NCBI RefSeq assembly: GCF_006738645.1
Contig: NZ_AP019700.1
Location: forward strand, 1,066,001 to 1,130,000
Origin: Stella humosa
Lineage (GTDB): Bacteria > Pseudomonadota > Alphaproteobacteria > ATCC43930 > Allostellaceae
DNA length: 64,000 nucleotides
Direction of reading: 5' to 3'
Shown: piece by piece, positions 1-64,000 of the stretch
Layout: each line of letters starts with the position of its first letter
Numbering within the stretch: position 1 is the first letter of the stretch
The notes under the pieces: model-generated
Told to the model about the DNA's origin: nothing
Seen by the model: the letters and a program-made list of their open reading frames with translations, nothing else
Database searches by the model: none
Made by a program: the position numbers and the translations under genes

Positions 1-2709
1 CTGGTCCGCCTGATCCTCGACGAAACGCTGGAACCGCTGATTGCCGAACGGCGCCAAGCGTTCGTCGCGGCGCTCGACAGGTTGAACCCGCGCGATGCCG
101 AGGACTATCGCCGGCGCGAACTGCGCGACGCCGACGCGGCGATGGCGATACTGTCGCTGCGCGTCTGCGATCCTGCGATGGGGTCCGGGCATTTTCTGGT
201 CAGCCTCGTCGATACGCTGGCCGACCATGTTCTGGACGCCATGGCCGAGGCGGCCGCGCTCGGTGCGGGCATGCAATACACCTCCCCGCTGGCGGACCGG
301 ATCGAGGATATCCGCAGCACCATTCTCCGAAATGCCAGGACGGCAGAATGGAGCATCGACGAGGAGCAGCTCGACGATCGGCATATCGTCCGAAGGATGG
401 TGCTGAAGCGCTGCGTCTATGGCGTCGACAAGAACCCGATGGCGGTCGAACTGGCCAAGGTCGGGCTCTGGCTGCACACCTTCACGGTTGGCGCGCCATT
501 GTCGTTCATCGACCACCACCTGCACGCCGGCGACAGCCTGTTCGGGCTGTGGGTGCGCGACGCCATCGACAAGGCGGGCGCCATCGGCGGTGAGCTGCTG
601 TACGCCGAAGCGCTGCGCAATGCGCAGCGATCGGCACTGGCGATGAAGACGATCGAGACCCTTACCGATGCGGATATCGGCGAGGCGCATCGGTCGGCGG
701 AGATGTACGGCGATGTGGAGTTGATGACCGGCGAACTCGACGGGTTCGTCAGCTTCATGCACGCGCTCGACTGGCTCAATCTGAAGTCGCGCGAAGACAA
801 GGCACTGGTCCGCCATTGGCTCGACGGGCGGTTCGGCGATCCCATTCCCATCGCCCGCGGCCGGAAGGCCCCGGACGGCGGCACGGCCAAAGCCGAGGAA
901 GTCGAGGCTTTCACCAGTATCTGGCAACGCGCGCGCGGCTTGATGGCCGAGGAGCGCTTCCTCAACTGGCAGATCGCCTTCCCCGGCGTGTGGGAGAACT
1001 GGGCCAGCAAGGGTCGGGAGGGCGGGTTCGACGCCGTGGTCGGCAACCCGCCCTGGGATCGCATCAAGCTGCAGCAGGTGGAATGGTTCGCGGCGCGGCG
1101 GCCGGCCATCGCACTGGCGCAGCGGGCATCGGATCGCGGCCGCATGATCGCCGCGCTACGCGCCGATGGCGATCCACTGTTCGCCGACTTCCAGAAGGCC
1201 GATGCGCGTGCTGCCGACACCGCCCGCGTGGCGCGGACCTCCGGCCACTATCCTCTGCTCAGCCGGGGCGATGCCAACCTCTATTGCCTGTTCGTGGAGC
1301 GCGCCCACGCGCTGGTGCGGCCGGGCGGCATGGTCGGCCTATTGGTGCCAAGCGGCATCGCGTCCGACCTGTCCGCCAGCCCCTTCTTCCGGGGCGTGGC
1401 GACCGGCGGGCACCTGAAATCGCTGTATGATTTCGAGAACCGGCGAACGCGCCATGGGCTTGAGCCCTTCTTCCCGGATGTGGACAGCCGATTCAAGTTC
1501 TGCGCGCTGGTAACCAGTCCCGCTCGGACGTTCGAACGGGCGCAGTGCGCTTTTTTTCTTCAGGCGACGAACGAAGCATTAGAGGCCGATCGGTCATTCT
1601 TGATCACGGCAGCCGATTTCGCCGCGGTCAATCCGAATACCGGCACCGCGCCAATCTTCCGCTCTCGGCGGGATATGGCGCTGACCACCGCGATCTATGA
1701 GCGCCTGCCGGTCCTGGTCAACCGATCGAGCGGCACTCCGGTCGCCGCATGGCCGGTGCGCTATGTCACCATGTTCCATATGACCAATGACAGCCATCGG
1801 TTTCGGACACGCGCCGAACTTGAGGAACGCGAAGGTGCCTGGAGCACTGGCGGCAATCGCTTCCAGTCGCCGGCTGGCGACTGGCTGCCACTGTATGTCG
1901 GGCGCATGATCCATCAGTTCGATCACCGCGCAGCCTCGGTTACCGTCAACGACGAGAACTTGCACAATGCCGCTCTGAGTGGGGAAGTCACTGCTCAGAT
2001 GAAGGTCGATCCAGCATTTCTCGCCACGCCGCAATACTGGCTTTTGGATCAGGGCAATCTTGGTGGTCGGGCAATCGCATTTCGCGACATTGCTAGAGCT
2101 ACAGATGCGCGGACAATGATCGCGGCCCTGCTGCCGCATCGGGCCGCCGGCAATACCGCGCCGCTGATTGTCTCCGATCTGTCAGCAAGCGACCAGGCGA
2201 TGCTTCTCGGCAACCTTAACGCTCTGGTGTTCGACTATGTCGCTCGTCAGAAGGCCCAGAGCACACATCTGAACTGGTACATCGTCGAGCAGTTGCCTGT
2301 AGTGCCACCGGCTGCCTACGGCCGGAAGTTCGGCTCCAAGTCCGCTGCGTCCATCGTCCAGGAAGCGGTGCTCGAACTGAGCTACACCGCGCACGACCTG
2401 GCTCCGTTCGCGCGTGACATGGGGCATGTCGATGATGCCGGCGCCGTCCGGCCGCCCTTCGTCTGGGATGACGACCGGCGCCTTCGCCTGCGCGCCAAGC
2501 TCGATGCGCTCTACTTCATCCTCTACGGCGTATTCGATCCGGCGGACGCGGTGCGCAGCCGCGACGACATCCGCTACATCTACTCGACCTTCCCGATCGT
2601 CGAGCGGGAGGAGGTCGCCAGATGGGGCAGCTATCGCAGCCGCGACCTCGCCCTTGCCTGGATCAATGCGCTCATGGCCGGCCAGCCAGACGCGACCGTC
2701 GCCGGCTGA
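1..2709 (+). CDS. Adenine-specific DNA methyltransferase, Eco57I/BREX-like class (5' partial)
   Basis: The reading frame is open from base 1, so the N-terminus lies outside the window; a TTG at 82 is internal. The visible 902 residues start with LVRLILDETLEPL, typical of the segment just before motif I in large N6-adenine methyltransferases. SAM-binding motif I (DPAMGSGHF) is encoded near 172-198 and catalytic motif IV (NPPWD) near 1045-1060. About 500 residues follow, probably the target-recognition part. No nuclease motif is visible, but one could lie upstream. The C-terminal half (about 1500-2350) is less GC-rich than its neighbours, a hint of horizontal origin. It could belong to a restriction-modification, BREX or DISARM-type system; the partners would be upstream. 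Methyltransferase activity is well supported, the system type is not. Confidence 0.85.
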   Translation: MVRLILDETLEPLIAERRQAFVAALDRLNPRDAEDYRRRELRDADAAMAILSLRVCDPAMGSGHFLVSLVDTLADHVLDAMAEAAALGAGMQYTSPLADRIEDIRSTILRNARTAEWSIDEEQLDDRHIVRRMVLKRCVYGVDKNPMAVELAKVGLWLHTFTVGAPLSFIDHHLHAGDSLFGLWVRDAIDKAGAIGGELLYAEALRNAQRSALAMKTIETLTDADIGEAHRSAEMYGDVELMTGELDGFVSFMHALDWLNLKSREDKALVRHWLDGRFGDPIPIARGRKAPDGGTAKAEEVEAFTSIWQRARGLMAEERFLNWQIAFPGVWENWASKGREGGFDAVVGNPPWDRIKLQQVEWFAARRPAIALAQRASDRGRMIAALRADGDPLFADFQKADARAADTARVARTSGHYPLLSRGDANLYCLFVERAHALVRPGGMVGLLVPSGIASDLSASPFFRGVATGGHLKSLYDFENRRTRHGLEPFFPDVDSRFKFCALVTSPARTFERAQCAFFLQATNEALEADRSFLITAADFAAVNPNTGTAPIFRSRRDMALTTAIYERLPVLVNRSSGTPVAAWPVRYVTMFHMTNDSHRFRTRAELEEREGAWSTGGNRFQSPAGDWLPLYVGRMIHQFDHRAASVTVNDENLHNAALSGEVTAQMKVDPAFLATPQYWLLDQGNLGGRAIAFRDIARATDARTMIAALLPHRAAGNTAPLIVSDLSASDQAMLLGNLNALVFDYVARQKAQSTHLNWYIVEQLPVVPPAAYGRKFGSKSAASIVQEAVLELSYTAHDLAPFARDMGHVDDAGAVRPPFVWDDDRRLRLRAKLDALYFILYGVFDPADAVRSRDDIRYIYSTFPIVEREEVARWGSYRSRDLALAWINALMAGQPDATVAG

Positions 2710-2731
2710 CGGTCGAGCGTGGTAGCCGCGC

Positions 2732-3892
2732 TCAGCCCGCCGCGGCCGCCTCGCGGGCCAGGCCCAGTTCGGCCAGGATGGCGTCGGTGTGCTCGCCCAG
2801 CATCGGCGGGGCCTCGGCGGGCTGGTCGGCGCGGCTGCCGTCGAAGCGCACCGGGCGGCGGACCGACACGAGGTCGCCTTTCACCGGGTGCGTTAGGCCG
2901 TAGAAGGAATCCAGGTGCTTCACCTGCGGGTCGGCGAAGACCTCGGTCACGTCGTTGACCGAGGCGAAGGGCACGTCGAACTCGGCCAGGCGCTGGAACC
3001 AATGGGTGGCCGGCTGGCGCGCGAAGTCGACGCCGGCTTCGGCCAGCAGGATCTCGTAGTTGGCGATGCGGCCTTCCAGCGTGGCGAAGCGCGGGTCGGC
3101 GCCCAGGTCCGGCCGGGCGATGGCGCCCAGCAGTCCTGCCCAGAACTTGGGCTGCGAGGAGAGGTGGATCGCCACCATCCGCCCGTCGGCGCAGCGGAAG
3201 GCATAGGCCTGGGAATTGCGGATGCGCAGGTAAGCGTCGGCCACCTCGCCGTTCTGCGTCCAGTAGCCGAAGGGCTCCGGCATGAAGGCGACGGTGGCCT
3301 CCAGCATGTTCACCTCGACCCGGCGCGCCACGCCCTTGCGCTCGCGCTCCAGCAGGGCCGAGAGGATGCCGTAGCAGGCATATTGCCCGGTCACGTTGTC
3401 CGAGATGGTGGTGCCCGACAGGCGCGGGGCGGCGGCATCCAGGAACTGGCTCGACATGCCGCTCAGCGCCTGGGCGATGGCATCGTAGCAGGGGCGGTCG
3501 GAATAGGGGCCGTCCGCGCCGAAGCCGGTGATGGAGCAGCGCACCAGGCGCGGGTTCAGCTCCACCAGGCGGGCGTCGGGGAAGCCCAGGCGGTCCAGCA
3601 CGCCGGGCCGGAAATTCTCCAGCAGCACGTCGCTGCGCTGCACGAGGCGCTCCAGCGCCTGGCGGCCGAGGTCGGTGCGCAGCGAGATCGCCAGGCTGCG
3701 CTTGTTGCGGTTGTAGGAGCAGAACTGCGCGCTGTAGGCACCGCCGCCATAGCTGCGGAACGGGTCGCCGCCCTCCGGATTCTCGATCTTCACGACGTCG
3801 GCGCCCATGTCGGCCAGCATCATGCCGGTCAGCGGGCCGGTGATCATCGTCGTCAGCTCCACGACGGCGATGCCGTCGAGCGGTCCGGGCAT
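2732..3892 (-). CDS. CaiB/BaiF family (class III) CoA transferase
   Basis: A 386-residue protein of normal family length. It moves CoA from a donor acyl-CoA to a carboxylic acid in the cytoplasm. The N-terminus (PLDGIAVVELTTMITGP, then GADVVKIE) is the classic CaiB/BaiF start, and the family's catalytic Asp is most likely the one in ISDNVTGQYA. It is the last gene of the leftward run that begins at 8245, 83 bp after a hydroxycinnamoyl-CoA hydratase-lyase. By position it could charge the aromatic acid with CoA in place of a feruloyl-CoA synthetase, which is absent here; that role is inference. The ATG at 3892 precedes the conserved core by only a few residues. Confidence 0.9.
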   Translation of the reverse strand: MPGPLDGIAVVELTTMITGPLTGMMLADMGADVVKIENPEGGDPFRSYGGGAYSAQFCSYNRNKRSLAISLRTDLGRQALERLVQRSDVLLENFRPGVLDRLGFPDARLVELNPRLVRCSITGFGADGPYSDRPCYDAIAQALSGMSSQFLDAAAPRLSGTTISDNVTGQYACYGILSALLERERKGVARRVEVNMLEATVAFMPEPFGYWTQNGEVADAYLRIRNSQAYAFRCADGRMVAIHLSSQPKFWAGLLGAIARPDLGADPRFATLEGRIANYEILLAEAGVDFARQPATHWFQRLAEFDVPFASVNDVTEVFADPQVKHLDSFYGLTHPVKGDLVSVRRPVRFDGSRADQPAEAPPMLGEHTDAILAELGLAREAAAAG

Positions 3893-3975
3893 GGGGCGGG
3901 TCCTCTGGCGAATGGGGGATGGAGAATGGCGGGGCGGGCGGCGCGGTCCGTCGCGCCGCCCGGTGGCGTGGATGC

Positions 3976-4827
3976 CTACTTGTCGCGCTGGTCGGTGATC
4001 TGCGTGCCCTTCTTGAAGGGCTCGAACACCGGCTTGTAGCTCTTCTTGTCGAGGAACTGCTGCAGGCCGCTCTGGTAGGAGTGGTCGGCGTCGTCGACGC
4101 GCAGGGCCTGCTTCTTCTCCTGCATGTAGTCGGCCGCCTCCGCGAAGCCCATCTGGCGCACCATGCGGATCGCCTGCTTGGTGCCGCGCAGCGCCGCCTG
4201 GCTCTTGGTCATCAGCTTCTTGGCCAGCTTGGTGACCTCCTCCTCCAGCGTCTCCTTCGGCACGGCGAAGTTGGCGATGCCGATGCGCACGGCCTCCTTG
4301 CCGTCGAACGCCTCGCCCAGGCAGGCATAATAGAGCGCATGGCGCAGCAGGACCGCGTCGGCGAACGCCTTGCTGACCATGCCGCCCGGCAGGATGCCCC
4401 AGTTCACTTCCGACAGCGAGAAGGTCGCGTCCTCGGCGACGATGGCGAAGTCGGTCGCCAGGAAGTGCGAGAAGGCGCCGCCGACGCAATAGCCCTCGAC
4501 CATCGCGATGGTCGGCTTGTCGAACATGTAGAGCCGGTCCCACTGCCAGCCGTTGGAGACCAGGCGGGCCTTCTTGGCCTGGGCCGGCTTGCCCTCGTTG
4601 GCGCGGAAATACTCCTTCAGGTCCTGGCCGGCCGAGAAGTTGCCGCCCGCACCGGCGATGACGACGACCTTGGTGTCGGGGTCCTCCTCCAGCTCGTCCA
4701 GGGTGGCGGCCATCTCGCGATGCAGCGCCGGGCTCATCGCGTTGCGCTTTTCCGGGCGGTTCAGGTAGGTCCAGGCGATGCCGTCCTGCTTGATGACCTT
4801 GACGTATTTCCGCTGGGGCTCGCTCAT
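3976..4827 (-). CDS. p-hydroxycinnamoyl-CoA hydratase/lyase (feruloyl-CoA hydratase-lyase)
   Basis: A 283-residue crotonase-fold enzyme that would hydrate and then cleave feruloyl- or p-coumaroyl-CoA to an aromatic aldehyde plus acetyl-CoA. Oxyanion-hole segments are visible (GNFSAGQDLKEYF near 62-74; GYCVGGAFS near 112-120). Ser120, Glu140 (in LSEVNWG) and Tyr73 line up with Ser123, Glu143 and Tyr75 of the Pseudomonas enzyme as I recall it. The C-terminus (QFLDKKSYKP) is also typical of this subfamily rather than of fatty-acid crotonases. The residue I align with Tyr239 may be Gln236, so phenol specificity is uncertain. It sits between the CoA transferase and the ABC importer genes in one leftward run. 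Confidence 0.82.
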   Translation of the reverse strand: MSEPQRKYVKVIKQDGIAWTYLNRPEKRNAMSPALHREMAATLDELEEDPDTKVVVIAGAGGNFSAGQDLKEYFRANEGKPAQAKKARLVSNGWQWDRLYMFDKPTIAMVEGYCVGGAFSHFLATDFAIVAEDATFSLSEVNWGILPGGMVSKAFADAVLLRHALYYACLGEAFDGKEAVRIGIANFAVPKETLEEEVTKLAKKLMTKSQAALRGTKQAIRMVRQMGFAEAADYMQEKKQALRVDDADHSYQSGLQQFLDKKSYKPVFEPFKKGTQITDQRDK

Positions 4828-4889
4828 TCTGCTGTCTTTCTCTTGGGGTAGGGCTCTTGGGGGGCAGGCGGGCTCTTGGGGCAGGCGGG

Positions 4890-5633
4890 TCACTTCCACC
4901 AGACGAGGCGGCGGTCGATCCAGGCGAACAGGCCGTAGATCGCCATGCTCGCGGCCGACGCCAGCACGATCGCGGCCCAGACCCGCAGGAAGTCGACCTG
5001 CTGGGTCGCGAGGTAGATGATCTGGCCAAGGCCGGCATAGGCGCCCAGCATCTCGGCCACGATGGCGATGATGATGCTGCGCACGATCGCCACGCGCAGG
5101 CCGCTGGCGATGGCGGGCAGGGCGGCCGGCAGGCGCAGCGTCCAGATCGTCCGGAGCGGCCCGGCGCCGAAGCTGCGCAGCAGGTTGACGGCTGCCGGGT
5201 CGACCGCCTTCAGCCCGTTCATGGCGTTGACGAAGACGGCGAAGCCCGCCGCCAGCGCCACCATGGCGATCTTGGAGGCAGACCCCATGCCGAGCGCCAC
5301 CAATGCCACCGGCGCATAGGCCACGACCGGCACCGAGTTGACCGCGACCACGATCGGCATGGCCGCGCGCTCGACCAGCGGCATCAGCACGAAGACAAGC
5401 GCCAGCACGATCGCCGCGACGCCACCCAGGACATAGCCGCTGCCCGCCTCGTAGAGCGTGACTCGCAGGCCGGCCAGCAGCGCCGGCAGGTCGTTCCACA
5501 GGGCGACCGCGATGCTGGGGATGCTGGGCAGCACGAAGGTCGGGATGCGGAAGACGAGGATCGAGGCCTCCCACACGAAGGCGATGACCAGCAGGCCGGC
5601 GATGGGATAGGCGATGCGGGAGAGTGCGTTCAC
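4890..5633 (-). CDS. ABC transporter permease (SsuC/TauC type)
   Basis: A 247-residue inner-membrane permease with about six hydrophobic segments and the EAA-loop region (NLLRSFGAGPLRTIWTLRLP) that contacts the ATPase. It starts with GTG at 5633, and GTGA overlaps the stop of the upstream permease gene, so the two are translationally coupled. Both permeases belong to the nitrate/sulfonate/taurine group that works with NMT1-like binding proteins. Together with the ATPase (6387-7199) and binding protein (7241-8245) they form one importer with two different membrane subunits. The substrate is not visible from the sequence. Confidence 0.9.
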   Translation of the reverse strand: MNALSRIAYPIAGLLVIAFVWEASILVFRIPTFVLPSIPSIAVALWNDLPALLAGLRVTLYEAGSGYVLGGVAAIVLALVFVLMPLVERAAMPIVVAVNSVPVVAYAPVALVALGMGSASKIAMVALAAGFAVFVNAMNGLKAVDPAAVNLLRSFGAGPLRTIWTLRLPAALPAIASGLRVAIVRSIIIAIVAEMLGAYAGLGQIIYLATQQVDFLRVWAAIVLASAASMAIYGLFAWIDRRLVWWK

Positions 5634-6382
5634 AGCTCGCGTCCCCACCAGACGAAGCGCCGCTCGATCGCGGCCAGGATGCCGTAGAGCCCGGCGCCCA
5701 GCACGCCGCAGGCGACCACGATCGACCACAGCCGCGGCATGTTCTCGGCATACATCGCCTGCACCAGCATGATGCCGAGGCCGACCGTGTCGCCGAACCA
5801 TTCGCCGACGATGGCGCCGACGAGGCTGAGGCTGACGCCCAGCAGCAGCGAGGCCATGATGGCGGGCAGCGCGAAGGGCAGCCGCAGGCGCCAGAACAGC
5901 GTCCAGGCCGAGGCGCCGAAGCTGCGCATCAGGTCGACGCGCTGCGGGTCGACCGACATCAGCCCGCGCAGCGTGTTCACCGTCACCGGGAAGAAGGTCA
6001 GGTAGAAGGCGATCACCACCTTCGACAGGATGCCGTTGCCGAACCAGATGACGACGAGCGCCCCGAAGGCGATCACCGGCACCGTCTGCGACACCACCAG
6101 CAGCGGCAGCAGCAGGCGCTCCAGCAGGCGGAATTGGGCGAATGCCGCGCCGGCCAGGAAGCCGAAGGCCGCCCCGGCGGCAAAGCCCAGTACCGTCTCG
6201 GTAAGGGTGCGCAGGATGCCACGGGCGAGTGCGGCGTGGTTGACGACCATGTCGGCCAGCACGGCCGAGACCGCCGGCATGACGGAGTAGGGGCCGCCCC
6301 AGATTCGCGCGGCTGCCTCCCACACGGCCAGGCAGCCGAGGATGGTCGCGGTCTGGAGCGCCAGGATGCCGCCGCGCGTCAT
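5630..6382 (-). CDS. ABC transporter permease (SsuC/TauC type)
   Basis: A 250-residue membrane protein paralogous to the permease encoded just downstream. It shares the EAA-like loop (DLMRSFGASAWTLFWRLRLP) and the C-terminal RRFVWWG ending, so the pair looks like an old duplication forming a heterodimer. ATG at 6382 follows the ATPase stop by four bases. A hydrophobic N-terminal segment and about five further helices are evident. It belongs to the NMT1-type importer operon 8245-4890. Confidence 0.9.
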   Translation of the reverse strand: MTRGGILALQTATILGCLAVWEAAARIWGGPYSVMPAVSAVLADMVVNHAALARGILRTLTETVLGFAAGAAFGFLAGAAFAQFRLLERLLLPLLVVSQTVPVIAFGALVVIWFGNGILSKVVIAFYLTFFPVTVNTLRGLMSVDPQRVDLMRSFGASAWTLFWRLRLPFALPAIMASLLLGVSLSLVGAIVGEWFGDTVGLGIMLVQAMYAENMPRLWSIVVACGVLGAGLYGILAAIERRFVWWGREL

Positions 6383-6386
6383 GGCG

Positions 6387-7199
6387 TCAGTGGCCGGCCA
6401 TGGTGAAGGACTTCATGCTCTCTTCCTCGATCGCGTCGAGCAGCGTGCTCTTGATGCGCAGGAAGTCGGCCGAGGTCGCCACATGGGCCGGCCGCGGCCG
6501 CGGCAGGTCGACCGCCACGTCCATCTTGATGCGACCCGGCCGGGCGGTCATCACGACGACGCGGTCGCCCAGGAAGATCGCCTCGTCGACGTCGTGGGTG
6601 ATGAACAGGATCGAGCGGCGGTGGCGCTGCCAAACATCCAGCAGCCAGCGCTGCATCATCGTCCGTGTCAGCGCGTCGAGCGCGCCGAACGGCTCGTCGA
6701 GCAGCATCAGGTCGCGCTCGAAGAGGAAGGTGCGGATCAGCGCCACGCGTTGGCGCATGCCGCCCGAAAGCTGGTGGGGATAGTGCCGCTCGAACCCGGC
6801 CAGGCCGAATTCCGGCATCATCGCCAAAGCCTTCGCGCGCGCCTCCGCCCGGCGCATGCCCTCGACCTCGAGCGCCAGGATGGCGTTGTCGATGACCCGG
6901 CGCCAGGGCAGCAGCAGGTCGCGCTGGGGCATGAACGAGACCCGGCCCAGCAGGTCGCGGCCGGCATGGCGCTGCCCACCGAAGCGGATCTCGCCGCCGG
7001 GGTCGGCATCGGCCAGGCCGGCCGCGATGTTGAACAGCGTGCTCTTGCCGCAGCCGCTGGGGCCGACCAGGGTGACGAATTCCCCCCGGCCGACCCGGAG
7101 GTCGACGCCATCGATCGCCACGACACGGTCGGCACCGCCGCCGAACGTCCTGGAGATGCCGGCCAGCTCGATGATGGCGTCGCTCGCCGGATCGGTCAT
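6387..7199 (-). CDS. ABC transporter ATP-binding protein (SsuB/TauB type)
   Basis: A cytoplasmic ATPase of 270 residues with Walker A (GPSGCGKST), Q-loop region (FMPQRDLLLPW), signature (LSGGMRQR), Walker B with D-loop (LLDEPFGALDALT) and H-loop (ITHD) in order. It energises the two permeases encoded immediately downstream. I chose the ATG at 7199; a GTG nine bases upstream is possible. The gene lies 41 bp after the binding-protein gene in the same operon. Confidence 0.93.
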   Translation of the reverse strand: MTDPASDAIIELAGISRTFGGGADRVVAIDGVDLRVGRGEFVTLVGPSGCGKSTLFNIAAGLADADPGGEIRFGGQRHAGRDLLGRVSFMPQRDLLLPWRRVIDNAILALEVEGMRRAEARAKALAMMPEFGLAGFERHYPHQLSGGMRQRVALIRTFLFERDLMLLDEPFGALDALTRTMMQRWLLDVWQRHRRSILFITHDVDEAIFLGDRVVVMTARPGRIKMDVAVDLPRPRPAHVATSADFLRIKSTLLDAIEEESMKSFTMAGH

Positions 7200-7240
7200 T
7201 CCCTGCACCGCTCTGCTGCCTCTCTCGGGTTGCGGGATCG

Positions 7241-8245
7241 TCAGGGCTTCTTGTATTCGACGGGGACCGCGTTCCAGAACTTGGGCTCCAGCGCGCTGCC
7301 GATCTTGACGTTGGCGTCCAGCACCTTGCGGTCGACCAGGGACTGGCGGACCGCCTCCAGCTTGGCCGTGTCGATGGCGCCGATGCCCTGGCTGGTGCCG
7401 AGGTCGGCCACCATCAGCTTGGAATACTCGGCCAGCATGCCGAGCTGGTGGTTGCGGTCGAGGCCGGACGCGGCCTTCATCACGATGTCGACGGCCTCTT
7501 CCTGGTTGGCGGCGGCGTACTTCCAGCCGCGCATGGAGCCGTTCAGGAACGCCTGCACCGTCTTCGGCCGCTCGGCGATCAGCTTCTCGTTCACGATCAG
7601 CGTGTCGCTGGGGAAGCTGACGCCGTAGTCCTCGGCGCGGAACACGGTGAAGTCCTTCACGCCGCGCGCCTTCAGCACGTTCAGCTCGTTGAACAGCATG
7701 ACGGTGGCGACGTCGATCTGGCGGTCGATGAAGGGGGCCATCGAGACGGCCTGGGGCACGACGCTGAGGTCGTTGGCGCCGACGTCGAACTTCGACAGCA
7801 CGGCATAGAGCGTGTTGTGCGCGCCGGTGAAGAAGGTGGAGACCTTCTTGCCCTTGAAGTCCTTGGGCGACTTGATGCCCGAGTCATTGAAGGCGACATA
7901 GGCTGAAGGCGTCCGCTGCAGCATCATGGCGATGCCGGTGATCGGCAGGTTCTTGGCCCGGCTCGCCAGCAGGTTCTCGATGCCGCCGGCCAGCGCGAAA
8001 TGGTCGGCGCCCGAGGCGACCAGGGTCTCGCCGTTCAGGTTGGGGCCGCCGGGATTGACGGTCACGTCCAGCCCCTCGGCCGTGTAGAAGCCCTTTTCCT
8101 TGGCGACGTAGAAGCCGGCGAACTGCGCCTGGGCTACCCATTTCAGGCGAACCGAGACGGCCTCGGCCGCCGCTGCGTCGGTCGCCGCCGCACCGATCCC
8201 GACGGCCAATGCAGCCGCTACGAGCCTGCCCAACGTTCCAGCCAT
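7241..8245 (-). CDS. NMT1/THI5-like ABC substrate-binding protein
   Basis: A 334-residue periplasmic binding protein with a Sec-type signal (hydrophobic stretch then DAAAAEA, cleavage near residue 26). The mature start, VRLKWVAQAQFAGFYVAKEKG, is characteristic of NMT1/THI5-like proteins, which bind pyrimidines, sulfonates, riboflavin and other small ligands. ATG 8245 is preceded by a perfect AGGAGG with good spacing, which decides this start over an in-frame ATG further upstream. It is the first gene of the leftward operon and is read from a promoter carrying two GntR-type operator sites (8270-8298). The ligand is unknown; an aromatic acid would fit the downstream genes, while an amide or pyrimidine-type compound would fit the co-regulated island. 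Confidence 0.9.
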   Translation of the reverse strand: MAGTLGRLVAAALAVGIGAAATDAAAAEAVSVRLKWVAQAQFAGFYVAKEKGFYTAEGLDVTVNPGGPNLNGETLVASGADHFALAGGIENLLASRAKNLPITGIAMMLQRTPSAYVAFNDSGIKSPKDFKGKKVSTFFTGAHNTLYAVLSKFDVGANDLSVVPQAVSMAPFIDRQIDVATVMLFNELNVLKARGVKDFTVFRAEDYGVSFPSDTLIVNEKLIAERPKTVQAFLNGSMRGWKYAAANQEEAVDIVMKAASGLDRNHQLGMLAEYSKLMVADLGTSQGIGAIDTAKLEAVRQSLVDRKVLDANVKIGSALEPKFWNAVPVEYKKP

Positions 8246-8269
8246 GCCAGCCTCCTGTTTTGCGCTTGT

Positions 8270-8298
8270 TGTATGCATGAAATAGTAATCTGAATACA
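8270..8298. promoter_or_regulatory. Tandem GntR-type operators of the importer operon
   Basis: TGTATGCA at 8270-8277 and TGAATACA at 8291-8298, exactly 21 bp (two helical turns) apart. The same pair with the same spacing occurs at 11731-11759. One copy lies in the -35/-10 spacer and the other about at the start point of the leftward promoter, which suggests repression. The likely binder is the FCD-type GntR protein encoded at 8454. Confidence 0.65.
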
Positions 8299-8311
8299 AG
8301 GTACGTTGCAA
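8282..8311 (-). promoter_or_regulatory. Sigma-70-like promoter of the leftward importer operon
   Basis: Read on the minus strand: TTGCAA (8311-8306), an 18-bp spacer, then TACTAT (8287-8282), predicting a start near 8275 about 30 bases before the ATG at 8245. Assigned by eye from consensus only. Confidence 0.45.
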
Positions 8312-8445
8312 ACATTGACATGGCCGCGAGCGATGACGCAACTTCATCCGCGCCGGGATGGTAAAAATCCCGCTGAAATGCCAATAATGGCCGAGCAATG
8401 GCTAGCTCAGCGGCTGCTGCGGTCGGAAATGCAGAAATGAGAATG

Positions 8446-8455
8446 TTGCATACAT
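8446..8455. promoter_or_regulatory. GntR-type operator overlapping the gntR start codon
   Basis: TTGCATACAT, whose last two bases are the first two of the ATG at 8454. The identical 12-mer TTGCATACATGA is found at 11904-11915, before the next divergent gene set. Binding here would block initiation of the regulator's own gene, which points to autoregulation. Confidence 0.6.
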
Positions 8456-9197
8456 GAGTGACCAGCCCACCGGCTCCACCATCGCCGAGACCATCCGCTC
8501 CCAGCTCGAGCGCGCCATCGTCACCGGCGCCATGCGGCCGGGCGAGCGGCTCGACGAGCAGGAGATCGCCGACCGCTTCGGCGTGTCGCGGACCCCCGTG
8601 CGCGAGGCGATCCGGACCCTGGCGGCCAGCGGCCTGGTCGACGTGCGCCAGCGCCAGGGCGCCACCGTGGGGGCGATCGACATTCCGCGCCTGATCGAGA
8701 TGTTCCAGGTCATGGCCGAGCTCGAGGGGCTGTGCGGCGAGCTGGCCGCCCGGCGCATCACCCAGGAGGAGAAGGCCAACCTGGCCGCCCTGCACGAGCG
8801 CCTGATCGCGGCCGGCGGCAGCGTCTCGCCGCTGGAGTTCTACGAGATCAACCGCGAGTTCCACGAGGCGATCTACGACGCCGCGCGCAACGACTTCCTG
8901 GCCGAGCAGACCCGCGCGCTGCGCACCCGCGTCGGCGCCTACCGCCGGCAGGTGACCTACCTGCCGGGCCGGGTCGCCTCGACCATCCGCGAGCATGCCG
9001 CCGTCATCGACGCCATCTGCCGCCATGACGGCGAGGCCGCGCGGCGCAGCCTGCGCGACCATGTCAACCTGCTGGGCGACAACCTGTCGGACTTCATCGC
9101 CTCGCTGGCCAGCAGCCGCCCGGCCCCCGGCGAGGGTGCCCCGGCCGGCCGCCGGGCCCGCGCCGCGGCCGAGGAAGTGCTGGAAGAGCGTTCCTGA
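8454..9197 (+). CDS. GntR family transcriptional regulator, FadR/FCD subfamily
   Basis: 247 residues. The N-terminal winged helix-turn-helix (about 10-75, with DRFGVSRTPVREAIRTLAASG) is canonical for GntR. The C-terminal FCD all-helical ligand domain (about 85-220) carries acidic and His residues suited to a metal and an organic acid. The gene diverges from the importer operon. Operator-like sites flank it and recur in the promoter region at 11.7-11.9 kb, so it probably represses both sets until an inducer appears. No good Shine-Dalgarno precedes ATG 8454; translation may be weak or leaderless. Confidence 0.9.
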   Translation: MSDQPTGSTIAETIRSQLERAIVTGAMRPGERLDEQEIADRFGVSRTPVREAIRTLAASGLVDVRQRQGATVGAIDIPRLIEMFQVMAELEGLCGELAARRITQEEKANLAALHERLIAAGGSVSPLEFYEINREFHEAIYDAARNDFLAEQTRALRTRVGAYRRQVTYLPGRVASTIREHAAVIDAICRHDGEAARRSLRDHVNLLGDNLSDFIASLASSRPAPGEGAPAGRRARAAAEEVLEERS

Positions 9198-9221
9198 GGC
9201 GGTCTGGCGGGAACGCTGCTG

Positions 9222-9244
9222 CCTTCGACTGCTCGCTGCGCTGC
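9222..9244. repeat. Partial copy of dispersed palindromic repeat
   Basis: Contains TTCGACTGCTCGCTGCGCTG, matching the arms of the full repeats at 20439-20540 and 33364-33484. Only one arm is recognisable. It lies between the convergent gntR and SDR genes. Confidence 0.6.
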
Positions 9245-9247
9245 CCG

Positions 9248-9270
9248 CCCGACCATCCAGCGCGGTCGGG
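9248..9270. terminator. Possible hairpin terminator between convergent genes
   Basis: CCCGACC (9248-9254) pairs with GGTCGGG (9264-9270) around a 9-base loop, between the ends of gntR and the leftward SDR gene. There is no clear T-run, so this is tentative. Confidence 0.3.
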
Positions 9271-9277
9271 TTGGGCT

Positions 9278-10042
9278 CTACGCCGCCGTCCAGCCGCCAT
9301 CGACCATGATGGCAGAGCCGGTGACGAGCGAGGACGCGTCCGACGCCAGGAAGATCGCCGCCCCCATCACCTCCTCGATCTGGCCGACGCGGCCGAGCGC
9401 GATCCGGGCCGTGACGAAGTCGCGGAAGGCCGGGTCGGCCAGCATCGGCCGCGACATGTCGGTCTCGATGAAGGTGGGGCAGATGGTGTTGACGCGGATT
9501 CTGTCCGGCCCGAACTCCCAGGCCAGCGCCTTCGTCATGCCTTCGACGGCGTGCTTGGCGCCGCAATAGAGGGTGCGCCGCGGCCCGCCGACATGGCCCA
9601 TCTGGGACGAGATGTTGATGATGGAGCCGCCGCGCGCCTGGGCCTTCATGCCGTACGCCACCGTCTTGGTCAGGAACAGGGTGGCGCGGACGTTGAGGTC
9701 GTAGACCACGTCGTAGTCGGCCTCGGTGATGTCCTGCAGCAGGAGCGGGCGGTTAAGCCCGGCATTGTTGACCAGGATGTCGAACGGGCCGGCCGCGGCG
9801 ACGGCGCGGTCGGTGGCTTCCCGGTCGAGTATGTCGAGCGGCAGGGCCGTGGCCGCCCATCCGCGCGCCTGCATGGCCTGGGCAACGGCTGCCAGGTCGT
9901 CGGCGCTGCGCGCCACCAGCGTCACCGCGGCACCAGCCTCGGCCAGCGCCGTCGCCATGGCGAGGCCGAGGCCGCGGCTGGCCCCGGTGACCAGCGCGGT
10001 GCGGCCTTCGAGCCGGAAGCTCGGGCTTGTCGGCAGGATCAT
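9278..10042 (-). CDS. Short-chain dehydrogenase/reductase (SDR)
   Basis: A 254-residue classical SDR: cofactor motif TGASRGLG (about 19-26), NNAG, catalytic Ser (NISSQ) and YCGAK (Tyr-xxx-Lys). The C-terminus [10 protein letters not shown] is typical. An acidic residue at the end of beta-2 is missing (VARSADD), so NADP(H) use is plausible. Its ATG overlaps the stop of the histidinol-dehydrogenase-like gene (ATGA), so the two are translated together and probably catalyse successive oxidations of one alcohol substrate; the substrate is unknown. Confidence 0.9.
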
Positions 10043-11352
10043 AGGGGCTCTACCGCGGAATAGGGCTCGACGTTGCGCCCGCCATAGCGGCGCACGCGGA
10101 TGTTGGCCTGCTCGCCATGGCCGGCGAACCCTTCCAGCGCGCAGAGGCGCGAGCAGTACTCGCCGATCATCGCCGAGGCCTCGTCGGTGACGACCTTCTG
10201 ATAGGTGCAGGTCTTCAGGAACTTGCCGACCCACAGGCCGCCGGTATAGCGCGCGGCCCGGCGCGTCGGCAGCGTGTGGTTGGTGCCGATCACCTTGTCG
10301 CCATAGCTGACGTTGGTGCGGGCGCCCAGGAACAGTGCGCCGTAGTTCACCATGTGCTCCAGGTACCAGTCGTCGCGGTCGGTCATCACCTGGACATGCT
10401 CGGACGCGATCTGGTTGGCGATCTTCAGCATCTCGTCATGATCGTCGGCGACGATGACCTGGCCGTAGTCGCGCCAGGCCAGCCCGGCGATCTCGCCCGT
10501 CGGCATGATCGCCAGCAGCCGCTCGACCTCGCGGATCGTCTCGCGCGCCAGCCGCTCGGACGTGGTCAGCAGGACGGCCGGCGAGTTCGGGCCGTGCTCG
10601 GCCTGGCCCAGCAGGTCGACCGCGCAAAGCTCGCCGTCGACCGTCTCGTCGGCGATCACCATGGTCTCGGTCGGACCGGCGAACAGGTCGATGCCGACCC
10701 GCCCATAGAGCTGGCGCTTGGCCTCGGCGACATAGGCGTTGCCCGGGCCGACCAGCATGTCGACCGGCGCGATGGTGGCGGTTCCGAGTGCCATGGCGCC
10801 CACGGCCTGGATGCCCCCCAGGACATAGATCTCGTCGGCGCCGGCCAGGTGCTGGGCGGCGATGATCGCCGGTGCGGGCTTGCCGGCAAACGGCGGCGCG
10901 CAGGTGATGATGCGCTTCACGCCGGCCACCTTGGCCGTGACGACCGACATGTGGGCCGACGCCAGCAGGGGATACTTGCCGCCCGGGACATAGCAGCCGA
11001 CCGAACTGACCGGGATGTTCTTGTGGCCCAGGATGATGCCGGGCAGCGTCTCGCGCTCGACCGGCTGCAGGGCGCTCATCTGGATCTCGGCGAAGTTGCG
11101 CACCTGCGCTTGCGCGAACTGGATGTCGGCGATGTCGCGCGGGCGCAGTTGGCCCACCGCCTCGTCGATCTCGGCCTGGCTCAGCCGGAAGTCGTCGCGC
11201 TCCCACTTGTCGAACTTGCGGGACAGGTCGCGGACGGCGTCGTCGCCGCGCCGCGCGATGTCGTTCAGCGCGGTTTCGACGGTGCTGCGGACCTGCGCGT
11301 CGATCTCGGCGATCGCCTCGACGTCCTTGCCGCGCTTGAGGATGGTGGCCAT
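10039..11352 (-). CDS. Histidinol-dehydrogenase family alcohol dehydrogenase (HisD/HpsN-like)
   Basis: 437 residues, full length for the family of NAD-dependent, zinc-containing dehydrogenases. Zn and catalytic positions appear kept: Gln and His in GQAEHGP, the Glu-His pair in ASEHVQV, Asp and His in [13 protein letters not shown], and His in EGFAGHGEQ. No other his gene is near; the coupled SDR and shared operators point to a catabolic paralogue. The best-known catabolic relative is sulfopropanediol 3-dehydrogenase (HpsN), but specificity cannot be read here. It is transcribed leftward from the operator-bearing region at 11.73-11.76 kb. ATG 11352 is directly followed by the conserved N-terminal helix. 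Confidence 0.82.
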
Positions 11353-11401
11353 TGGGCGGGATGTTCCTTGATAGCGAAGGCGGGGTCGCGCGCGTTGCGC
11401 T

Positions 11402-11551
11402 TCAGCGCAGGATGCGGGCGGGGCTGACGTCGTCCTGGCGGTAGAATACCGGACTGGTGCCGAGGAGCCGAATCTTGGTGGCGTTCACCGGCTCGCGCAT
11501 CTCCAGCGCGGCGAAGGCGCTGACGACCTGATACTGAAAATATCGTTCCAT
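11402..11551 (-). CDS. Possible 49-residue leader protein upstream of the HisD-like gene
   Basis: A short frame ([10 protein letters not shown]... ending DVSPARILR) between the operator region and the HisD-like gene, 49 bp before the latter. Residue composition looks protein-like and it is on the operon strand, but no convincing ribosome binding site precedes the ATG and I do not recognise the family. It may be a small real protein, a remnant of a longer gene, or chance. Confidence 0.3.
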
Positions 11552-11729
11552 GGCGCACCGGGGAAGACAATGCCGCCCAGCAGACCGTGCGCTCCACTGC
11601 GAGGTGCAGCGGGGCATCGGCAGCATCGTGGCGGTCACTATACCGGATGCCCGCGTTGGACGCGCCCTATCCCGCGCCGCGCAGCACGATTCCAGATCCA
11701 CCGGCCAATCGGTTATCTGTTGCAGCAGT

Positions 11730-11759
11730 ATGTATGCAAAATCAGATAAATTGAATGCA
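11730..11759. promoter_or_regulatory. Tandem GntR-type operators of the HisD-like/SDR operon
   Basis: TGTATGCA at 11731-11738 (within ATGTATGCAA) and TGAATGCA at 11752-11759, 21 bp apart, the same order and spacing as at 8270-8298 and the same orientation relative to the leftward gene. The surrounding bases are AT-rich as expected for a promoter. Confidence 0.62.
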
Positions 11760-11903
11760 ATAACTGCCACGATCATTGACACAAGCCACCGCGACGGCGC
11801 ACCATTGTCGACGGGAAATGCCAAGGTGCCTTGGGCGTATTGGCAGATCGCGTGATTCGCGGAGAAATCGTTATCGACCGTCAAGAGTGCAGAATTACCG
11901 ATA
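11760..11903. other. AT-richer intergenic region between divergent operons
   Basis: Part of the 431-bp space 11552-11982 that separates the leftward and rightward operons. Apart from the operator sites on either side I see no gene in it; the stretch 11552-11729 likewise shows no supported coding frame and would be the 5' leader of the leftward transcript. Confidence 0.4.
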
Positions 11904-11913
11904 TTGCATACAT
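11904..11913. promoter_or_regulatory. GntR-type operator before the rightward catabolic operon
   Basis: TTGCATACAT, identical to the site overlapping the gntR start, about 70 bases before the TTG start at 11983. It implies that the seven-gene rightward operon answers to the same regulator. Confidence 0.6.
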
Positions 11914-11982
11914 GATCGTGCATCCGATCGATTCTGCCGCAGCCCATTTCCCCGCCACCGATGAAGCACTGGGAGAGCGTTC

Positions 11983-12765
11983 TTGAAGCTGGATCTCGAA
12001 GGAAAGACCGTCCTCATCACCGGCGCATCCAAGGGGATCGGTCTGGCGACCGCCGAATCCTTCGCCCGGGAGGGCTGCGCCCTGCATCTGGCGGCGCGCG
12101 ACGGAACGGCTCTCGCCAAGGCCAAGGACGAGATCGGCGCCGCCCACGGCGTTGCGGTCGACATCCATGTGATGGACCTGTCGACGCCCGACAGCATGGT
12201 CGACCTGGCCGGCCGCTGCGGGGCCATCGACATCCTGATCAACAATGCCGGCGACATCCCGGCCGGCCCGATCGACGCCGTCGATGCGGCCGCCTGGCGG
12301 CGCGGCTTCGACCTCAAGGTCTTCGGCTATATCGACCTGACGCGCGCGGTCTATCGCGGCATGACCGAGCGCGGCCATGGCGTCATTGTCAACGACATTG
12401 GCAATTCCGGCGAGAACTGGGACGCCAACTACATTGCCGGCAGCACCGGCAATGCCGCGCTGATGTCCTTTACCCGGGCGCTGGGCGGCGTCAGCCTGGA
12501 CCATGGCGTGCGCGTCGTCGGCGTCAATCCGGGCCCGGTCGCCACCGACCGCATGGTCAAGCTGATGAAGCGCCGCGCCGTCGACAACTGGGGCGACGAC
12601 AGCCGCTGGCAGGAACTGTTCAAGCTCTATCCGGGCGGCCGCCCGGCCAGCGCGGAAGAGGTGGCCGACCTGATGGTGTTCCTGGCCTCGCCGCGCGCGG
12701 GCTACATCACCGGCACCATCGTCACCATCGACGGCGGCATCGCGTCGCGCGGCTCGATCATCTGA
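11983..12765 (+). CDS. Atypical SDR-family oxidoreductase lacking the Tyr-xxx-Lys pair
   Basis: 260 residues. Cofactor motif TGASKGIG (about 13-20), NNAG and a normal C-terminus (TGTIVTIDGG) mark an SDR. Where a classical enzyme has Tyr-xxx-Lys before the AALxSFTRAL helix, this one reads GSTGNAALMSFTRAL, so the Lys position is Asn and the Tyr four before it is Gly; an alternative Tyr lies in DANYIAG. The chemistry may differ or be lost. It starts with TTG at 11983, supported by GGGAGAG upstream. It is the first gene of the rightward operon, after a TTGCATACAT operator. Confidence 0.85.
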   Translation: MKLDLEGKTVLITGASKGIGLATAESFAREGCALHLAARDGTALAKAKDEIGAAHGVAVDIHVMDLSTPDSMVDLAGRCGAIDILINNAGDIPAGPIDAVDAAAWRRGFDLKVFGYIDLTRAVYRGMTERGHGVIVNDIGNSGENWDANYIAGSTGNAALMSFTRALGGVSLDHGVRVVGVNPGPVATDRMVKLMKRRAVDNWGDDSRWQELFKLYPGGRPASAEEVADLMVFLASPRAGYITGTIVTIDGGIASRGSII

Positions 12766-12801
12766 CGCCCCCGGCATCTGAGCCGCTCGAGGATCTGGCC
12801 C

Positions 12802-13941
12802 ATGTCCACCGCCGCCGTGCGCAACCGGCATTTCGACGACCTGTTCGCCACGCCGGACCTGCGCTGGCTCGGGCAGAACACCAACCATGTCCCGGCTCAT
12901 CCCGACGTGTTGCGGGCGATGGCGCGCTCGATCGTGGAGGAGGAGTTCCACGCCTATGCCCCGCCGCTCGGCTTCGAGGCGCTGCGCCGCGGCATCGTGG
13001 AGGATCTGGGTCTGGCGCCCGGCAGCGCCGAAGCGCTGGTGACCGAGGGCGGCGTCTCGGCCCTGGCCTTGCTGGTGAAGGCCCATTGCCGGCCCGGCAG
13101 CCGCTTCGTCACCACCGATCCCACCTGGAAATGGCCCTGCATCTTCGCCCGCCAGGCCGGGGCCGAGGTGGTGGAAATCCCGATCTTCGACCCGGCCGTG
13201 GGCTACCGGCTGACCGCCGACCGCCTGGCGGCCGAGGTCGACGAGCGCACCAGCGTCATCTACCTGGTCGATCCCAACAACCCGCTGGGCGTGTCCTACA
13301 GCCGGGCCGAGATCGAGGCGTTCGCGGCGATCGCGCGCAGCGTCGGCGCGCTCCTGATCCAGGACGCGACCTATCGCGACTTCGCGGCCGAGCCCTATCC
13401 CGTGCTGGCGGCCATGCCGGAGGGCGCGGTGATGACCGTCAGCTTCTCCAAGTGGCTGGGCCTGGCCGGCATGCGCATCGGCGGGCTGGTGGCCGCTCCC
13501 GGCCTGATCGCCGACTTGGCGGGTCTGTCGCACGCCGCGCTCGGCGCCAGCGTCGTCGCCCAGCGCGGCGCCATGGCGGGCCTGGCGGTGAAGCATGAAT
13601 GGATGGCCAAGGTGCGCGCGCTGGACGACGCCAACAAGGCCGCCATCCATGCCCGCGTGCAGGAGACGCCCGGCCTCAGCATCCCGGTCTATCCATCGCA
13701 CGGCAATTTCCTGGTGATCGAGACCCACGCCGCCGGCATCCGCCCGGAATCGCTGGCCGAGGTCTATCGCCGCCGCAAGATCATGATCCGCCACGGCGCC
13801 TATCACACCCAGCGCTTCGGCGACCGCTTCGTGAAGGTCAGCACCTCGGTCCCGGCCGAATGGGTGCGGGAATTCTGCGACCTGCTGCCGGCGATGGTGG
13901 AGGAGGCGCGCAGCCTCAACGCCCCACCGGAAATGTTCTGA
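12802..13941 (+). CDS. PLP-dependent aminotransferase, class I/II
   Basis: 379 residues, fold-type I. Visible PLP contacts: DPNNPLG (Asn near 155), QDATYRDF (Asp near 190) and SFSKWLGLAGMRIGG with the Schiff-base Lys near 217, plus a C-terminal Arg region (FVKVSTSV). It transfers amino groups between an amino acid and a 2-oxo acid in the cytoplasm. Second gene of the rightward operon, 36 bp after the atypical SDR and 12 bp before a hydrolase gene. The substrate is unknown. Confidence 0.88.
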   Translation: MSTAAVRNRHFDDLFATPDLRWLGQNTNHVPAHPDVLRAMARSIVEEEFHAYAPPLGFEALRRGIVEDLGLAPGSAEALVTEGGVSALALLVKAHCRPGSRFVTTDPTWKWPCIFARQAGAEVVEIPIFDPAVGYRLTADRLAAEVDERTSVIYLVDPNNPLGVSYSRAEIEAFAAIARSVGALLIQDATYRDFAAEPYPVLAAMPEGAVMTVSFSKWLGLAGMRIGGLVAAPGLIADLAGLSHAALGASVVAQRGAMAGLAVKHEWMAKVRALDDANKAAIHARVQETPGLSIPVYPSHGNFLVIETHAAGIRPESLAEVYRRRKIMIRHGAYHTQRFGDRFVKVSTSVPAEWVREFCDLLPAMVEEARSLNAPPEMF

Positions 13942-13953
13942 AGGAGAAGCGCG

Positions 13954-14841
13954 ATGGGCTTCGCGACCGCGGGCGACGGCGTGCGCCTCTATTTCGAGGA
14001 GACGGGCACCGGCACGCCCGTCATCTTCGTCCATGAGTTCGGCGACAACTATCGCTCGTGGGAGCCGCAGGTGCGCCGCTTCGCGCGCACCCGCCGCTGC
14101 ATCACCTTTGCCGCCCGCGGCTATCCCCCGTCCGACGTGCCGAGCGACCCGGAGGCCTACTCGCAGGCGATCGCGGCGTCGGACATCGCGGCCGTGCTGG
14201 ATGCGGCCGGGGTCGAGCGCGCGCATGTCGTCGGCTGCTCGATGGGCGGCTTCGCTGCCCTGCATTTCGGCCTCGACCATGCCGACCGCGCGCTCTCCAT
14301 CGTCGCCGCCGGGGCCGGCTATGGCGCCGAGAAGCAGCACGAGGAGTATTTCCGCAACATCTCGCTGACGGTCGCGCGCAACTTCGAGGAGATCGGCGCC
14401 GAGCGCTTCGCCGAGACCTACGGCTCTGGCGCGTCGCGGGTGCAGTTCCAGAACAAGAATCCGCGCGGCTGGCGGGAGTTCGTGGAGCGGCTGGCGCAGC
14501 ATTCGGCGGCCGGGGCGGCTGCCACCATGCGCGGCGTGCAGGTGCGGCGGCCGTCGCTCTACGACCTGGCCGACCGCTTCGCCCGCATGGCCGCCCCCAC
14601 CCTGGTCGTCGTCGGCGACGAGGACGATCATTGCATCCAGCCGGGCGTCTTCCTGAAGAAGACCATTCCCGCCTGCGGCCTGCTGATCCTGCCCAAGACC
14701 GGGCATGCGGCGAACCAGGAGGAGCCGGAGCTGTTCAACACCGTCCTGGGCGAGTTCCTGGACGCGGTCGAGGCCGGGCGCTGGACGCCGCGCGATCCCC
14801 GGGCCCGGCCCGACCAGATCATGCGGACGGCCGGGTCGTGA
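13954..14841 (+). CDS. Alpha/beta-fold hydrolase
   Basis: 295 residues. Nucleophile elbow GCSMGG with Ser near 96, acid in GDEDDHC (about 218-224), His in TGHAANQEEP (about 253), and an oxyanion-type motif near the start (VHEFGDN in place of the usual HG pair). Such proteins split esters, amides or carbon-carbon bonds. AAGGAG stands before the ATG. GTGA couples it to the M20 gene that follows, so the two probably act in sequence on one compound. Confidence 0.88.
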   Translation: MGFATAGDGVRLYFEETGTGTPVIFVHEFGDNYRSWEPQVRRFARTRRCITFAARGYPPSDVPSDPEAYSQAIAASDIAAVLDAAGVERAHVVGCSMGGFAALHFGLDHADRALSIVAAGAGYGAEKQHEEYFRNISLTVARNFEEIGAERFAETYGSGASRVQFQNKNPRGWREFVERLAQHSAAGAAATMRGVQVRRPSLYDLADRFARMAAPTLVVVGDEDDHCIQPGVFLKKTIPACGLLILPKTGHAANQEEPELFNTVLGEFLDAVEAGRWTPRDPRARPDQIMRTAGS

Positions 14842-16091
14842 CGACCTTCGGGCAGGTCGCGGCCGCCATCGACGAGCGCCGCCTGTGGGACCGGCACGAG
14901 GCGCTGGCCCGGGTCGGGGCCACCGAGCGCGGCGGCGTCAACCGCCAGGCCCTGTCCGACGAGGAGATCGCGGCCAAGCGCGTGCTGATCGGCTGGGCCG
15001 GCGCGCTGGGGCTGGAGGCGTCGACGGATGCCATCGGCAACCTGTTCCTGCGCCTGCCCGGGTACGATCCGGCCCTGACTCCGGTGATGACCGGCTCGCA
15101 CATCGACAGCCAGCCGACCGGCGGCAAGTATGATGGCGTCTATGGCGTGCTGGCCGGGCTGGAGGCGGTGGAGGCGATGCGGGCAGCCGGGTACCAGCCG
15201 CGCCGGGCCATCGACATCGTCGCCTGGACCAACGAGGAGGGCTCGCGCTTCGCCCCTGGCATGATGGGGTCGGAAGCCTTCGCCGGGGTCCGCGCGCTGG
15301 AGACGATCCTGCCGGTGGCGGACGCCGCCGGCATCCGCGTCGAGGCCGAACTGGCCCGCCTCGATGCCGCCTTCCCGGACATGGCGCGCCGGCCGGTCGG
15401 TTTCCCGGTGGCGGCCTATGTCGAAGCCCATATCGAACAAGGCCCGGAGCTGGAAGCAGCCGGGCACCAGGTCGGCGTCGTCACCGGTATCCAGGGCAAG
15501 AAAACCTGGAAAGTGTCTGTTCGTGGCGAGGAGGCACATGCCGGGACGACGCCGCGCCGCCGTCGCCGCGACGCGCTGGCGGCGGCCGCCGCGATGATCG
15601 CCGCTCTCCACCGCGCCATCGTCGATGCCGACGACGTGGTGCGCTTCACGGTGGGCCGCATCCAGGTGGAGCCCAACGCCCCGTCCGTCGTGCCGGCCCG
15701 GGCCGATTTCTCGATCGACCTGCGCCATCCGGACGGCCCCACGCTGGAGGGCTTCGGCGCCGCGGTCGAAAGCATCTGCCAGGCCAATGCCGGTCCATGC
15801 ACCGTCACCGTCACGCCGCTGGTCGATGCTGCACCGCTGACCTTTCCGTCTGCCATGCAGGACGCGACCCGACAGACGGCGGAGCGCCTTGGCCTCGCCC
15901 CCATGGCTCTGGCCTCGGCCGCCGGCCACGATGCCCGCAACCTGCACATGGTCTGCCCCTCGGCCATGATCTTCGTGCCCTGTGCCGGCGGCATCAGCCA
16001 TAACGAGGTCGAGGCGACGCTGCCGGGCGATCTCGCGGCCGGTGCGCGCGTGCTGGCCGAGCTGCTGGTGCAGCTCGCCGACCGCGCCTGA
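14838..16091 (+). CDS. M20-family Zn-dependent amidase (hydantoinase/carbamoylase type)
   Basis: 417 residues from a GTG that overlaps the preceding stop by four bases. Metal-site motifs of the two-metal N-carbamoyl-L-amino-acid hydrolase/allantoate amidohydrolase group are all present: GSHIDS, GGKYDG, TNEEGSRF, AHIEQGP and SHNE, with the dimerisation-domain motif EEAHAGTTP between. It would hydrolyse an N-carbamoyl, ureido or beta-ureido amide in the cytoplasm. With the neighbouring aminotransferase and hydrolase it suggests breakdown of a nitrogen-containing compound. Confidence 0.9.
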   Translation: MTTFGQVAAAIDERRLWDRHEALARVGATERGGVNRQALSDEEIAAKRVLIGWAGALGLEASTDAIGNLFLRLPGYDPALTPVMTGSHIDSQPTGGKYDGVYGVLAGLEAVEAMRAAGYQPRRAIDIVAWTNEEGSRFAPGMMGSEAFAGVRALETILPVADAAGIRVEAELARLDAAFPDMARRPVGFPVAAYVEAHIEQGPELEAAGHQVGVVTGIQGKKTWKVSVRGEEAHAGTTPRRRRRDALAAAAAMIAALHRAIVDADDVVRFTVGRIQVEPNAPSVVPARADFSIDLRHPDGPTLEGFGAAVESICQANAGPCTVTVTPLVDAAPLTFPSAMQDATRQTAERLGLAPMALASAAGHDARNLHMVCPSAMIFVPCAGGISHNEVEATLPGDLAAGARVLAELLVQLADRA

Positions 16092-16103
16092 GCGCCGGCT
16101 GCC

Positions 16104-17888
16104 ATGCCGACCTATGCCGCCCCCGTCGACGACCTCGCCTATGTCCTGACCCAGGTGTTGGAGGTCCAGCGCCTGGCCAACCTGCCGGCCTATGCCGACC
16201 TGTCGCCGGACTTCATCCAGGATTTCCTGCGCGGTGCTGCCGACATCTGCGAGGGCGTGGCGCAGCCGCTGAACCAGCCCGGCGATTCCGAGGGCTGTCG
16301 CTGGGAGAATGGATCGGTCTTCACGCCCCAGGGCTTCCGGCAGGCCTACAAGGCCTTCGCCGATGGCGGCTGGATCGGGCTCGCCTTCGATCCCGACCAT
16401 GGCGGCAAGGGGCTGCCGGGGGTGCTGGCCGAATCCTTCTACGAGATGCTGGCCGGCGCCAACCTCGCCTTCAGCGGCTATATCGAACTGAGCGAGGCCG
16501 TCTTCACCGCCATTGCCGCCCATGGCACGGACGCGCAGAAGCGGCTCTACCTGCCGAAGCTGGCATCGGGCGAGTGGACCGGCGCCATGCATTTGACCGA
16601 GGCCCATGCCGGCAGCGACCTGGGCCGCGTGCGCACCCGTGCCGAGCCGGCAGGCGACGGCTCCTATCGCCTGCACGGCTCGAAGATCTTCATCACCAAC
16701 GCCGAGCACGACCTGGCGGACAACATCGTCAACTTGGTGCTGGCGCGCCTGCCGGACGGGCCGCCGGGGGCGCGTGGCCTCAGCCTTTTCCTGGTGCCCA
16801 AGCATCTGCCGGACGCGGACGGCAATCCGGGGGCGCGCAACGCCGTCCATTGTGCGTCGCTCGAGCACAAGATGGGCCTGCGCGCGGCGCCCACCGGCGT
16901 CATCGTCTATGAGGGTGCGGTGGGCGAGCTGGTCGGCCAGCCCCATCGCGGGCTGCAGGCGATGTTCACCATGGTCAACGACGCCCGCCTCGGCGTCGCC
17001 CTCCAGGGGCTCGGCATCGCCGAGGTCGCCTGCCAGAACGCCGCCCACTATGCCCGCGAACGCCACCAGGGCCGGGTGCCGGGTGCCGATGCGGGCGGCG
17101 AAGCGCAGCCGATCATCGGCCATCCCGACGTGCGCGCCATGCTGCTGACGCAGCGGTCCTTCATCGACGGCGCGCGGGCGCTGGGCCTGTGGGTCGCCAT
17201 GCAGATCGACCTGTCGCGCCTGCACCCCGACCCGGACGAGCGCCGCCGCGCCGACGAGCGTGCGGCCCTGTTGACGCCGGTCATCAAGGCGCATTTCACC
17301 GACCGCGGCTCCGAGGCGGCCAACCTCGCCCTGCAATGCCATGGCGGGCACGGCTTCATCCGCGAATACGGCATCGAGCAGTTCGTCCGCGATGTCCGCG
17401 TGACCCAGCTCTACGAGGGCACCAACGGCATCCAGGCCCTCGACCTCGTCCGCCGCAAGCTGGCGCTGGACGAGGGCCGGACCTTGGCAGCCCTGCTCGA
17501 CGAGATGGCGGATGCGGCCGTCCGCAGCCGCGCCGTGCCGGCAGCCGCATGCTTCGGCGCGGCGCTGGAATCCGCGCTGGCCGACCTTCGCCGGGCCACC
17601 GACTGGATGAACGGACAGGTCGGCGCCGCGCCGGTCGAGGCAGCCGGGGGGGCGACCGACTATCTGCGCCTGTTCGGGCTGGTGGCGGTGGGCTGGATGT
17701 GGGTGCGCATGGCAACCGTGTCGGCGCGTGCCCTCGACGCGGGCAGCGGCGATCCCGCCTTCCACCGCCGCAAGCTGGCGGTCGGCCGCTTCTACATGGA
17801 CCGCACCCTGCCCGAGACGGCGCTGCTGGCCCGGCGGGTCGCGCGCGGTGCCGAGGGCATCATGGAACTGGACGCCGCGGCCTTCTGA
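16104..17888 (+). CDS. Acyl-CoA dehydrogenase, long DmdC-like type
   Basis: 594 residues, longer than ordinary acyl-CoA dehydrogenases because of an extra C-terminal domain. FAD-site motifs (MHLTEAHAGSDLG near 165-177; KIFITNAEHDL) and the catalytic Glu in QLYEGTNGIQALD (near 437) are visible, with CHGGHGF before it. The closest known architecture is 3-methylmercaptopropionyl-CoA dehydrogenase DmdC and relatives. It introduces a double bond into an acyl-CoA. It follows the M20 gene by 12 bp and overlaps the aldehyde dehydrogenase start. A DMSP link is only suggestive. Confidence 0.85.
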   Translation: MPTYAAPVDDLAYVLTQVLEVQRLANLPAYADLSPDFIQDFLRGAADICEGVAQPLNQPGDSEGCRWENGSVFTPQGFRQAYKAFADGGWIGLAFDPDHGGKGLPGVLAESFYEMLAGANLAFSGYIELSEAVFTAIAAHGTDAQKRLYLPKLASGEWTGAMHLTEAHAGSDLGRVRTRAEPAGDGSYRLHGSKIFITNAEHDLADNIVNLVLARLPDGPPGARGLSLFLVPKHLPDADGNPGARNAVHCASLEHKMGLRAAPTGVIVYEGAVGELVGQPHRGLQAMFTMVNDARLGVALQGLGIAEVACQNAAHYARERHQGRVPGADAGGEAQPIIGHPDVRAMLLTQRSFIDGARALGLWVAMQIDLSRLHPDPDERRRADERAALLTPVIKAHFTDRGSEAANLALQCHGGHGFIREYGIEQFVRDVRVTQLYEGTNGIQALDLVRRKLALDEGRTLAALLDEMADAAVRSRAVPAAACFGAALESALADLRRATDWMNGQVGAAPVEAAGGATDYLRLFGLVAVGWMWVRMATVSARALDAGSGDPAFHRRKLAVGRFYMDRTLPETALLARRVARGAEGIMELDAAAF

Positions 17889-19411
17889 TGCCGCCAGACG
17901 GGGACGCGACGATGAACCAGGACCAGACCATTCCGCGCGGCATGCTGCACTATGGCGGCCAGTGGCAGGCGGCGCACGGGACCGCAGAGATCGCCGTCCA
18001 CAGCCCGGCGACGCGGGTGCTGCTGGGCCATGTGCCGGTGGCCGACGCGAGCGACGTCGCGGCTGCCGTCGATGCGGCCGATCGCGCCTTCGCCGACTGG
18101 CGGCGCACGGACGCGCTCGACCGTGGTCGCCACCTGCGGGCGTTGGCCGATCTCGTGCGGTCGCGCATCGGCGCGCTGGCGGAACTGGAATCCGCCGTGA
18201 CCGGCCGGCCGATCCGTGAGATGCGCGCCCAGATGGGCCGCATCCCGGAATGGCTGGAGTATTTCGGCGGCATCGCGGCTGGCCTGGAGGGCGAATCCAA
18301 CCGCGTGCGCGGCGGCCTGGTGACGCTGACGCAGTACGAGCCGCTTGGCGTCTGCGCCCTGCTGACGCCCTGGAACCACCCGATCCTGATCCTGGTGAAG
18401 AAGCTGGCGGCGGCGCTGGCGGCCGGCAACACCTGCGTCGTGAAGCCTTCCGAACTGGCGCCGGTCTCGGCCCTGCTGTTCGCCGACTGGTGCCGCGAGG
18501 CGGGCCTGCCCGCCGGCACCGTCAACGTGGTGACGGGGGCGGGGGCCACGGGGGCGGCCCTGTGCGCGGCACCGGCCGTGCGCAAGATCGACCTGACCGG
18601 CGGCACCGTCACCGGCCGGCGCGTGGCCGCGGCAGCGGGCGAGCGTCTCGTGCCCTGCACGCTGGAGCTGGGCGGCAAGGCACCAATCATCATCTGCGAC
18701 GACGTGCCGGTGGCCGAGGCGGCGGCCGGGGCCGTGTTCGCGGCCTTCGTCGCTGCCGGCCAGACCTGCGTGTCGGCCACCCGCTTCATCGTCGCCGAGC
18801 CGGTCTGCGAGGCCTTCGTGGCAGCATTGCGCGACCGGGTGGCGGCCTTGCGCATCGGTGCCCCGGACGATCCGGCGACGGACATCGGCCCGGTCATCTC
18901 GGCCGCGTCGCGCGACCGCTGCTTCGACCATATCGCGGCCGCCCGGGCCGCCGGCGCCCGCCTGGTGCAGGGCGGCAATGCGCTTGCCCTGCCGCCGGCC
19001 CTGGCCGACGGCTTCTACGTGCCGCCCACCGTCTTCGCCGACGTGGCGCCCGCCATGCGCCTCTTCCGCGAGGAGGTGTTCGGCCCGGTTGTCGCCGTCA
19101 CCCCCTTCCGCGACGAGGCCGAGGCGCTGGCGCTGGCCAACGACAGCGACTTCGCCCTGGGGGCAGCGATCTGGACGCGCGATGTCGGCCGCGCCCATCG
19201 CCTGGCGGCCGAGGTGCGGGCCGGCGTGGTGTGGATCAACGACCACCACAAGAACGACCCGCGCTCGGTCTGGGGTGGCTTCGGCGAAAGCGGCTACGGC
19301 AAGGAGAACGGCTGGGACGCGCTGCGCAGCTACATGCGCAAGCGCAGCATCGTCGTGCGCACCGCGCCCGCCTTCGACGACTGGTTCGCGGGCGGGCAGC
19401 GCTACGGGTGA
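17888..19411 (+). CDS. Aldehyde dehydrogenase family protein
   Basis: 507 residues if the TGATG-coupled ATG is used; an in-frame ATG at 17912, preceded by GGGGA, would give a more usual 499. Catalytic Cys in GQTCVSATR, general-base Glu in LELGGKAP and the PWNHP motif for cofactor binding are all present. It oxidises an aldehyde to an acid with NAD(P). The C-terminal WGGFGESGYGKENG resembles betaine-aldehyde/aminoaldehyde dehydrogenases, which would suit an amine-derived substrate. Sixth gene of the operon. Confidence 0.9.
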   Translation: MPPDGDATMNQDQTIPRGMLHYGGQWQAAHGTAEIAVHSPATRVLLGHVPVADASDVAAAVDAADRAFADWRRTDALDRGRHLRALADLVRSRIGALAELESAVTGRPIREMRAQMGRIPEWLEYFGGIAAGLEGESNRVRGGLVTLTQYEPLGVCALLTPWNHPILILVKKLAAALAAGNTCVVKPSELAPVSALLFADWCREAGLPAGTVNVVTGAGATGAALCAAPAVRKIDLTGGTVTGRRVAAAAGERLVPCTLELGGKAPIIICDDVPVAEAAAGAVFAAFVAAGQTCVSATRFIVAEPVCEAFVAALRDRVAALRIGAPDDPATDIGPVISAASRDRCFDHIAAARAAGARLVQGGNALALPPALADGFYVPPTVFADVAPAMRLFREEVFGPVVAVTPFRDEAEALALANDSDFALGAAIWTRDVGRAHRLAAEVRAGVVWINDHHKNDPRSVWGGFGESGYGKENGWDALRSYMRKRSIVVRTAPAFDDWFAGGQRYG

Positions 19412-19425
19412 GAGGAGGGCCGGGC

Positions 19426-20412
19426 ATGTCTGAGGGGCAGGGGTTCCCGGTCATCCGTCTCGGCCGGGCGGACGATCGCGCGGCGGTGGCTGACGTGGCC
19501 CGGGTGGCGGACGCCATCCGCCGCGCCTGCGATGCCACCGGCTTCTTCTACATCGCCGACCACGGCGTCCCCGACGCCTGGATCGCCGACGCTTTCGAGG
19601 CCAACCGGCGCTTCCACGCCCGGCCGATGGCCGAGAAGGAGGCGCTGGCGACCAACCACTGGCACCGCGGCTACATGGGCTTTGGCACCGCGAAGTTGAC
19701 GGCATCGGCCCGCTTCGCCCCGGCGCGGCGGCCCAACCAGATGGAATCCTTCTTCGTCCGCCACGAGGTGGCCGAGGACGATCCGGGCCGCCTGGCGGGC
19801 CAGCCGCTGCAAGGCCCGAACCAGTGGCCGGATGACCCGCTGTTCCGCGACCAGGTCCGGCGCTATGACGGCGCGGTGGCCCGCCTGGGGACGAGCCTGC
19901 TGCCGGCCCTGTCACTGGCGGTGGGCGAGGATGCGGGCTTCTTCGGGCAGCGCTTTGCCCCGCCGGCCACGGCGCTCCGCCTCAACCACTACCCGCCGGC
20001 ACCGGCCGACCGGCCCGACGACCTCTATGGCAGCCACCCGCACACCGACTATGGCTTCCTCACCATCCTGGCCCAGGACGATGTCGGCGGGCTGGAGGTG
20101 CAGATCCCGGGCGGCGGCTGGCGGGCGGCCCCCTGCATCCCCGGCACCTTCATCTGCAACATCGGCGATGCCATGGCGCGCTGGACCAACGACGCCTTCA
20201 ACTCCACGCCGCACCGCGTGGTGAACGCCTCGCCCGAGCGTGACCGCTATTCGATCGCCTATTTCTTCGATCCCAACCTGGAAACCGTCATCGACTGCCT
20301 GCCGCGCTTCCGCGCCGACCGGCCGGCGGCGCACCCGCCTGTCCGCTTCGTCGACTATTTCGCCGGCCGGCTCGACGCCAACTATGTCCGCGCCGGCAAG
20401 CCGCCGGCCTGA
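19426..20412 (+). CDS. 2-oxoglutarate/Fe(II)-dependent oxygenase, isopenicillin-N-synthase-like
   Basis: 328 residues with a textbook AGAGGAGG before ATG 19426. The iron-binding triad is visible as His and Asp in SHPHTDYG and His in STPHRVV; the Arg that holds 2-oxoglutarate is in RDRYSIAYF. N-terminal DIOX_N features (GFFYIADHGV) are present. It hydroxylates or oxidatively cleaves a small molecule. Last gene of the rightward catabolic operon, followed by a palindromic repeat that may end transcription. Confidence 0.9.
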   Translation: MSEGQGFPVIRLGRADDRAAVADVARVADAIRRACDATGFFYIADHGVPDAWIADAFEANRRFHARPMAEKEALATNHWHRGYMGFGTAKLTASARFAPARRPNQMESFFVRHEVAEDDPGRLAGQPLQGPNQWPDDPLFRDQVRRYDGAVARLGTSLLPALSLAVGEDAGFFGQRFAPPATALRLNHYPPAPADRPDDLYGSHPHTDYGFLTILAQDDVGGLEVQIPGGGWRAAPCIPGTFICNIGDAMARWTNDAFNSTPHRVVNASPERDRYSIAYFFDPNLETVIDCLPRFRADRPAAHPPVRFVDYFAGRLDANYVRAGKPPA

Positions 20413-20438
20413 CGGCGGCGAGCGCCTGGCCCGGGCAG

Positions 20439-20540
20439 CGTTGCGTCCCTCGACTGCTCGCTGCGCTCCGCGCTCGGGATAAGGATCGGCGGTGCGCTCC
20501 GCTACCAATGCTGCAGGCCGAGCAGTCGAGGGACGCAACG
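20439..20540. repeat. Dispersed palindromic intergenic repeat, full copy
   Basis: Perfect 22-bp inverted arms at 20439-20460 and 20519-20540 (arm CGTTGCGTCCCTCGACTGCTCG) around a 58-bp centre. The same arms are found at 33364-33484 and partly at 9222-9244. It lies between convergent genes and could form a long hairpin acting as a terminator or RNA stabiliser. The rest of 20413-20595 holds no gene. Confidence 0.85.
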
Positions 20541-20595
20541 ACGGCGATGCCATTTGCGCCTCCCAGCCCGGACGCAACCTGCGCGGCTCCGCTAG

Positions 20596-21462
20596 TTACA
20601 CATCGCCATCCCGCTCGAGGAACGCCGCGAACGCCGCCTTGTGATCGGGATGCCAGCGCGACAGGGCCGGGCGGTTGTGGATGATGTCGCCGGCCGCCCA
20701 GGCGATGCGCCGCTCGTCGACCGCGCGCGTCACCTCATTGTCGGGGCAGAGGATGTAGAAATCGCCCGCGGCCATGCCGACCACGAGCATGTCCACCACC
20801 TGGTCCGGGGTCCAGGCGCCGGGCGGCTTCTCGGTCCGCGTGCCGCGCGTCATGCCGGTGAAGGTCGAGCCCGGGATCAACAGGTGGGCGGTGATGCGGC
20901 CGCCCTCTGTCTCGCGCAGGCTGTGGGCCAGCGCCTCGGTCATCACCTTCACGCCGGCCTTGCTGACATTGTAGGCGGTGTCGCCCGGCGGGCAGGTGAT
21001 ACCCTGCTTGGACCCGGTATTGACGATGGCGCCGGCCGTGCCCTGGGCCAGCATGGCGGGCGCGAAGGTCTGCACCCCGTTGATCACGCCCCACAGGTTC
21101 ACCTCCAGCACCCGCCGCCAGCGGTCGATATGCTCCCATGGGCCGCCGCCGGGGGCCGTGCCGGCATTGTTCATCAGGACGGCCACCTCGCCGAAGGCCC
21201 CGAAGGCGGCGTCCTTCAGCGCCTGGACGTCCTCCAGCCGGCTGACGTCGGTCGGCACCGCCAGCACGCCGGCCCGGCCGAGCGGCGCGGCGGCGGCGAC
21301 CTCGGCCGCAGCCGCTTCCAGCGCCGGGCCGGCCAAGTCGGCCAGGCACACCTTCATGCCCAGCGTGGCGAAGCGCCGGGCGGCGGCCAAGCCGATGCCG
21401 CCGGCCGCCCCGGTGACGACGGCGGTGCGCCCGGCTTCCAGGGCGGGATGCATATTCTTCAT
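20596..21462 (-). CDS. Short-chain dehydrogenase/reductase (SDR)
   Basis: 288 residues. TGAAGGIG cofactor motif (about 17-24), Asp after beta-2 (LADLAG, favouring NAD), NNAG, Ser in NTGSKQG and YNVSK are all in place. The C-terminal 60 residues are longer than usual and rich in charged residues (HPDHKAAFAAFLERD). It diverges from an aldehyde dehydrogenase gene across a promoter region with a 24-bp palindrome, so the two likely oxidise an alcohol and then its aldehyde under one regulator. Confidence 0.88.
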   Translation of the reverse strand: MKNMHPALEAGRTAVVTGAAGGIGLAAARRFATLGMKVCLADLAGPALEAAAAEVAAAAPLGRAGVLAVPTDVSRLEDVQALKDAAFGAFGEVAVLMNNAGTAPGGGPWEHIDRWRRVLEVNLWGVINGVQTFAPAMLAQGTAGAIVNTGSKQGITCPPGDTAYNVSKAGVKVMTEALAHSLRETEGGRITAHLLIPGSTFTGMTRGTRTEKPPGAWTPDQVVDMLVVGMAAGDFYILCPDNEVTRAVDERRIAWAAGDIIHNRPALSRWHPDHKAAFAAFLERDGDV

Positions 21463-21492
21463 GGCTGTGTCCTGGGCTGGGTTCTCGTCAAT

Positions 21493-21516
21493 CGCTATAT
21501 CCCGCGGTATATAGCG
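21493..21516. promoter_or_regulatory. 24-bp near-perfect palindrome in a divergent promoter
   Basis: CGCTATAT (21493-21500) and ATATAGCG (21509-21516) flank a centred CCGCGG; 11 of 12 base pairs are symmetric. Position between the SDR and aldehyde dehydrogenase starts suggests a dimeric repressor site (for example TetR or MarR family). The regulator gene is not adjacent. Confidence 0.6.
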
Positions 21517-21564
21517 GCGATTCACGGCCCCCGCGAGGCGGGGGAAGGCGGAAGGGATATCGAG

Positions 21565-22995
21565 ATGCAGCACGAACGCCAGCACTATGTGGACGGGGCC
21601 TGGGTCGATCCGATCGAGCCCAAGCTGGTCACGGTGATCGACCCCTCGACCGAGGAGGCCTGCGCCACCATCGCGGTCGGCGGTGCCAGGGATGTCGACC
21701 GCGCCGTCGCGGCCGCCCGGGCCGCCTTTCCGGCCTTCGCGCGCACCACCAGGAAGGAGCGGATCGACCTGCTCCAGGCGATCCTGGCCGAGTATGACCG
21801 CCGCCGCGAGGACGTGGCCCGCATCATGTCGCAGGAGATGGGGGCCCCCATCAAGCTGGCGCGCGAGCGCCAGGCCGCGACCGGCACGAACCACCTGCGC
21901 CGCATGATCCAGGTGCTGGAGAACTACGAATTCGAGGAATTGCAGGGCACCACGCTGATCGCGCGCGAGCCGATCGGCGTCGTCGGCCTGATCACGCCCT
22001 GGAACTGGCCGATCAACCAGATCGTCTGCAAGGTCGCCCCGGCGCTCGCGGCCGGCTGCACCATGGTGCTGAAGCCGTCCGAGGTGGCGCCGCTCAACGC
22101 CATCCTCTGGTCGGAGGTGATGCACGCGGCCGGCGTGCCCAAGGGCGTCTACAACATGGTCCAGGGCGAGGGCGCCGTGGTCGGCGAAGCCATGTCGTTC
22201 CACCCGGGGATCGACATGATGTCCTTCACCGGCTCGACCCGGGCGGGCGTGCTGGTGGCCCAGGCGGCCGCCGCCACCGTCAAGCGGGTGGCGCAGGAAC
22301 TGGGCGGCAAGTCGCCCAACATCCTGTTGCCGGACGTGGACTTCCGCGACGCCGTCACCCGCGGCGTCCTCCAGATGATGGGCAACAGCGGCCAGTCCTG
22401 CAGCGCCCCCACCCGCATGCTGGTGCCGGCCGACCGCCAGGACGAGGTGAAGGCGTATGCCAAGGCGGCTGCCGACAGCCTGGTCGTGGGCGACGTGGCT
22501 GACGAGCGCACCAACCTCGGCCCGCTGGTCAGCGAGGTGCAGTTCGACAAGGTCCAGCGCCTGATCCAGGCCGGCATCGCCGAGGGTGCCGAGCTGGTGA
22601 CCGGCGGGCCCGGCCGGCCCGAGCACTTGAACCGCGGCTTCTTCGTGCGGCCGACCGTCTTCGCCAACGTCCGCAACGACATGACGATCGCGCGCGAGGA
22701 GATCTTCGGGCCCGTCATCGTCATCCAGCCCTATGCCGACGAGGCCGAGGCGATCGCCATCGCCAACGACACCGACTATGGCCTGGCCGCCTATGTCCAG
22801 GGCACCGACATCGCCCGCGCCCGCAAGGTGGCGGCCCAGCTCCGCGCCGGCAACGTCCACCTGAACTACCCGGCCGGCGACAACGCCGCGCCCTTCGGCG
22901 GCTACAAGCAGTCCGGCAACGGCCGCGAGTATGGCAAGTGGGGGATGGAGGAGTTCCTGGAGGTGAAGGCCGTCATCGGCTACGAAGCGGCATAG
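21565..22995 (+). CDS. Aldehyde dehydrogenase family protein
   Basis: 476 residues. PWNWPIN, Glu in QELGGKSP and Cys in GNSGQSCSAPTR are the expected active-site motifs, and NYPAGDNAAPFGGYKQSG closes the fold. Ribosome site GGAAGGG precedes ATG 21565. It resembles the broad-specificity group that includes 3-succinoylsemialdehyde-pyridine and vanillin-type dehydrogenases. Paired with the divergent SDR. Confidence 0.9.
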   Translation: MQHERQHYVDGAWVDPIEPKLVTVIDPSTEEACATIAVGGARDVDRAVAAARAAFPAFARTTRKERIDLLQAILAEYDRRREDVARIMSQEMGAPIKLARERQAATGTNHLRRMIQVLENYEFEELQGTTLIAREPIGVVGLITPWNWPINQIVCKVAPALAAGCTMVLKPSEVAPLNAILWSEVMHAAGVPKGVYNMVQGEGAVVGEAMSFHPGIDMMSFTGSTRAGVLVAQAAAATVKRVAQELGGKSPNILLPDVDFRDAVTRGVLQMMGNSGQSCSAPTRMLVPADRQDEVKAYAKAAADSLVVGDVADERTNLGPLVSEVQFDKVQRLIQAGIAEGAELVTGGPGRPEHLNRGFFVRPTVFANVRNDMTIAREEIFGPVIVIQPYADEAEAIAIANDTDYGLAAYVQGTDIARARKVAAQLRAGNVHLNYPAGDNAAPFGGYKQSGNGREYGKWGMEEFLEVKAVIGYEAA

Positions 22996-23074
22996 CGGCC
23001 AGCAACCCCCGCCGTCCGCGCCTTGGGCGCTTGGACGGCGGGGCGTCGGCGGCGGTGGCCAGGGAGACACGGGG

Positions 23075-23587
23075 ATGTTCCAGGCGAAGAAGATCGAGGG
23101 CGTCGGCAAGCCGGAATTCTATGCCGACCTGGCCCGCCAACTGGCCGCCCTGCTGGAGGGCGAGTGCGATGCGGTGGCCAACGCCGCCAACTGCTCGGCG
23201 CTGCTGTTCCAGATGATGCCGGACCTGAACTGGGCCGGGTTCTATTTCCTGCGCGCACCCGGCGAGCTGGTGGTCGGGCCGTTCCAGGGCCAGCCCGCCT
23301 GCGTGCGCATTCCCGTCGGGCGCGGCGTCTGCGGTGCTGCGGTGGCCGAGCGGCGGTCGATGCTGGTCGAGGACGTCCATGCCTTCCCGGGCCACATCGC
23401 CTGCGATGCGGCCTCGCGGTCGGAACTGGTGGTGCCGCTGCGGGCGGGCGACCGGATCCTGGGCGTGCTCGACCTCGACAGCCCGCTGCCGGCACGCTTC
23501 GATGCCGACGATCAGGCAGGCGTCGAGGCGCTGGCGGCGATCCTCGTCGCCGCGACCGACTTCGGCCCTCAGTTCGTGCGCGGCTGA
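23075..23587 (+). CDS. msrC: Free methionine-(R)-sulfoxide reductase (GAF domain)
   Basis: 170 residues, one GAF domain. The three redox cysteines of fRMsr are at 76, 86 and 110 (in PACVRI, GVCGAA and IACDAA), with the same spacing as 84/94/118 of the E. coli enzyme. It reduces free methionine-R-sulfoxide in the cytoplasm. Its 3' end overlaps the end of the convergent msrA gene by 19 bp. Confidence 0.92.
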   Translation: MFQAKKIEGVGKPEFYADLARQLAALLEGECDAVANAANCSALLFQMMPDLNWAGFYFLRAPGELVVGPFQGQPACVRIPVGRGVCGAAVAERRSMLVEDVHAFPGHIACDAASRSELVVPLRAGDRILGVLDLDSPLPARFDADDQAGVEALAAILVAATDFGPQFVRG

Positions 23588-24324
23588 CCGGCAACGAGTG
23601 TCGGCTGGTCGCGGTAGAGATCGGGGAACTGCCGCTTCAGCCAGTCGACCTTCGGCAGGTCGTGCTCGACGATGTAGGGGTGCCGCGGGTTCTTCGTCAT
23701 GAAATCCTGATGGTAGTCCTCGGCCGCATAGAACGGCCGGTACTGCTCGATCTTCGTGGCGATCGGCGCCCCGAGGATGCCGGTCGCGTCGAGCTGGGCG
23801 ATGTAGGCCGCGGCGATGCGGGCCTGCTCGGCGCTTTCGGGGAAGATGGCCGAGCGGTATTGCGGCCCCTCGTCCGGCCCCTGGCGGTCGACCTCCGTCG
23901 GGTCGTGGGCGACCGAGAAATAGATCTGCAGCAACCGGCCATAGCTGATCCGGCGCGGGTCGTAGGTGATGCGCACCGCCTCGGCATGGCCGGTGCGGCC
24001 GGTGCCGATCAACTCGTAGCGGGCCGTCTCCCGCGTGCCGCCGGCATAACCGGAGACGGCGTTGCTGACGCCGTCGACATGCTGGAACACCCCCTGCACG
24101 CCCCAGAAGCAGCCGCCGGCCAGGACTGCCACCGCCGAAGTCGCCTCGGCCGAGGCATTCTGGTCAATGGTCGCCTGGTCGATGGCCGGCGGCGGCAGCG
24201 CGCGCGCCGGCTCGGCCGACGCGCCGGCTGCCGCCAGGCCGATGCCGGCGGCAACCATCCATGCCAGGCCGGCCAGCGCCGACAGGCGGCCCCGGGCCTT
24301 CGCCATCACTGTTGCTTCGCTCAT
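23569..24324 (-). CDS. msrA: Peptide methionine (S)-S-oxide reductase, exported
   Basis: 251 residues. The catalytic GCFWG (Cys near 72), GYAGGT, GHAEAV and YHQDF are diagnostic for MsrA. Unlike cytoplasmic MsrA it carries an N-terminal signal (basic ARGR, then a hydrophobic stretch ending GASAEP, cleavage near 37), so it should repair oxidised periplasmic proteins. An internal ATG at 24306 could be the true start and leaves the signal intact. It faces the fRMsr gene tail to tail. Confidence 0.92.
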   Translation of the reverse strand: MSEATVMAKARGRLSALAGLAWMVAAGIGLAAAGASAEPARALPPPAIDQATIDQNASAEATSAVAVLAGGCFWGVQGVFQHVDGVSNAVSGYAGGTRETARYELIGTGRTGHAEAVRITYDPRRISYGRLLQIYFSVAHDPTEVDRQGPDEGPQYRSAIFPESAEQARIAAAYIAQLDATGILGAPIATKIEQYRPFYAAEDYHQDFMTKNPRHPYIVEHDLPKVDWLKRQFPDLYRDQPTLVAGQPRTN

Positions 24325-24555
24325 GCCAGTCCTCCATTCCCGCGCGGCTGCAAGATGGTCCGCGGCCGTCGTCCGTCAAGCAGGTCATGGAGGATCGGAG
24401 ACCCCGGGTGATGGGCCCATGGCCAAGCCCAATCTGCGCGTCGACCTTGATCATGCCGACCGTTCCCGGGACCTGGATAGGAAGGGATCGCGCGCAACGA
24501 GTGGAGACCGCAGCCCAGGCCGGCTATCGTCGAGTCGGCCAGACAGGAGCCCCCC

Positions 24556-25056
24556 ATGCCGTCCGCCTTGACCGTCGACACCGCCGCCGCCATCCGCATC
24601 GCAGCATTGCTCATCGCCCGGCGCCAGACGCTGGGCGTGTCGGAATCCTCGACCGGCGGGCTCGTCTCGGCGGCCCTGCTGTCGGTGCCGGGTGCGTCGG
24701 CCTATTTCCTGGGGGGCGGCGTCATCTATACGGCCGCCGCGCGGGAAGGGCTGCTCGGCATCACCCGGCCGATGATGGCCGGCATCCGCTCGGCGACCGA
24801 GCCGGCGGCCCTGCTGGGCGCGCGCACCATCCGCCAGCGCCTCGGTGCGGACTGGGCACTGGCCGAGACGGGGGCGACCGGGCCGACCGGCAACCGCTAC
24901 GGCGATGCGGCGGGCCATTGCTGCCTGGCCGTCGTGGGGCCGGACGGCGAGGCGAGCCGCACGCTGGAGACCGGCGACAGCGACCGGTCGGCCAACATGG
25001 TGGCCTTCGCGGCCGCGGCCCTGGCGCTGCTCGAAGAAATCCTGTCGGCGCGGTAG
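24556..25056 (+). CDS. pncC: CinA-family nicotinamide-nucleotide amidase PncC
   Basis: 166 residues, the stand-alone C-terminal CinA domain. SESSTGGLVSAAL (about 29-41) holds the catalytic Ser/Thr region and GATGPTGNRYG is the conserved loop. It converts nicotinamide mononucleotide to nicotinate mononucleotide in the pyridine nucleotide cycle. ACAGGAG precedes ATG 24556. Eleven bases separate it from the cupin gene, so they may be co-transcribed. The 231 bp before it (24325-24555) show no gene. Confidence 0.9.
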   Translation: MPSALTVDTAAAIRIAALLIARRQTLGVSESSTGGLVSAALLSVPGASAYFLGGGVIYTAAAREGLLGITRPMMAGIRSATEPAALLGARTIRQRLGADWALAETGATGPTGNRYGDAAGHCCLAVVGPDGEASRTLETGDSDRSANMVAFAAAALALLEEILSAR

Positions 25057-25067
25057 GGGGGCGGGCC

Positions 25068-25700
25068 ATGGCCGTCATCGCGGCGCTCGACCCGCATGTC
25101 GACGCCTTCCAGCGCCGCTTCCTGGACGCCATCGCCGCGCGACCCGCGCCGGGTCCGCTGTTTCAGGAAGAGGTGGCGCGGCTCGGCCGGGCGCTGCCGG
25201 TCGGTTCCTCAGACGGCGAGCCGGCTGTCGCACAGGAGCAGCCGGCCTGCGCCCATCTGCCGTGCGCGATCGCAGCGGGCCTGGCGGGCGCCGAAGCCCC
25301 GCTCGTGGCGGCGGTGGCGGCGCTGGCCCCGGCGCTATGCTGGACCTATGGCTATCCGCCCGACGACCGCTATCCCGGCCTGGCCGAGCGGATCGCCTTC
25401 TGCGAGGTGGTGGGCTTTCGCGGCCTGCGGCCGGGCGGGGCGGTTCGCCTCGGCCTGACGCTGATGGCGCCCGGGACGGCCTATCCCGCCCATGCCCATC
25501 CGGCGGCGGAGACCTATCTGGTGATCTCCGGCACCGGGCTGTGGCAGGCGGGCGAGACGCCCGCCGCCATGCGCCCGCCGGGCTCGGTCATCTGGCACCC
25601 GGCGGACGTGCCGCATGCCATGACTAGCTTTGCCGATCCGCTGCTGGCCGTGTGGAGTTGGAGCGGCCGGATCGCCGCTCCACCCTTCTACACGACCTGA
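25068..25700 (+). CDS. Cupin protein of the dimethylsulfoniopropionate lyase family (DddL/DddQ-like)
   Basis: 210 residues. The C-terminal cupin (about 125-205) has the metal-site pattern of DMSP lyases: YPAHAHPAAETYLVISG followed by WHPADVPHAM and PLLAVWSW. In DddQ/DddL the equivalent His, His, Glu, Tyr and His residues bind the metal and start beta-elimination of DMSP to acrylate and dimethyl sulfide. The N-terminal half is a helical region as in that family. Activity on DMSP is not proven; members from soil bacteria may act on other substrates. A DmdC-like gene occurs at 16104. Confidence 0.72.
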   Translation: MAVIAALDPHVDAFQRRFLDAIAARPAPGPLFQEEVARLGRALPVGSSDGEPAVAQEQPACAHLPCAIAAGLAGAEAPLVAAVAALAPALCWTYGYPPDDRYPGLAERIAFCEVVGFRGLRPGGAVRLGLTLMAPGTAYPAHAHPAAETYLVISGTGLWQAGETPAAMRPPGSVIWHPADVPHAMTSFADPLLAVWSWSGRIAAPPFYTT

Positions 25701-25709
25701 CGGGATGCC

Positions 25710-25784
25710 TCATCGCAGCCCGAGGAAGCCCAGGATGGCGATAACGATGACCACGGCGCCGACCAGCCAGACGATGTTGTACAT
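25710..25784 (-). CDS. 24-residue single-span membrane peptide
   Basis: MYNIVWLVGAVVIVIAILGF, then LGLR and stop. A GGGGG tract lies at proper distance upstream of the ATG at 25784. The peptide is almost entirely one hydrophobic helix with a C-terminal Arg. Near-identical tiny proteins are, as I recall, common in alphaproteobacteria, often annotated hypothetical. Too short for most gene callers. Function unknown. Confidence 0.65.
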   Translation of the reverse strand: MYNIVWLVGAVVIVIAILGFLGLR

Positions 25785-25848
25785 GGAACCCCCGATGCGA
25801 TAGTTCAGCCGCGATAACGACGGCCGCGGGGAAACGTTCCGGGCCTTG

Positions 25849-26517
25849 TCATGCGCCGACCGTCGAGGTCACCCACAGCACGACAGCCTCGATGCGGCCG
25901 GGGTTGGCGAAACGGTGCGGGATGTCGCTGTGGAAGCGGAAGCTGTCGTTCTGCTCCAGCAGGTGGCGCTTCTGGTCGATCCACAACTCGAGCTGGCCGG
26001 CCATCACCATCCCGCACTCGATGCCGCGATGGGTGTAGTAGTCGGGACCCGAGCTGCCGCCCGGCGCCACGTGGACGAACATCATTTCCAGCGTGCTCGG
26101 GTCGGCCGGGGTCAGCATCTGCTTGATGACGCCCTTGTAGGATAGGTCGAGGATGCGGCGCGCCACCGGCCGCATCACCCGGCCGCCATCGGTCGGCTGC
26201 GGCTGCTCGGTCGTCTGGAACACGCTGCTGAGCGGCAGGCCCAGGGCGCCGCAGATCTGCCGCAGCGACCGGACGGAAGGCGAGGTCAGCCCGCGCTCGA
26301 TCTGGCTGATCAGGCCGATCGACACGCCGGCCGCCTCGGCCAGGCGCGTCAGCGGGTAGCCGCGCTCCTTGCGGATGCGCCGCAGGTGGGCGCCGATGCC
26401 GGGCGGGGGCGGCACCAGCGCCTCGGTCTCCTCGGGCGCGCCTTCATCGGGCATGTCGGCGTCGACCGCCCGGTTCTTGCGTGCGGCTGGGCCTCGCTCC
26501 TTGACGTCCTGCTTCAC
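25849..26517 (-). CDS. XRE-family regulator with C-terminal cupin
   Basis: 222 residues. The helix-turn-helix at about 43-97 (LAEAAGVSIGLISQIERG, SPSVRSLRQICGALGLPL) is followed by a cupin sensor domain (about 140-215, PGGSSGPDYYTHRG, HSDIPHRFANPG). Such regulators (PuuR-like) bind small metabolites, often polyamine or amino acid derivatives. It is last in a leftward three-gene run (SDR, Rid, XRE) facing the branched-chain-type importer, and is the natural candidate regulator of both. Confidence 0.9.
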   Translation of the reverse strand: MKQDVKERGPAARKNRAVDADMPDEGAPEETEALVPPPPGIGAHLRRIRKERGYPLTRLAEAAGVSIGLISQIERGLTSPSVRSLRQICGALGLPLSSVFQTTEQPQPTDGGRVMRPVARRILDLSYKGVIKQMLTPADPSTLEMMFVHVAPGGSSGPDYYTHRGIECGMVMAGQLELWIDQKRHLLEQNDSFRFHSDIPHRFANPGRIEAVVLWVTSTVGA

Positions 26518-26567
26518 TCCCGCTGCCTTTCTTTCCCCTTCTGCGATCGAGGGGCTGGTTGTCGCCT

Positions 26568-27935
26568 TCAGGCAGCGTCCGTCGCCGCCGTCACCTCGAT
26601 CTCGATCAGGGCGCCGTCATAGGCCGTGGCCCCCAGCACCGGCAGGATCGACGTGGCCGGCAGCCTGCCGCCGAACATCCCCAGCGCGACGACCAGCACC
26701 GCGGCTGTGTCGGCCAGGTCGGCCAGATATATGGTCTGGTGGACTACCTGTCCCAGCCCGGTGCCGTACTGCCCCAGCCCTTCCGCCAGCAGGCCATAGA
26801 CATGGGCCGCCTGGGCCGCGGCCGGGCCGGCGCGGTCGCTGCGGCCGGCGGCGATGCCGCGCGCGGCCGCTGACAGGTGGCGTGGCCCCTCTATCAGGCG
26901 GGGGACCGTAAGATCGATCGGCACCTCGCCGGCCGTCATGACGATGGGGCCCGCCTGAACGATGCCGTGGTAGGAGCGCGACAGGGCATGCGGCTCGCCC
27001 ACCACGCGCTTGGCCATGGCCCCCGCCGGGTCGCGCGCCACCAGGCGCCCGGTCCACAGGCTGTCGGTGCCGGGGATGGCCGTCACGGGGAAGCAGGACA
27101 GGGCGAAGCCGTCGAAGTCCCGCCCCAGCGCGCGGGCGACCGAGCCATAGGCCAGGAACTGCATCGAGCGCAGCAGCCAGGCGTTGTGATAGAGGACGTC
27201 GCGCGACGGAATGCCGGCCAGTTCGAGCAGCCGGCGCAGGTTGCGCCACATCGCCGCCTGCTGGACGAGGAAGCGCTCGATCTCGCGGTCGCCCGGCCGG
27301 CAGGCCTCGACCAGGCTGCGGAGGTCGGCCGGCAGTGCCGATGCGCGCGCCGGCGCCTCGTCCGTGCCGGCGTCGATGCCGGGCAGGTTCGAGGTGAAGA
27401 CGAGGCCGCCCGCCCTCGCCAGCGTCGCATAGGGCTGCGTCAGGCCGGCCAGCTCGGGCAGGATTACCTTGTCGGGCGGGGCGTCCCCGCCATGGGTGGC
27501 GATACCATCCAGGACGATGTCGATGGCGGGGTCGCTGCCTGGCGTGGCGCAGACCATGACGTCGACCGCCGGCAGCGGCGCCGGCAGCAGGGCCGCCAGG
27601 ACGCGGGCGAGGAACGGCCCGTCCTCGACCCGGCGCAGGACGACGCGCAGCAGCGCCAAGTGGGCCAGCGTCGCCCCGGCCGCGGCCAGCGTCGCCTCCA
27701 GGTTGCGCAGGCACTGCCACGCCTGGGCGGTGAAGCGGTCGGCGCGGATATCGACGAAGGCGGCACCCGTCGCCACCGACCGGACCGCATCCGCCGGGAG
27801 CTCGGCGGAGCTGGCGACGACCTCGCCCGTGTCCGGCCGGTGCGGCGTGTGGCTGCCGAGATAGAGCAGCGGGCCGGCGATGCCGGCCGCCGGCCAGGGC
27901 GCCCCGGCCGGGCCGGCTATCGTCCGCCCAGCCAT
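26568..27935 (-). CDS. Rid-family protein with two RidA-like domains
   Basis: 455 residues. Two YjgF/RidA-like regions are visible: one at about 30-150 (ending MVCATPG) and one at the C-terminus (AAQAAHVYGLLAEGLGQYG, LPATSILPVLG, IEIEVTA), with a third linker region having a similar look (VFTSNLPGID). RidA proteins deaminate reactive enamine/imine intermediates, but the Arg of active RidA is not evident at the end of domain one. TGATG coupling to the SDR gene upstream; a GTG at 27938 is an alternative start. Likely part of an amine or amino acid catabolic set. Confidence 0.78.
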   Translation of the reverse strand: MAGRTIAGPAGAPWPAAGIAGPLLYLGSHTPHRPDTGEVVASSAELPADAVRSVATGAAFVDIRADRFTAQAWQCLRNLEATLAAAGATLAHLALLRVVLRRVEDGPFLARVLAALLPAPLPAVDVMVCATPGSDPAIDIVLDGIATHGGDAPPDKVILPELAGLTQPYATLARAGGLVFTSNLPGIDAGTDEAPARASALPADLRSLVEACRPGDREIERFLVQQAAMWRNLRRLLELAGIPSRDVLYHNAWLLRSMQFLAYGSVARALGRDFDGFALSCFPVTAIPGTDSLWTGRLVARDPAGAMAKRVVGEPHALSRSYHGIVQAGPIVMTAGEVPIDLTVPRLIEGPRHLSAAARGIAAGRSDRAGPAAAQAAHVYGLLAEGLGQYGTGLGQVVHQTIYLADLADTAAVLVVALGMFGGRLPATSILPVLGATAYDGALIEIEVTAATDAA

Positions 27936-28651
27936 CACAGGGCCGACTCGCCGGGCGAGATCAGGATCGCCGGCACCCGCACATGCGGCGGCTGCTTCAG
28001 GGCGAACAGCAGCGCCTGGGCCACGTCCGCCGGCTGCAAGGGATGGTCGATGCTGCGCTGCTTGGCGATCGACACCTCGTACTCGCGATGCAGCTCGGTG
28101 GCGATCAGGCCCGGCTGCAGGTTGGTGATACGGATGTCGCTGCGCGCCACCTCCATCCGCAGCGCCTCGGCCAGCGCCTCGATCGCGTACTTGGTGCCGG
28201 CATAGGCCCCGCTCTCCAGCCCGACCTTCAGGCCGAGGATGCTGGAGGTATTGACGAGGTGTCCGCTGCCGACGCGGCGGAAGTGCTTCATCGCCGTGTA
28301 CATCACCCGGTAGGCCGCCTCGACGTTGAGGCGCACCATGGCGGCCACGCGGTCGATGTCGATCTGCTCGATCGTGCCCGACGTCATGTAGCCCGCATTG
28401 TTGAAGACGATATCGACCTGCCCGAAGGCGGTCTCGGCCTCGGCGAAGAGGGCGGCGATGGCGGCAGGCTCGGTGATGTCGCCCGACACCGCGCGCGTGC
28501 CGGGAAAGCGCCGGGCGAAATCCTCCAGCCGGTCCACGCGCCGCCCACCCAGGACCAGCCGCACGCCCTCGCCCGCCAGGGCCTCGGCGCAGGCGAGCCC
28601 AAGGCCGCTGCTGGCGCCGGTGATGATCGCGACCTTGCCCTTTAGTTCCAT
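27935..28651 (-). CDS. Short-chain dehydrogenase/reductase (SDR)
   Basis: 238 residues: TGASSGLG (about 12-19), Arg pair after beta-2 (GGRRVDRL, favouring NADP), NNAG, NTSSILG and YAGTK. It resembles the YdfG/serine-3-dehydrogenase branch. AGGAG stands eight bases before ATG 28651. First gene of the leftward SDR-Rid-XRE operon. Confidence 0.9.
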   Translation of the reverse strand: MELKGKVAIITGASSGLGLACAEALAGEGVRLVLGGRRVDRLEDFARRFPGTRAVSGDITEPAAIAALFAEAETAFGQVDIVFNNAGYMTSGTIEQIDIDRVAAMVRLNVEAAYRVMYTAMKHFRRVGSGHLVNTSSILGLKVGLESGAYAGTKYAIEALAEALRMEVARSDIRITNLQPGLIATELHREYEVSIAKQRSIDHPLQPADVAQALLFALKQPPHVRVPAILISPGESAL

Positions 28652-28701
28652 GACGCGTGCTCCTGGCGATTGACGTGCATTTTCAGCATATGTAGCATCA
28701 C

Positions 28702-28717
28702 TTTCACTTTTGTGAAA
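28702..28717. promoter_or_regulatory. Inverted repeat in divergent promoter region
   Basis: TTTCAC-TTTT-GTGAAA, perfect 6-bp arms, midway between the SDR start (28651) and the importer binding-protein start (28767). A candidate operator for the XRE-cupin regulator. Confidence 0.5.
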
Positions 28718-28766
28718 TCCGGGTTGAAGCCCCCTGCGGGGGCGCCGGTCATCGATGGGGGGCTCA

Positions 28767-29972
28767 ATGGATCGCCGACGCTTCATCCAACTGGCGGCTG
28801 CCACGGGTGCCGCCGCCCTGCCGCTGCCGGGCTTCATCCGCTCCGGTTTCGCCGCCGAGCGGGTCGACATCGGCGCGGTCTATTCCTCGACGGGACCGTT
28901 CGCGAGTGCCGCCGTGCTGGCCAACCGCGGCTCCAAGCTGGCGGTGGACACCTACGGCAAGGCCGGCGGTGCCGCCCTCAACTATGTCCTGCTCGACGAC
29001 CAGGGCGACCCCGGCAAGGCGGTGCGCAAGGTGCAGGAGGCGATCGAGCAGCAGAAGATCCGCCACTTCATCGGCGCCACCATCTCCTCGATGGCGCTCG
29101 CCATCTCCAAGGAGGTGCACAAGGCGGGCGGCGTCTACACCAACCAGGGTGGTGCCGACGAGATCACCGGGCCGGACTGCAACCGCGCCACCTTCCGCTG
29201 GCCGGTCGCCACCTATGGCGCGATCGAGCAGACCGTGCGGCCGGTGATCGAGCTGAACCCGGGCGCCAAGCGCTGGTACACGATCACCGGCCAGTACGTC
29301 TTCGGCGAGGCCCTGCTGCGCAACACCAAGGCGGTCCTGGCCGAGAAAGGGTTGGAGCATGCCGGCAACAGCTACCACTCCCTGGCCGAGAAGGAATTCT
29401 CGGGCTACATCACGGCGGCCATCGCCCAGAAGCCGGATGTGCTCTGCATCCTGAACTTCGGCAACCAGACGGCCGACGTGATCCGCCAGGCGGTCAGCTT
29501 CGGCGCCAAGCGCAACATGAAGATCGTGGTGCCGTGGTCGACCGGCCTCGACCAGTTCCAGGCGCTGGGCTCCAACGTCATCGAGGGCGTCTATTTCGGC
29601 CTGCAATACTGGCACGAGGTCGACACGCCCGGTAACCGCCGCCTGCGCCAACTGGTGAAGGAGAAGCTGAACGAGACGCCGACCTATCTCGTCGCCGTCG
29701 GCTACGCCATCGTCCAGATGCTGCTGGAGGGCATGAACAAGGCCAACTCCACCGACCCGGCCCGGATCATCGCCGCCATGGAGGGCATGACCTACGAGGG
29801 CATCACCGGGGACGAGATGATCCGCGCCGGCGACCACCAGGTGATCAAGGACTACTACCTGGCCATCGGCAAGGCGCGCTCGGCGATGAAGGACGGCGAG
29901 AACTTCGCCGACATCATCTCCAGCGGGAAGTCGTTCCTGCCGCTGGATAAGACCGGTTGCAAGATGGCCTGA
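28767..29972 (+). CDS. Branched-chain-type ABC substrate-binding protein, Tat signal
   Basis: 401 residues. The start DRRRFIQLAAATG with following hydrophobic stretch and AAE cleavage site is a twin-arginine signal, so it is exported folded. The body is a type I periplasmic binding fold of the LivJ/HAAT class (GAVYSSTGPFAS, FGNQTADVIRQA). I prefer ATG 28767, which follows GGGGG, over ATG 28755. It serves the permeases and ATPases encoded downstream. The ligand is unknown; the divergent Rid and SDR genes suggest an amine or amide. Confidence 0.92.
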   Translation: MDRRRFIQLAAATGAAALPLPGFIRSGFAAERVDIGAVYSSTGPFASAAVLANRGSKLAVDTYGKAGGAALNYVLLDDQGDPGKAVRKVQEAIEQQKIRHFIGATISSMALAISKEVHKAGGVYTNQGGADEITGPDCNRATFRWPVATYGAIEQTVRPVIELNPGAKRWYTITGQYVFGEALLRNTKAVLAEKGLEHAGNSYHSLAEKEFSGYITAAIAQKPDVLCILNFGNQTADVIRQAVSFGAKRNMKIVVPWSTGLDQFQALGSNVIEGVYFGLQYWHEVDTPGNRRLRQLVKEKLNETPTYLVAVGYAIVQMLLEGMNKANSTDPARIIAAMEGMTYEGITGDEMIRAGDHQVIKDYYLAIGKARSAMKDGENFADIISSGKSFLPLDKTGCKMA

Positions 29973-29982
29973 CCGATACCGG

Positions 29983-30007
29983 CGGCGGGGCAGGCGCCCT
30001 GCCGCCG
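29983..30007 (+). terminator. Stem-loop after the binding-protein gene
   Basis: CGGCGG(GG)CAGG pairs with CCTGCCGCCG (two-base bulge), followed by TTCTTCCCGTTCTCT. Placed between the binding-protein gene and the permease genes, it probably attenuates read-through and lifts binding-protein expression over the membrane parts. Confidence 0.5.
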
Positions 30008-30049
30008 TTCTTCCCGTTCTCTCAGACGAAGGCCCGGTCGCGAAGCCCG

Positions 30050-30907
30050 ATGCACATCTACCTGCTCCAGATCCTGAACGGCATCGGCATCGGGATGATC
30101 TATTTCCTGATCGCGGTCGGGCTGACGGTCATCTTCGGCATCCTGCGCTTCGTCAACTTCGCGCATGGCGCCTTCTACCTGGTCGGCGCCTATCTGGCCT
30201 TCTACCTGATCCAGCTCTTCGACAGCTTCTGGCTGGCGCTGCTGGTGTCGCCGCTGGCGGTGGCGGCACTCGCCTGGCTGCTCGACCGGGTGTTGTTCCA
30301 TCGCATCTATCACATGTCCCACGACGCCCACATCCTGGTCACGGTCGGCATCGCGCTGATGTTCCAGGAGACGGTGATGGCGATCTGGGGGCCGGTGCCC
30401 CAGCACGTGCCGATCCCGACCGGGCTCGACGGCATCGTCATCCTGGGCGACTTCGTCTACCCGACATACCGCCTGTTCGTGATCGCGGTCGCGGCCGTCC
30501 TGGCCGGCGGCCTGTGGCTGATGATGGAGCGCAGCCGCATCGGCGCCATGCTGCGCGCCGGCAGCGAGTCGCCGGAGATGCTGTCGCTGCTGGGCGTCGA
30601 CACCTTCCGCCTCTTCGGCTTCACCTTCGCGGGCGCGGCCTGGCTGGCGGCCGTCGCCGGCACGATCGCGGCCCCCTTGCGCGGGGTCGAGCCCTTCATG
30701 AGCTTCGAGGCGCTGGCGATCGCCTTCGTCGTGGTGGTCATCGGCGGCCTTGGCAACTTCACCGGGGCGCTGGCCGGCGGCCTGATGATCGGCATCGTCC
30801 AGAGCCTGATGAGCAGCATCTGGCCCGAGGGCGCGCGCCTGATGATCTACGTCACCATGCTGGCGGTGATCCTGCTCAGGCCCTACGGCCTGTTCGGCCG
30901 GGCATAG
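30050..30907 (+). CDS. Branched-chain amino acid-type ABC permease LivH
   Basis: 285 residues with about eight hydrophobic segments; LTVIFGILRFVNFAHGAFY and GGLGNFTGALAGGL are family hallmarks. Forms the inner-membrane channel with the LivM-type subunit encoded two bases downstream. No strong ribosome site is seen before ATG 30050. Confidence 0.93.
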   Translation: MHIYLLQILNGIGIGMIYFLIAVGLTVIFGILRFVNFAHGAFYLVGAYLAFYLIQLFDSFWLALLVSPLAVAALAWLLDRVLFHRIYHMSHDAHILVTVGIALMFQETVMAIWGPVPQHVPIPTGLDGIVILGDFVYPTYRLFVIAVAAVLAGGLWLMMERSRIGAMLRAGSESPEMLSLLGVDTFRLFGFTFAGAAWLAAVAGTIAAPLRGVEPFMSFEALAIAFVVVVIGGLGNFTGALAGGLMIGIVQSLMSSIWPEGARLMIYVTMLAVILLRPYGLFGRA

Positions 30908-30909
30908 CC

Positions 30910-31881
30910 ATGTCGTACCCGGGCATGCCGCGCGCGCTCCGCGACCTCGCCATCCTGATCGCCATCGCGGTCGCCCTCCGCTTCGCCCTGCCGTCGGTGT
31001 CGCTGGCGACCGAGGTGCTGATCTTCGCCATTGCCGTCTCCGGCTGCACCCTGCTGCTGGGCTATGCCGGGTTGATGTCGTTCGGCCAGAGCGTGTTCTT
31101 CGGCGGCGGCTCCTACCTGACCGCGTTCGCCATGAAGGGGTTGGGGCTGACGCTGCTGCCGGCGCTGGCGGCAGGGGCGGTGTCGGGGGCGGTGCTGGCC
31201 GGCATCATCGGTCTCTTCGCCATCCGCAAGCGCGGCGTCTATTTCGTCATGCTGACGCTGGCCTTCTCGCAGGTCGCCTACTTCGTCATCCTGGCCTTCG
31301 GCCATGTCACCGGCGGCGAGAACGGCATGACCGACGTGCCGCGGCCGGCCCTCGTGCTGGCCGGCCATACGGTGAGCGCGCTGGCGACGCCGGGCGCCTT
31401 CTATGTCGTGACGGCGACGGTCTTCTGCCTCGTCTTCGTGGCGCTGGGCCGGCTGGTGCGCAGCCCGTTCGGCGCCGTCGTCGTGGCGCTGCGGGAGAAC
31501 GACACGCGGGCCGAGGCGCTGGGCTTCAACGTGCTGCAGTACAAATGGGCGACCTTCGTCGTGGCCGGCGCCGTCACCGGGCTGGCCGGGGCCTTGCACG
31601 CCATGTTCATCGGCTATGTGCCGCTGAACAACATCGAGTTCGAGATGAGCGAGCGCATCGTCATCATGGCGATCCTGGGCGGCACGGGCTCGTTCTACGG
31701 CGCCTTCCTGGGAGCCCTCATCTACAACGTCGCCGCCGACGTGCTGTCGTCGATCTGGCCGCGCTGGCTCTTCGGGGTGGGGGTGACGCTGATCGCCGTC
31801 GTCCTGCTGCTGCGCGGCGGTGCCTGGAGCGGGGTGGAGATCGTCCTCCGGCGCCTCTCCGGACGGGGCGGGCGGCCATGA
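30910..31881 (+). CDS. Branched-chain amino acid-type ABC permease LivM
   Basis: 323 residues, about nine to ten membrane spans. GYAGLMSFGQSVFFGGG and the loop RENDTRAEALGFNV, followed by YKWATFVVAG, are typical of LivM. ATGA overlap with the ATPase gene downstream shows coupling. Confidence 0.93.
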   Translation: MSYPGMPRALRDLAILIAIAVALRFALPSVSLATEVLIFAIAVSGCTLLLGYAGLMSFGQSVFFGGGSYLTAFAMKGLGLTLLPALAAGAVSGAVLAGIIGLFAIRKRGVYFVMLTLAFSQVAYFVILAFGHVTGGENGMTDVPRPALVLAGHTVSALATPGAFYVVTATVFCLVFVALGRLVRSPFGAVVVALRENDTRAEALGFNVLQYKWATFVVAGAVTGLAGALHAMFIGYVPLNNIEFEMSERIVIMAILGGTGSFYGAFLGALIYNVAADVLSSIWPRWLFGVGVTLIAVVLLLRGGAWSGVEIVLRRLSGRGGRP

Positions 31882-32626
31882 CCGCCATCCTCGAAGTGCG
31901 CGGGCTGACGGTGAAGTTCGGGGATTTCGTGGCCGTCCGCGACGTCTCCTTCGACCTTGCGCCGGGCAGCATCCATTCCATCATCGGCCCCAATGGCGCG
32001 GGCAAGACGACGCTGTTCAACGCGCTGACCGGGCGGGTGATGCCGACCGCCGGCAGCGTCACGTTTGCCGGCCGCGACATCACCCGCCTGCCCATGCACC
32101 GGCGCACGGTGCTGGGCATCGGCCGGTCCTTCCAGGTGACCAGCCTCTTCGCCGCGATGACGGTGCGCCAGAGCCTGGCGCTCGCCTGCCAGCGCAAGCT
32201 CGGGCTCGGCCTGCTGGGCATTCTGTCGCGCGACCGCAGCCTGGCGCCGGCTGCGGCCCGGGCCGACGAGCTGCTGGCCTTCCTCGGCCTCGGCGACGTG
32301 GCCGAGCGCAAGTCGGGTGAGCTGTCGCACGGCCAGCAGCGCCGGCTGGAGATCGGCCTGGCACTGGCCGCCCGGCCGCAGGTCGTCTTCCTGGACGAGC
32401 CCACCGCCGGCATGGGCATCGACGACATCGATGCCGTCCGCCGCCTGATCCGCGAGATCGCGCGGACCTGCACCGTCGTCCTGATCGAGCACAACATGGC
32501 GATCGTCATGGGCATCAGCGACACCATCACGGTCATGTTCCAGGGCGAGGTGCTGGTCGAGGGACCGCCCGACGCCATCCGCGCCGACCGCCGGGTGCAG
32601 ATGGCCTATCTGGGCGAGGTGGCGTG

Positions 32627-32627
<1 letters not shown>
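31878..32627 (+). CDS. Branched-chain amino acid-type ABC ATPase LivG
   Basis: 249 residues. Walker A GPNGAGKTT, signature LSHGQQRRLEIG, Walker B VVFLDEPTAGMG and H-loop IEHNM, in the order expected for LivG. The signature reads SHGQQ as is usual for this branch. Coupled to both neighbours by overlapping codons. Confidence 0.93.
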
Positions 32628-33331
<704 letters not shown>

Positions 33332-33363
33332 AGGCCGCGCCGGTGGCGTGATGCGGTCGCCGG

Positions 33364-33484
33364 TCCGTCTCTCGACTGCTCGCTGCGCTGCGCGCTCGAG
33401 ATGAGGTTCTTCCTTATATTCCAGAGACCTACCTCATCCCGAGCGCACAGGGCCGCGCAGCGGACCGAGCAGTCGAGGGACGTA
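33364..33484. repeat. Dispersed palindromic intergenic repeat, full copy
   Basis: Imperfect inverted repeat: left arm 33364-33407 (containing CTCGACTGCTCGCTGCGCTG), right arm 33431-33484 (containing CCGAGCAGTCGAGGGACG). The same units occur at 20439-20540 and 9222-9244. It sits between the convergent livF-like and amidase genes and may act as a bidirectional terminator. Confidence 0.8.
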
Positions 33485-33496
33485 ACGGCGTCCGCC

Positions 33497-36564
<3,068 letters not shown>

Positions 36565-36681
36565 GAGGACCATCCTTCGAAGAAGATCGATTTATTGGCG
36601 GCGATTTCACTCGCGCCACGTCCGGTAGATGCGGACGATCGGCAATCTATACAAGGTTCCGGCCGAATGTCCGGAAAGTAT

Positions 36682-36695
36682 ATATCGCGCGATAT
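36682..36695. promoter_or_regulatory. Perfect 14-bp palindrome upstream of groES
   Basis: ATATCGCGCGATAT in the AT-richer 241-bp region between the divergent groES and FMN-reductase genes. Could be an operator for either. A possible heat-shock-type promoter for groES (CTTGTA, then GCATCT 17 bases on, around 36655-36625, minus strand) is weak. Confidence 0.4.
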
Positions 36696-36805
36696 TTTGC
36701 CGGAGCGCCGAGAATTATTTGGCAGGATTTTGCGGTTGCCGGGCGATCGCCCGATCGTCGGCGCTGCGATAGGATCCGGGCGAAGCGGCGATGGGGAGCG
36801 TGACG

Positions 36806-37360
36806 ATGGCGAAGCTGGTGGGAGTCTCGGGAAGCCTGCGACGGGGTTCCTTCAATGCCGGGCTGCTGGCAGCGGCACGGGAGGTGATGCCGGCGGGCTC
36901 GACCTTGGAGATCGCGACGATCGCCGGCATCCCCCTCTATGACGGCGACCTGGAGGCGGCCGACGGCATCCCGGCGGCCGTCACCGCATTCAAGGCGGCG
37001 ATCACCGGCGCCGACGGGCTGCTGCTGGTGACGCCGGAGTACAACAACGGCATTCCGGGCGTGTTCAAGAACGCCATCGACTGGGCCTCGCGCCCGGCCA
37101 GCGACATCGGCCGGGTGTTCGGCGGTCGCCCGGTGGCGGTGATCGGCGCCTCGCCCGGCGGCTTCGGCACCATCCTGGCGCAGAACGACTGGCTGCCCGT
37201 GCTGCGCACGCTGGGCACCCGGCCCTGGCATGGCGGGCGGCTGATGGCGGCCCAGGCGGGCAAGCTTTTCGATGCCGGCGGCGCCCTGGTCGACGAACCG
37301 ATGCGCGGCCGGCTGGCGCAGTTCATGGCCGGCTTCGTCGCCTTCGTGGAGGGCGGCTGA
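36806..37360 (+). CDS. NADPH-dependent FMN reductase family flavoprotein
   Basis: 184 residues, flavodoxin-like fold. GSLRRGSFN (about 9-17) binds the FMN phosphate and TPEYNNGIPGVFKNAIDW is the family signature. It reduces FMN, quinones or azo compounds with NADPH. ATG 36806 is preceded by GGGGAG at seven bases; an ATG at 36791 is also in frame. Confidence 0.92.
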   Translation: MAKLVGVSGSLRRGSFNAGLLAAAREVMPAGSTLEIATIAGIPLYDGDLEAADGIPAAVTAFKAAITGADGLLLVTPEYNNGIPGVFKNAIDWASRPASDIGRVFGGRPVAVIGASPGGFGTILAQNDWLPVLRTLGTRPWHGGRLMAAQAGKLFDAGGALVDEPMRGRLAQFMAGFVAFVEGG

Positions 37361-37378
37361 CGACGATCCTCCGACCGC

Positions 37379-37612
37379 TCAGTCGGGCTTCTTCTTGCTC
37401 TTGCAGAAGCCCTTCTTGCGCTTGCGGCGGAAATTGTCCTGCTCGGTGGTGCAGGCGGCCGCCCTGACCGCCGACCGGGTCGAGGTGCGTGACGCCAGCT
37501 CGATCCCAGCCGCCTGGCCGGCGGCGGCGACCGCGGCCGCCTGCGGCGTGGCGGCGGCGGAGCCGGCTGCGGCGGCCGCCAGCAGGATCGCCGCGAAGGT
37601 TGCCCGATACAT
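37379..37612 (-). CDS. Small secreted basic protein
   Basis: 77 residues. An N-terminal signal peptide (MYRATFAAILLAAAAAGSAA, cleavage near 21) is followed by an Ala-rich stretch and a very basic tail (RRKRKKGFCKSKKKPD) with two Cys. No family recognised. Convergent with the FMN reductase gene 18 bp away. Confidence 0.6.
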   Translation of the reverse strand: MYRATFAAILLAAAAAGSAAATPQAAAVAAAGQAAGIELASRTSTRSAVRAAACTTEQDNFRRKRKKGFCKSKKKPD

Positions 37613-37682
37613 GCCGAACCGTCCCTGGTTCCTGGAGCGACTGGGTGCTGTGTAGCCGGATCGCCGTCTGCGCGTACAGGGT

Positions 37683-38906
37683 CTAGCGGCGGCCGTCCTG
37701 GCGCAGGAACCCGACGATGGCATCGGCCGCGCGCGCCGACGACGGGCGCTGGTCGAGATCGAAGGTGTGGGCGAACAGCGCCCGCTGCTCGGCCAGGCCG
37801 GTGTCCGGCTGCTCCAGCACGGTGCGCAGGGCGGCCGGGAACTGCCCGATCTCGTCGATCACCGGGCCGCAGCGCCAGCCCAGATAGAAGGGGTTGTCCT
37901 GCCAGGCGACGCGGTGGGCGTTGAGGAAGATGCAGGGCCGTGGCCGGGCGATGAACTCGTAGAGCTGGCTGCTGACGTCGCCCGCATAGATGTCGGCCGC
38001 ATTGGCATAGGTCATGTCGACCGAGCGGTCGCTGCCGAGATCGACATGGATGTTACCGGCCCGCGCGAAACGCCGGAAGGCCAGGCGCTTGGATAGCCGC
38101 ACCGGGTCGAACAGGCGGACATGGGGGGCGAAGATCAGGTTCCAGGCGGGCGTGCCGAGGGCGAGTTCCAGCAAGGGGCGCCCCAGCACCGGCCAGGATG
38201 AGACGCGGGGGTCGAAATGGGGCGCGTAAAGGATGGTCGGCCGCTCGTTGGCGAACAGGCGCCCCGAGGCGGACGGCCGGTCGAGCAGCAGGTCGAACTT
38301 GGGATAACCCACGACCGCATAGTGCCCGGGCCGCACCAGGCCGTGGTCCAGCAGGTAGGTCTCGTACTTGCCGCCCGACAGCAGGACGAAGTCGTACTTG
38401 CGGATTTCCGGGTTGAAGCTGCGCTCGCGGTCGCCGGCGCCATGGCCGGTATGCACCAGCTTCAGCCCCGGCAGGTCGAGCTGGCGGACATAGGCGCTGG
38501 TGCGTTCGGGCGTCACCAGCGCATCGAATCCGGCCAGCAGGGCGCGGTTGTGGGCCAGCGTCGCCCGCTTGCCGGCGGTGACGTTGCCCGACAGCGCGCG
38601 ATAGAGGCGCAGCCACGCGGGCTGGCGGAGGTCGACGAAGCGCAGGCGGGCGGCTGCCTCGGGCGGCAGGTAGCGGCGGATGAAGTCGAAATGGGCCATG
38701 GTCGGCGCCAGCACCGACACCTCGACATCGCCGTGCCCGGCCGCCATCGCCTGGGCGATCGGCAGCCCGTGCAGCACTTGGTGGAACTGCGCGTTGAACA
38801 GGAATGCCACCCGCAGGGGCGGCCGGCCGGCGGCAGGGTGCGGCGACACGGGCTTCAGCGACACGGGGATTCGGCGTCCGGAATGTGGTATGTGGCGGTG
38901 CGGCAT
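37683..38906 (-). CDS. CDP-glycerol glycerophosphotransferase-like (TagF/TagB) protein
   Basis: About 407 residues. After a variable N-terminus the body (LRVAFLFNAQFHQVLHGLPIAQ, ILYAPHFDPR, DVSSQLYEFIARPRPCIFLN) matches the GT-B-like glycerophosphotransferase fold, where YAPH and DVSS segments bind the CDP donor. Known members polymerise glycerol-phosphate or modify lipids and glycans. The start is uncertain (ATG 38906 or GTG 38864). It lies at the edge of the sphingolipid cluster, divergent from a nucleotidyltransferase gene that could supply its CDP-activated substrate. Confidence 0.72.
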   Translation of the reverse strand: MPHRHIPHSGRRIPVSLKPVSPHPAAGRPPLRVAFLFNAQFHQVLHGLPIAQAMAAGHGDVEVSVLAPTMAHFDFIRRYLPPEAAARLRFVDLRQPAWLRLYRALSGNVTAGKRATLAHNRALLAGFDALVTPERTSAYVRQLDLPGLKLVHTGHGAGDRERSFNPEIRKYDFVLLSGGKYETYLLDHGLVRPGHYAVVGYPKFDLLLDRPSASGRLFANERPTILYAPHFDPRVSSWPVLGRPLLELALGTPAWNLIFAPHVRLFDPVRLSKRLAFRRFARAGNIHVDLGSDRSVDMTYANAADIYAGDVSSQLYEFIARPRPCIFLNAHRVAWQDNPFYLGWRCGPVIDEIGQFPAALRTVLEQPDTGLAEQRALFAHTFDLDQRPSSARAADAIVGFLRQDGRR

Positions 38907-39051
38907 CGCCGGCTTCGGCGGAGAGGCGGCCGCATCATATGGGCTTTCGCCTGCCGGGTGGAGGGGCGCGAGAGCCTGGTGCCTTTGAGGGATCCGGAAC
39001 CCATGCCAGTCGGAAGGCCATCCTAGTGTCCAGCATTTCCCGGACTTGCCC

Positions 39052-39816
39052 GTGAAGGCGATCATCCTTGCGGCCGGGCAGGGCCGCCGCCTGCTGCCGC
39101 TGACCGAGTTCCGCCCGAAATGCCTGGTCGAGCTGGCCGGCATCACCGTCCTGGAATGGCAGCTGCGCGGGCTGGCGGCGGCCGGGGTGGCCGACGCGGT
39201 GGTCGTCACCGGCTTCGGCGCCGACCTGATCGAGGCGCTGCTGGCCGGGCTCGATCTGCCGGGCCTCAGCGTGCGCACGCTGCACAATCCCTTCTATGCC
39301 GTGGCCGACAACCTGGCGAGCTGCTGGATCGCGCGCGGCGAGATGACGGGCGACTACCTGATCCTCAACGGCGACACGATGTTCGAGCCGGCGATCGCCC
39401 GCCGCCTGTTGGAGCCGGCGACGGCCCCGATCACCGTGACGATCGACCGCAAGGCCGCCTACGACGCCGACGACATGAAGGTCGAGCTGGATGGCTGGCG
39501 TCTGACGGCGATCGGCAAGACCCTGCCGGCCGAGCGCGTCGGCGGCGAATCGATCGGTTTCCTGCGGTTCACCGCTGAGGGTGGCGCCCGATTCGTGGCC
39601 GAGATCGAGGGGCTGATGCGGGGCGGCACCGGCCTCAAGCTCTGGTATCTCTCGGTCATCGACCGTATCGCGGCCGCCGGCACGCGGGTCGAGGCGCGCA
39701 CGATCGAGGGGCTGGACTGGGCCGAGATCGACTTCCCGGCCGATGTCGAGAAGGCCGCCCGCATGGTCGCGGGCTGGCTCGCCCCGGGCAACGGGATAGT
39801 CGCCCAGGCAGGCTGA
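39052..39816 (+). CDS. Sugar/polyol-phosphate nucleotidyltransferase
   Basis: 254 residues from GTG 39052. ILAAGQGRRLLPLT with FRPKCLVEL is the nucleotide-binding signature of NTP transferases (LicC, GlmU-N and glucose-1-phosphate types); LILNGDTMFEP holds the metal-binding Asp and AEIDFPADVEKA the second. It would make a CDP- or other NDP-activated headgroup. Near the TagF-like and CDP-alcohol transferase genes this suggests supply of activated polar groups for lipid decoration; the substrate is unproven. Confidence 0.85.
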   Translation: MKAIILAAGQGRRLLPLTEFRPKCLVELAGITVLEWQLRGLAAAGVADAVVVTGFGADLIEALLAGLDLPGLSVRTLHNPFYAVADNLASCWIARGEMTGDYLILNGDTMFEPAIARRLLEPATAPITVTIDRKAAYDADDMKVELDGWRLTAIGKTLPAERVGGESIGFLRFTAEGGARFVAEIEGLMRGGTGLKLWYLSVIDRIAAAGTRVEARTIEGLDWAEIDFPADVEKAARMVAGWLAPGNGIVAQAG

Positions 39817-39817
39817 C

Positions 39818-40597
39818 CTAGCCGCGGCGTCGCAGCAGGGTTTCCGCCAGCGTCAGGTCGTCGGGCTTGTCGACGTCGACGGCGGCCTCGCCGAACGGCA
39901 GAGTCACCACGGCCGCCCGCACATGGGCGATGCGCCCGAAGCGCTGGAGGGCCGCCGCCAACGTCAGCCGGCCCAGCGCGAAGCGCAGCAGGGCCATCGG
40001 TCCCAGCAGGCGCACCATGCGCAGCGGCCGCTTGCGGTGGATTTCCACCTCCCGCCACAAGGCCACGGCGCCCTTGGCGGCCGGGGTGGCCATGCAGAAC
40101 AGGTTGCAGCCCGAGACCGCGCCGTCGGCAAAGCGCAGGAAGGTGCGCCTGGTCCCGGGCGCAGCCGCCATCACCGCGTCGGCGCGGGCAACCGCGGCCA
40201 CCACATCGGTGCCGGGCGGAAGGTGGTCCAGGAAATGGGTGACCCATTCCGGTCGCAGTAGGGCATGGTCGGCCGTCGTTACCAGCAGCGGCGTGCCGAG
40301 TTCGGCCAGGGCGGCCGCCACGCTGAGGCTTGGGCTGCCGGCGGCCGGCAGGAAGGCGAGGCGGCCGGCGTCGGCCGCGGCTGCGATCTCGGGCAGTTGC
40401 CGGGCGATGGCGGCATCCTCGATGCAGACGACGATCCGGCCCACCCCCGGCGTCGCCTCCAGCGCCCGGACAACGCGCACCAGCATCGGCACGCCGCCGG
40501 CCGGGATCAGCGCCTTGTGCTCCACGCCTGCGGCCACGGCCATCGGGTCACTGGGCCCACGGGATCCGGCCAGAACGAGGGCGGTGACCGGCGTCAC
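39818..40597 (-). CDS. MobA-like NTP transferase
   Basis: 259 residues from a GTG overlapping the ceramide-synthase-like stop (GTGA). LVLAGSRGPSDPM is a diverged nucleotide-binding loop, HKALIPAGGVPML follows as in MobA-like proteins, TTADHALLRPEW holds the metal Asp and VDVDKPDDL the C-terminal Asp. Translational coupling to the acyltransferase gene implies a role in the same lipid. It converges on the other nucleotidyltransferase with one base between the stops. Confidence 0.8.
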   Translation of the reverse strand: MTPVTALVLAGSRGPSDPMAVAAGVEHKALIPAGGVPMLVRVVRALEATPGVGRIVVCIEDAAIARQLPEIAAAADAGRLAFLPAAGSPSLSVAAALAELGTPLLVTTADHALLRPEWVTHFLDHLPPGTDVVAAVARADAVMAAAPGTRRTFLRFADGAVSGCNLFCMATPAAKGAVALWREVEIHRKRPLRMVRLLGPMALLRFALGRLTLAAALQRFGRIAHVRAAVVTLPFGEAAVDVDKPDDLTLAETLLRRRG

Positions 40598-41727
40598 GCC
40601 AGGTCCTTGCCGTAGATGCGATAGGTCTTGTAGGCGTCGCCGCCCAGCGCGGCGTTGATCCGGCGCATCGGCTGGTTGTCCTCCAGGATCCAGGACAGCT
40701 CGATCTGGCGATAGCCCAGCGCCATGCCCTCGCGCCGCAGCTCGGCGATCAGCAGGAACGGCATCAGGCCGCCCAGCATGCCCTGGACGTAGCGTCGCCG
40801 CACGCCCATCAACGGTACCCGGGCCGAGGTGGGGTTGCGCACCTTCAGGCGCCACAGCAGCCGGGCCCAGCCCAGCGGCAGCAGCCGGCCGTCAAGGTCG
40901 GCGATGGCGGCGTTCAGGTTGGGCAGGCCGACGATGAAGCCGGCCGCCTCGCCGTCGATCTCGGCAAACCAGATCAGGCGGCGATCGACCAGCGGGCGCA
41001 TGGACTTGCCGAGATGCGCCGCCTCGGCCTCGCCGAGCGGCAGGAAGCCCCAATTGTCCGACCAGGCATCGTTGAAGATGTCGGCCAGGGTGCGGACCTC
41101 CTGGTCGAAACGGCGCATGTCGACCTGGCGCAGGCGCATGTTGGCCGGCAGGGGACGCAGCAGCCGGCTGGTCAGGGCGGCCGGCAGCGGCCGCCGGCAG
41201 TCATAGATATAGGCCAGCAGGTCCTTGGCCTTGGCATAGCCCTGCTGCTCGAGGTGCCCGGCGACATGGCGCGGGTCGTGGCCCATCAGCAGCATCGGCG
41301 GGGTGTCGAACCCGTCGACCAGAAGGCCCGCCTCCTCGTTGATCGACAGGTTGAACGGCCCCAGCACGCGGCCGATGCCGCGCTGGCGCAGCCAGTCCTC
41401 GGCCGTCCGCATCAGGGCGGCGAAGACGGCCGGGTCGTCCTCGCCGGCGACCAGCCCGAAATGGCCGACCCTGTGGCCGTCCTGGGCGGCGATCCGCCGG
41501 TCGATCTGGGCGCTGATGCGGCCCACGTCCCGGCCGTCGCGCCGGGCGATCCAGAACTGGACCTCGGCATGGGCAAAGAAGGGGTTGTGCCTGGCGCTCA
41601 GCGCCTCGCGCCGCTCCATCAGCAGCGGCGGGACCCAGGCCGGGTCGCCGCGATTGAGGCGGTAGGGGAGGCGGATGAACCGCTCCATCATCGCCTTGCC
41701 CTCGACGGGGACCATTTCGATCGTCAT
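40594..41727 (-). CDS. GNAT-like N-acyltransferase, candidate bacterial ceramide synthase
   Basis: 377 residues. N-terminal RLNRGDPAWVPPL and FNLSINEEAGLLVDGF, and C-terminal RRINAALGGDAYKTYRIYGK, are typical of the large GNAT-fold family once mis-named dATP pyrophosphohydrolase. In Caulobacter a member of this family (CerS/bCerS) acylates the long-chain base or 3-oxo-sphinganine with fatty acyl-CoA. The rest of the sphingolipid genes lie within 13 kb here, so the same role is inferred. Coupled to the downstream NTP transferase gene and 18 bp after the LptG-like gene. Confidence 0.78.
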   Translation of the reverse strand: MTIEMVPVEGKAMMERFIRLPYRLNRGDPAWVPPLLMERREALSARHNPFFAHAEVQFWIARRDGRDVGRISAQIDRRIAAQDGHRVGHFGLVAGEDDPAVFAALMRTAEDWLRQRGIGRVLGPFNLSINEEAGLLVDGFDTPPMLLMGHDPRHVAGHLEQQGYAKAKDLLAYIYDCRRPLPAALTSRLLRPLPANMRLRQVDMRRFDQEVRTLADIFNDAWSDNWGFLPLGEAEAAHLGKSMRPLVDRRLIWFAEIDGEAAGFIVGLPNLNAAIADLDGRLLPLGWARLLWRLKVRNPTSARVPLMGVRRRYVQGMLGGLMPFLLIAELRREGMALGYRQIELSWILEDNQPMRRINAALGGDAYKTYRIYGKDLA

Positions 41728-41745
41728 GGGATCTTCACCGGGCCT

Positions 41746-42816
41746 TCACTGGGCATCGAGTTGCAGCAGGACGAAGGCGCCGATGCTGCCGAAGAAGCCC
41801 AGGGCCGCCCACGCCGCCAGCTCGGGCGGCAGCCGCCCGGCCTCGCCCAGCGCCACCAGGATGCCGTCCACCAGCAGGAACAGCATGCCGAGGCCGAGGC
41901 CGATCAGCAGCCGGCGCCCGGCCTGGCCGGCCCGGCGGTTGGCGGTCGCAGCCGGCGTCGCCAGCAGCAGCATGACCAGCGCCGACAAGGGCTCGGCGAA
42001 GGCGCGCTGCAGGCGCATCTCGTAATAGGCCGGCGCCCGCGCAGTCGCCTGGTCGCCGGTCAGCGCGCTGCGGGCAGCACCGGCCGAGACATGGCCGAAG
42101 GGCAGGGTAAGCTGGATCAGGTCGGACGGGGTGAGCCTGGTTTCCCACGTCCGGTCGGCCGGCTCCGACGGCGTGATGCGGCCGTCGACCACCGTCGATT
42201 CGGTCGCTCCCAGAAGGCGCCAGCGGCCGTTCTCCAGCACGGCCTGGGGGGCGAAGATGCGCACTTCCAGTTGCTCGCGGGCGCCCCGACGATAGATGCG
42301 CACCCCCTCGGCCCGGGTGCCGGCCTGGCTGATCCGGTCGATCGCAACCAGGTCGCCGTCGGCGCGCACCCACATCGCCTTGGGCTGGCGCTGCTCCTCG
42401 GTCGGCTCGCGCTCCCACCAGATCGCCAGACGCCGCTCGAACCGCGGCACCACCTGGTCGGCGATGGCGAAATGCAGCCCGGCGATCGCCAGCACCGGCG
42501 GCAGCAGCCCCAGGACGAGGCGAAAGACCGGCAGGCCGGCCATGCGCAGGACGACGATCTCGTTGTTGCGGGCCAGCGTGGCGAAGGTCAGGAGCCCGCC
42601 CACCAGCACGCCCAGCGGAAAGGTCTGCTCCAGGATCACCGGCAGCCGCAGCAGGGCATAGTAGCCGATGCCCCATGCCCCCTTACCCCGCTCCATCACC
42701 TCGGTCGCGGCATCGAGCAGGTCCAGCACCTGCATCAGGGCGGCGAAGACCAGCACCGCGCCCACGGTGCGCGCCAGGAACAGGCGGCCGACATAGCGCG
42801 CGAGGCGGCCGGTCAT
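41746..42816 (-). CDS. LptG/YjgQ-family permease
   Basis: 356 residues with three N-terminal and three C-terminal membrane helices around a periplasmic beta-jellyroll-like domain (about 130-250). LDLLDAATEVMERGKG, PLGVLVGGLLTFATLARNNEI and LRMAG mark the family. LptF/LptG pairs extract lipid A from the inner membrane for the Lpt bridge. ATGA overlap with the LptF-like gene. Located in a sphingolipid cluster directly before the candidate ceramide synthase, so it may handle sphingolipid instead of or besides LPS. Confidence 0.88.
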   Translation of the reverse strand: MTGRLARYVGRLFLARTVGAVLVFAALMQVLDLLDAATEVMERGKGAWGIGYYALLRLPVILEQTFPLGVLVGGLLTFATLARNNEIVVLRMAGLPVFRLVLGLLPPVLAIAGLHFAIADQVVPRFERRLAIWWEREPTEEQRQPKAMWVRADGDLVAIDRISQAGTRAEGVRIYRRGAREQLEVRIFAPQAVLENGRWRLLGATESTVVDGRITPSEPADRTWETRLTPSDLIQLTLPFGHVSAGAARSALTGDQATARAPAYYEMRLQRAFAEPLSALVMLLLATPAATANRRAGQAGRRLLIGLGLGMLFLLVDGILVALGEAGRLPPELAAWAALGFFGSIGAFVLLQLDAQ

Positions 42817-44114
42817 TGTGCGCCCGGTCCCGCCGCCGGGGTGCGGCGGCGCCGGAACAGCCCGCGAATGGCCATCAGGCCCAGCTCGATGCGCTCCACC
42901 AGCCAGGTGAAGCTGTTCTGGCCGGGCCGCGCCTGGCTGCTGCGGAAGAGCCACAGGCAGAGGATCGTGAACAGGGTGAACGGCACCCACACGGCCGGCA
43001 CCGGCGGCAGCCGGCCGGTCGTGGCCAGGCTCTGCCCGAGCTGGATCCCATGGTGGTAGAGGACGAGGATGACGGCCGCCATGACGAGGCCGGACCCGCG
43101 CCGCCCGCGCTTGGCCGCCATGCCGAGCGGGATCGCCAGCAACGGCAGCAGCGGCAGCGACAGGGCGCGCACGATGCGGGTGTGGAACTCCGCCGCCAGC
43201 CGGCGCCGGGGCATGGGGCCCGCCGCGCCGGGCTTCCGCTCGGCTGCCGGCTGGTGCATCGCCTGCCACAGCTCGATCATGGTCAGCTCGCGCTCGCTGT
43301 CGCCGCGCGTGCGATAGGGCGGGGCGTCGGGATTGAAGTCGGTGTTGAGCGTCAGGTCGGTGAACTGGACCAGGCTCGGCCGCTCTGCCGCGGCGCGGGG
43401 GGCCTGCGGGTGGGCGACGCCGGCCAGGGCGGCTGCCGGTGGCTGGCGCCAGTGCTGGCCGTTCTTCAGCCGCAGGACCAGGCGCTGGCCGCCGTCGACC
43501 AGGGCCAGCCGGCCGCTCTCGGCGGTGAAGACCTCCTCGATGCCGTCGACGATGCGCTGGGCGAAGACCCCCTCCAGGTAGGTGCCGCTGTCATCGGCGC
43601 GGTCGGCGGTGACGGTGAAGCCCTTGGCTGCCTTGACGAAGCTGCTGGGTTCGACCCGCGCGTCCCACCCGGCATTGACCGCGGCATGCAGGACCGCACG
43701 ATAGGCGTAGCGGCTGTAGGGCTGCATGAAGCCGAACAGGGCCATGCTGAAGAGCGACAGCACGACGCCGACCCAGAGCAGCGGGGCGGCGATGCGGGCG
43801 ATCGACAAGCCGGCCGACAGCATCGCCTCCAACTCGCTTTCCTCGCTGAGCCGGGCGATGACGAAGAAGATGCTGATGAAGAAGGCGGCCGGCAGGGCCA
43901 GTCCCAGATAGTGCGGGATGAGGTTCAGCAGCAGCTCGACCACCGACTCGAGCGCGCCGCTCGAATGGGCCAGCAGGTTGAAGAGACGCAGCAGCCGTTC
44001 CAGCAGTAGGGCGGTCAGCACGACGCCCAGCGACACCGCGAGCGGACGGGCCGCCTCGGCCAGGAGATAGCGGTCGATCAGCCGCGGCAGGAACCGGGGC
44101 CGACGCCATGCCAC
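42813..44114 (-). CDS. LptF/YjgP-family permease
   Basis: 433 residues from GTG 44114 (AAGGAT eight bases before). Six predicted helices (three plus three) with a large periplasmic domain between; RLIDRYLLAEAARPLAVSL, SEESELEAMLSAGLS and PLLPLLAIPLGMAAKRGRR are LptF-like. Forms a heterodimer with the LptG-like product encoded by the overlapping next gene; the ATPase (LptB type) is not in the window. Confidence 0.88.
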   Translation of the reverse strand: MAWRRPRFLPRLIDRYLLAEAARPLAVSLGVVLTALLLERLLRLFNLLAHSSGALESVVELLLNLIPHYLGLALPAAFFISIFFVIARLSEESELEAMLSAGLSIARIAAPLLWVGVVLSLFSMALFGFMQPYSRYAYRAVLHAAVNAGWDARVEPSSFVKAAKGFTVTADRADDSGTYLEGVFAQRIVDGIEEVFTAESGRLALVDGGQRLVLRLKNGQHWRQPPAAALAGVAHPQAPRAAAERPSLVQFTDLTLNTDFNPDAPPYRTRGDSERELTMIELWQAMHQPAAERKPGAAGPMPRRRLAAEFHTRIVRALSLPLLPLLAIPLGMAAKRGRRGSGLVMAAVILVLYHHGIQLGQSLATTGRLPPVPAVWVPFTLFTILCLWLFRSSQARPGQNSFTWLVERIELGLMAIRGLFRRRRTPAAGPGAQ

Positions 44115-44133
44115 TGTCGTTCTATCCTTGGCG

Positions 44134-44577
44134 TCAGGCGTTGGCGGACGACCAAAGCTGGCGCAGGTGTTGGGCGAGGGCGGCCTGGCCGGCCTCGTCC
44201 AGCGCCACGCCGCTGCCCAGGTTGGGCGGGCCGGGCCAACCGGCATCGGCATAGGCGACGCCGTCCCGCTCGCGCGTGCCCGGATGGCGGGGGATGACGT
44301 GGAAATGCACGTCGGGGTCGACCATCATCAGCATCAGGTAGTTGATGCGCTCATAGTCGACGAACCCCTTCAGCATCCGCTCCACCCCGGCGATCACCGG
44401 CTGCAGGTCGGCGAAGGCGGCGGGGCTGGCGGCGCCGAAGGCCGTCACGGGCTCCTTGCAGACAAGCACCAGCGAGCCCAGAGTCACCTGCTGCGGCCGG
44501 ACCAGCACCGTCCAGTGGGCCGTCTCGGCGACCAGCGTCCGCGGAAAACCGAACTTCGTCATGGTGGCGTTGGACAT
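44134..44577 (-). CDS. HIT-family nucleotide hydrolase/transferase
   Basis: 147 residues. The histidine triad DVHFHVIPRHPG (about 89-100) carries the nucleophilic His. HIT proteins cleave or transfer nucleotidyl groups (AMP-lysine, Ap4A, GDP-sugars). AGGAAG precedes the ATG. It heads the leftward run HIT-LptF-LptG-GNAT-NTP transferase, so action on a nucleotide-linked lipid intermediate is conceivable. Confidence 0.87.
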   Translation of the reverse strand: MSNATMTKFGFPRTLVAETAHWTVLVRPQQVTLGSLVLVCKEPVTAFGAASPAAFADLQPVIAGVERMLKGFVDYERINYLMLMMVDPDVHFHVIPRHPGTRERDGVAYADAGWPGPPNLGSGVALDEAGQAALAQHLRQLWSSANA

Positions 44578-44654
44578 GGGGCTTCCTGGCGGTTATGTCG
44601 GCGCCGGCTCGGGCGGGCGAGCATTGTTATCGAACACCCCAGGATCGGCACAAG

Positions 44655-45137
44655 ATGAAGGCAGCATGGTCGGGTCGCGGTTGGGCGGTGGCCGGTTTGG
44701 CCGCCCTGGCATTGGCCGGTGGAACCGCTACTGCATCGGCCCAGAAGGCCTGCGAAGGCAAGCCTGATGAAACCCGCCTGCACATCACCGTCAAGGGGGT
44801 GCGGGCGGCGGCGGGCGAACTGACCATCACCATCTATCCCGACGATGCCGCGCGCTTCCTGTCGCCGCGCGGACGGATCGCGCGCATCCGGGTGCCGGCG
44901 GCCAAGCCGGTGACGACCGGCTGCGTTGCCGTGCCCGCCCCCGGCAACTATGCGGCCGCCGTCTATCACGACGAGGATGGCGACCGGAAGTTCGGTCGCA
45001 GCATGGTGGGGCTGCCGACCGAGGGCTATGGCTTCTCCAACGATGCGCCGGCCACGCTGGGCCTGCCGACGCTGGAGCAGGCGCGCTTCGCGGCCAGGGT
45101 CGGCGACAACAAGCTGACCATCCACCTCAAATATTGA
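44655..45137 (+). CDS. DUF2141 family exported protein
   Basis: 160 residues. A signal peptide (hydrophobic AVAGLAALALAGGTATASA, cleavage near 30) is followed by a beta-rich domain with VYHDEDGDRKFGRSMVGLP and GYGFSNDA, typical of DUF2141. Function unknown; members are periplasmic or outer-membrane associated. Its last 11 bases overlap the convergent phosphoesterase gene. Confidence 0.85.
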   Translation: MKAAWSGRGWAVAGLAALALAGGTATASAQKACEGKPDETRLHITVKGVRAAAGELTITIYPDDAARFLSPRGRIARIRVPAAKPVTTGCVAVPAPGNYAAAVYHDEDGDRKFGRSMVGLPTEGYGFSNDAPATLGLPTLEQARFAARVGDNKLTIHLKY

Positions 45138-46050
45138 GCGGCGCCGGGATGTCCAGGCGGTAGCGGCCGACGGTCGCAAAGCCCGTGCCTGTACCGTCGA
45201 GGCGGCGGACGACGACGTTGGCTTCCCAGCCGCGGTCCGTTCTGGTGATGGTGAGGAGGTGCCAGCGCGCCGCCTCGCCGTGATGGGACGGCAGGGCGGA
45301 GGCCGACGAGCAGCCGAGCGACGCGATCGGGGCGGCCGGTCCCACCAGCGAATCCAGGCGGCCGACATGGCCATGGCCGTGCAGCAGCAGCTCGATCCCG
45401 CTGCGGGCGATGACGGCGGTCAGCCGCTCCCCATCGTCCAGCGCCTTGCGCCGCGATTCGCCGGCCCGGTGGACCGGATGATGGACCAGCAGGATGCGGA
45501 AGAGGCCGCGGCGACCGAGATCGTCGAGGATGGCGGACAGGCGGTCGGCCTGCGTTTGGCCGATGTGGCCGGTCGCCAGCAGGGGAGCGGTCGGCACGGC
45601 GGAGCGCACGCCGACCAGGGCGACCTGGCCGCGCACCCGCACGAAGGGAAAGGCGTCGGGGCCGGGCGGGGCATCGTCGCCCTGCATCCATTCCTGCCAG
45701 CGACCCAGCCCGTCGGCCCAGGGGACCGGCACCAGGGCGTCGTGGTTGCCGGGCACCACGGTGACGCGGCCGGGCGGCCCCACCGTTTCCAGCCACTGCC
45801 GGGCGGCGGCGAATTCGGCCGGCAGGGACAGGTTGACGAGGTCGCCGGTGACGGCGACATGATCGGGTGCATGGGCGCGGACATCGGCCAGCAGCGCATC
45901 GACGACGGTGCGGCGATGAATCCGATGGCGCGAACGCCGCCAGGAGATGTAGCTCAGCAACCGCTTGGACAGGAGATGGCCCAGCGCCGGCCGGCCTTCC
46001 GGCAGCGCCAGGTGGATGTCCGAGAAGTGGGCGATGGTCAGGCTGGGCAA
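45127..46050 (-). CDS. Calcineurin-like metallophosphoesterase
   Basis: 307 residues from a TTG start. All five metal-site blocks are visible: FSDIHL, VTGDLVN, PGNHDAL, LVHHPVH and LHGHGHV. Enzymes of this class include cyclic-nucleotide phosphodiesterases and the LpxH-type lipid A pyrophosphatases. Within the lipid cluster, splitting of a pyrophosphate-linked lipid precursor is possible but unproven. Diverges from the CDP-alcohol transferase operon. Confidence 0.87.
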   Translation of the reverse strand: MPSLTIAHFSDIHLALPEGRPALGHLLSKRLLSYISWRRSRHRIHRRTVVDALLADVRAHAPDHVAVTGDLVNLSLPAEFAAARQWLETVGPPGRVTVVPGNHDALVPVPWADGLGRWQEWMQGDDAPPGPDAFPFVRVRGQVALVGVRSAVPTAPLLATGHIGQTQADRLSAILDDLGRRGLFRILLVHHPVHRAGESRRKALDDGERLTAVIARSGIELLLHGHGHVGRLDSLVGPAAPIASLGCSSASALPSHHGEAARWHLLTITRTDRGWEANVVVRRLDGTGTGFATVGRYRLDIPAPLNI

Positions 46051-46131
46051 ACCGGGCGGCTTTCGGGCGCGGGTGGATGACGGGCGGTTTGGACAAGCCT
46101 ACACGATCCCGGCATCCTGCCGGGCTTCGAC

Positions 46132-47307
46132 ATGGACGGGGTGGACAGGATGGCAGTCGGGGGAGCGACGGGGACGGCGGGGGCACCCCCGCCGGCGCGG
46201 ATCATCGGCGCCGGCCCGGTGCTGCTCTGGGGCATCACCTCGGCCGAGCGGCTGCGGCGGTCGCTGGCACGCGCGGGCGTGCGCGAGGTGGCGCCCGAGC
46301 AGGGTGGCGATCCCGCCGGGCCGGTGATCCTGGTGCGCGCGGACTGGGTGTTCGACGACGTGCTGATCCAGCGCCTGGTGAAGCAGCCGGGCACGCTGCT
46401 GGTGGCCGACAGCGGCCAGGCGGTGGCGGCCCATGCCACCGCCGGCCAGGCCGGGGAGGCGTTGCAGGCCCTGACGACCGGCGCCGCGGCCGCGCGCACG
46501 GGCGCGGCCGCCCTGCGCCGGGTCAACTCGGCCGAACTGGCCGGCGCCTACGACCAGGCGCTGCGCAAGCGCCAGCCGCCCTATCTGCTGCGGCTGACCG
46601 AGGCCGGTCTGCCGGCGATCGAACGGCGCATGTTCGCGGGCTCCTACAAGGGCGTGACCGACCTGGTCACCAAGTATGTCTGGCCGCGGCCGGCCCAGAT
46701 GGTGACCAAGTGGTGCGCGGTCGCCGGCATCACGCCCAACCAGGTGACGGCGGTCAGCCTGCTGCTGGTGTTCGCGGCCTTCGCGCTGTTCTGGAAAGGT
46801 TATTTCTGGTGGGGGCTGGCGGCGGCTTGGCCGATGACCTTCCTCGACACGGTCGACGGCAAGCTGGCCCGGGTCACGCTCACTTCCAGCAAGTTCGGCA
46901 ACATCTTCGACCATGGCATAGACCTCATCCACCCGCCCTTCTGGTGGTGGGCCTGGATGGTCGGGCTGGCCCATGTCGGCATGCCCCTGGCACAGTTCGA
47001 CCTGGTGCTGGCGGTGATCGCGGGCGGCTATGTGCTGCAACGCATCGGCGAGGCGGTCTTCATCACCGCATTCGGTATGCAGATGCATATCTGGCGGCGC
47101 TTCGATAGTCGCTTCCGGCTGATCACGGCCCGGCGCAACCCCAACCTGATCCTGCTGACCGTCGCCATGATCTTCGGCCGGCCCGACCTCGGCATCCTGG
47201 CGGTGGCGGTGTGGACGGCGCTGTCGCTGGCGGTTCATGCCGCGCAGATCGTCCAGGGCTGGTTCGCCCGCCGCCGCGGCCCGCTGGAGTCCTGGCTGTC
47301 GCAATGA
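46132..47307 (+). CDS. CDP-alcohol phosphotransferase with N-terminal nucleotidyltransferase-like domain
   Basis: 391 residues. The CDP-alcohol phosphotransferase signature D-x2-DG-x2-AR-x8-G-x3-D-x3-D is perfect at about 239-264 (DTVDGKLAR ... GNIFDHGID), within a six-helix membrane domain preceded by TPNQVTAVS. Residues about 24-170 (VILVRADWVFDD) resemble a degenerate NTP-transferase domain, as in bifunctional inositol-1-phosphate cytidylyltransferase/DIPP synthases, but lack the usual Gly-rich loop. ATGA couples it to a lipid kinase gene. It probably joins a CDP-activated lipid or headgroup in sphingolipid synthesis. Confidence 0.85.
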   Translation: MDGVDRMAVGGATGTAGAPPPARIIGAGPVLLWGITSAERLRRSLARAGVREVAPEQGGDPAGPVILVRADWVFDDVLIQRLVKQPGTLLVADSGQAVAAHATAGQAGEALQALTTGAAAARTGAAALRRVNSAELAGAYDQALRKRQPPYLLRLTEAGLPAIERRMFAGSYKGVTDLVTKYVWPRPAQMVTKWCAVAGITPNQVTAVSLLLVFAAFALFWKGYFWWGLAAAWPMTFLDTVDGKLARVTLTSSKFGNIFDHGIDLIHPPFWWWAWMVGLAHVGMPLAQFDLVLAVIAGGYVLQRIGEAVFITAFGMQMHIWRRFDSRFRLITARRNPNLILLTVAMIFGRPDLGILAVAVWTALSLAVHAAQIVQGWFARRRGPLESWLSQ

Positions 47308-48257
47308 CGCGGCTGGGGCTCGTGCACAACCCGCGCAGCGGCCGCAACCGGTCGGCGGTGGCCGGCTCGCGCCAGCGCGCGGCCGATGCGCTGGGCGTGC
47401 GCTTCGCCGCACCGGCCACGGCCGACGAACTGCGGCGCGACCTGGCCGATTTTGCGCGCCAGGGGGTCGGCATCGTCGTCATCGACGGGGGGGACGGCAC
47501 GGTGCGCGAGGTGCTGACCCAGTTGCCCGCAGCCTATGGCGACGACCTGCCGGCCGTGGCCATCCTGGCATCCGGCCGCACCAACCTGGTGGCGGCCGCC
47601 ATCGGCACCGGCGGGCGCGGCCCGGCCGGGCTGAAGCGGTTGGCCGAGCTGGCGCGCCGGCGCAAGCTGGCCGACATCGTGCGCCGGCGCCCGGTGCTGA
47701 CCGTATCCTGGCCGGATGGGTCGCGCCCGCCGGTCAACGGGCTCTTCCTGGGAGCGGCAGCCTTCACCCGCGCCGTCGGCGTGGCGCAGGCGGCGATGGG
47801 GCGCAGCGGCGTCGCCCGCAAGCCGGCCGTCCTGCTGACCATCGCCTGGTCGTTGCGCCGCGCCCTGTTCGGGACGCAGCCGGCCTGGACGGCAGGGGAG
47901 CCGATGGCCGTTGCCGTCGACGGGGCCGCCCAGCCGGCGGGCGATCGCCTCATTTTCCTCGCCACCACGCTCGACCGGCTGATGCTGGGGCTCTGGCCAT
48001 TCTGGGGCGGCGGGCGGGGGGCTGTCCGCTTCCTCGACGTCGCAGCCGAGCCGGAGCGCCTGGGCACGGCCCTGTGGCGCGTCCTGCGCGGCCGCCCGGC
48101 GCCCTGGATGGCGACAGATTATCGCAGTGGCCGGGCCGACAGCCTGGCCCTAACCCTGGACCGGCCCTTCATCCTCGACGGCGAGGCCTTCGCGGCGGGC
48201 GTCGATGGCCGGATCGTCATCCAGGCCGGCCCTGAATTCGGATTCGTCGTGCCATGA
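47304..48257 (+). CDS. DAGK-family lipid kinase, candidate ceramide kinase
   Basis: 317 residues. HNPRSGRN (about 8-15) and GGDGTVREV (about 62-70) are the ATP-binding motifs of diacylglycerol/sphingosine kinases; the C-terminal half is the beta-sandwich (ILDGEAFAAGVDGRIVI). Caulobacter has a ceramide kinase of this family (CpgB, as I recall) in its sphingolipid locus. Here it is coupled by ATGA to both neighbours and probably makes ceramide-1-phosphate. Confidence 0.82.
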   Translation: MTRLGLVHNPRSGRNRSAVAGSRQRAADALGVRFAAPATADELRRDLADFARQGVGIVVIDGGDGTVREVLTQLPAAYGDDLPAVAILASGRTNLVAAAIGTGGRGPAGLKRLAELARRRKLADIVRRRPVLTVSWPDGSRPPVNGLFLGAAAFTRAVGVAQAAMGRSGVARKPAVLLTIAWSLRRALFGTQPAWTAGEPMAVAVDGAAQPAGDRLIFLATTLDRLMLGLWPFWGGGRGAVRFLDVAAEPERLGTALWRVLRGRPAPWMATDYRSGRADSLALTLDRPFILDGEAFAAGVDGRIVIQAGPEFGFVVP

Positions 48258-49186
48258 TCGACCCATTGGATCGCCTCGTCGGCCGGGAACTGTCGCGCCC
48301 GGTGCCGGCGCCCGCCATCGCCCTTGCCCGCCATCTGGCCGATCGTTCGCCCAGCGTCGCGGCCGTCCTCTTCTACGGCGCTGCCCTCCGCGACGGGGAC
48401 ATGGACGGCCTGCTCGATTTCTACGTCCTGGTGGATTCGCTGGCCGACTGGCACGGCAGCCGCTGGCGCGCGACCGCCAACCGCCTGCTGCCGCCCAATG
48501 TCAGCTATGCCGAGGTCGCCCACGAGGGCCGCATGGTCCGCGCCAAGGTGGCGGTGATGGGGGTCGACCAGTTCGCGCGCGCGGCCGGTTTCGCCGGGGC
48601 GGATAGCACGATCTGGGCCCGTTTCGCCCAGCCCGCCGCACTGCCCTATTGCCGCGACGAGGCGACGCGGGGGCGGGTGTCTGCCGCGATCGGCGATGCG
48701 ATCGTCACCGCGGCGCGGTGGGCGGCCCTGCTGGGCCCGCTGGCGGGCGGGCCGCTGGTATACTGGCGTGCGCTATTCGCCAACACCTACCGGGCCGAAC
48801 TGCGGGTGGAGGGGGCAGGGCGCTCGGACCTGATCGTCGGCAGCGCGCCCGATCGCTACCAGCGGCTGCTGGCGCCGGCCTGGGACCGGGCCGGGATCGC
48901 CACGGTCGAGCACCCGGACGGCACGATCTCGCCGCTGATCCCCGATGTCGACCGCCGTGCCGCCGCACTGGCCTGGGGCCGGCGGGTGCGGGTCGGCAAG
49001 GTGCTGAACATCCTGCGGCTGACGAAGGCCGCCTTCACCTTCGTCGATGGCGGCCACTACCTGGCCTGGAAGATCGAGCGCCACACCGGGACCCGGCTGG
49101 CGCTCACGCCGTGGCAGCTTCGCCACCCCGTGCTGGCAGGCCCGTTCCTGCTGTTCCGGTTGTGGCGCCGGGGCGTGGTGCGGTAG
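48254..49186 (+). CDS. Tam41-like phosphatidate cytidylyltransferase family protein
   Basis: 310 residues. Block-by-block resemblance to mitochondrial CDP-DAG synthase Tam41: LFYGAAL for YGSGV, LDFYVLVDSLADWHGSRW for the nucleotidyl-transfer Asp block ending in WHS, PPNVSYAEVAHEGRMVRAKV for NPFxxxxGxxxKYGV, ALFANTYRAELRVEG for SYAGDIR, and the C-terminal ILRLTKAAFTF helix. Tam41 makes CDP-diacylglycerol from phosphatidate and CTP. Following a lipid kinase gene, this enzyme would make a CDP-lipid, perhaps CDP-ceramide. Commonly annotated hypothetical; my assignment rests on recalled sequence. It converges with spt, six bases between stops. Confidence 0.68.
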   Translation: MIDPLDRLVGRELSRPVPAPAIALARHLADRSPSVAAVLFYGAALRDGDMDGLLDFYVLVDSLADWHGSRWRATANRLLPPNVSYAEVAHEGRMVRAKVAVMGVDQFARAAGFAGADSTIWARFAQPAALPYCRDEATRGRVSAAIGDAIVTAARWAALLGPLAGGPLVYWRALFANTYRAELRVEGAGRSDLIVGSAPDRYQRLLAPAWDRAGIATVEHPDGTISPLIPDVDRRAAALAWGRRVRVGKVLNILRLTKAAFTFVDGGHYLAWKIERHTGTRLALTPWQLRHPVLAGPFLLFRLWRRGVVR

Positions 49187-49192
49187 CCGGCC

Positions 49193-50410
49193 TCAGCCGG
49201 TGGCAGCCATCGGCTGCGGGGCCAGCACGCCCAGTTCCTCGCCCACGGCCGCGAACATGGCGATGGCCGTGTCGATCTGCTGCGTGGAATGGGCAGCGCT
49301 GACGCTGCAGCGCAGAATCGCCGAGCCGTTCGGCGTCGCCGGCGGCAGCGCCAGGTTGACGTAGAGCCCGCTCTCCAGCAGCCGGTTCCAGAAGGCGACC
49401 GCGAGGTCGCGGTCTTCCTGGATCACGGCCACGATCGGGCTCGGCTCGGAGCCGAGGCGGAAGCCAAGCTGCTCCAGGCCCGCATGGAAGCGGCGGGAAT
49501 TGGCGCGCAGCCGTGCCCGCAGGCCGGGGTCCGTGCGCAGCCGCTTCAGCGCCTGCAAGGTGGAGGCAACCAGCGACGGCGGCAGCGAGGCCGTGAACAT
49601 ATAGGGCCGGCAGGCGACCCGCAGGACGTCGAAATCCTCAAGGTCGGAGACGCAGAAGCCGCCGATCGTGCCCAGCGTCTTGGAGAAGGTGCCGACGATG
49701 AAGTCGACCTCGTCCTCGACGCCGGCCGCCTCGGCCAGGCCGCGGCCCTTCTGGCCCAGCACGCCCAGCGAGTGCGCCTCGTCGACCAGCAGATAGGCGC
49801 CGGCCTCGGCTTTGACCGCCGCGATCTCGCGCAAGGGCGCGGCGTCGCCCAGCATGGAATAGATGCCCTCGACCACGATCAGCTTGCTGCCGGTGGCGGG
49901 CAGGCGGGCCAGCCGCTTGCGCAGGTCCTCGGGGTCATTGTGGCGGAAGCGGATGACCTGGGCCGTGCCCAGCCGCGCGCCGTCATAGATGCTGGCGTGG
50001 CTGTCGGCGTCGATGATCAGGTAGTCGCCCTTGGCGACCAGCGTCGAGATGATGCCCAGGTTCGCCTGGTAGCCGGTGGTGAACACCATGCCATGGGCGC
50101 GACCGTAATAGTCGGCCAACTCGCGCTCCAGCCGGGTGTGGCCGTCATAGCTGCCGTTGGCGATGCGCGAGCCCGTGGTGCCGGTGCCGGACTGCTGCAA
50201 CTGGTCGATCCCGGCCTCGATGCAGGACGCGTCGAAGGTCAGGCCCAGATAGTTGTTCGTGCCGAAGAGAATGGTGCGCTTGCTGCCGCGCAGGCCTTCG
50301 GTCGGGGACAGGATGCGGTCGAAGCGGACGGCGAACGGGTCGCTGCCCTGGCTTCTCAACTCCTGGTATGCGCCGCGCAGGTGAGCGAACTTCTCGAGGA
50401 TCGCCATCAT
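49193..50410 (-). CDS. spt: Serine palmitoyltransferase (alpha-oxoamine synthase family)
   Basis: 405 residues; condenses L-serine with a fatty acyl thioester to 3-oxo-sphinganine, the first step of sphingolipid synthesis. PLP residues: His near 138 (DADSHASIYDG), Asp and His in LVDEAHSLG (about 208-216) and Schiff-base Lys244 in TFSKTLGTIGG. The pattern is that of bacterial SPT rather than glycine-using AONS/KBL enzymes. Starts in TGATG overlapping the dedicated ACP gene, which should carry its acyl donor. Confidence 0.88.
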   Translation of the reverse strand: MMAILEKFAHLRGAYQELRSQGSDPFAVRFDRILSPTEGLRGSKRTILFGTNNYLGLTFDASCIEAGIDQLQQSGTGTTGSRIANGSYDGHTRLERELADYYGRAHGMVFTTGYQANLGIISTLVAKGDYLIIDADSHASIYDGARLGTAQVIRFRHNDPEDLRKRLARLPATGSKLIVVEGIYSMLGDAAPLREIAAVKAEAGAYLLVDEAHSLGVLGQKGRGLAEAAGVEDEVDFIVGTFSKTLGTIGGFCVSDLEDFDVLRVACRPYMFTASLPPSLVASTLQALKRLRTDPGLRARLRANSRRFHAGLEQLGFRLGSEPSPIVAVIQEDRDLAVAFWNRLLESGLYVNLALPPATPNGSAILRCSVSAAHSTQQIDTAIAMFAAVGEELGVLAPQPMAATG

Positions 50411-50658
50411 CAGGCCTTCGATTGAATGTCTTGGATCGTGCGGGCAAGGTCGGCGACGGTCTGGATCTCCGGCAACATTTCCAAGGGAATGGAAATATCG
50501 AAGGCGTCCTCAAGCTTCATCACGAAGTTCATGATGGTCAACGAATCCAGTCCTAGGTCCCTGGAGATGTCTGTAGTCTTGCTGATCGGGATGTTCTGTT
50601 CGACGACCGATCGGAGCTCGGCGATGATCCGTTCCTCTAGTGCTTCTATAGACTGCAT
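50410..50658 (-). CDS. acpR: Acyl carrier protein dedicated to sphingolipid synthesis
   Basis: 82 residues, acidic, with the phosphopantetheine Ser39 in LGLDSLTIMN. Encoded directly before spt with overlapping codons, as AcpR in Caulobacter; presumably charged by the acyl-ACP synthetase at 51745. The 128 bp upstream (50659-50786) is AT-rich, contains two GTGAACC direct repeats and should hold the promoter; no gene is seen there. Confidence 0.9.
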   Translation of the reverse strand: MQSIEALEERIIAELRSVVEQNIPISKTTDISRDLGLDSLTIMNFVMKLEDAFDISIPLEMLPEIQTVADLARTIQDIQSKA

Positions 50659-50786
50659 TCAAACGGTCCTGGGTACTCTTCGCGAGGAAACGGCTGCCTG
50701 CCACACGCCAAGGCGCTCATATTAGGTTCACAGAAGCGCCCGCGGATTGCAACATGGTAATGGTTCACGGAAGATTACGCATTACT

Positions 50787-51743
50787 TCAATACAGTAAGT
50801 TCTTAACTCGATACCACTCAACGGTTTGCCGGAATCCCTCGGTCAACTGCGTCTTCGCAATAGTCATTCCAGCGGGGGGCAGCTCGTCCGCGCCGATGCT
50901 CCAGTCGGGATGGGCGATCTCGCGGATCTTGGCGGGCGACATCGCCGCCGGCCGGCCGGTGGCGCGGGCGATGGCACTAACGCCGAGCGCGAGCAGGGCG
51001 AGCGCCGGCACCGGTATGGGCAATCGCCGCAGCGGCCGGCCGAGGGCGGCGCCCATCGCGGCCGCCACATCCGTCCAGCCATATCCTTCGGGCCGGCCAT
51101 CGGCCAGGGCGTGGATCCGGCCGGGCGGGGCATCGCCGGCCAGGCTGGCGATCATGGCGGCGGCGTCCTCGACATGCAGCAGGGTCAACCGGGCTTCGGG
51201 CCGGCCCAGCATCGGCATCAGGCCGCGGCGGGCGATCTGGAAGAAGGGCAGCAGCTCGCGGTCGCCTGGCCCATAGATCGCGGTCGGGCGCAGGATCAAC
51301 CATTGGTCCGGCGGCAGCGCCGCGATCACCGCGGCCTCGCCCGCGGCCTTGCTGGCGGCGTAGGCCGACAGGTGCGGCGCCCGGGCGGCCAGGCTGGAAA
51401 CCAGCACCAGGCGCGCCGTTGCGCCATGCCGGCGCACGGCGTCCGCCAGCCGAGCGGTCCCGTCGCGGTTGACGGCGAAAAGGTCCTGGTCGCGGCCGGC
51501 CTTCACCAGGCCCGCGGCATGGACGATGACCGCGGCACCCGACACCAGCCGCGCCAGCGCCCCGGCATCGCCCAGGCCGCCCGGCACCACCTCCAGCGCC
51601 AGGTCTTGCCAGCGGGCGTCCACCGGGTCGCGGCGGGCCAGGATGCGCACCTGGTAGCCGCAGGCGTCGAGTGCCTGCACCAGCGGCCGGCCGAGAAACC
51701 CCGTGGCGCCCGTGACCGCGGCGACTGGCCGGGCCCTGTCCAT
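50787..51743 (-). CDS. cerR: NAD-dependent epimerase/dehydratase family reductase, candidate ceramide reductase
   Basis: 318 residues, extended SDR fold: TGATGFLG (about 11-18), VIVHAAG, SSLAARAPHLSAYAASK with Ser, Tyr and Lys of the catalytic triad. In Caulobacter a protein of this family (CerR) next to spt reduces the 3-oxo group of oxidised ceramide. Here it is one base downstream of the acyl-ACP synthetase gene and near spt, so the same role is inferred. Confidence 0.82.
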   Translation of the reverse strand: MDRARPVAAVTGATGFLGRPLVQALDACGYQVRILARRDPVDARWQDLALEVVPGGLGDAGALARLVSGAAVIVHAAGLVKAGRDQDLFAVNRDGTARLADAVRRHGATARLVLVSSLAARAPHLSAYAASKAAGEAAVIAALPPDQWLILRPTAIYGPGDRELLPFFQIARRGLMPMLGRPEARLTLLHVEDAAAMIASLAGDAPPGRIHALADGRPEGYGWTDVAAAMGAALGRPLRRLPIPVPALALLALGVSAIARATGRPAAMSPAKIREIAHPDWSIGADELPPAGMTIAKTQLTEGFRQTVEWYRVKNLLY

Positions 51744-51744
51744 T

Positions 51745-53487
51745 TCAGACGGCCGCGCGCGCGGCCTCGGCCGGGGTGAAGGCGCCGCTGCGATAGATCT
51801 CGCGCGCCTGCGCCCGGCTCAGCTTGCCCGACGAGGTCTGCGGCAGGCTGCGGGGCGGCACCAGCGTGACCGACACCTCGATGCTGTGGCGCGCGCGGAT
51901 AAGGCGGACGATCTCCTCCTGCAGCGCGGCGCGCTCGGCCTGGTCGACGGGTCGGCACTGCACCAGCACGACCACCTGTTCCTCCGCTGCCGTGTCGAGC
52001 GCGAAGGCGACGACGTCGCCCGTGCGGAGCAGGGCGATCTCGGTCTCGATCGTCCATTCCAGGTCCTGCGGCCAGACGTTGCGGCCGTTGATCAGGATCA
52101 GGTCCTTGGCCCGCCCGGTGATGACGATCTCGCCATCGGCCATGAAGCCGAGGTCGCCGGTATCGAGCCAGCCGTCCGCCGACATGACCAGCAGGGTCTC
52201 GTCCGGTCGGTCGAAATAGGCATCCATCAGGCTGGGGCCGCGGGCGAAGATGCGGCCGACCTGCCGCTCCGGCAGCACCGCGCCGCCGGGGCCGCGCACT
52301 TCCATGGCGTGGCCGGGCAGGACCGGGCCGCAGCGCACGAAATCGCGCGCGCGGGGGGCATCGGCGGCGGGCGTGGCGGCCGACCCGTCGCGCTCCAGCC
52401 GGTCGGTGTCGACGCGCTCGGTGACGAGGCCCCGGTCGAGCGGGGCGAAGCTCAGCGCCAGCGTCGCCTCGGCCATGCCGTAGCTGGCCAGGAAGGCGCG
52501 GGCGCCGAAGCCGCGCGCGGCGAACGTATCGGAGAAAGCCTGCAAGCGGGCCGGCCGGATCATATCGCCGCCCACGCCGGCGACCCGCCAGCGGCCGAGG
52601 TCGAGGTTTTCGATGGAGGCGGTCTCGGCCCGCCTGGCGCACAACTCGTAGCCGAAGGTCGGGCTGTAGGAGATGGTGCCGCCATTGCGGCCGATCAGGT
52701 CGAGCCACAGCAGCGGCCGGCGGGCGAACTCGCGCGTCGGCAGCAGGTCGACGGAAAGCTGCGTCAGCATCGGCGCCAGCAGGAAGCCGACCAGTCCCAT
52801 GTCGTGATAGAACGGCAGCCACGAAACGCAGCGGTCGTCCGCCGTCGTCCGCAGCCCATGGGCGCTGATCGCGCGCGCGTTGGCCATCAGCGCGCGCTGG
52901 GTGACCGAGATGCCGAGCGGGAAGCGCGTGCTGCCGGATGAGAATTGCAGGTAGAGCAGGGCTTCCGGGTCGGCCGCGGGCAGGCCCGGGCCCTGGCCGC
53001 CGGCCGCCCGCAATTCGGCCACGGTGCCCAGCAGCTTCATCGGCAGCCCGTCCACGGCCAGGCGCAGCCAGCCATCGAGCGACGCCGGACCCAGGGCTGC
53101 CACCGCGCCGGCCGATTGCGTCATGCGGCGCAGGTTGGCGATGTAGCCGTCCTTGCCGCCGACCGTCGTCGGCAGCGGCAGCGGCACCGGGATCAGGCCC
53201 GCATGCAGGCAGGCGAAGAAGGCGCGAACGAAGTCGCCGTCGGTCTCGGCGACCAGGGCCACCCGCTCTCCCGGCGCCAGCCCTGCCGCCAGCAGCGTGC
53301 GGGCAAGGTCGATCGCGTCCGCCCGGAGTTGGGCATAGGGCAGGGTTTCCACGAGCTGGCCGCGGCCGGAATAGAAGTTCAGCCCCGATCTGCCGCCGGC
53401 GGCATATTCCAGGGCTTCCTGGATGGTCTCGAAGCTGGCTGTGCGCTGGCAGGCAAGCCCGCTGGCGGTCGGGGTGGGAAGGATCAT
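51745..53487 (-). CDS. aasR: Acyl-ACP synthetase (AMP-binding, FAAL-like)
   Basis: 580 residues. Adenylation motifs in order: FSSGSTRFPLG, YGMAEATLALS (typical of fatty-acid adenylating FAAL enzymes), DTGDLGF, GRAKDLILINGRNVWPQD and SSGKLSRA with the catalytic Lys. It would adenylate a free fatty acid and load it on the dedicated ACP for spt. Known in Caulobacter as AasR. Overexpressed neighbours: cerR downstream with one base between. Confidence 0.85.
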   Translation of the reverse strand: MILPTPTASGLACQRTASFETIQEALEYAAGGRSGLNFYSGRGQLVETLPYAQLRADAIDLARTLLAAGLAPGERVALVAETDGDFVRAFFACLHAGLIPVPLPLPTTVGGKDGYIANLRRMTQSAGAVAALGPASLDGWLRLAVDGLPMKLLGTVAELRAAGGQGPGLPAADPEALLYLQFSSGSTRFPLGISVTQRALMANARAISAHGLRTTADDRCVSWLPFYHDMGLVGFLLAPMLTQLSVDLLPTREFARRPLLWLDLIGRNGGTISYSPTFGYELCARRAETASIENLDLGRWRVAGVGGDMIRPARLQAFSDTFAARGFGARAFLASYGMAEATLALSFAPLDRGLVTERVDTDRLERDGSAATPAADAPRARDFVRCGPVLPGHAMEVRGPGGAVLPERQVGRIFARGPSLMDAYFDRPDETLLVMSADGWLDTGDLGFMADGEIVITGRAKDLILINGRNVWPQDLEWTIETEIALLRTGDVVAFALDTAAEEQVVVLVQCRPVDQAERAALQEEIVRLIRARHSIEVSVTLVPPRSLPQTSSGKLSRAQAREIYRSGAFTPAEAARAAV

Positions 53488-53545
53488 CGGCGCCTGATAC
53501 TAGAATTACGCGCGAACCAATAGTGAATCGCGGATTGCCCGGGGG

Positions 53546-54928
53546 CTATTCGCCCGGCCCGGCGGCACGCGGCCGCCCCCGGCCGCCCCCCGACTGGCCG
53601 TGATGCCAGCGCAGCACGGCTGCGAACTGGCAGGCGAACAATAGCAGAGCGCCGCCCAGAATGCCCGCGCCCGCGCCCGTCAGCCCGTAGCGGTCCACCA
53701 GGAACAGCGCGGCCGGCAGGTAGAGCGCGATGGTGACGGCGCGGATGACGAGGGCGGCCGACGCCTCGCCGACCGAGATCAGCAGCGGTTCGAAGGGCAG
53801 GGCGGCAACGCCGACGGCGGCCGCCGCCACCACCCAGACCATGATCGCCGCACCCGCCTCGAACTCCGGCCCCATCACCAGCCGCAGCGCGGGTGCCGCC
53901 GTCAGCAGCACGGCCGATACCAGGACCAGGGCGACGACGGCGGCGATCACGCCCACCTGGAAGACGAGCCGGCGCAGGTCGCCCAGCTTGCGGCTGGCCC
54001 ACAGGTCGGCCAGTTCGGGATAGAGGGCTGGCACCAGCAGGCGGGCGGGCTTGGCGATGGCGTCGCCGACCTGCCGGGCGACACGGAAGAGGGCCGCCTC
54101 GCGCGCGCCCAGCATGGCGCCGATCATCAGCACCGTCAGTTGCTTGAAGCCGATATTGAGCGTGCTGTTGAGGTTGGTGGTCCAGACGAACTTCCACAGG
54201 CCGGGAAAGCCGGCGGCCCCGCGGGGGCCGCCGGCCGGCATGGCGGCAAGCCAGCCGCGCCGGCCGAGCTGCTGCCAGGCGCAGCCGAAGAGCGTGGCGC
54301 AGCTCAGCAGGGATGCCCCGTACCATACCGCCAGGAAGACCAGCAGGTCGCCGCCCAGCACAAAGGCAAATCCGGCCCCGACCAGGCGCACGAGGGAGGC
54401 GACATTGCCCTGGACGGCCATCAGGTCGAATCGGTCGACGAGGCGCAGCACGCCGGTCGGCGTGGCGGCCACCATGAAGGCGACCGAGGTGGTATAGAGC
54501 ATGGCGGCCGGCACGGCGGCGGGCGTCCAGCCCAGCCACGGCCCCAGCCAGGCGGCGCCGGCGACGCCGAGCAGCATGCCGGCGATGGCGCTGTAGAGGT
54601 CCAGCCGCAGGCTGAAGCGCAGCAGCCGGCGGAAATCGCCCAGCCGGCCCTCGCGCAAGGGCACGGTGCCGTAATGGATGATGGCCTGCCAGGACTGAAA
54701 CTTGCTGATCTCGCTCACGGTCTGGGCAAAGGCGTGGATCAGGATCAGCACGCCGAACTGCTCGATGCCCAGCGTGCGCGCGGCCAGGGCCATGTAGGCC
54801 AGGCTCAGCACTGCGCCCACCGACTTGCCCGCCAGCAGGACCGAGGCATTGGCCAGCACGCCCCGCAGCATGCCGCGCCGCGCGACCGCCAGGCTCGGCG
54901 CGCCGGCTGTGGCGGGCTCGTCAGTCAT
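53546..54928 (-). CDS. MOP-superfamily lipid/oligosaccharide flippase (Wzx-like)
   Basis: 460 residues, about 12-14 hydrophobic helices (GVLANASVLLAGKSVGAVLS at the N-terminus; FKQLTVLMIGAMLGAREAALF in the middle) as in polysaccharide export flippases. It moves lipid-linked glycans or lipids across the inner membrane. It ends 58 bp before the acyl-ACP synthetase start, same strand, which ties it to the sphingolipid genes; glycosylated or phosphorylated ceramide could be its cargo. The 118 bp upstream (54929-55046) hold no gene. Confidence 0.82.
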   Translation of the reverse strand: MTDEPATAGAPSLAVARRGMLRGVLANASVLLAGKSVGAVLSLAYMALAARTLGIEQFGVLILIHAFAQTVSEISKFQSWQAIIHYGTVPLREGRLGDFRRLLRFSLRLDLYSAIAGMLLGVAGAAWLGPWLGWTPAAVPAAMLYTTSVAFMVAATPTGVLRLVDRFDLMAVQGNVASLVRLVGAGFAFVLGGDLLVFLAVWYGASLLSCATLFGCAWQQLGRRGWLAAMPAGGPRGAAGFPGLWKFVWTTNLNSTLNIGFKQLTVLMIGAMLGAREAALFRVARQVGDAIAKPARLLVPALYPELADLWASRKLGDLRRLVFQVGVIAAVVALVLVSAVLLTAAPALRLVMGPEFEAGAAIMVWVVAAAAVGVAALPFEPLLISVGEASAALVIRAVTIALYLPAALFLVDRYGLTGAGAGILGGALLLFACQFAAVLRWHHGQSGGGRGRPRAAGPGE

Positions 54929-55046
54929 GCAGTCGGACCCGAGGCGGGCCTACCGTGGCGGTCATGGTGGCATCCCGTCTGTGCCATGCAGCCCGACAGA
55001 TATGCCCTGCCTTGGGGCCGGGCGATAGGGAGGCGATCGCCGGCCG

Positions 55047-56147
55047 TCAGGCGGCCGCCCGGCTGGCCGTCACTGGCCCGGCCGCGGCGGCGTTGCGCGC
55101 CAGTGCCGCCAGCAGGTCGGTCTGGGTGACGATGCCGAGAATCCGGCGCTCGCCGTCGACGACCGTGACGGCATGCGTCCGCCCGTCCGTCAGGGCGGCG
55201 ACCAGCAGGCCGGCCGGCTGGGTGGGACCGATCGTCGGGCCGTCCGACATCACCTCGCCGACGCGGGCGCCGGGGCCGAACAGCTCGCGCAGGCCGACCG
55301 TGCCGACGACGCGATCGGTGCCGTCCACCACCGGCAGGGTGCGCACGCCGTGCTTCAGCAGCAGGGTCCGCGCGGTGGCCGGGTCGGCATCCTCACGCAC
55401 CGCGATAACATCACGCGACATGATATCGGCGGTGGCGAGATCGCCCGATGCCCGCCGGAGTGCCCGCAGCTCGGCCTGCCGCAGCAGCCGGGCCAGGTCG
55501 GCACGATCGATGTCGAAGGTTTCGCCCAGGTCGGCCAGCGCCCCGTCGATGTCGCCGGCCTGGAGGCCCATGCGGGCCTGGGGCGGGGCGTCGCGGGTGC
55601 CGTGCGCGCTGGCGGGTGGGGACGCGGCGACATGGGGATAGGACCGCCGCGCCAGCTTGTGGAACAGCCAGCCGAAGGCGACCAGCACCAGGGCGTTGAG
55701 GCCGACCGGCACGAGGGGGAAGAGGAACCCGGCATCGGTGACCGCCGGCCCGCCCAGGATCGCGGTCAGCGCCGCCGCCCCGCCCGGCGGGTGCAGGCAG
55801 CGGGCGAGCGACATCGCCCCGATCGCCAGGGCCACGGCCACGCCCGCCGCCAGCATCGGATCCGGCAGCAGCCGCCCGACCGCGACCCCGACCAGGGCCG
55901 AGACGACATTGCCGCCGACGATCGACCAGGGCTGGGCCAGGGGGCTCGCCGGCACCGCGAACAGCAGCACCGCCGATGCGCCCATTGGTGCCACCAGCAG
56001 GGGCGATGCGGCGCCGTGGCCGAGCAGCAGGGCCGACAGCAGCCCCGTCAGCCCGATGCCCGCCAGCGCGCCGGCACAGGCGACGACGCGGTCGCGCAGC
56101 GTGGCGCCGGCCAGGATCGGCACGAACAGCTTGGATGGGAAGGGCAT
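55047..56147 (-). CDS. HPP-family membrane protein with two C-terminal CBS domains
   Basis: 366 residues. Four to five hydrophobic helices with the HPP signature LHPPGGAAALTAIL (about 120-133), then two CBS domains (about 235-350; DIMSRDVIAVRED, VGEVMSDGPTIGP) that sense adenine nucleotides. Plant and cyanobacterial HPP proteins transport nitrite; the role here is not known. Starts at ATG 56147 just before the first helix. Confidence 0.88.
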   Translation of the reverse strand: MPFPSKLFVPILAGATLRDRVVACAGALAGIGLTGLLSALLLGHGAASPLLVAPMGASAVLLFAVPASPLAQPWSIVGGNVVSALVGVAVGRLLPDPMLAAGVAVALAIGAMSLARCLHPPGGAAALTAILGGPAVTDAGFLFPLVPVGLNALVLVAFGWLFHKLARRSYPHVAASPPASAHGTRDAPPQARMGLQAGDIDGALADLGETFDIDRADLARLLRQAELRALRRASGDLATADIMSRDVIAVREDADPATARTLLLKHGVRTLPVVDGTDRVVGTVGLRELFGPGARVGEVMSDGPTIGPTQPAGLLVAALTDGRTHAVTVVDGERRILGIVTQTDLLAALARNAAAAGPVTASRAAA

Positions 56148-56291
56148 GATGGCGGCGCCATATAGCGGCAATCGCCGCCGGGCGGGCCGTATATTTTCTA
56201 TCGGTCGGGGCGCTGCGGATTTCCCGCGGGGGCAATGTCGGCAACGGCGCCCGCCGCGCGTCCTTGGGGAGAGACCAGGAGGGAGCGACCG

Positions 56292-56666
56292 ATGCTCTAT
56301 GCCGTTCTTTGCTACAATTCCGAAGATGCTGTGGGCTCCTGGAGCAAGGAGCATCATGACGACGTCATGACGAAGCTGGCCGTGGTGCAGGACGGGCTGG
56401 CGCGTGCCGGCCGGCTGGGTCCCGTCGCCCGCCTGCTGCCGACGACCGCCGCGACCACCGTCCGCAAGGGGCGGGACGGCCCGCTGGTGGTGGACGGCCC
56501 CTTCGCCGAGACCAAGGAGCAGTTGCTGGGCTTCTACCTGATCGAATGCGCCTCACTCGACGAGGCGCTGGCGACGGTGCGCGACCTGGCGGTGGCGAAC
56601 CCCGGCACCGGGTCCTACGAGATCCGGCCGGTGTCGATGTTTCGCCCGGGCGCGGTCGCGCCGTGA
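56292..56666 (+). CDS. YCII-related (DGPF domain) protein
   Basis: 124 residues with the VVDGPFAETKEQLLGFYLIE signature. AGGAGG precedes the ATG. Such genes almost always accompany an ECF sigma factor of the ECF42 type, as here (GTGA overlap). Function unknown; possibly a small enzyme or sensor for the sigma factor. Confidence 0.92.
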   Translation: MLYAVLCYNSEDAVGSWSKEHHDDVMTKLAVVQDGLARAGRLGPVARLLPTTAATTVRKGRDGPLVVDGPFAETKEQLLGFYLIECASLDEALATVRDLAVANPGTGSYEIRPVSMFRPGAVAP

Positions 56667-57907
56667 ACGAACTGGGCTGGGTCGAGCATGCGCTGGTCGC
56701 CGCCCGCCCCCAGGCGGTGGCGGCCCTGCTGCGCTATTTCCGCGACCTCGACCTGGCCGAGGAGGCGTTCCAGGACGCCTGCCTGCGCGCGCTCGAATCC
56801 TGGCCGGCGAACGGGCCGCCGCGCGATCCGGCCGCCTGGCTGATCCTGGTCGGACGCAACCGCGGCATCGACGGCGTCCGCCGGCAGAGCCGCCAGGAGC
56901 CCTTGCCGGCGGAAGAGATGCTGTCCGACCTGGGCGATGCGGAAGCGGCCCTGGCCGAGCGCCTGGACGGCGAGGGCTACCGCGACGATATCCTGCGACT
57001 GCTCTTCATCTGTTGCCATCCCGACCTGCCGCCGACGCAGCAGATCGCGCTGGCGCTGCGCGTCGTCTGCGGCCTGCCGGTCGGGCGCATCGCGCGCGCC
57101 TTCCTGGTGGGGGAGGCGGCGATGGAGCAGCGCATCACGCGCGCCAAGCGGCGGATCGGCGAGGCTGCCCTGGCCTTCGACACGCCGGGGGCGTCGGAAC
57201 GGGCGGAGCGGCTGGCAGCCGTCGCCGCCATGATCTACCTGCTGTTCAACGAGGGGTATTCGGCCGGCGCCGCCGAGGCCGATGCCCGCGGCCCGCTGTG
57301 CGACGAGGCGATCCGGCTGGCCCGCCTGCTCCTGCGGCTGTTCCCGGCAGAGCCCGAGATCATGGGGCTGGCCGCCCTGATGTTGCTGCAGCATTCCCGC
57401 CGCGATGCCCGTTTCGATGGCGACGGCGCCATCGTGCTGCTGGAGGCGCAAGATCGTGGCCGCTGGAACCGCACGGCCATCGCCGAGGGGCTGGCCCTGC
57501 TCGACAAGGCGCTGCGCCACCGTCGGCGCGGGCCATACCAGATCCAGGCGGCGGTCGCGGCCCTGCACGCCCGGGCGGCCCGGCCGGAGGACACCGACTG
57601 GCCGCAGATCGCCCAGCTCTACGGCGCGCTGGAGACCGTGCAGCCGTCGCCGGTCGTCACCCTCAATCGCGCCGTCGCGGTGGCCAAGGTCGAAGGGCCG
57701 GCCGCCGCCCTGGCGATGATCGAACCCCTCGCCGAGGCGCTGGCCGGCTACTTCCACTTCTTCGGCCTGCGCGGCTGGCTGCTGCAACAGCTCGGCCGGG
57801 CGGCAGAGGCGCGGGTCGCCTTCTGCCGCGCGATCGCGCTGGCCGGCAGTGCAGCCGAGGCCGACCACATCCGCCGGCATCTGGACCGCCTGGAGCGGGC
57901 GGAATGA
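56663..57907 (+). CDS. ECF sigma factor, ECF42 type with TPR-like C-terminus
   Basis: 414 residues. Sigma region 2 (LLRYFRDLDLAEEAFQDACLRAL) and region 4 (LRVVCGLPVGRIARAFLVGEAAMEQRITRAKRRI) are followed by a long helical C-terminal extension (LFNEGYSA, RPEDTDWPQIAQLYGALE) in place of an anti-sigma factor. Starts with GTG overlapping the YCII stop. Regulates unknown targets. Confidence 0.92.
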   Translation: MNELGWVEHALVAARPQAVAALLRYFRDLDLAEEAFQDACLRALESWPANGPPRDPAAWLILVGRNRGIDGVRRQSRQEPLPAEEMLSDLGDAEAALAERLDGEGYRDDILRLLFICCHPDLPPTQQIALALRVVCGLPVGRIARAFLVGEAAMEQRITRAKRRIGEAALAFDTPGASERAERLAAVAAMIYLLFNEGYSAGAAEADARGPLCDEAIRLARLLLRLFPAEPEIMGLAALMLLQHSRRDARFDGDGAIVLLEAQDRGRWNRTAIAEGLALLDKALRHRRRGPYQIQAAVAALHARAARPEDTDWPQIAQLYGALETVQPSPVVTLNRAVAVAKVEGPAAALAMIEPLAEALAGYFHFFGLRGWLLQQLGRAAEARVAFCRAIALAGSAAEADHIRRHLDRLERAE

Positions 57908-57910
57908 CCC

Positions 57911-58648
57911 TCAGGCGGCGGGCGCCACCGTCAGGCCGCGCACGCCGCGCCCGTTGATGAAGCTGGCGACCAGCCCGGTCGCCTTGGCCTCTTCGACGAA
58001 GGCCGCCAGGAACTGGGCAGCCGCCGCATTGCCGCGCGGCGTGCCGATCGCCTGCTGCACCGACATGAAGCTGCCGTCGAGGATGCGGGCGCCGGGCAGC
58101 GTGTCGATGTCGGCCATCAGGCGCGGGCGCAGGCCGGCCAGCACGTCGAGCTTGTCGGCGACGAACAGGGCCAGGGCCGCATCCAGGGTGTCGGTGCGGA
58201 TGACCGTGGCATTGCGGATGTTCCGCTCCAGCCACAGGTCGTAGGCCGCCCGGCCGGTCGACGCGATCGTGACGCCCGGCCGGTCGACCTCGGCCAGCGT
58301 CGTGATCGGCGAGCCGGCTGGCACCAGGTAGGTCGCCTCGATCTCGGCATAGGCGGCGGTGAAGGCGATCCTGGCGGCGCGCTGCGGCTCGGCGCCGATC
58401 AGGCCGATATCCCAGTTCTCGACGTCGTCGGCCAGTTCGCCCGGCTTGGGATAGGGGTGGTAGGACACCGGCACGCCCAGACGGTCGGCGATGGCGCGCG
58501 CCATGTCGGGTGAGACGCCGTCGGGATCGCCCGTCGGGCTGCGGCCGGTCACCAGCAGGAAGTTCGACATGTTGATCGCCGCGCGCAGCGTGCCCGTAGG
58601 GGCGAGCTCGGCGATCACTTCGGGGGACGCGGTCACTTTGGCGGGCAT
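57911..58648 (-). CDS. Family 3 solute-binding-like protein without signal peptide
   Basis: 245 residues of a type II periplasmic binding fold (DGVSPDMARAIADRLG, IGLIGAEPQRAARIAFTAAY, STGRAAYDLWLERN). No signal peptide is encoded at ATG 58648 nor in the in-frame upstream stretch. Either export is lost, or it is a cytoplasmic amino-acid-binding sensor or cyclohexadienyl dehydratase-like enzyme. No permease gene is near. Confidence 0.75.
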   Translation of the reverse strand: MPAKVTASPEVIAELAPTGTLRAAINMSNFLLVTGRSPTGDPDGVSPDMARAIADRLGVPVSYHPYPKPGELADDVENWDIGLIGAEPQRAARIAFTAAYAEIEATYLVPAGSPITTLAEVDRPGVTIASTGRAAYDLWLERNIRNATVIRTDTLDAALALFVADKLDVLAGLRPRLMADIDTLPGARILDGSFMSVQQAIGTPRGNAAAAQFLAAFVEEAKATGLVASFINGRGVRGLTVAPAA

Positions 58649-58748
58649 CGGCGGCTCCAGTCGGCTGGGTGGGTCGGCGAACGGGTGGCCGAATGGAATC
58701 GACCAGCCGTGCCGCCTGCACAAGCCCATTCTTGGCCGGCGCCCCCGA

Positions 58749-58790
58749 TTGACAGCCCTTGGCCGGGACTTTATCACTTAACCAATAAGT
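58749..58790 (+). promoter_or_regulatory. Promoter with overlapping inverted repeat before the SRPBCC gene
   Basis: TTGACA (58749-58754), 17-bp spacer, TATCAC (58772-58777). An inverted repeat ACTTA-ACCAA-TAAGT (58776-58790) overlaps the -10 and start region and may be a repressor site (ArsR-type regulators often pair with such genes). Confidence 0.5.
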
Positions 58791-58813
58791 AATCTAAATC
58801 GAGGCAAGGCCTG

Positions 58814-59272
58814 ATGGACGCAGACCAGCCAGTGATCACCGAGCCCAGCCTGACGCTGGTTCGCCGCATCCGGGCGCCCGTGGCCCGGGTCTATGCGGCC
58901 TGGACCGATCCGCAGCTTCTGGGCCTGTGGTGGGGGCCGCATCACACGCGGGTGGAAAGCGCCACGCTGGACGTGCGGGTCGGCGGCGGCTTCCGCACCG
59001 TCCTGCGCGAAGACAATGGCGACCGCCACGAGGTGTCGGGCGTCTATGGCGTGGTCGAGCCCGAGCGGCGCCTGGTCTTTAGCTGGGCGTGGGTTTCGAC
59101 GCCCGAGCGCGTGTCGCGCGTCACCGTCACCTTCCGGCCCCTGACAGACGGGACCGAGGTGACCGTGCAGCACGATCGCCTGGCCGACGAGCAGTCGAAG
59201 ACCGGCCACACCCGCGGCTGGACGGAGTCCATGGAGCGCCTGGTGCGGCTCTTCATCGGGGATGCGGCATGA
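58814..59272 (+). CDS. SRPBCC (AHSA1/CalC-type) domain protein
   Basis: 152 residues. RRIRAPVARVYAAWTDPQLLGLWWGP is the AHSA1 signature and RGWTESMERL closes the helix. Binds a hydrophobic ligand in a helix-grip fold. ATGA overlap with the GST gene. Confidence 0.9.
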   Translation: MDADQPVITEPSLTLVRRIRAPVARVYAAWTDPQLLGLWWGPHHTRVESATLDVRVGGGFRTVLREDNGDRHEVSGVYGVVEPERRLVFSWAWVSTPERVSRVTVTFRPLTDGTEVTVQHDRLADEQSKTGHTRGWTESMERLVRLFIGDAA

Positions 59273-59886
59273 AGCTCTATTACGCCGAGACGCTGATGCC
59301 GCGGAAGGCGTGTGCCGTCGCCCGCCATCTGGGCTCGCCGGTCGAGTTCGTCCGGGTGGACCTTGGCCGGGGCGAGCACAAGAAGCCCGGCTATCTGGCG
59401 ATCAACCCCGCCGGCCGGGTGCCGGCCTTGGTCGATGGCGACTACCGCCTGTCGGAATCGAACGCGGTCATGGCCTATCTCGCCCTGCGGGCCGGTTCCG
59501 ACCTGTGGCCGGCCGACGCGCGACAGGTCGAGGTGATCCGCTGGCTGAGCTGGGACAGCGAGCATTTCACACGCCATGGGGGATCGCTCTATTTCGAGCA
59601 TGTCATCCGGCCGCTGTTCGACCTGGGCCCGGCGGATGCGGAGGGGGTTCGGGCAGCGACCAGCAGCTTCCGGCAAAGCGCCGTTATCCTGGAAGCCCAT
59701 CTGGGCGCGCGCGACTGGCTGGTCGGGGATGGGCCTACCATCGCGGATTTCGCCGTCGCGATAGCCTTGCCCTATGCCGAGGCCAGCCGGATTCCGCTCG
59801 ATGCGTTTCCCGCCATCGGCCGCTGGCATGACCGCATGAACGGGCTGGAGGGCTGGCGCCAGCCCTTCCCGTCCGAAGCGGCATGA
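59269..59886 (+). CDS. Glutathione S-transferase family protein
   Basis: 205 residues: thioredoxin-like N-domain (MKLYYAETLMPRKACAVARH, NPAGRVPALV, LSESNAVMAYLA) and helical C-domain (DWLVGDGPTIADFAVA N-capping box). Conjugates glutathione to electrophiles. Coupled to the SRPBCC gene; a hairpin follows the stop. Confidence 0.92.
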   Translation: MKLYYAETLMPRKACAVARHLGSPVEFVRVDLGRGEHKKPGYLAINPAGRVPALVDGDYRLSESNAVMAYLALRAGSDLWPADARQVEVIRWLSWDSEHFTRHGGSLYFEHVIRPLFDLGPADAEGVRAATSSFRQSAVILEAHLGARDWLVGDGPTIADFAVAIALPYAEASRIPLDAFPAIGRWHDRMNGLEGWRQPFPSEAA

Positions 59887-59890
59887 AGAA

Positions 59891-59913
59891 GGGGCTGCCG
59901 GCTCGGCAGCCCC
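59891..59913. terminator. Hairpin terminator between convergent genes
   Basis: GGGGCTGCC (59891-59899) and GGCAGCCCC (59905-59913), perfect 9-bp stem with a 5-base loop, between the GST and DUF1236 genes. On the minus strand it is followed by TTCTTC, so it suits the leftward gene best. Confidence 0.75.
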
Positions 59914-59925
59914 ACCTTCAGGACG

Positions 59926-60255
59926 CTAGTTCAGGACCTCGATCACCTGGCGGGTCGTCGGGTCGACGATCACCTGGCGATTGTTCACGATCGTGTAGCG
60001 ATAATTGTCCATCTGGGGGACGGTGTAGAACTGCACGCTGGGCGGCAGGGCCGTTCCGGTGCGGACCTCGTAGTTGTCGACCACGACCGACGGGCGCTTC
60101 TCGCGCACCACGTATTCCTGCACCACCGTGCGCTGGTCGGGCGAAAGCGTCGTGGTGCGGGTCGTGGTCGTGGTCGTCGCCGTCTGCGCGATACCGGCAC
60201 CGGCCGCAGTCAGCATGGCCAGGGCAACCGCACCACCAAGAGCAAATTTCTTCAT
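59926..60255 (-). CDS. DUF1236 family exported protein
   Basis: 109 residues. Signal peptide (KKFALGGAVALAMLTAAGAG, cleavage after AQ-type site near 24), a Thr-rich linker, and the C-terminal repeat-like DUF1236 segments (PSVQFYTVP, YRYTIVNNRQVIVD). Function unknown; abundant small periplasmic proteins of this kind occur in alphaproteobacteria. Its AGGAG ribosome site is inside a perfect hairpin (60261-60287). Confidence 0.85.
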   Translation of the reverse strand: MKKFALGGAVALAMLTAAGAGIAQTATTTTTTRTTTLSPDQRTVVQEYVVREKRPSVVVDNYEVRTGTALPPSVQFYTVPQMDNYRYTIVNNRQVIVDPTTRQVIEVLN

Positions 60256-60260
60256 GTCCG

Positions 60261-60287
60261 TTCTCCTGTTGTTGTTCCACAGGAGAA
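60261..60287 (-). promoter_or_regulatory. 5'-leader hairpin sequestering the ribosome binding site
   Basis: On the transcript: TTCTCCTGT, 9-base loop, ACAGGAGAA, then seven bases from AGGAG to the ATG at 60255. The nine-pair stem contains the whole Shine-Dalgarno, so translation should depend on melting it. Confidence 0.55.
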
Positions 60288-60324
60288 ACTGAGATGCGGC
60301 CGTGGAGTTCCGTTCGACGAATAT

Positions 60325-61986
60325 TCAGTCTGCGGCGGCGTCCTGTTGCGGCAGGTCGAGCCCATACACGGCCACGGCCTGCGCGCGGCTGACGAAGCCA
60401 TTCTCGATGTCGACGCGGACGGCATCCGGGTCGCGCAGGCGCGGGTCGCCGATGCCGCCGCCGCCGGCCTCCAGCAGCAGCAGCCGGTCGCCGGGCTTCA
60501 GCTCCTGTCGGCTCTTGGGATGCACGGCCACGCCTTCGAGCTGGTGCTCGCGCAAGGCTCCGGCTTGCCCGCCATGCAGGCCGGCCGCGGGAAAGTCGGT
60601 GCGGTTGGCCATGGAGAAGACGGTCAGCAGGTGGCCGGTATCGTTGCGCAGCATGATCTCCTGCCCCAGCCCGCCGCGATGGCGGCCGGGGCCGCCCGAA
60701 TCCGGCCGCAGCACCTTGCGCTCGACCGTGATGCCGGTGCGGCTTTCCCAGATCTCGGTCGGCACGCAGGCCATGTTGGACGGGCCGGGCGTCGTCGGCG
60801 CGCCATCCAGCCCGGACAGCGCGCCGAAGCCGCCGGCCACGAAATAGAGGGTCGACAGCGCATCGCCGTCCGGGCGCTTCCCCTGCACGGTGATGATGTT
60901 GATCATGCCGCAGTCGGCCTGCACCCGGTCCGGCACCGCATCGGCCAGTGCGCCGAAGATGAGCGGTGTCACGAAATGGCCGACGACGTGGCGCCCGGCG
61001 GTGGGCGAGGGCGGCTGGGCGTTGAGGATGCAGCCCTCGGGTGCCGTCACCGTGATCGGTGCCACCGACCCCTCGTTATTGGGGATGCCGGGGGCCGTGA
61101 TGCACTTGATCGAATAGATCGCCATGGCGCGCGCGTAGCAGAAGGGCACGTTGATGCCGGCCCGGATGCAGTCGCTGGAGCCCGCGAAGTCGATGGCGAT
61201 CGCGTCACCCCGCTTCTCGATGGTGCAGGCGATGTGGACCGGCTCGCCGATCGCCTCGATCTGCACGCGGTTGCGATAGGTGCCGTCGGGGATCTCGGCG
61301 ATCTTGCGGCGCACCGCGCGTTCGGACTGGGCGCAGATGGCACGCGACACGGGTACCAGGTCGTCGATGCCGTACTCGTCCATGAAGTCGACGATCTGGC
61401 GGGCGGCCACCTCGCAGGCGCTGACATTGGCATAGATGTCGCCCATCACCTGCTCGGGCACGCGCACGTTGCGGCGGATCAGCTCGACCAGCGTCTCGTC
61501 GACCACGCCCTCGCGGAACAGCTTGCAGATCGGCAGCAGCAGCCCCTCGTGGAACATCTCGGTCGCGGCTGCCGAGAAGCCCATGCCGCCGATATCGGGC
61601 AGGTGGGTGATGCTCATGGTGAAGGCGACGAGCTGGCCCTCGCGGAAGAGCGGCCGCATGACGCAGATGTCGAACAGGTGGCCGGTGCCGATGATCGGGT
61701 CGTTGGTCACGACGATGTCGCCCGGTCGCAGCGTCTCGGCCGGGAAGCGGGCCAGCATGTGCGCCAACGTCACCGGTGCCGTGCCGATGAAGACGGGGAT
61801 GGAGCGCGTGCCCTGCACCAGCAGCCTCGCCTCGCGGTCGAACAGCATGACCGACAGGTCGTAGCCCTCGCGCACGATGGTCGAGAAGGAGGTGCGGACC
61901 AGCGTCTCGACGATCTCGTCGGAGATCGAGATCAGGCGGTCCCACAGGATGCGCAGCGTGACGGCGTCAAATTCGCTCGTGCTCAT
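60325..61986 (-). CDS. hyuB: Hydantoinase B / acetone carboxylase alpha-type subunit
   Basis: 553 residues. SFSTIVREGYDLSVMLFD, GDIVVTNDPIIGTGHLFD and GGLGQEIMLRND near the C-terminus are HyuB-family hallmarks; HLPDIGG holds family metal-ligand residues. With HyuA it forms an ATP-dependent N-methylhydantoinase, 5-oxoprolinase or ketone carboxylase. ATGA overlap with the hyuA stop upstream. Confidence 0.92.
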   Translation of the reverse strand: MSTSEFDAVTLRILWDRLISISDEIVETLVRTSFSTIVREGYDLSVMLFDREARLLVQGTRSIPVFIGTAPVTLAHMLARFPAETLRPGDIVVTNDPIIGTGHLFDICVMRPLFREGQLVAFTMSITHLPDIGGMGFSAAATEMFHEGLLLPICKLFREGVVDETLVELIRRNVRVPEQVMGDIYANVSACEVAARQIVDFMDEYGIDDLVPVSRAICAQSERAVRRKIAEIPDGTYRNRVQIEAIGEPVHIACTIEKRGDAIAIDFAGSSDCIRAGINVPFCYARAMAIYSIKCITAPGIPNNEGSVAPITVTAPEGCILNAQPPSPTAGRHVVGHFVTPLIFGALADAVPDRVQADCGMINIITVQGKRPDGDALSTLYFVAGGFGALSGLDGAPTTPGPSNMACVPTEIWESRTGITVERKVLRPDSGGPGRHRGGLGQEIMLRNDTGHLLTVFSMANRTDFPAAGLHGGQAGALREHQLEGVAVHPKSRQELKPGDRLLLLEAGGGGIGDPRLRDPDAVRVDIENGFVSRAQAVAVYGLDLPQQDAAAD

Positions 61987-64000
61987 GGCTGGCTGTCCCC
62001 ACCGATCTCGGCCACCAGGTTCATCCGTGCATCGACCGTCACCACGTCGCCGGGGCGCAGCAGCACGGTCGATTCGCGCTCCTCGATCAGGGCCGGGCCG
62101 GCGATGCGGTCGCCCGGCCGCAGGCGATAGCGGTCCCAGGTCGGCACCGCGACGAAGCCCGCTTCCTCCGGCATGTAGGCCAGCCGGCTGCCCTTGCGCG
62201 GGTCGCCTGCGTCGCCGGCTGGTGCCTCGGCGGCGGGCATCGCCGGCTCCGGCCCGTGCGCCGTCACCTTCCAGGTCACCGCCTCCACCGGCTCGTCGAT
62301 CAGCGCCACGCCGAAGCGGCGGCGATAGAGCTCGGCGAAGCGCTCGGTCATGGACGGGAAGGCGCCGGCCAGGTCCTGGTCGGGCACCGGCACCTCGACC
62401 TCGTGGCCCTGGCCGCGGAAGCGCAGGTCGACGCGGCGGTCGATGGTGATATCCGCGGGCGCCAGCCCGGCATCGGCCAGGAAGGCCGCGGCGTCGGCCT
62501 CGAGCCGGCCCAGGATCTCGGCGAAGCGGGCGGGATCGAGGTCGGACAGGCGCACGGGCAGGGACCGCGCCACCTCGAAGGACAGCGGGCTCGCCAGCAG
62601 GCCCAGCGCCGACATCACGCCGGCACCGACCGGGAAGACGACGCGCGGAATGCGCAGCTTGCGCGCCACCCCCATGGCGTGGATCGGCCCGCCGCCGCCG
62701 AAGGCGACCATGGTCGCGCGCCTTGCGTCGAAGCCGCGCTCGACGGCATGGATGCGGAAGGCGCGCGCGATATCCTCGTTGATGATCTCGTGCACGCCCC
62801 AGGCCGTGCGCAGCACGTCGAGGCCGAGCGGCCCCCCGGCCGCGGCCAGGGCCGCTTCGGCTGCTGCCCGGTCGAGCGCCATGGCGCCGCCCAGGAAGAA
62901 ATCGGGGTCGAGATAGCCCAGGATCAGGTTGGCGTCGGTCAGCGTCGCCTGGGTGCCGCCGCGGCCGTAGCAGGCGGGACCGGGATCGGCGCCGGCGCTG
63001 CGCGGGCCGACCGACAGCAGGCCGCGCTCGTCGATGCCGACCAGGCTGCCGCCGCCCGCGCCGATCTCGGTCATGTCGATGACCGGGATCTTCAGCGACA
63101 GGCCGCTGCCGCGCTTGTGCTCGTAGGTGCGCGCGACCTCCATCTCGTACTGGCGCATCGGCCGGCCGTCGCGCACGAGCGCGCCCTTGGCCGTCGTGCC
63201 GCCCAGGTCGAAGGAGAGAAGGTCGGCCACCCCCAGTTCGCGCCCGTGGCGGGCCGACATCAGCACGCCCGCGGCCGGGCCGGATTCCAGCATGCGCACG
63301 GGAAAGCGCCGGGCGGTGGCCGGCGTCACCACGCCGCCGCTCGACGACATCAGGAACAGGCGCCCGGCGAACCCCGCCGTGGCCAGGCCCGCCTCCAGCC
63401 GGCCCAGATAGCGGTCGAAGCCCGGCATCGTGTAGGCGTTGACCGTCGTCGTGGTCCAGCGCTCGAACTCGCGCATCGCCGGCAGCACGTCGGCGCTGGC
63501 CGACAGGTGCAGGCGCGGAAACTCCGCCTCGACCAGGGCGCGCGCCGCCCGCTCGTGCGCGTCGTTGGCGTAGGAATGGAGGAAGCACAGCGCCAGCGAT
63601 TCGACGCCATAGCCATCGACCAGCTCGCGCACGGCCGCGATCAGGCCCGCCTCGTCGAGCGGCGTCTCGACGCTGCCGTCCCAGCGCATGCGCTCGCGCA
63701 CCTCGCGCCGGAGCGCGCGGGGCACGACCGGCGGGGCGAAGCGGATGCGCAGGTCGAACAGGTCGTAGCGTTGCTCCAGCCCGATATCGAGCTGGTCGCG
63801 GAAGCCCTCGGTCACGATCATGCCGGTGCGCGCACCGCGCCGCTCGATGACGGCATTGGTCACGAGCGTGGTGCCATGCACGATCTCGCCGATGTCGGCG
63901 GCGGTGATGCCGGCCGCGGCGGCCAGGGTCGCCACCCCCTCCAGCACCGCGCGCGACGGGTCGTCGGGCGTCGTGAGCTGCTTGTGCAGGCTGAGGCCCG
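61983..64000 (-). CDS. hyuA: Hydantoinase A / 5-oxoprolinase-type subunit (5' partial)
   Basis: The frame is open to the window edge, so the first residues are missing; the visible part begins with LHKQLTTPDDPSRAVLEG. HGTTLVTNAVIER, SFDLGGTTAKGALV (phosphate-binding loop of the actin-like ATPase fold) and VAFGGGGPIHA are family motifs; the C-terminal hydantoinase domain ends TVDARMNLV. Partner of hyuB; the substrate (hydantoin, oxoproline or ketone) cannot be told. Confidence 0.92.
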   Translation of the reverse strand, partial: GLSLHKQLTTPDDPSRAVLEGVATLAAAAGITAADIGEIVHGTTLVTNAVIERRGARTGMIVTEGFRDQLDIGLEQRYDLFDLRIRFAPPVVPRALRREVRERMRWDGSVETPLDEAGLIAAVRELVDGYGVESLALCFLHSYANDAHERAARALVEAEFPRLHLSASADVLPAMREFERWTTTTVNAYTMPGFDRYLGRLEAGLATAGFAGRLFLMSSSGGVVTPATARRFPVRMLESGPAAGVLMSARHGRELGVADLLSFDLGGTTAKGALVRDGRPMRQYEMEVARTYEHKRGSGLSLKIPVIDMTEIGAGGGSLVGIDERGLLSVGPRSAGADPGPACYGRGGTQATLTDANLILGYLDPDFFLGGAMALDRAAAEAALAAAGGPLGLDVLRTAWGVHEIINEDIARAFRIHAVERGFDARRATMVAFGGGGPIHAMGVARKLRIPRVVFPVGAGVMSALGLLASPLSFEVARSLPVRLSDLDPARFAEILGRLEADAAAFLADAGLAPADITIDRRVDLRFRGQGHEVEVPVPDQDLAGAFPSMTERFAELYRRRFGVALIDEPVEAVTWKVTAHGPEPAMPAAEAPAGDAGDPRKGSRLAYMPEEAGFVAVPTWDRYRLRPGDRIAGPALIEERESTVLLRPGDVVTVDARMNLVAEIGGDSQP

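Follow-up and report, generated by a model that had tools for sequence, protein, structure and literature searches.

The 17 tightly packed genes that fill positions 37683–54928 of the 64,000-nucleotide stretch of Stella humosa DNA analysed here (the window) are, as judged from gene content and order, orthologous to the phosphosphingolipid cluster of Caulobacter, and the known system is thereby extended to another genus. Like its Caulobacter counterpart, the cluster very probably directs the synthesis and export of an acidic ceramide. The 17-gene Caulobacter cluster, CC_1168–CC_1152, has been assigned to anionic phosphoceramides and ceramide phosphoglycerate (CPG), with Lpt2 transport proposed (Olea-Ozuna et al., 2024, PMC11324152). 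The genes found here are listed below with their likely coordinates; counts of relatives refer to 80 spt loci.

37683–38906, minus strand: TagF-like GT-B phosphotransferase ("TagA"), positional counterpart of C. crescentus CC_1167
39046–39816, plus strand: CpgD relative, CTP:phosphoglycerate cytidylyltransferase (CC_1152 type); NTP_transf_3 E 1.3e-12
39818–40597, minus strand: second nucleotidyltransferase (ntp2; CC_1153 type, CofC/IspD-like); NTP_transf_3 E 2.7e-12
40594–41727, minus strand: CerS, GNAT-type ceramide synthase (CC_1154 type); Acetyltransf_1 E 2.4e-5; relative in 50/80 named loci
41746–42816, minus strand: LptG2-like permease (LptF/LptG labels within the pair putative); PF03739 E 2e-67
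42813–44114, minus strand: LptF2-like permease (label likewise putative); PF03739 E 3e-67
44134–44577, minus strand: HIT-like protein (position of CC_1157); PF01230 weak, E 0.02, below cut-off; relative in 28/80 loci
44595–45137 (more likely start 44655), plus strand: DUF2141 protein, probably secreted, periplasmic; PF09912 E 2.6e-24
45127–46050, minus strand: calcineurin-like metallophosphoesterase (CC_1158 type); PF00149 E 1.5e-12; 44/80 loci
46132–47307, plus strand: CpgA relative, CDP-alcohol phosphotransferase with N-terminal extension (CC_1159 type); PF01066 E 4e-9
47304–48257, plus strand: CpgB relative, DAGK-type ceramide kinase (CC_1160 type); PF00781 E 1.1e-11; 38/80 loci
48254–49186, plus strand: CpgC relative, Tam41-like nucleotidyltransferase (CC_1161 type); predicted model, Foldseek ranks 1–5 all Tam41
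49193–50410, minus strand: Spt, predicted serine palmitoyltransferase; NF047599 666 bits, cut-off 500; Spt 2x8u E 1e-142
50410–50658, minus strand: AcpR, acyl carrier protein; PF00550 E 2.4e-13; relative in 79/80 spt loci
50787–51743, minus strand: CerR, extended-SDR reductase; PF01370 E 4.7e-22; 64/80 loci
51745–53487, minus strand: AasR, acyl-ACP synthetase; PF00501 E 9e-45; 67/80 loci
53546–54928, minus strand: flippase, polysaccharide-synthesis type (CC_1166 type); PF01943 E 6e-11; 24/80 loci

The open reading frame starts at 39287, 40855, 43269 and 44252 are probably too long, and the starts given above are preferred. Provided that these starts are right, lptF2/lptG2, cerS/ntp2, cpgA/cpgB and cpgB/cpgC overlap by four bases each. 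The five ceramide genes (aasR, cerR, acpR, spt and cerS), the relatives of cpgA–D, the second nucleotidyltransferase gene and the phosphoesterase gene all lie in this one region, as membership of the Caulobacter cluster requires, and are accompanied by the HIT-like gene, the LptF/LptG pair, the flippase gene, the TagF-like gene and the DUF2141 gene. All gene kinds named in the initial annotation are present: an spt gene overlapping that of an acyl carrier protein (the two share one base), a FAAL-like acyl-ACP synthetase gene separated by one base from that of the extended-SDR reductase, a GNAT-like acyltransferase, a lipid kinase, a Tam41-like protein, a CDP-alcohol transferase, LptF/LptG-like permeases, a flippase, and three other nucleotide-handling genes, which probably correspond to the two nucleotidyltransferase genes and the HIT-like gene. 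These kinds have relatives in other spt loci, but the annotation left the TagF-like gene unnamed and missed the DUF2141 gene. The second nucleotidyltransferase matches the CofC model TIGR03552 weakly (E 8e-4, far below its cut-off).

Synteny with a relative is also found. In a genome of the same genus (G003), 17 of 17 genes are retained in identical order and relative orientation at 61–85% identity, and seven window genes from outside 37683–54928 have no match there (E 1e-3; 39 kb examined); together these results support the boundaries. A decayed or silent cluster might be suspected because two of the three other genomes of the genus (G001 and G002) lack a close spt, their best matches being 34% identical. 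With all 17 frames open and conserved in the third genome, decay or silence is extremely improbable.

The product of the gene at 49193–50410 is a predicted serine palmitoyltransferase. Its score against NF047599 is well above the cut-off, although it falls under that of another serine palmitoyltransferase model (NF047603, 514 bits versus 670), and its closest solved structures are Spt chains. Grouping with the glycine-using KBL or AONS enzymes, which would have spoken against a sphingolipid function, was not observed: the AONS (bioF) model gives 333 bits (cut-off 426) and the KBL model 321 bits (cut-off 460), and both assignments were rejected.

By position and family, 16 of the 17 gene kinds of C. 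crescentus CC_1168–CC_1152 are matched here, and a block from the flippase to the second nucleotidyltransferase, LptF2/LptG2 included, is common to both clusters. In contrast, tagA adjoins cpgD here whereas CC_1167 adjoins the flippase gene, and the DUF2141 gene lies between the HIT-like and phosphoesterase genes, unlike in C. crescentus; some Phenylobacterium loci also have a DUF2141 gene, as does the cluster of a Caulobacter genome (G072). The C. crescentus cluster contains lptC2 but the present one does not, no LptC match being found among the window products scanned. In Caulobacter sp. L118 lptC2 precedes tagA (PF06835 E 6e-15), and some members without lptC2 were counted in the 2024 paper (PMC11324152). 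Sequence-level comparison used Caulobacter sp. loci L058, L061 and L118 in place of C. crescentus. A ceramide head group other than phosphoglycerate, for instance phosphoglycerol or phosphoinositol, is conceivable since the CDP-alcohol transferase shows similarity to inositol-phosphate synthases as well and sequence does not show substrate preference. We consider this improbable, because identity to the counterparts in Caulobacter sp. L118, whose genome has a strong CpgD match (388 bits), reaches 56% for CpgA and 48% for CpgC (CpgB 34%). The initial proposal of an anionic or otherwise decorated ceramide carried to the outer membrane is supported by a gene set and order close to those of the published cluster, from which both synthesis and arrival would follow.

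The steps from AasR to CpgD have published support in C. crescentus and are carried over by homology. AasR would load a fatty acid onto AcpR, Spt would condense the AcpR-bound fatty acid with serine, CerS and CerR would complete dihydroceramide, CpgB would phosphorylate it, and CpgD would make CDP-glycerate. The Tam41-like CpgC may then use CTP to convert ceramide-1-phosphate to CDP-ceramide, from which a transferase not yet known would form CPG. CpgA would move phosphoglycerate from CDP-glycerate onto CPG, giving CPG2, and the second nucleotidyltransferase and the phosphoesterase may assist.

The assignment of CpgC to the CDP-ceramide step is supported by its predicted structure. The model (pLDDT 89) has as its five best Foldseek matches mitochondrial and bacterial Tam41 CDP-DAG synthases (E 8e-9 to 1.4e-7), although TM-scores are only 0.50–0.54 by query length at 12–14% identity. 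CpgC has no Pfam match up to E 1, a profile search of solved structures returned no Tam41 chain, and NCBIfam gave no match at E 0.01 for CpgC, TagA, CerS or DUF2141. Because the fold matches but no Tam41 sequence family is recognisable, the protein is named Tam41-like only. Whereas Tam41 makes CDP-DAG, the expected substrate of CpgC is ceramide-1-phosphate.

CDP-alcohol phosphotransferases share the motif D-x2-D-G-x2-A-R-x8-G-x3-D-x3-D, which CpgA fits; its residues (D239xxDGxxAR..G256xxxD260xxxD264) are invariant in 14 of 14 aligned sequences, and its PF01066 score is 37.5 bits (cut-off 22). The CpgD profile matches the solved CTP:phosphocholine cytidylyltransferase 1jyk, structure 4jd0 and one half of the archaeal IPCT-DIPPS 4mnd (NF041135), the cytidylyltransferase half, while the CpgA profile matches the other, the CDP-alcohol transferase half. 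IPCT-DIPPS is bifunctional; the genes here are separate and their substrates are expected to differ. Among 42 genomes, every one found through spt and counted, like all associations given here, without regard to phylogeny, CpgA is present in 28, and these same 28 are the ones with CpgD. This co-occurrence, together with the likeness to the two IPCT-DIPPS halves, supports CpgA as the predicted user of CDP-glycerate. In published Caulobacter genetics cpgA is dispensable for CPG.

The same step might instead fall generally to TagA: TagF uses CDP-glycerol in similar chemistry (PMC12275187), tagA and cpgD are adjacent and divergent here, and in another genome (G079) the two share a strand, with tagA 28 bases ahead of cpgD. 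This alternative is improbable, since 14 of the 28 CpgA/CpgD genomes lack TagA while cpgA is found in 28/28, and the CPG-to-CPG2 step is given to CpgA by Caulobacter genetics as well as by papers of 2025 and 2026. TagA as a general CpgD partner was rejected on the same count, and TagA cannot be generally needed for CPG2. CpgA remains the preferred candidate.

TagA nevertheless probably belongs to the ceramide pathway as an overlooked gene. The window protein scores 12.9 bits (E 0.054) against PF04464, below the gathering cut-off of 22.1, and is therefore termed TagF-like rather than a PF04464 member; with E values up to 1 allowed, the domain is detected in 10 of the 14 family members, the best at 2.5e-5, and a TagA profile search matches Cps3D (E 0.0025). 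For the predicted model (pLDDT 87), VIA-align places TagF on top (Z 24.3) with UDP-GlcNAc 2-epimerases tied (23.7), and Foldseek places MshA first and TagF second, so that structure by itself does not tell TagA from other GT-B enzymes. CC_1167 was termed "probably unrelated" and left out of the published pathway (PMC11324152), and the map implies that such a gene is an ordinary surface-polysaccharide transferase placed by chance. In accordance with this, linkage to the cluster was not seen for 11 of the 26 TagA genes in the 42 genomes; G068 alone accounts for four of these. Chance placement is nonetheless rather unlikely: by our own reading of arrangements, linkage holds for 15 of the 26 genes and involves 13 of the 19 genomes; such clusters contain TagA relatives in at least six different arrangements; and published cofitness of CC_1167 is 0.57 with spt and 0.54 with CC_1159.

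Co-occurrence with the second nucleotidyltransferase is strong as well. All 19 TagA genomes of the 42 fall within the 33 having this gene, in a set that is biased, since 11 of the 19 contributed sequences to the TagA profile on account of a tagA gene in their locus. Among 387 genomes of the class, including the window's own, 10 of 11 TagA genomes fall within the 45 having it (proportional share about 1.3); only the best 5–7 candidates per genome were scored, and counts may be low. One genome, G162, carries TagA but neither the second nucleotidyltransferase nor CpgA. A rule that the second nucleotidyltransferase implies either CpgA/CpgD or TagA held for 33 of 33 genomes in the first set but failed in the larger one and was rejected. 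In the first set all five genomes with the second nucleotidyltransferase but without CpgA have TagA, the copies in G061 and G062 being unlinked and low-scoring; in the larger set only two of 20 such genomes do, and seven of the 20 score below 205 bits for the second nucleotidyltransferase and may carry paralogues.

TagA most likely acts as an additional head-group transferase whose donor would be CDP-activated phosphoglycerate or similar. The TagD/TagF pathway of wall teichoic acid likewise pairs a cytidylyltransferase for a CDP-activated glycerol-like donor with a TagF-like protein, although CpgD has no homology to TagD (PMC12275187), TagA falls below the Pfam cut-off, and a ceramide lipid would serve as acceptor here.

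The DUF2141 gene is, on genomic context, probably a second overlooked member of the pathway. It is the sole copy found in the genome, and its product has an N terminus that resembles a signal peptide when read by eye. Such a gene lies near spt in 21 of the 80 loci, and in 45 spt-bearing genomes 18 of 36 DUF2141 genes are found no more than 10 kb from a pathway anchor (0.14 expected); DUF2141 also adjoins crtG in Sphingomonadales. The protein perhaps helps lipid transport. The flippase and the second LptF/LptG pair would take the completed lipid on to the outer membrane; the genome holds four LptF/LptG genes as two pairs, only one of which lies in the cluster, as expected for a dedicated second set. 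Among the matches listed from the open-licence literature, none connects either TagF-like proteins or DUF2141 with sphingolipids.

According to two reports, the anionic phosphoceramide CPG2 can replace LPS in C. crescentus (PMC12275187, PMC13228409). The comparison flags TagF-like and DUF2141 genes as probable members of the Caulobacter-type pathway, gives a family of unknown function a concrete genomic context, and makes three questions testable: which enzyme uses CDP-glycerate (the pairing points to CpgA), whether CpgC acts in the CDP-ceramide step, and whether CC_1167 is a head-group enzyme. More speculatively, and on balance doubtfully, the TagF-like protein may be a missing enzyme of the pathway that uses a CDP-activated donor to elongate the ceramide head group into a teichoic-acid-like chain, with DUF2141 as a periplasmic lipid carrier or holder. 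If TagF-like elongation does occur, the end product in Caulobacter and its relatives would be longer than the reported CPG2.

Within 37683-54928 of the window (1,066,001-1,130,000 of a single-contig genome of 5.83 Mb, 98% complete; G+C of the window 70%), 17 genes are arranged with small or absent intergenic spaces for most, from the high end as follows.

Minus strand: flippase, aasR, cerR, acpR, spt (serine palmitoyltransferase)
Plus strand: cpgC, cpgB, cpgA
Minus strand: phosphoesterase
Plus strand: DUF2141 gene (44595-45137)
Minus strand: HIT-like gene, lptF2, lptG2, cerS, second nucleotidyltransferase (CC_1153 type)
Plus strand: cpgD
Minus strand: tagA (37683-38906, TagF-like)

G003, a genome of the same genus, has the complete set of 17 in identical order (61-85% identity), whereas seven window genes from outside the block had no match in the 39 kb of G003 examined, indicating that the grouping is more than chance. 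A 29.9 kb contig of G008, from the same order, carries 15 of the 17, with tagA and the flippase missing there. No close spt was found in G001 and G002, also of the genus (best match 34%); the cluster is therefore patchy, the result of gain or loss inside the genus. Outside the cluster, in the window, a chaperonin-family (Cpn60_TCP1) ORF at 34479-36272 on the minus strand adjoins an amidase-family ORF.

An spt profile scan gave at least 587 confirmed stretches, the best 80 of which were used as loci.

Relatives of cluster genes at the best 80 of at least 587 spt loci (many shorter than the full 21 kb)
acpR: 79/80
aasR: 67/80
cerR: 64/80
cerS: 50/80
lptF2: 45/80
phosphoesterase: 44/80
lptG2: 43/80
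cpgC: 39/80
cpgB: 38/80
cpgA: 30/80
HIT: 28/80
second nucleotidyltransferase: 25/80
flippase: 24/80
DUF2141: 21/80
cpgD: 17/80
tagA: 13/80

Locus L118, from Caulobacter sp. UNC358MFTsu5.1, reads lptC, tagA, flippase, aasR, cerR, acpR, spt, cpgC, cpgB, cpgA and then phosphoesterase, HIT-like gene, lptF2, lptG2, cerS, second nucleotidyltransferase, with cpgD about 3 kb farther along that genome. This order agrees with that published for C. crescentus CC_1168 to CC_1152 (PMC11324152), so that tagA corresponds by position to CC_1167, via L118 rather than C. crescentus sequence. The initial annotation of a sphingolipid synthesis, decoration and export cluster was right on substance, and the spt product groups with neither KBL nor AONS. 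In a second kind of locus (L049, L052, L059, L066, and L035 of G006), perhaps for a different sphingolipid, acpR, spt and DUF2141 lie close together, and in some of these loci any LptF/LptG-like or CpgD-like genes are distant ones, at 22-32% identity. Separately, G008, L056, L068, L085 and L086 have a second, divergent CDP-alcohol transferase between lptG2 and cerS, 33-36% identical to CpgA.

In a hand-chosen set of 42 genomes, each with an spt locus, CpgD and CpgA each occur in 28, and the two sets are identical. In NCBIfam and PDB profiles the two proteins correspond to different halves of IPCT-DIPPS, the cytidylyltransferase in the case of CpgD and the transferase in that of CpgA. Together these observations support the proposal that CpgA would use CDP-glycerate (PMC12275187, PMC13228409). 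For the predicted CpgC model (pLDDT 89), the first five Foldseek ranks are all Tam41 (E 8e-9 to 1.4e-7), and the rows after them are at 1e-4; an NDP-ceramide step had already been suggested from an InterPro domain (PMC11324152). CpgC occurs in 34/42 genomes and the second nucleotidyltransferase in 33/42, the sole difference being the draft genome G069. Four LptF/LptG genes are encoded in the window genome: besides the two in the cluster there is another pair near 2.01 Mb; second copies have been proposed, as a hypothesis only, for phosphosphingolipid transport (PMC11324152).

Of 14 TagA family members, 10 match PF04464 when E values up to 1 are admitted (best 2.5e-5); the window TagA scores under the cut-off. 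Against the PDB, the TagA profile matches Cps3D, a TagF-like capsule polymerase, at E 0.0025 and TarL weakly at E 0.34, with an unrelated AP2-factor chain ranking between them (0.027). The predicted model is GT-B (pLDDT 87); in VIA-align TagF (Z 24.3) ranks top, although level with UDP-GlcNAc 2-epimerases (23.7), and Foldseek ranks MshA first and TagF second. The conserved stretches HGAGDR, APH and DVSSQ may be counterparts of TagF catalytic motifs, which they resemble. The position of the gene varies among loci.

Arrangements of tagA
Divergent from cpgD: window, G003
28 bases before cpgD: G079/L072
Past cpgD and a phosphoesterase: L070
Before flippase: Caulobacter loci, L048, L069
Between flippase and aasR: L043, L112
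Between DUF2141 and flippase, opposite strand: L046
Before aasR, no flippase seen at the locus: L114, L119
After spt: L077

The 42 genomes hold 26 TagA genes in 19 genomes; read by eye, 15 (13 genomes) are cluster-linked and 11 are unlinked or on other contigs. The second nucleotidyltransferase is present in 19/19 TagA genomes versus 33/42 overall (Fisher p 0.002, phylogeny ignored), a co-occurrence to be read knowing that 11 of the 19 contributed rows to the TagA profile. Among 387 class genomes including the window's, it is present in 10/11 TagA genomes versus 45/387 (p 2e-9), and CpgA in 8/11 versus 25/387 (p 1e-8), phylogeny again ignored. Because of these counts and the published cofitness of CC_1167 with spt (0.57) and CC_1159 (0.54) (PMC11324152), TagA is probably a pathway member, as an extra rather than universal head-group transferase. 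The single spt locus L114 (Gluconacetobacter azotocaptans) has three TagA-like genes (962-2098, 12491-13642, 13639-14763), and its genome, G098, gave no CpgA or CpgD match.

The DUF2141 gene, the only one found in the window genome, encodes a signal-peptide-like N terminus (start 44655, by eye). Across 45 genomes (the 42 plus G000, the window's own, G003 and G008), 26 hold 36 such genes; 18 of them, in 17 genomes, are no more than 10 kb from a pathway anchor, where 0.14 would be expected (phylogeny ignored). Of the 14 genomes used as controls, Caulobacter vibrioides alone carries the family. DUF2141 is also reported to adjoin crtG in Sphingomonadales (PMC5989583), and the domain is therefore not restricted to the phosphosphingolipid pathway. 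Our guess is that the protein may be a periplasmic helper.

The system itself is already known, and the window cluster is a further member of it, complete except for lptC2. New here are the arguments that TagA/CC_1167 and DUF2141 belong to the pathway, together with the strict pairing of CpgA with CpgD.
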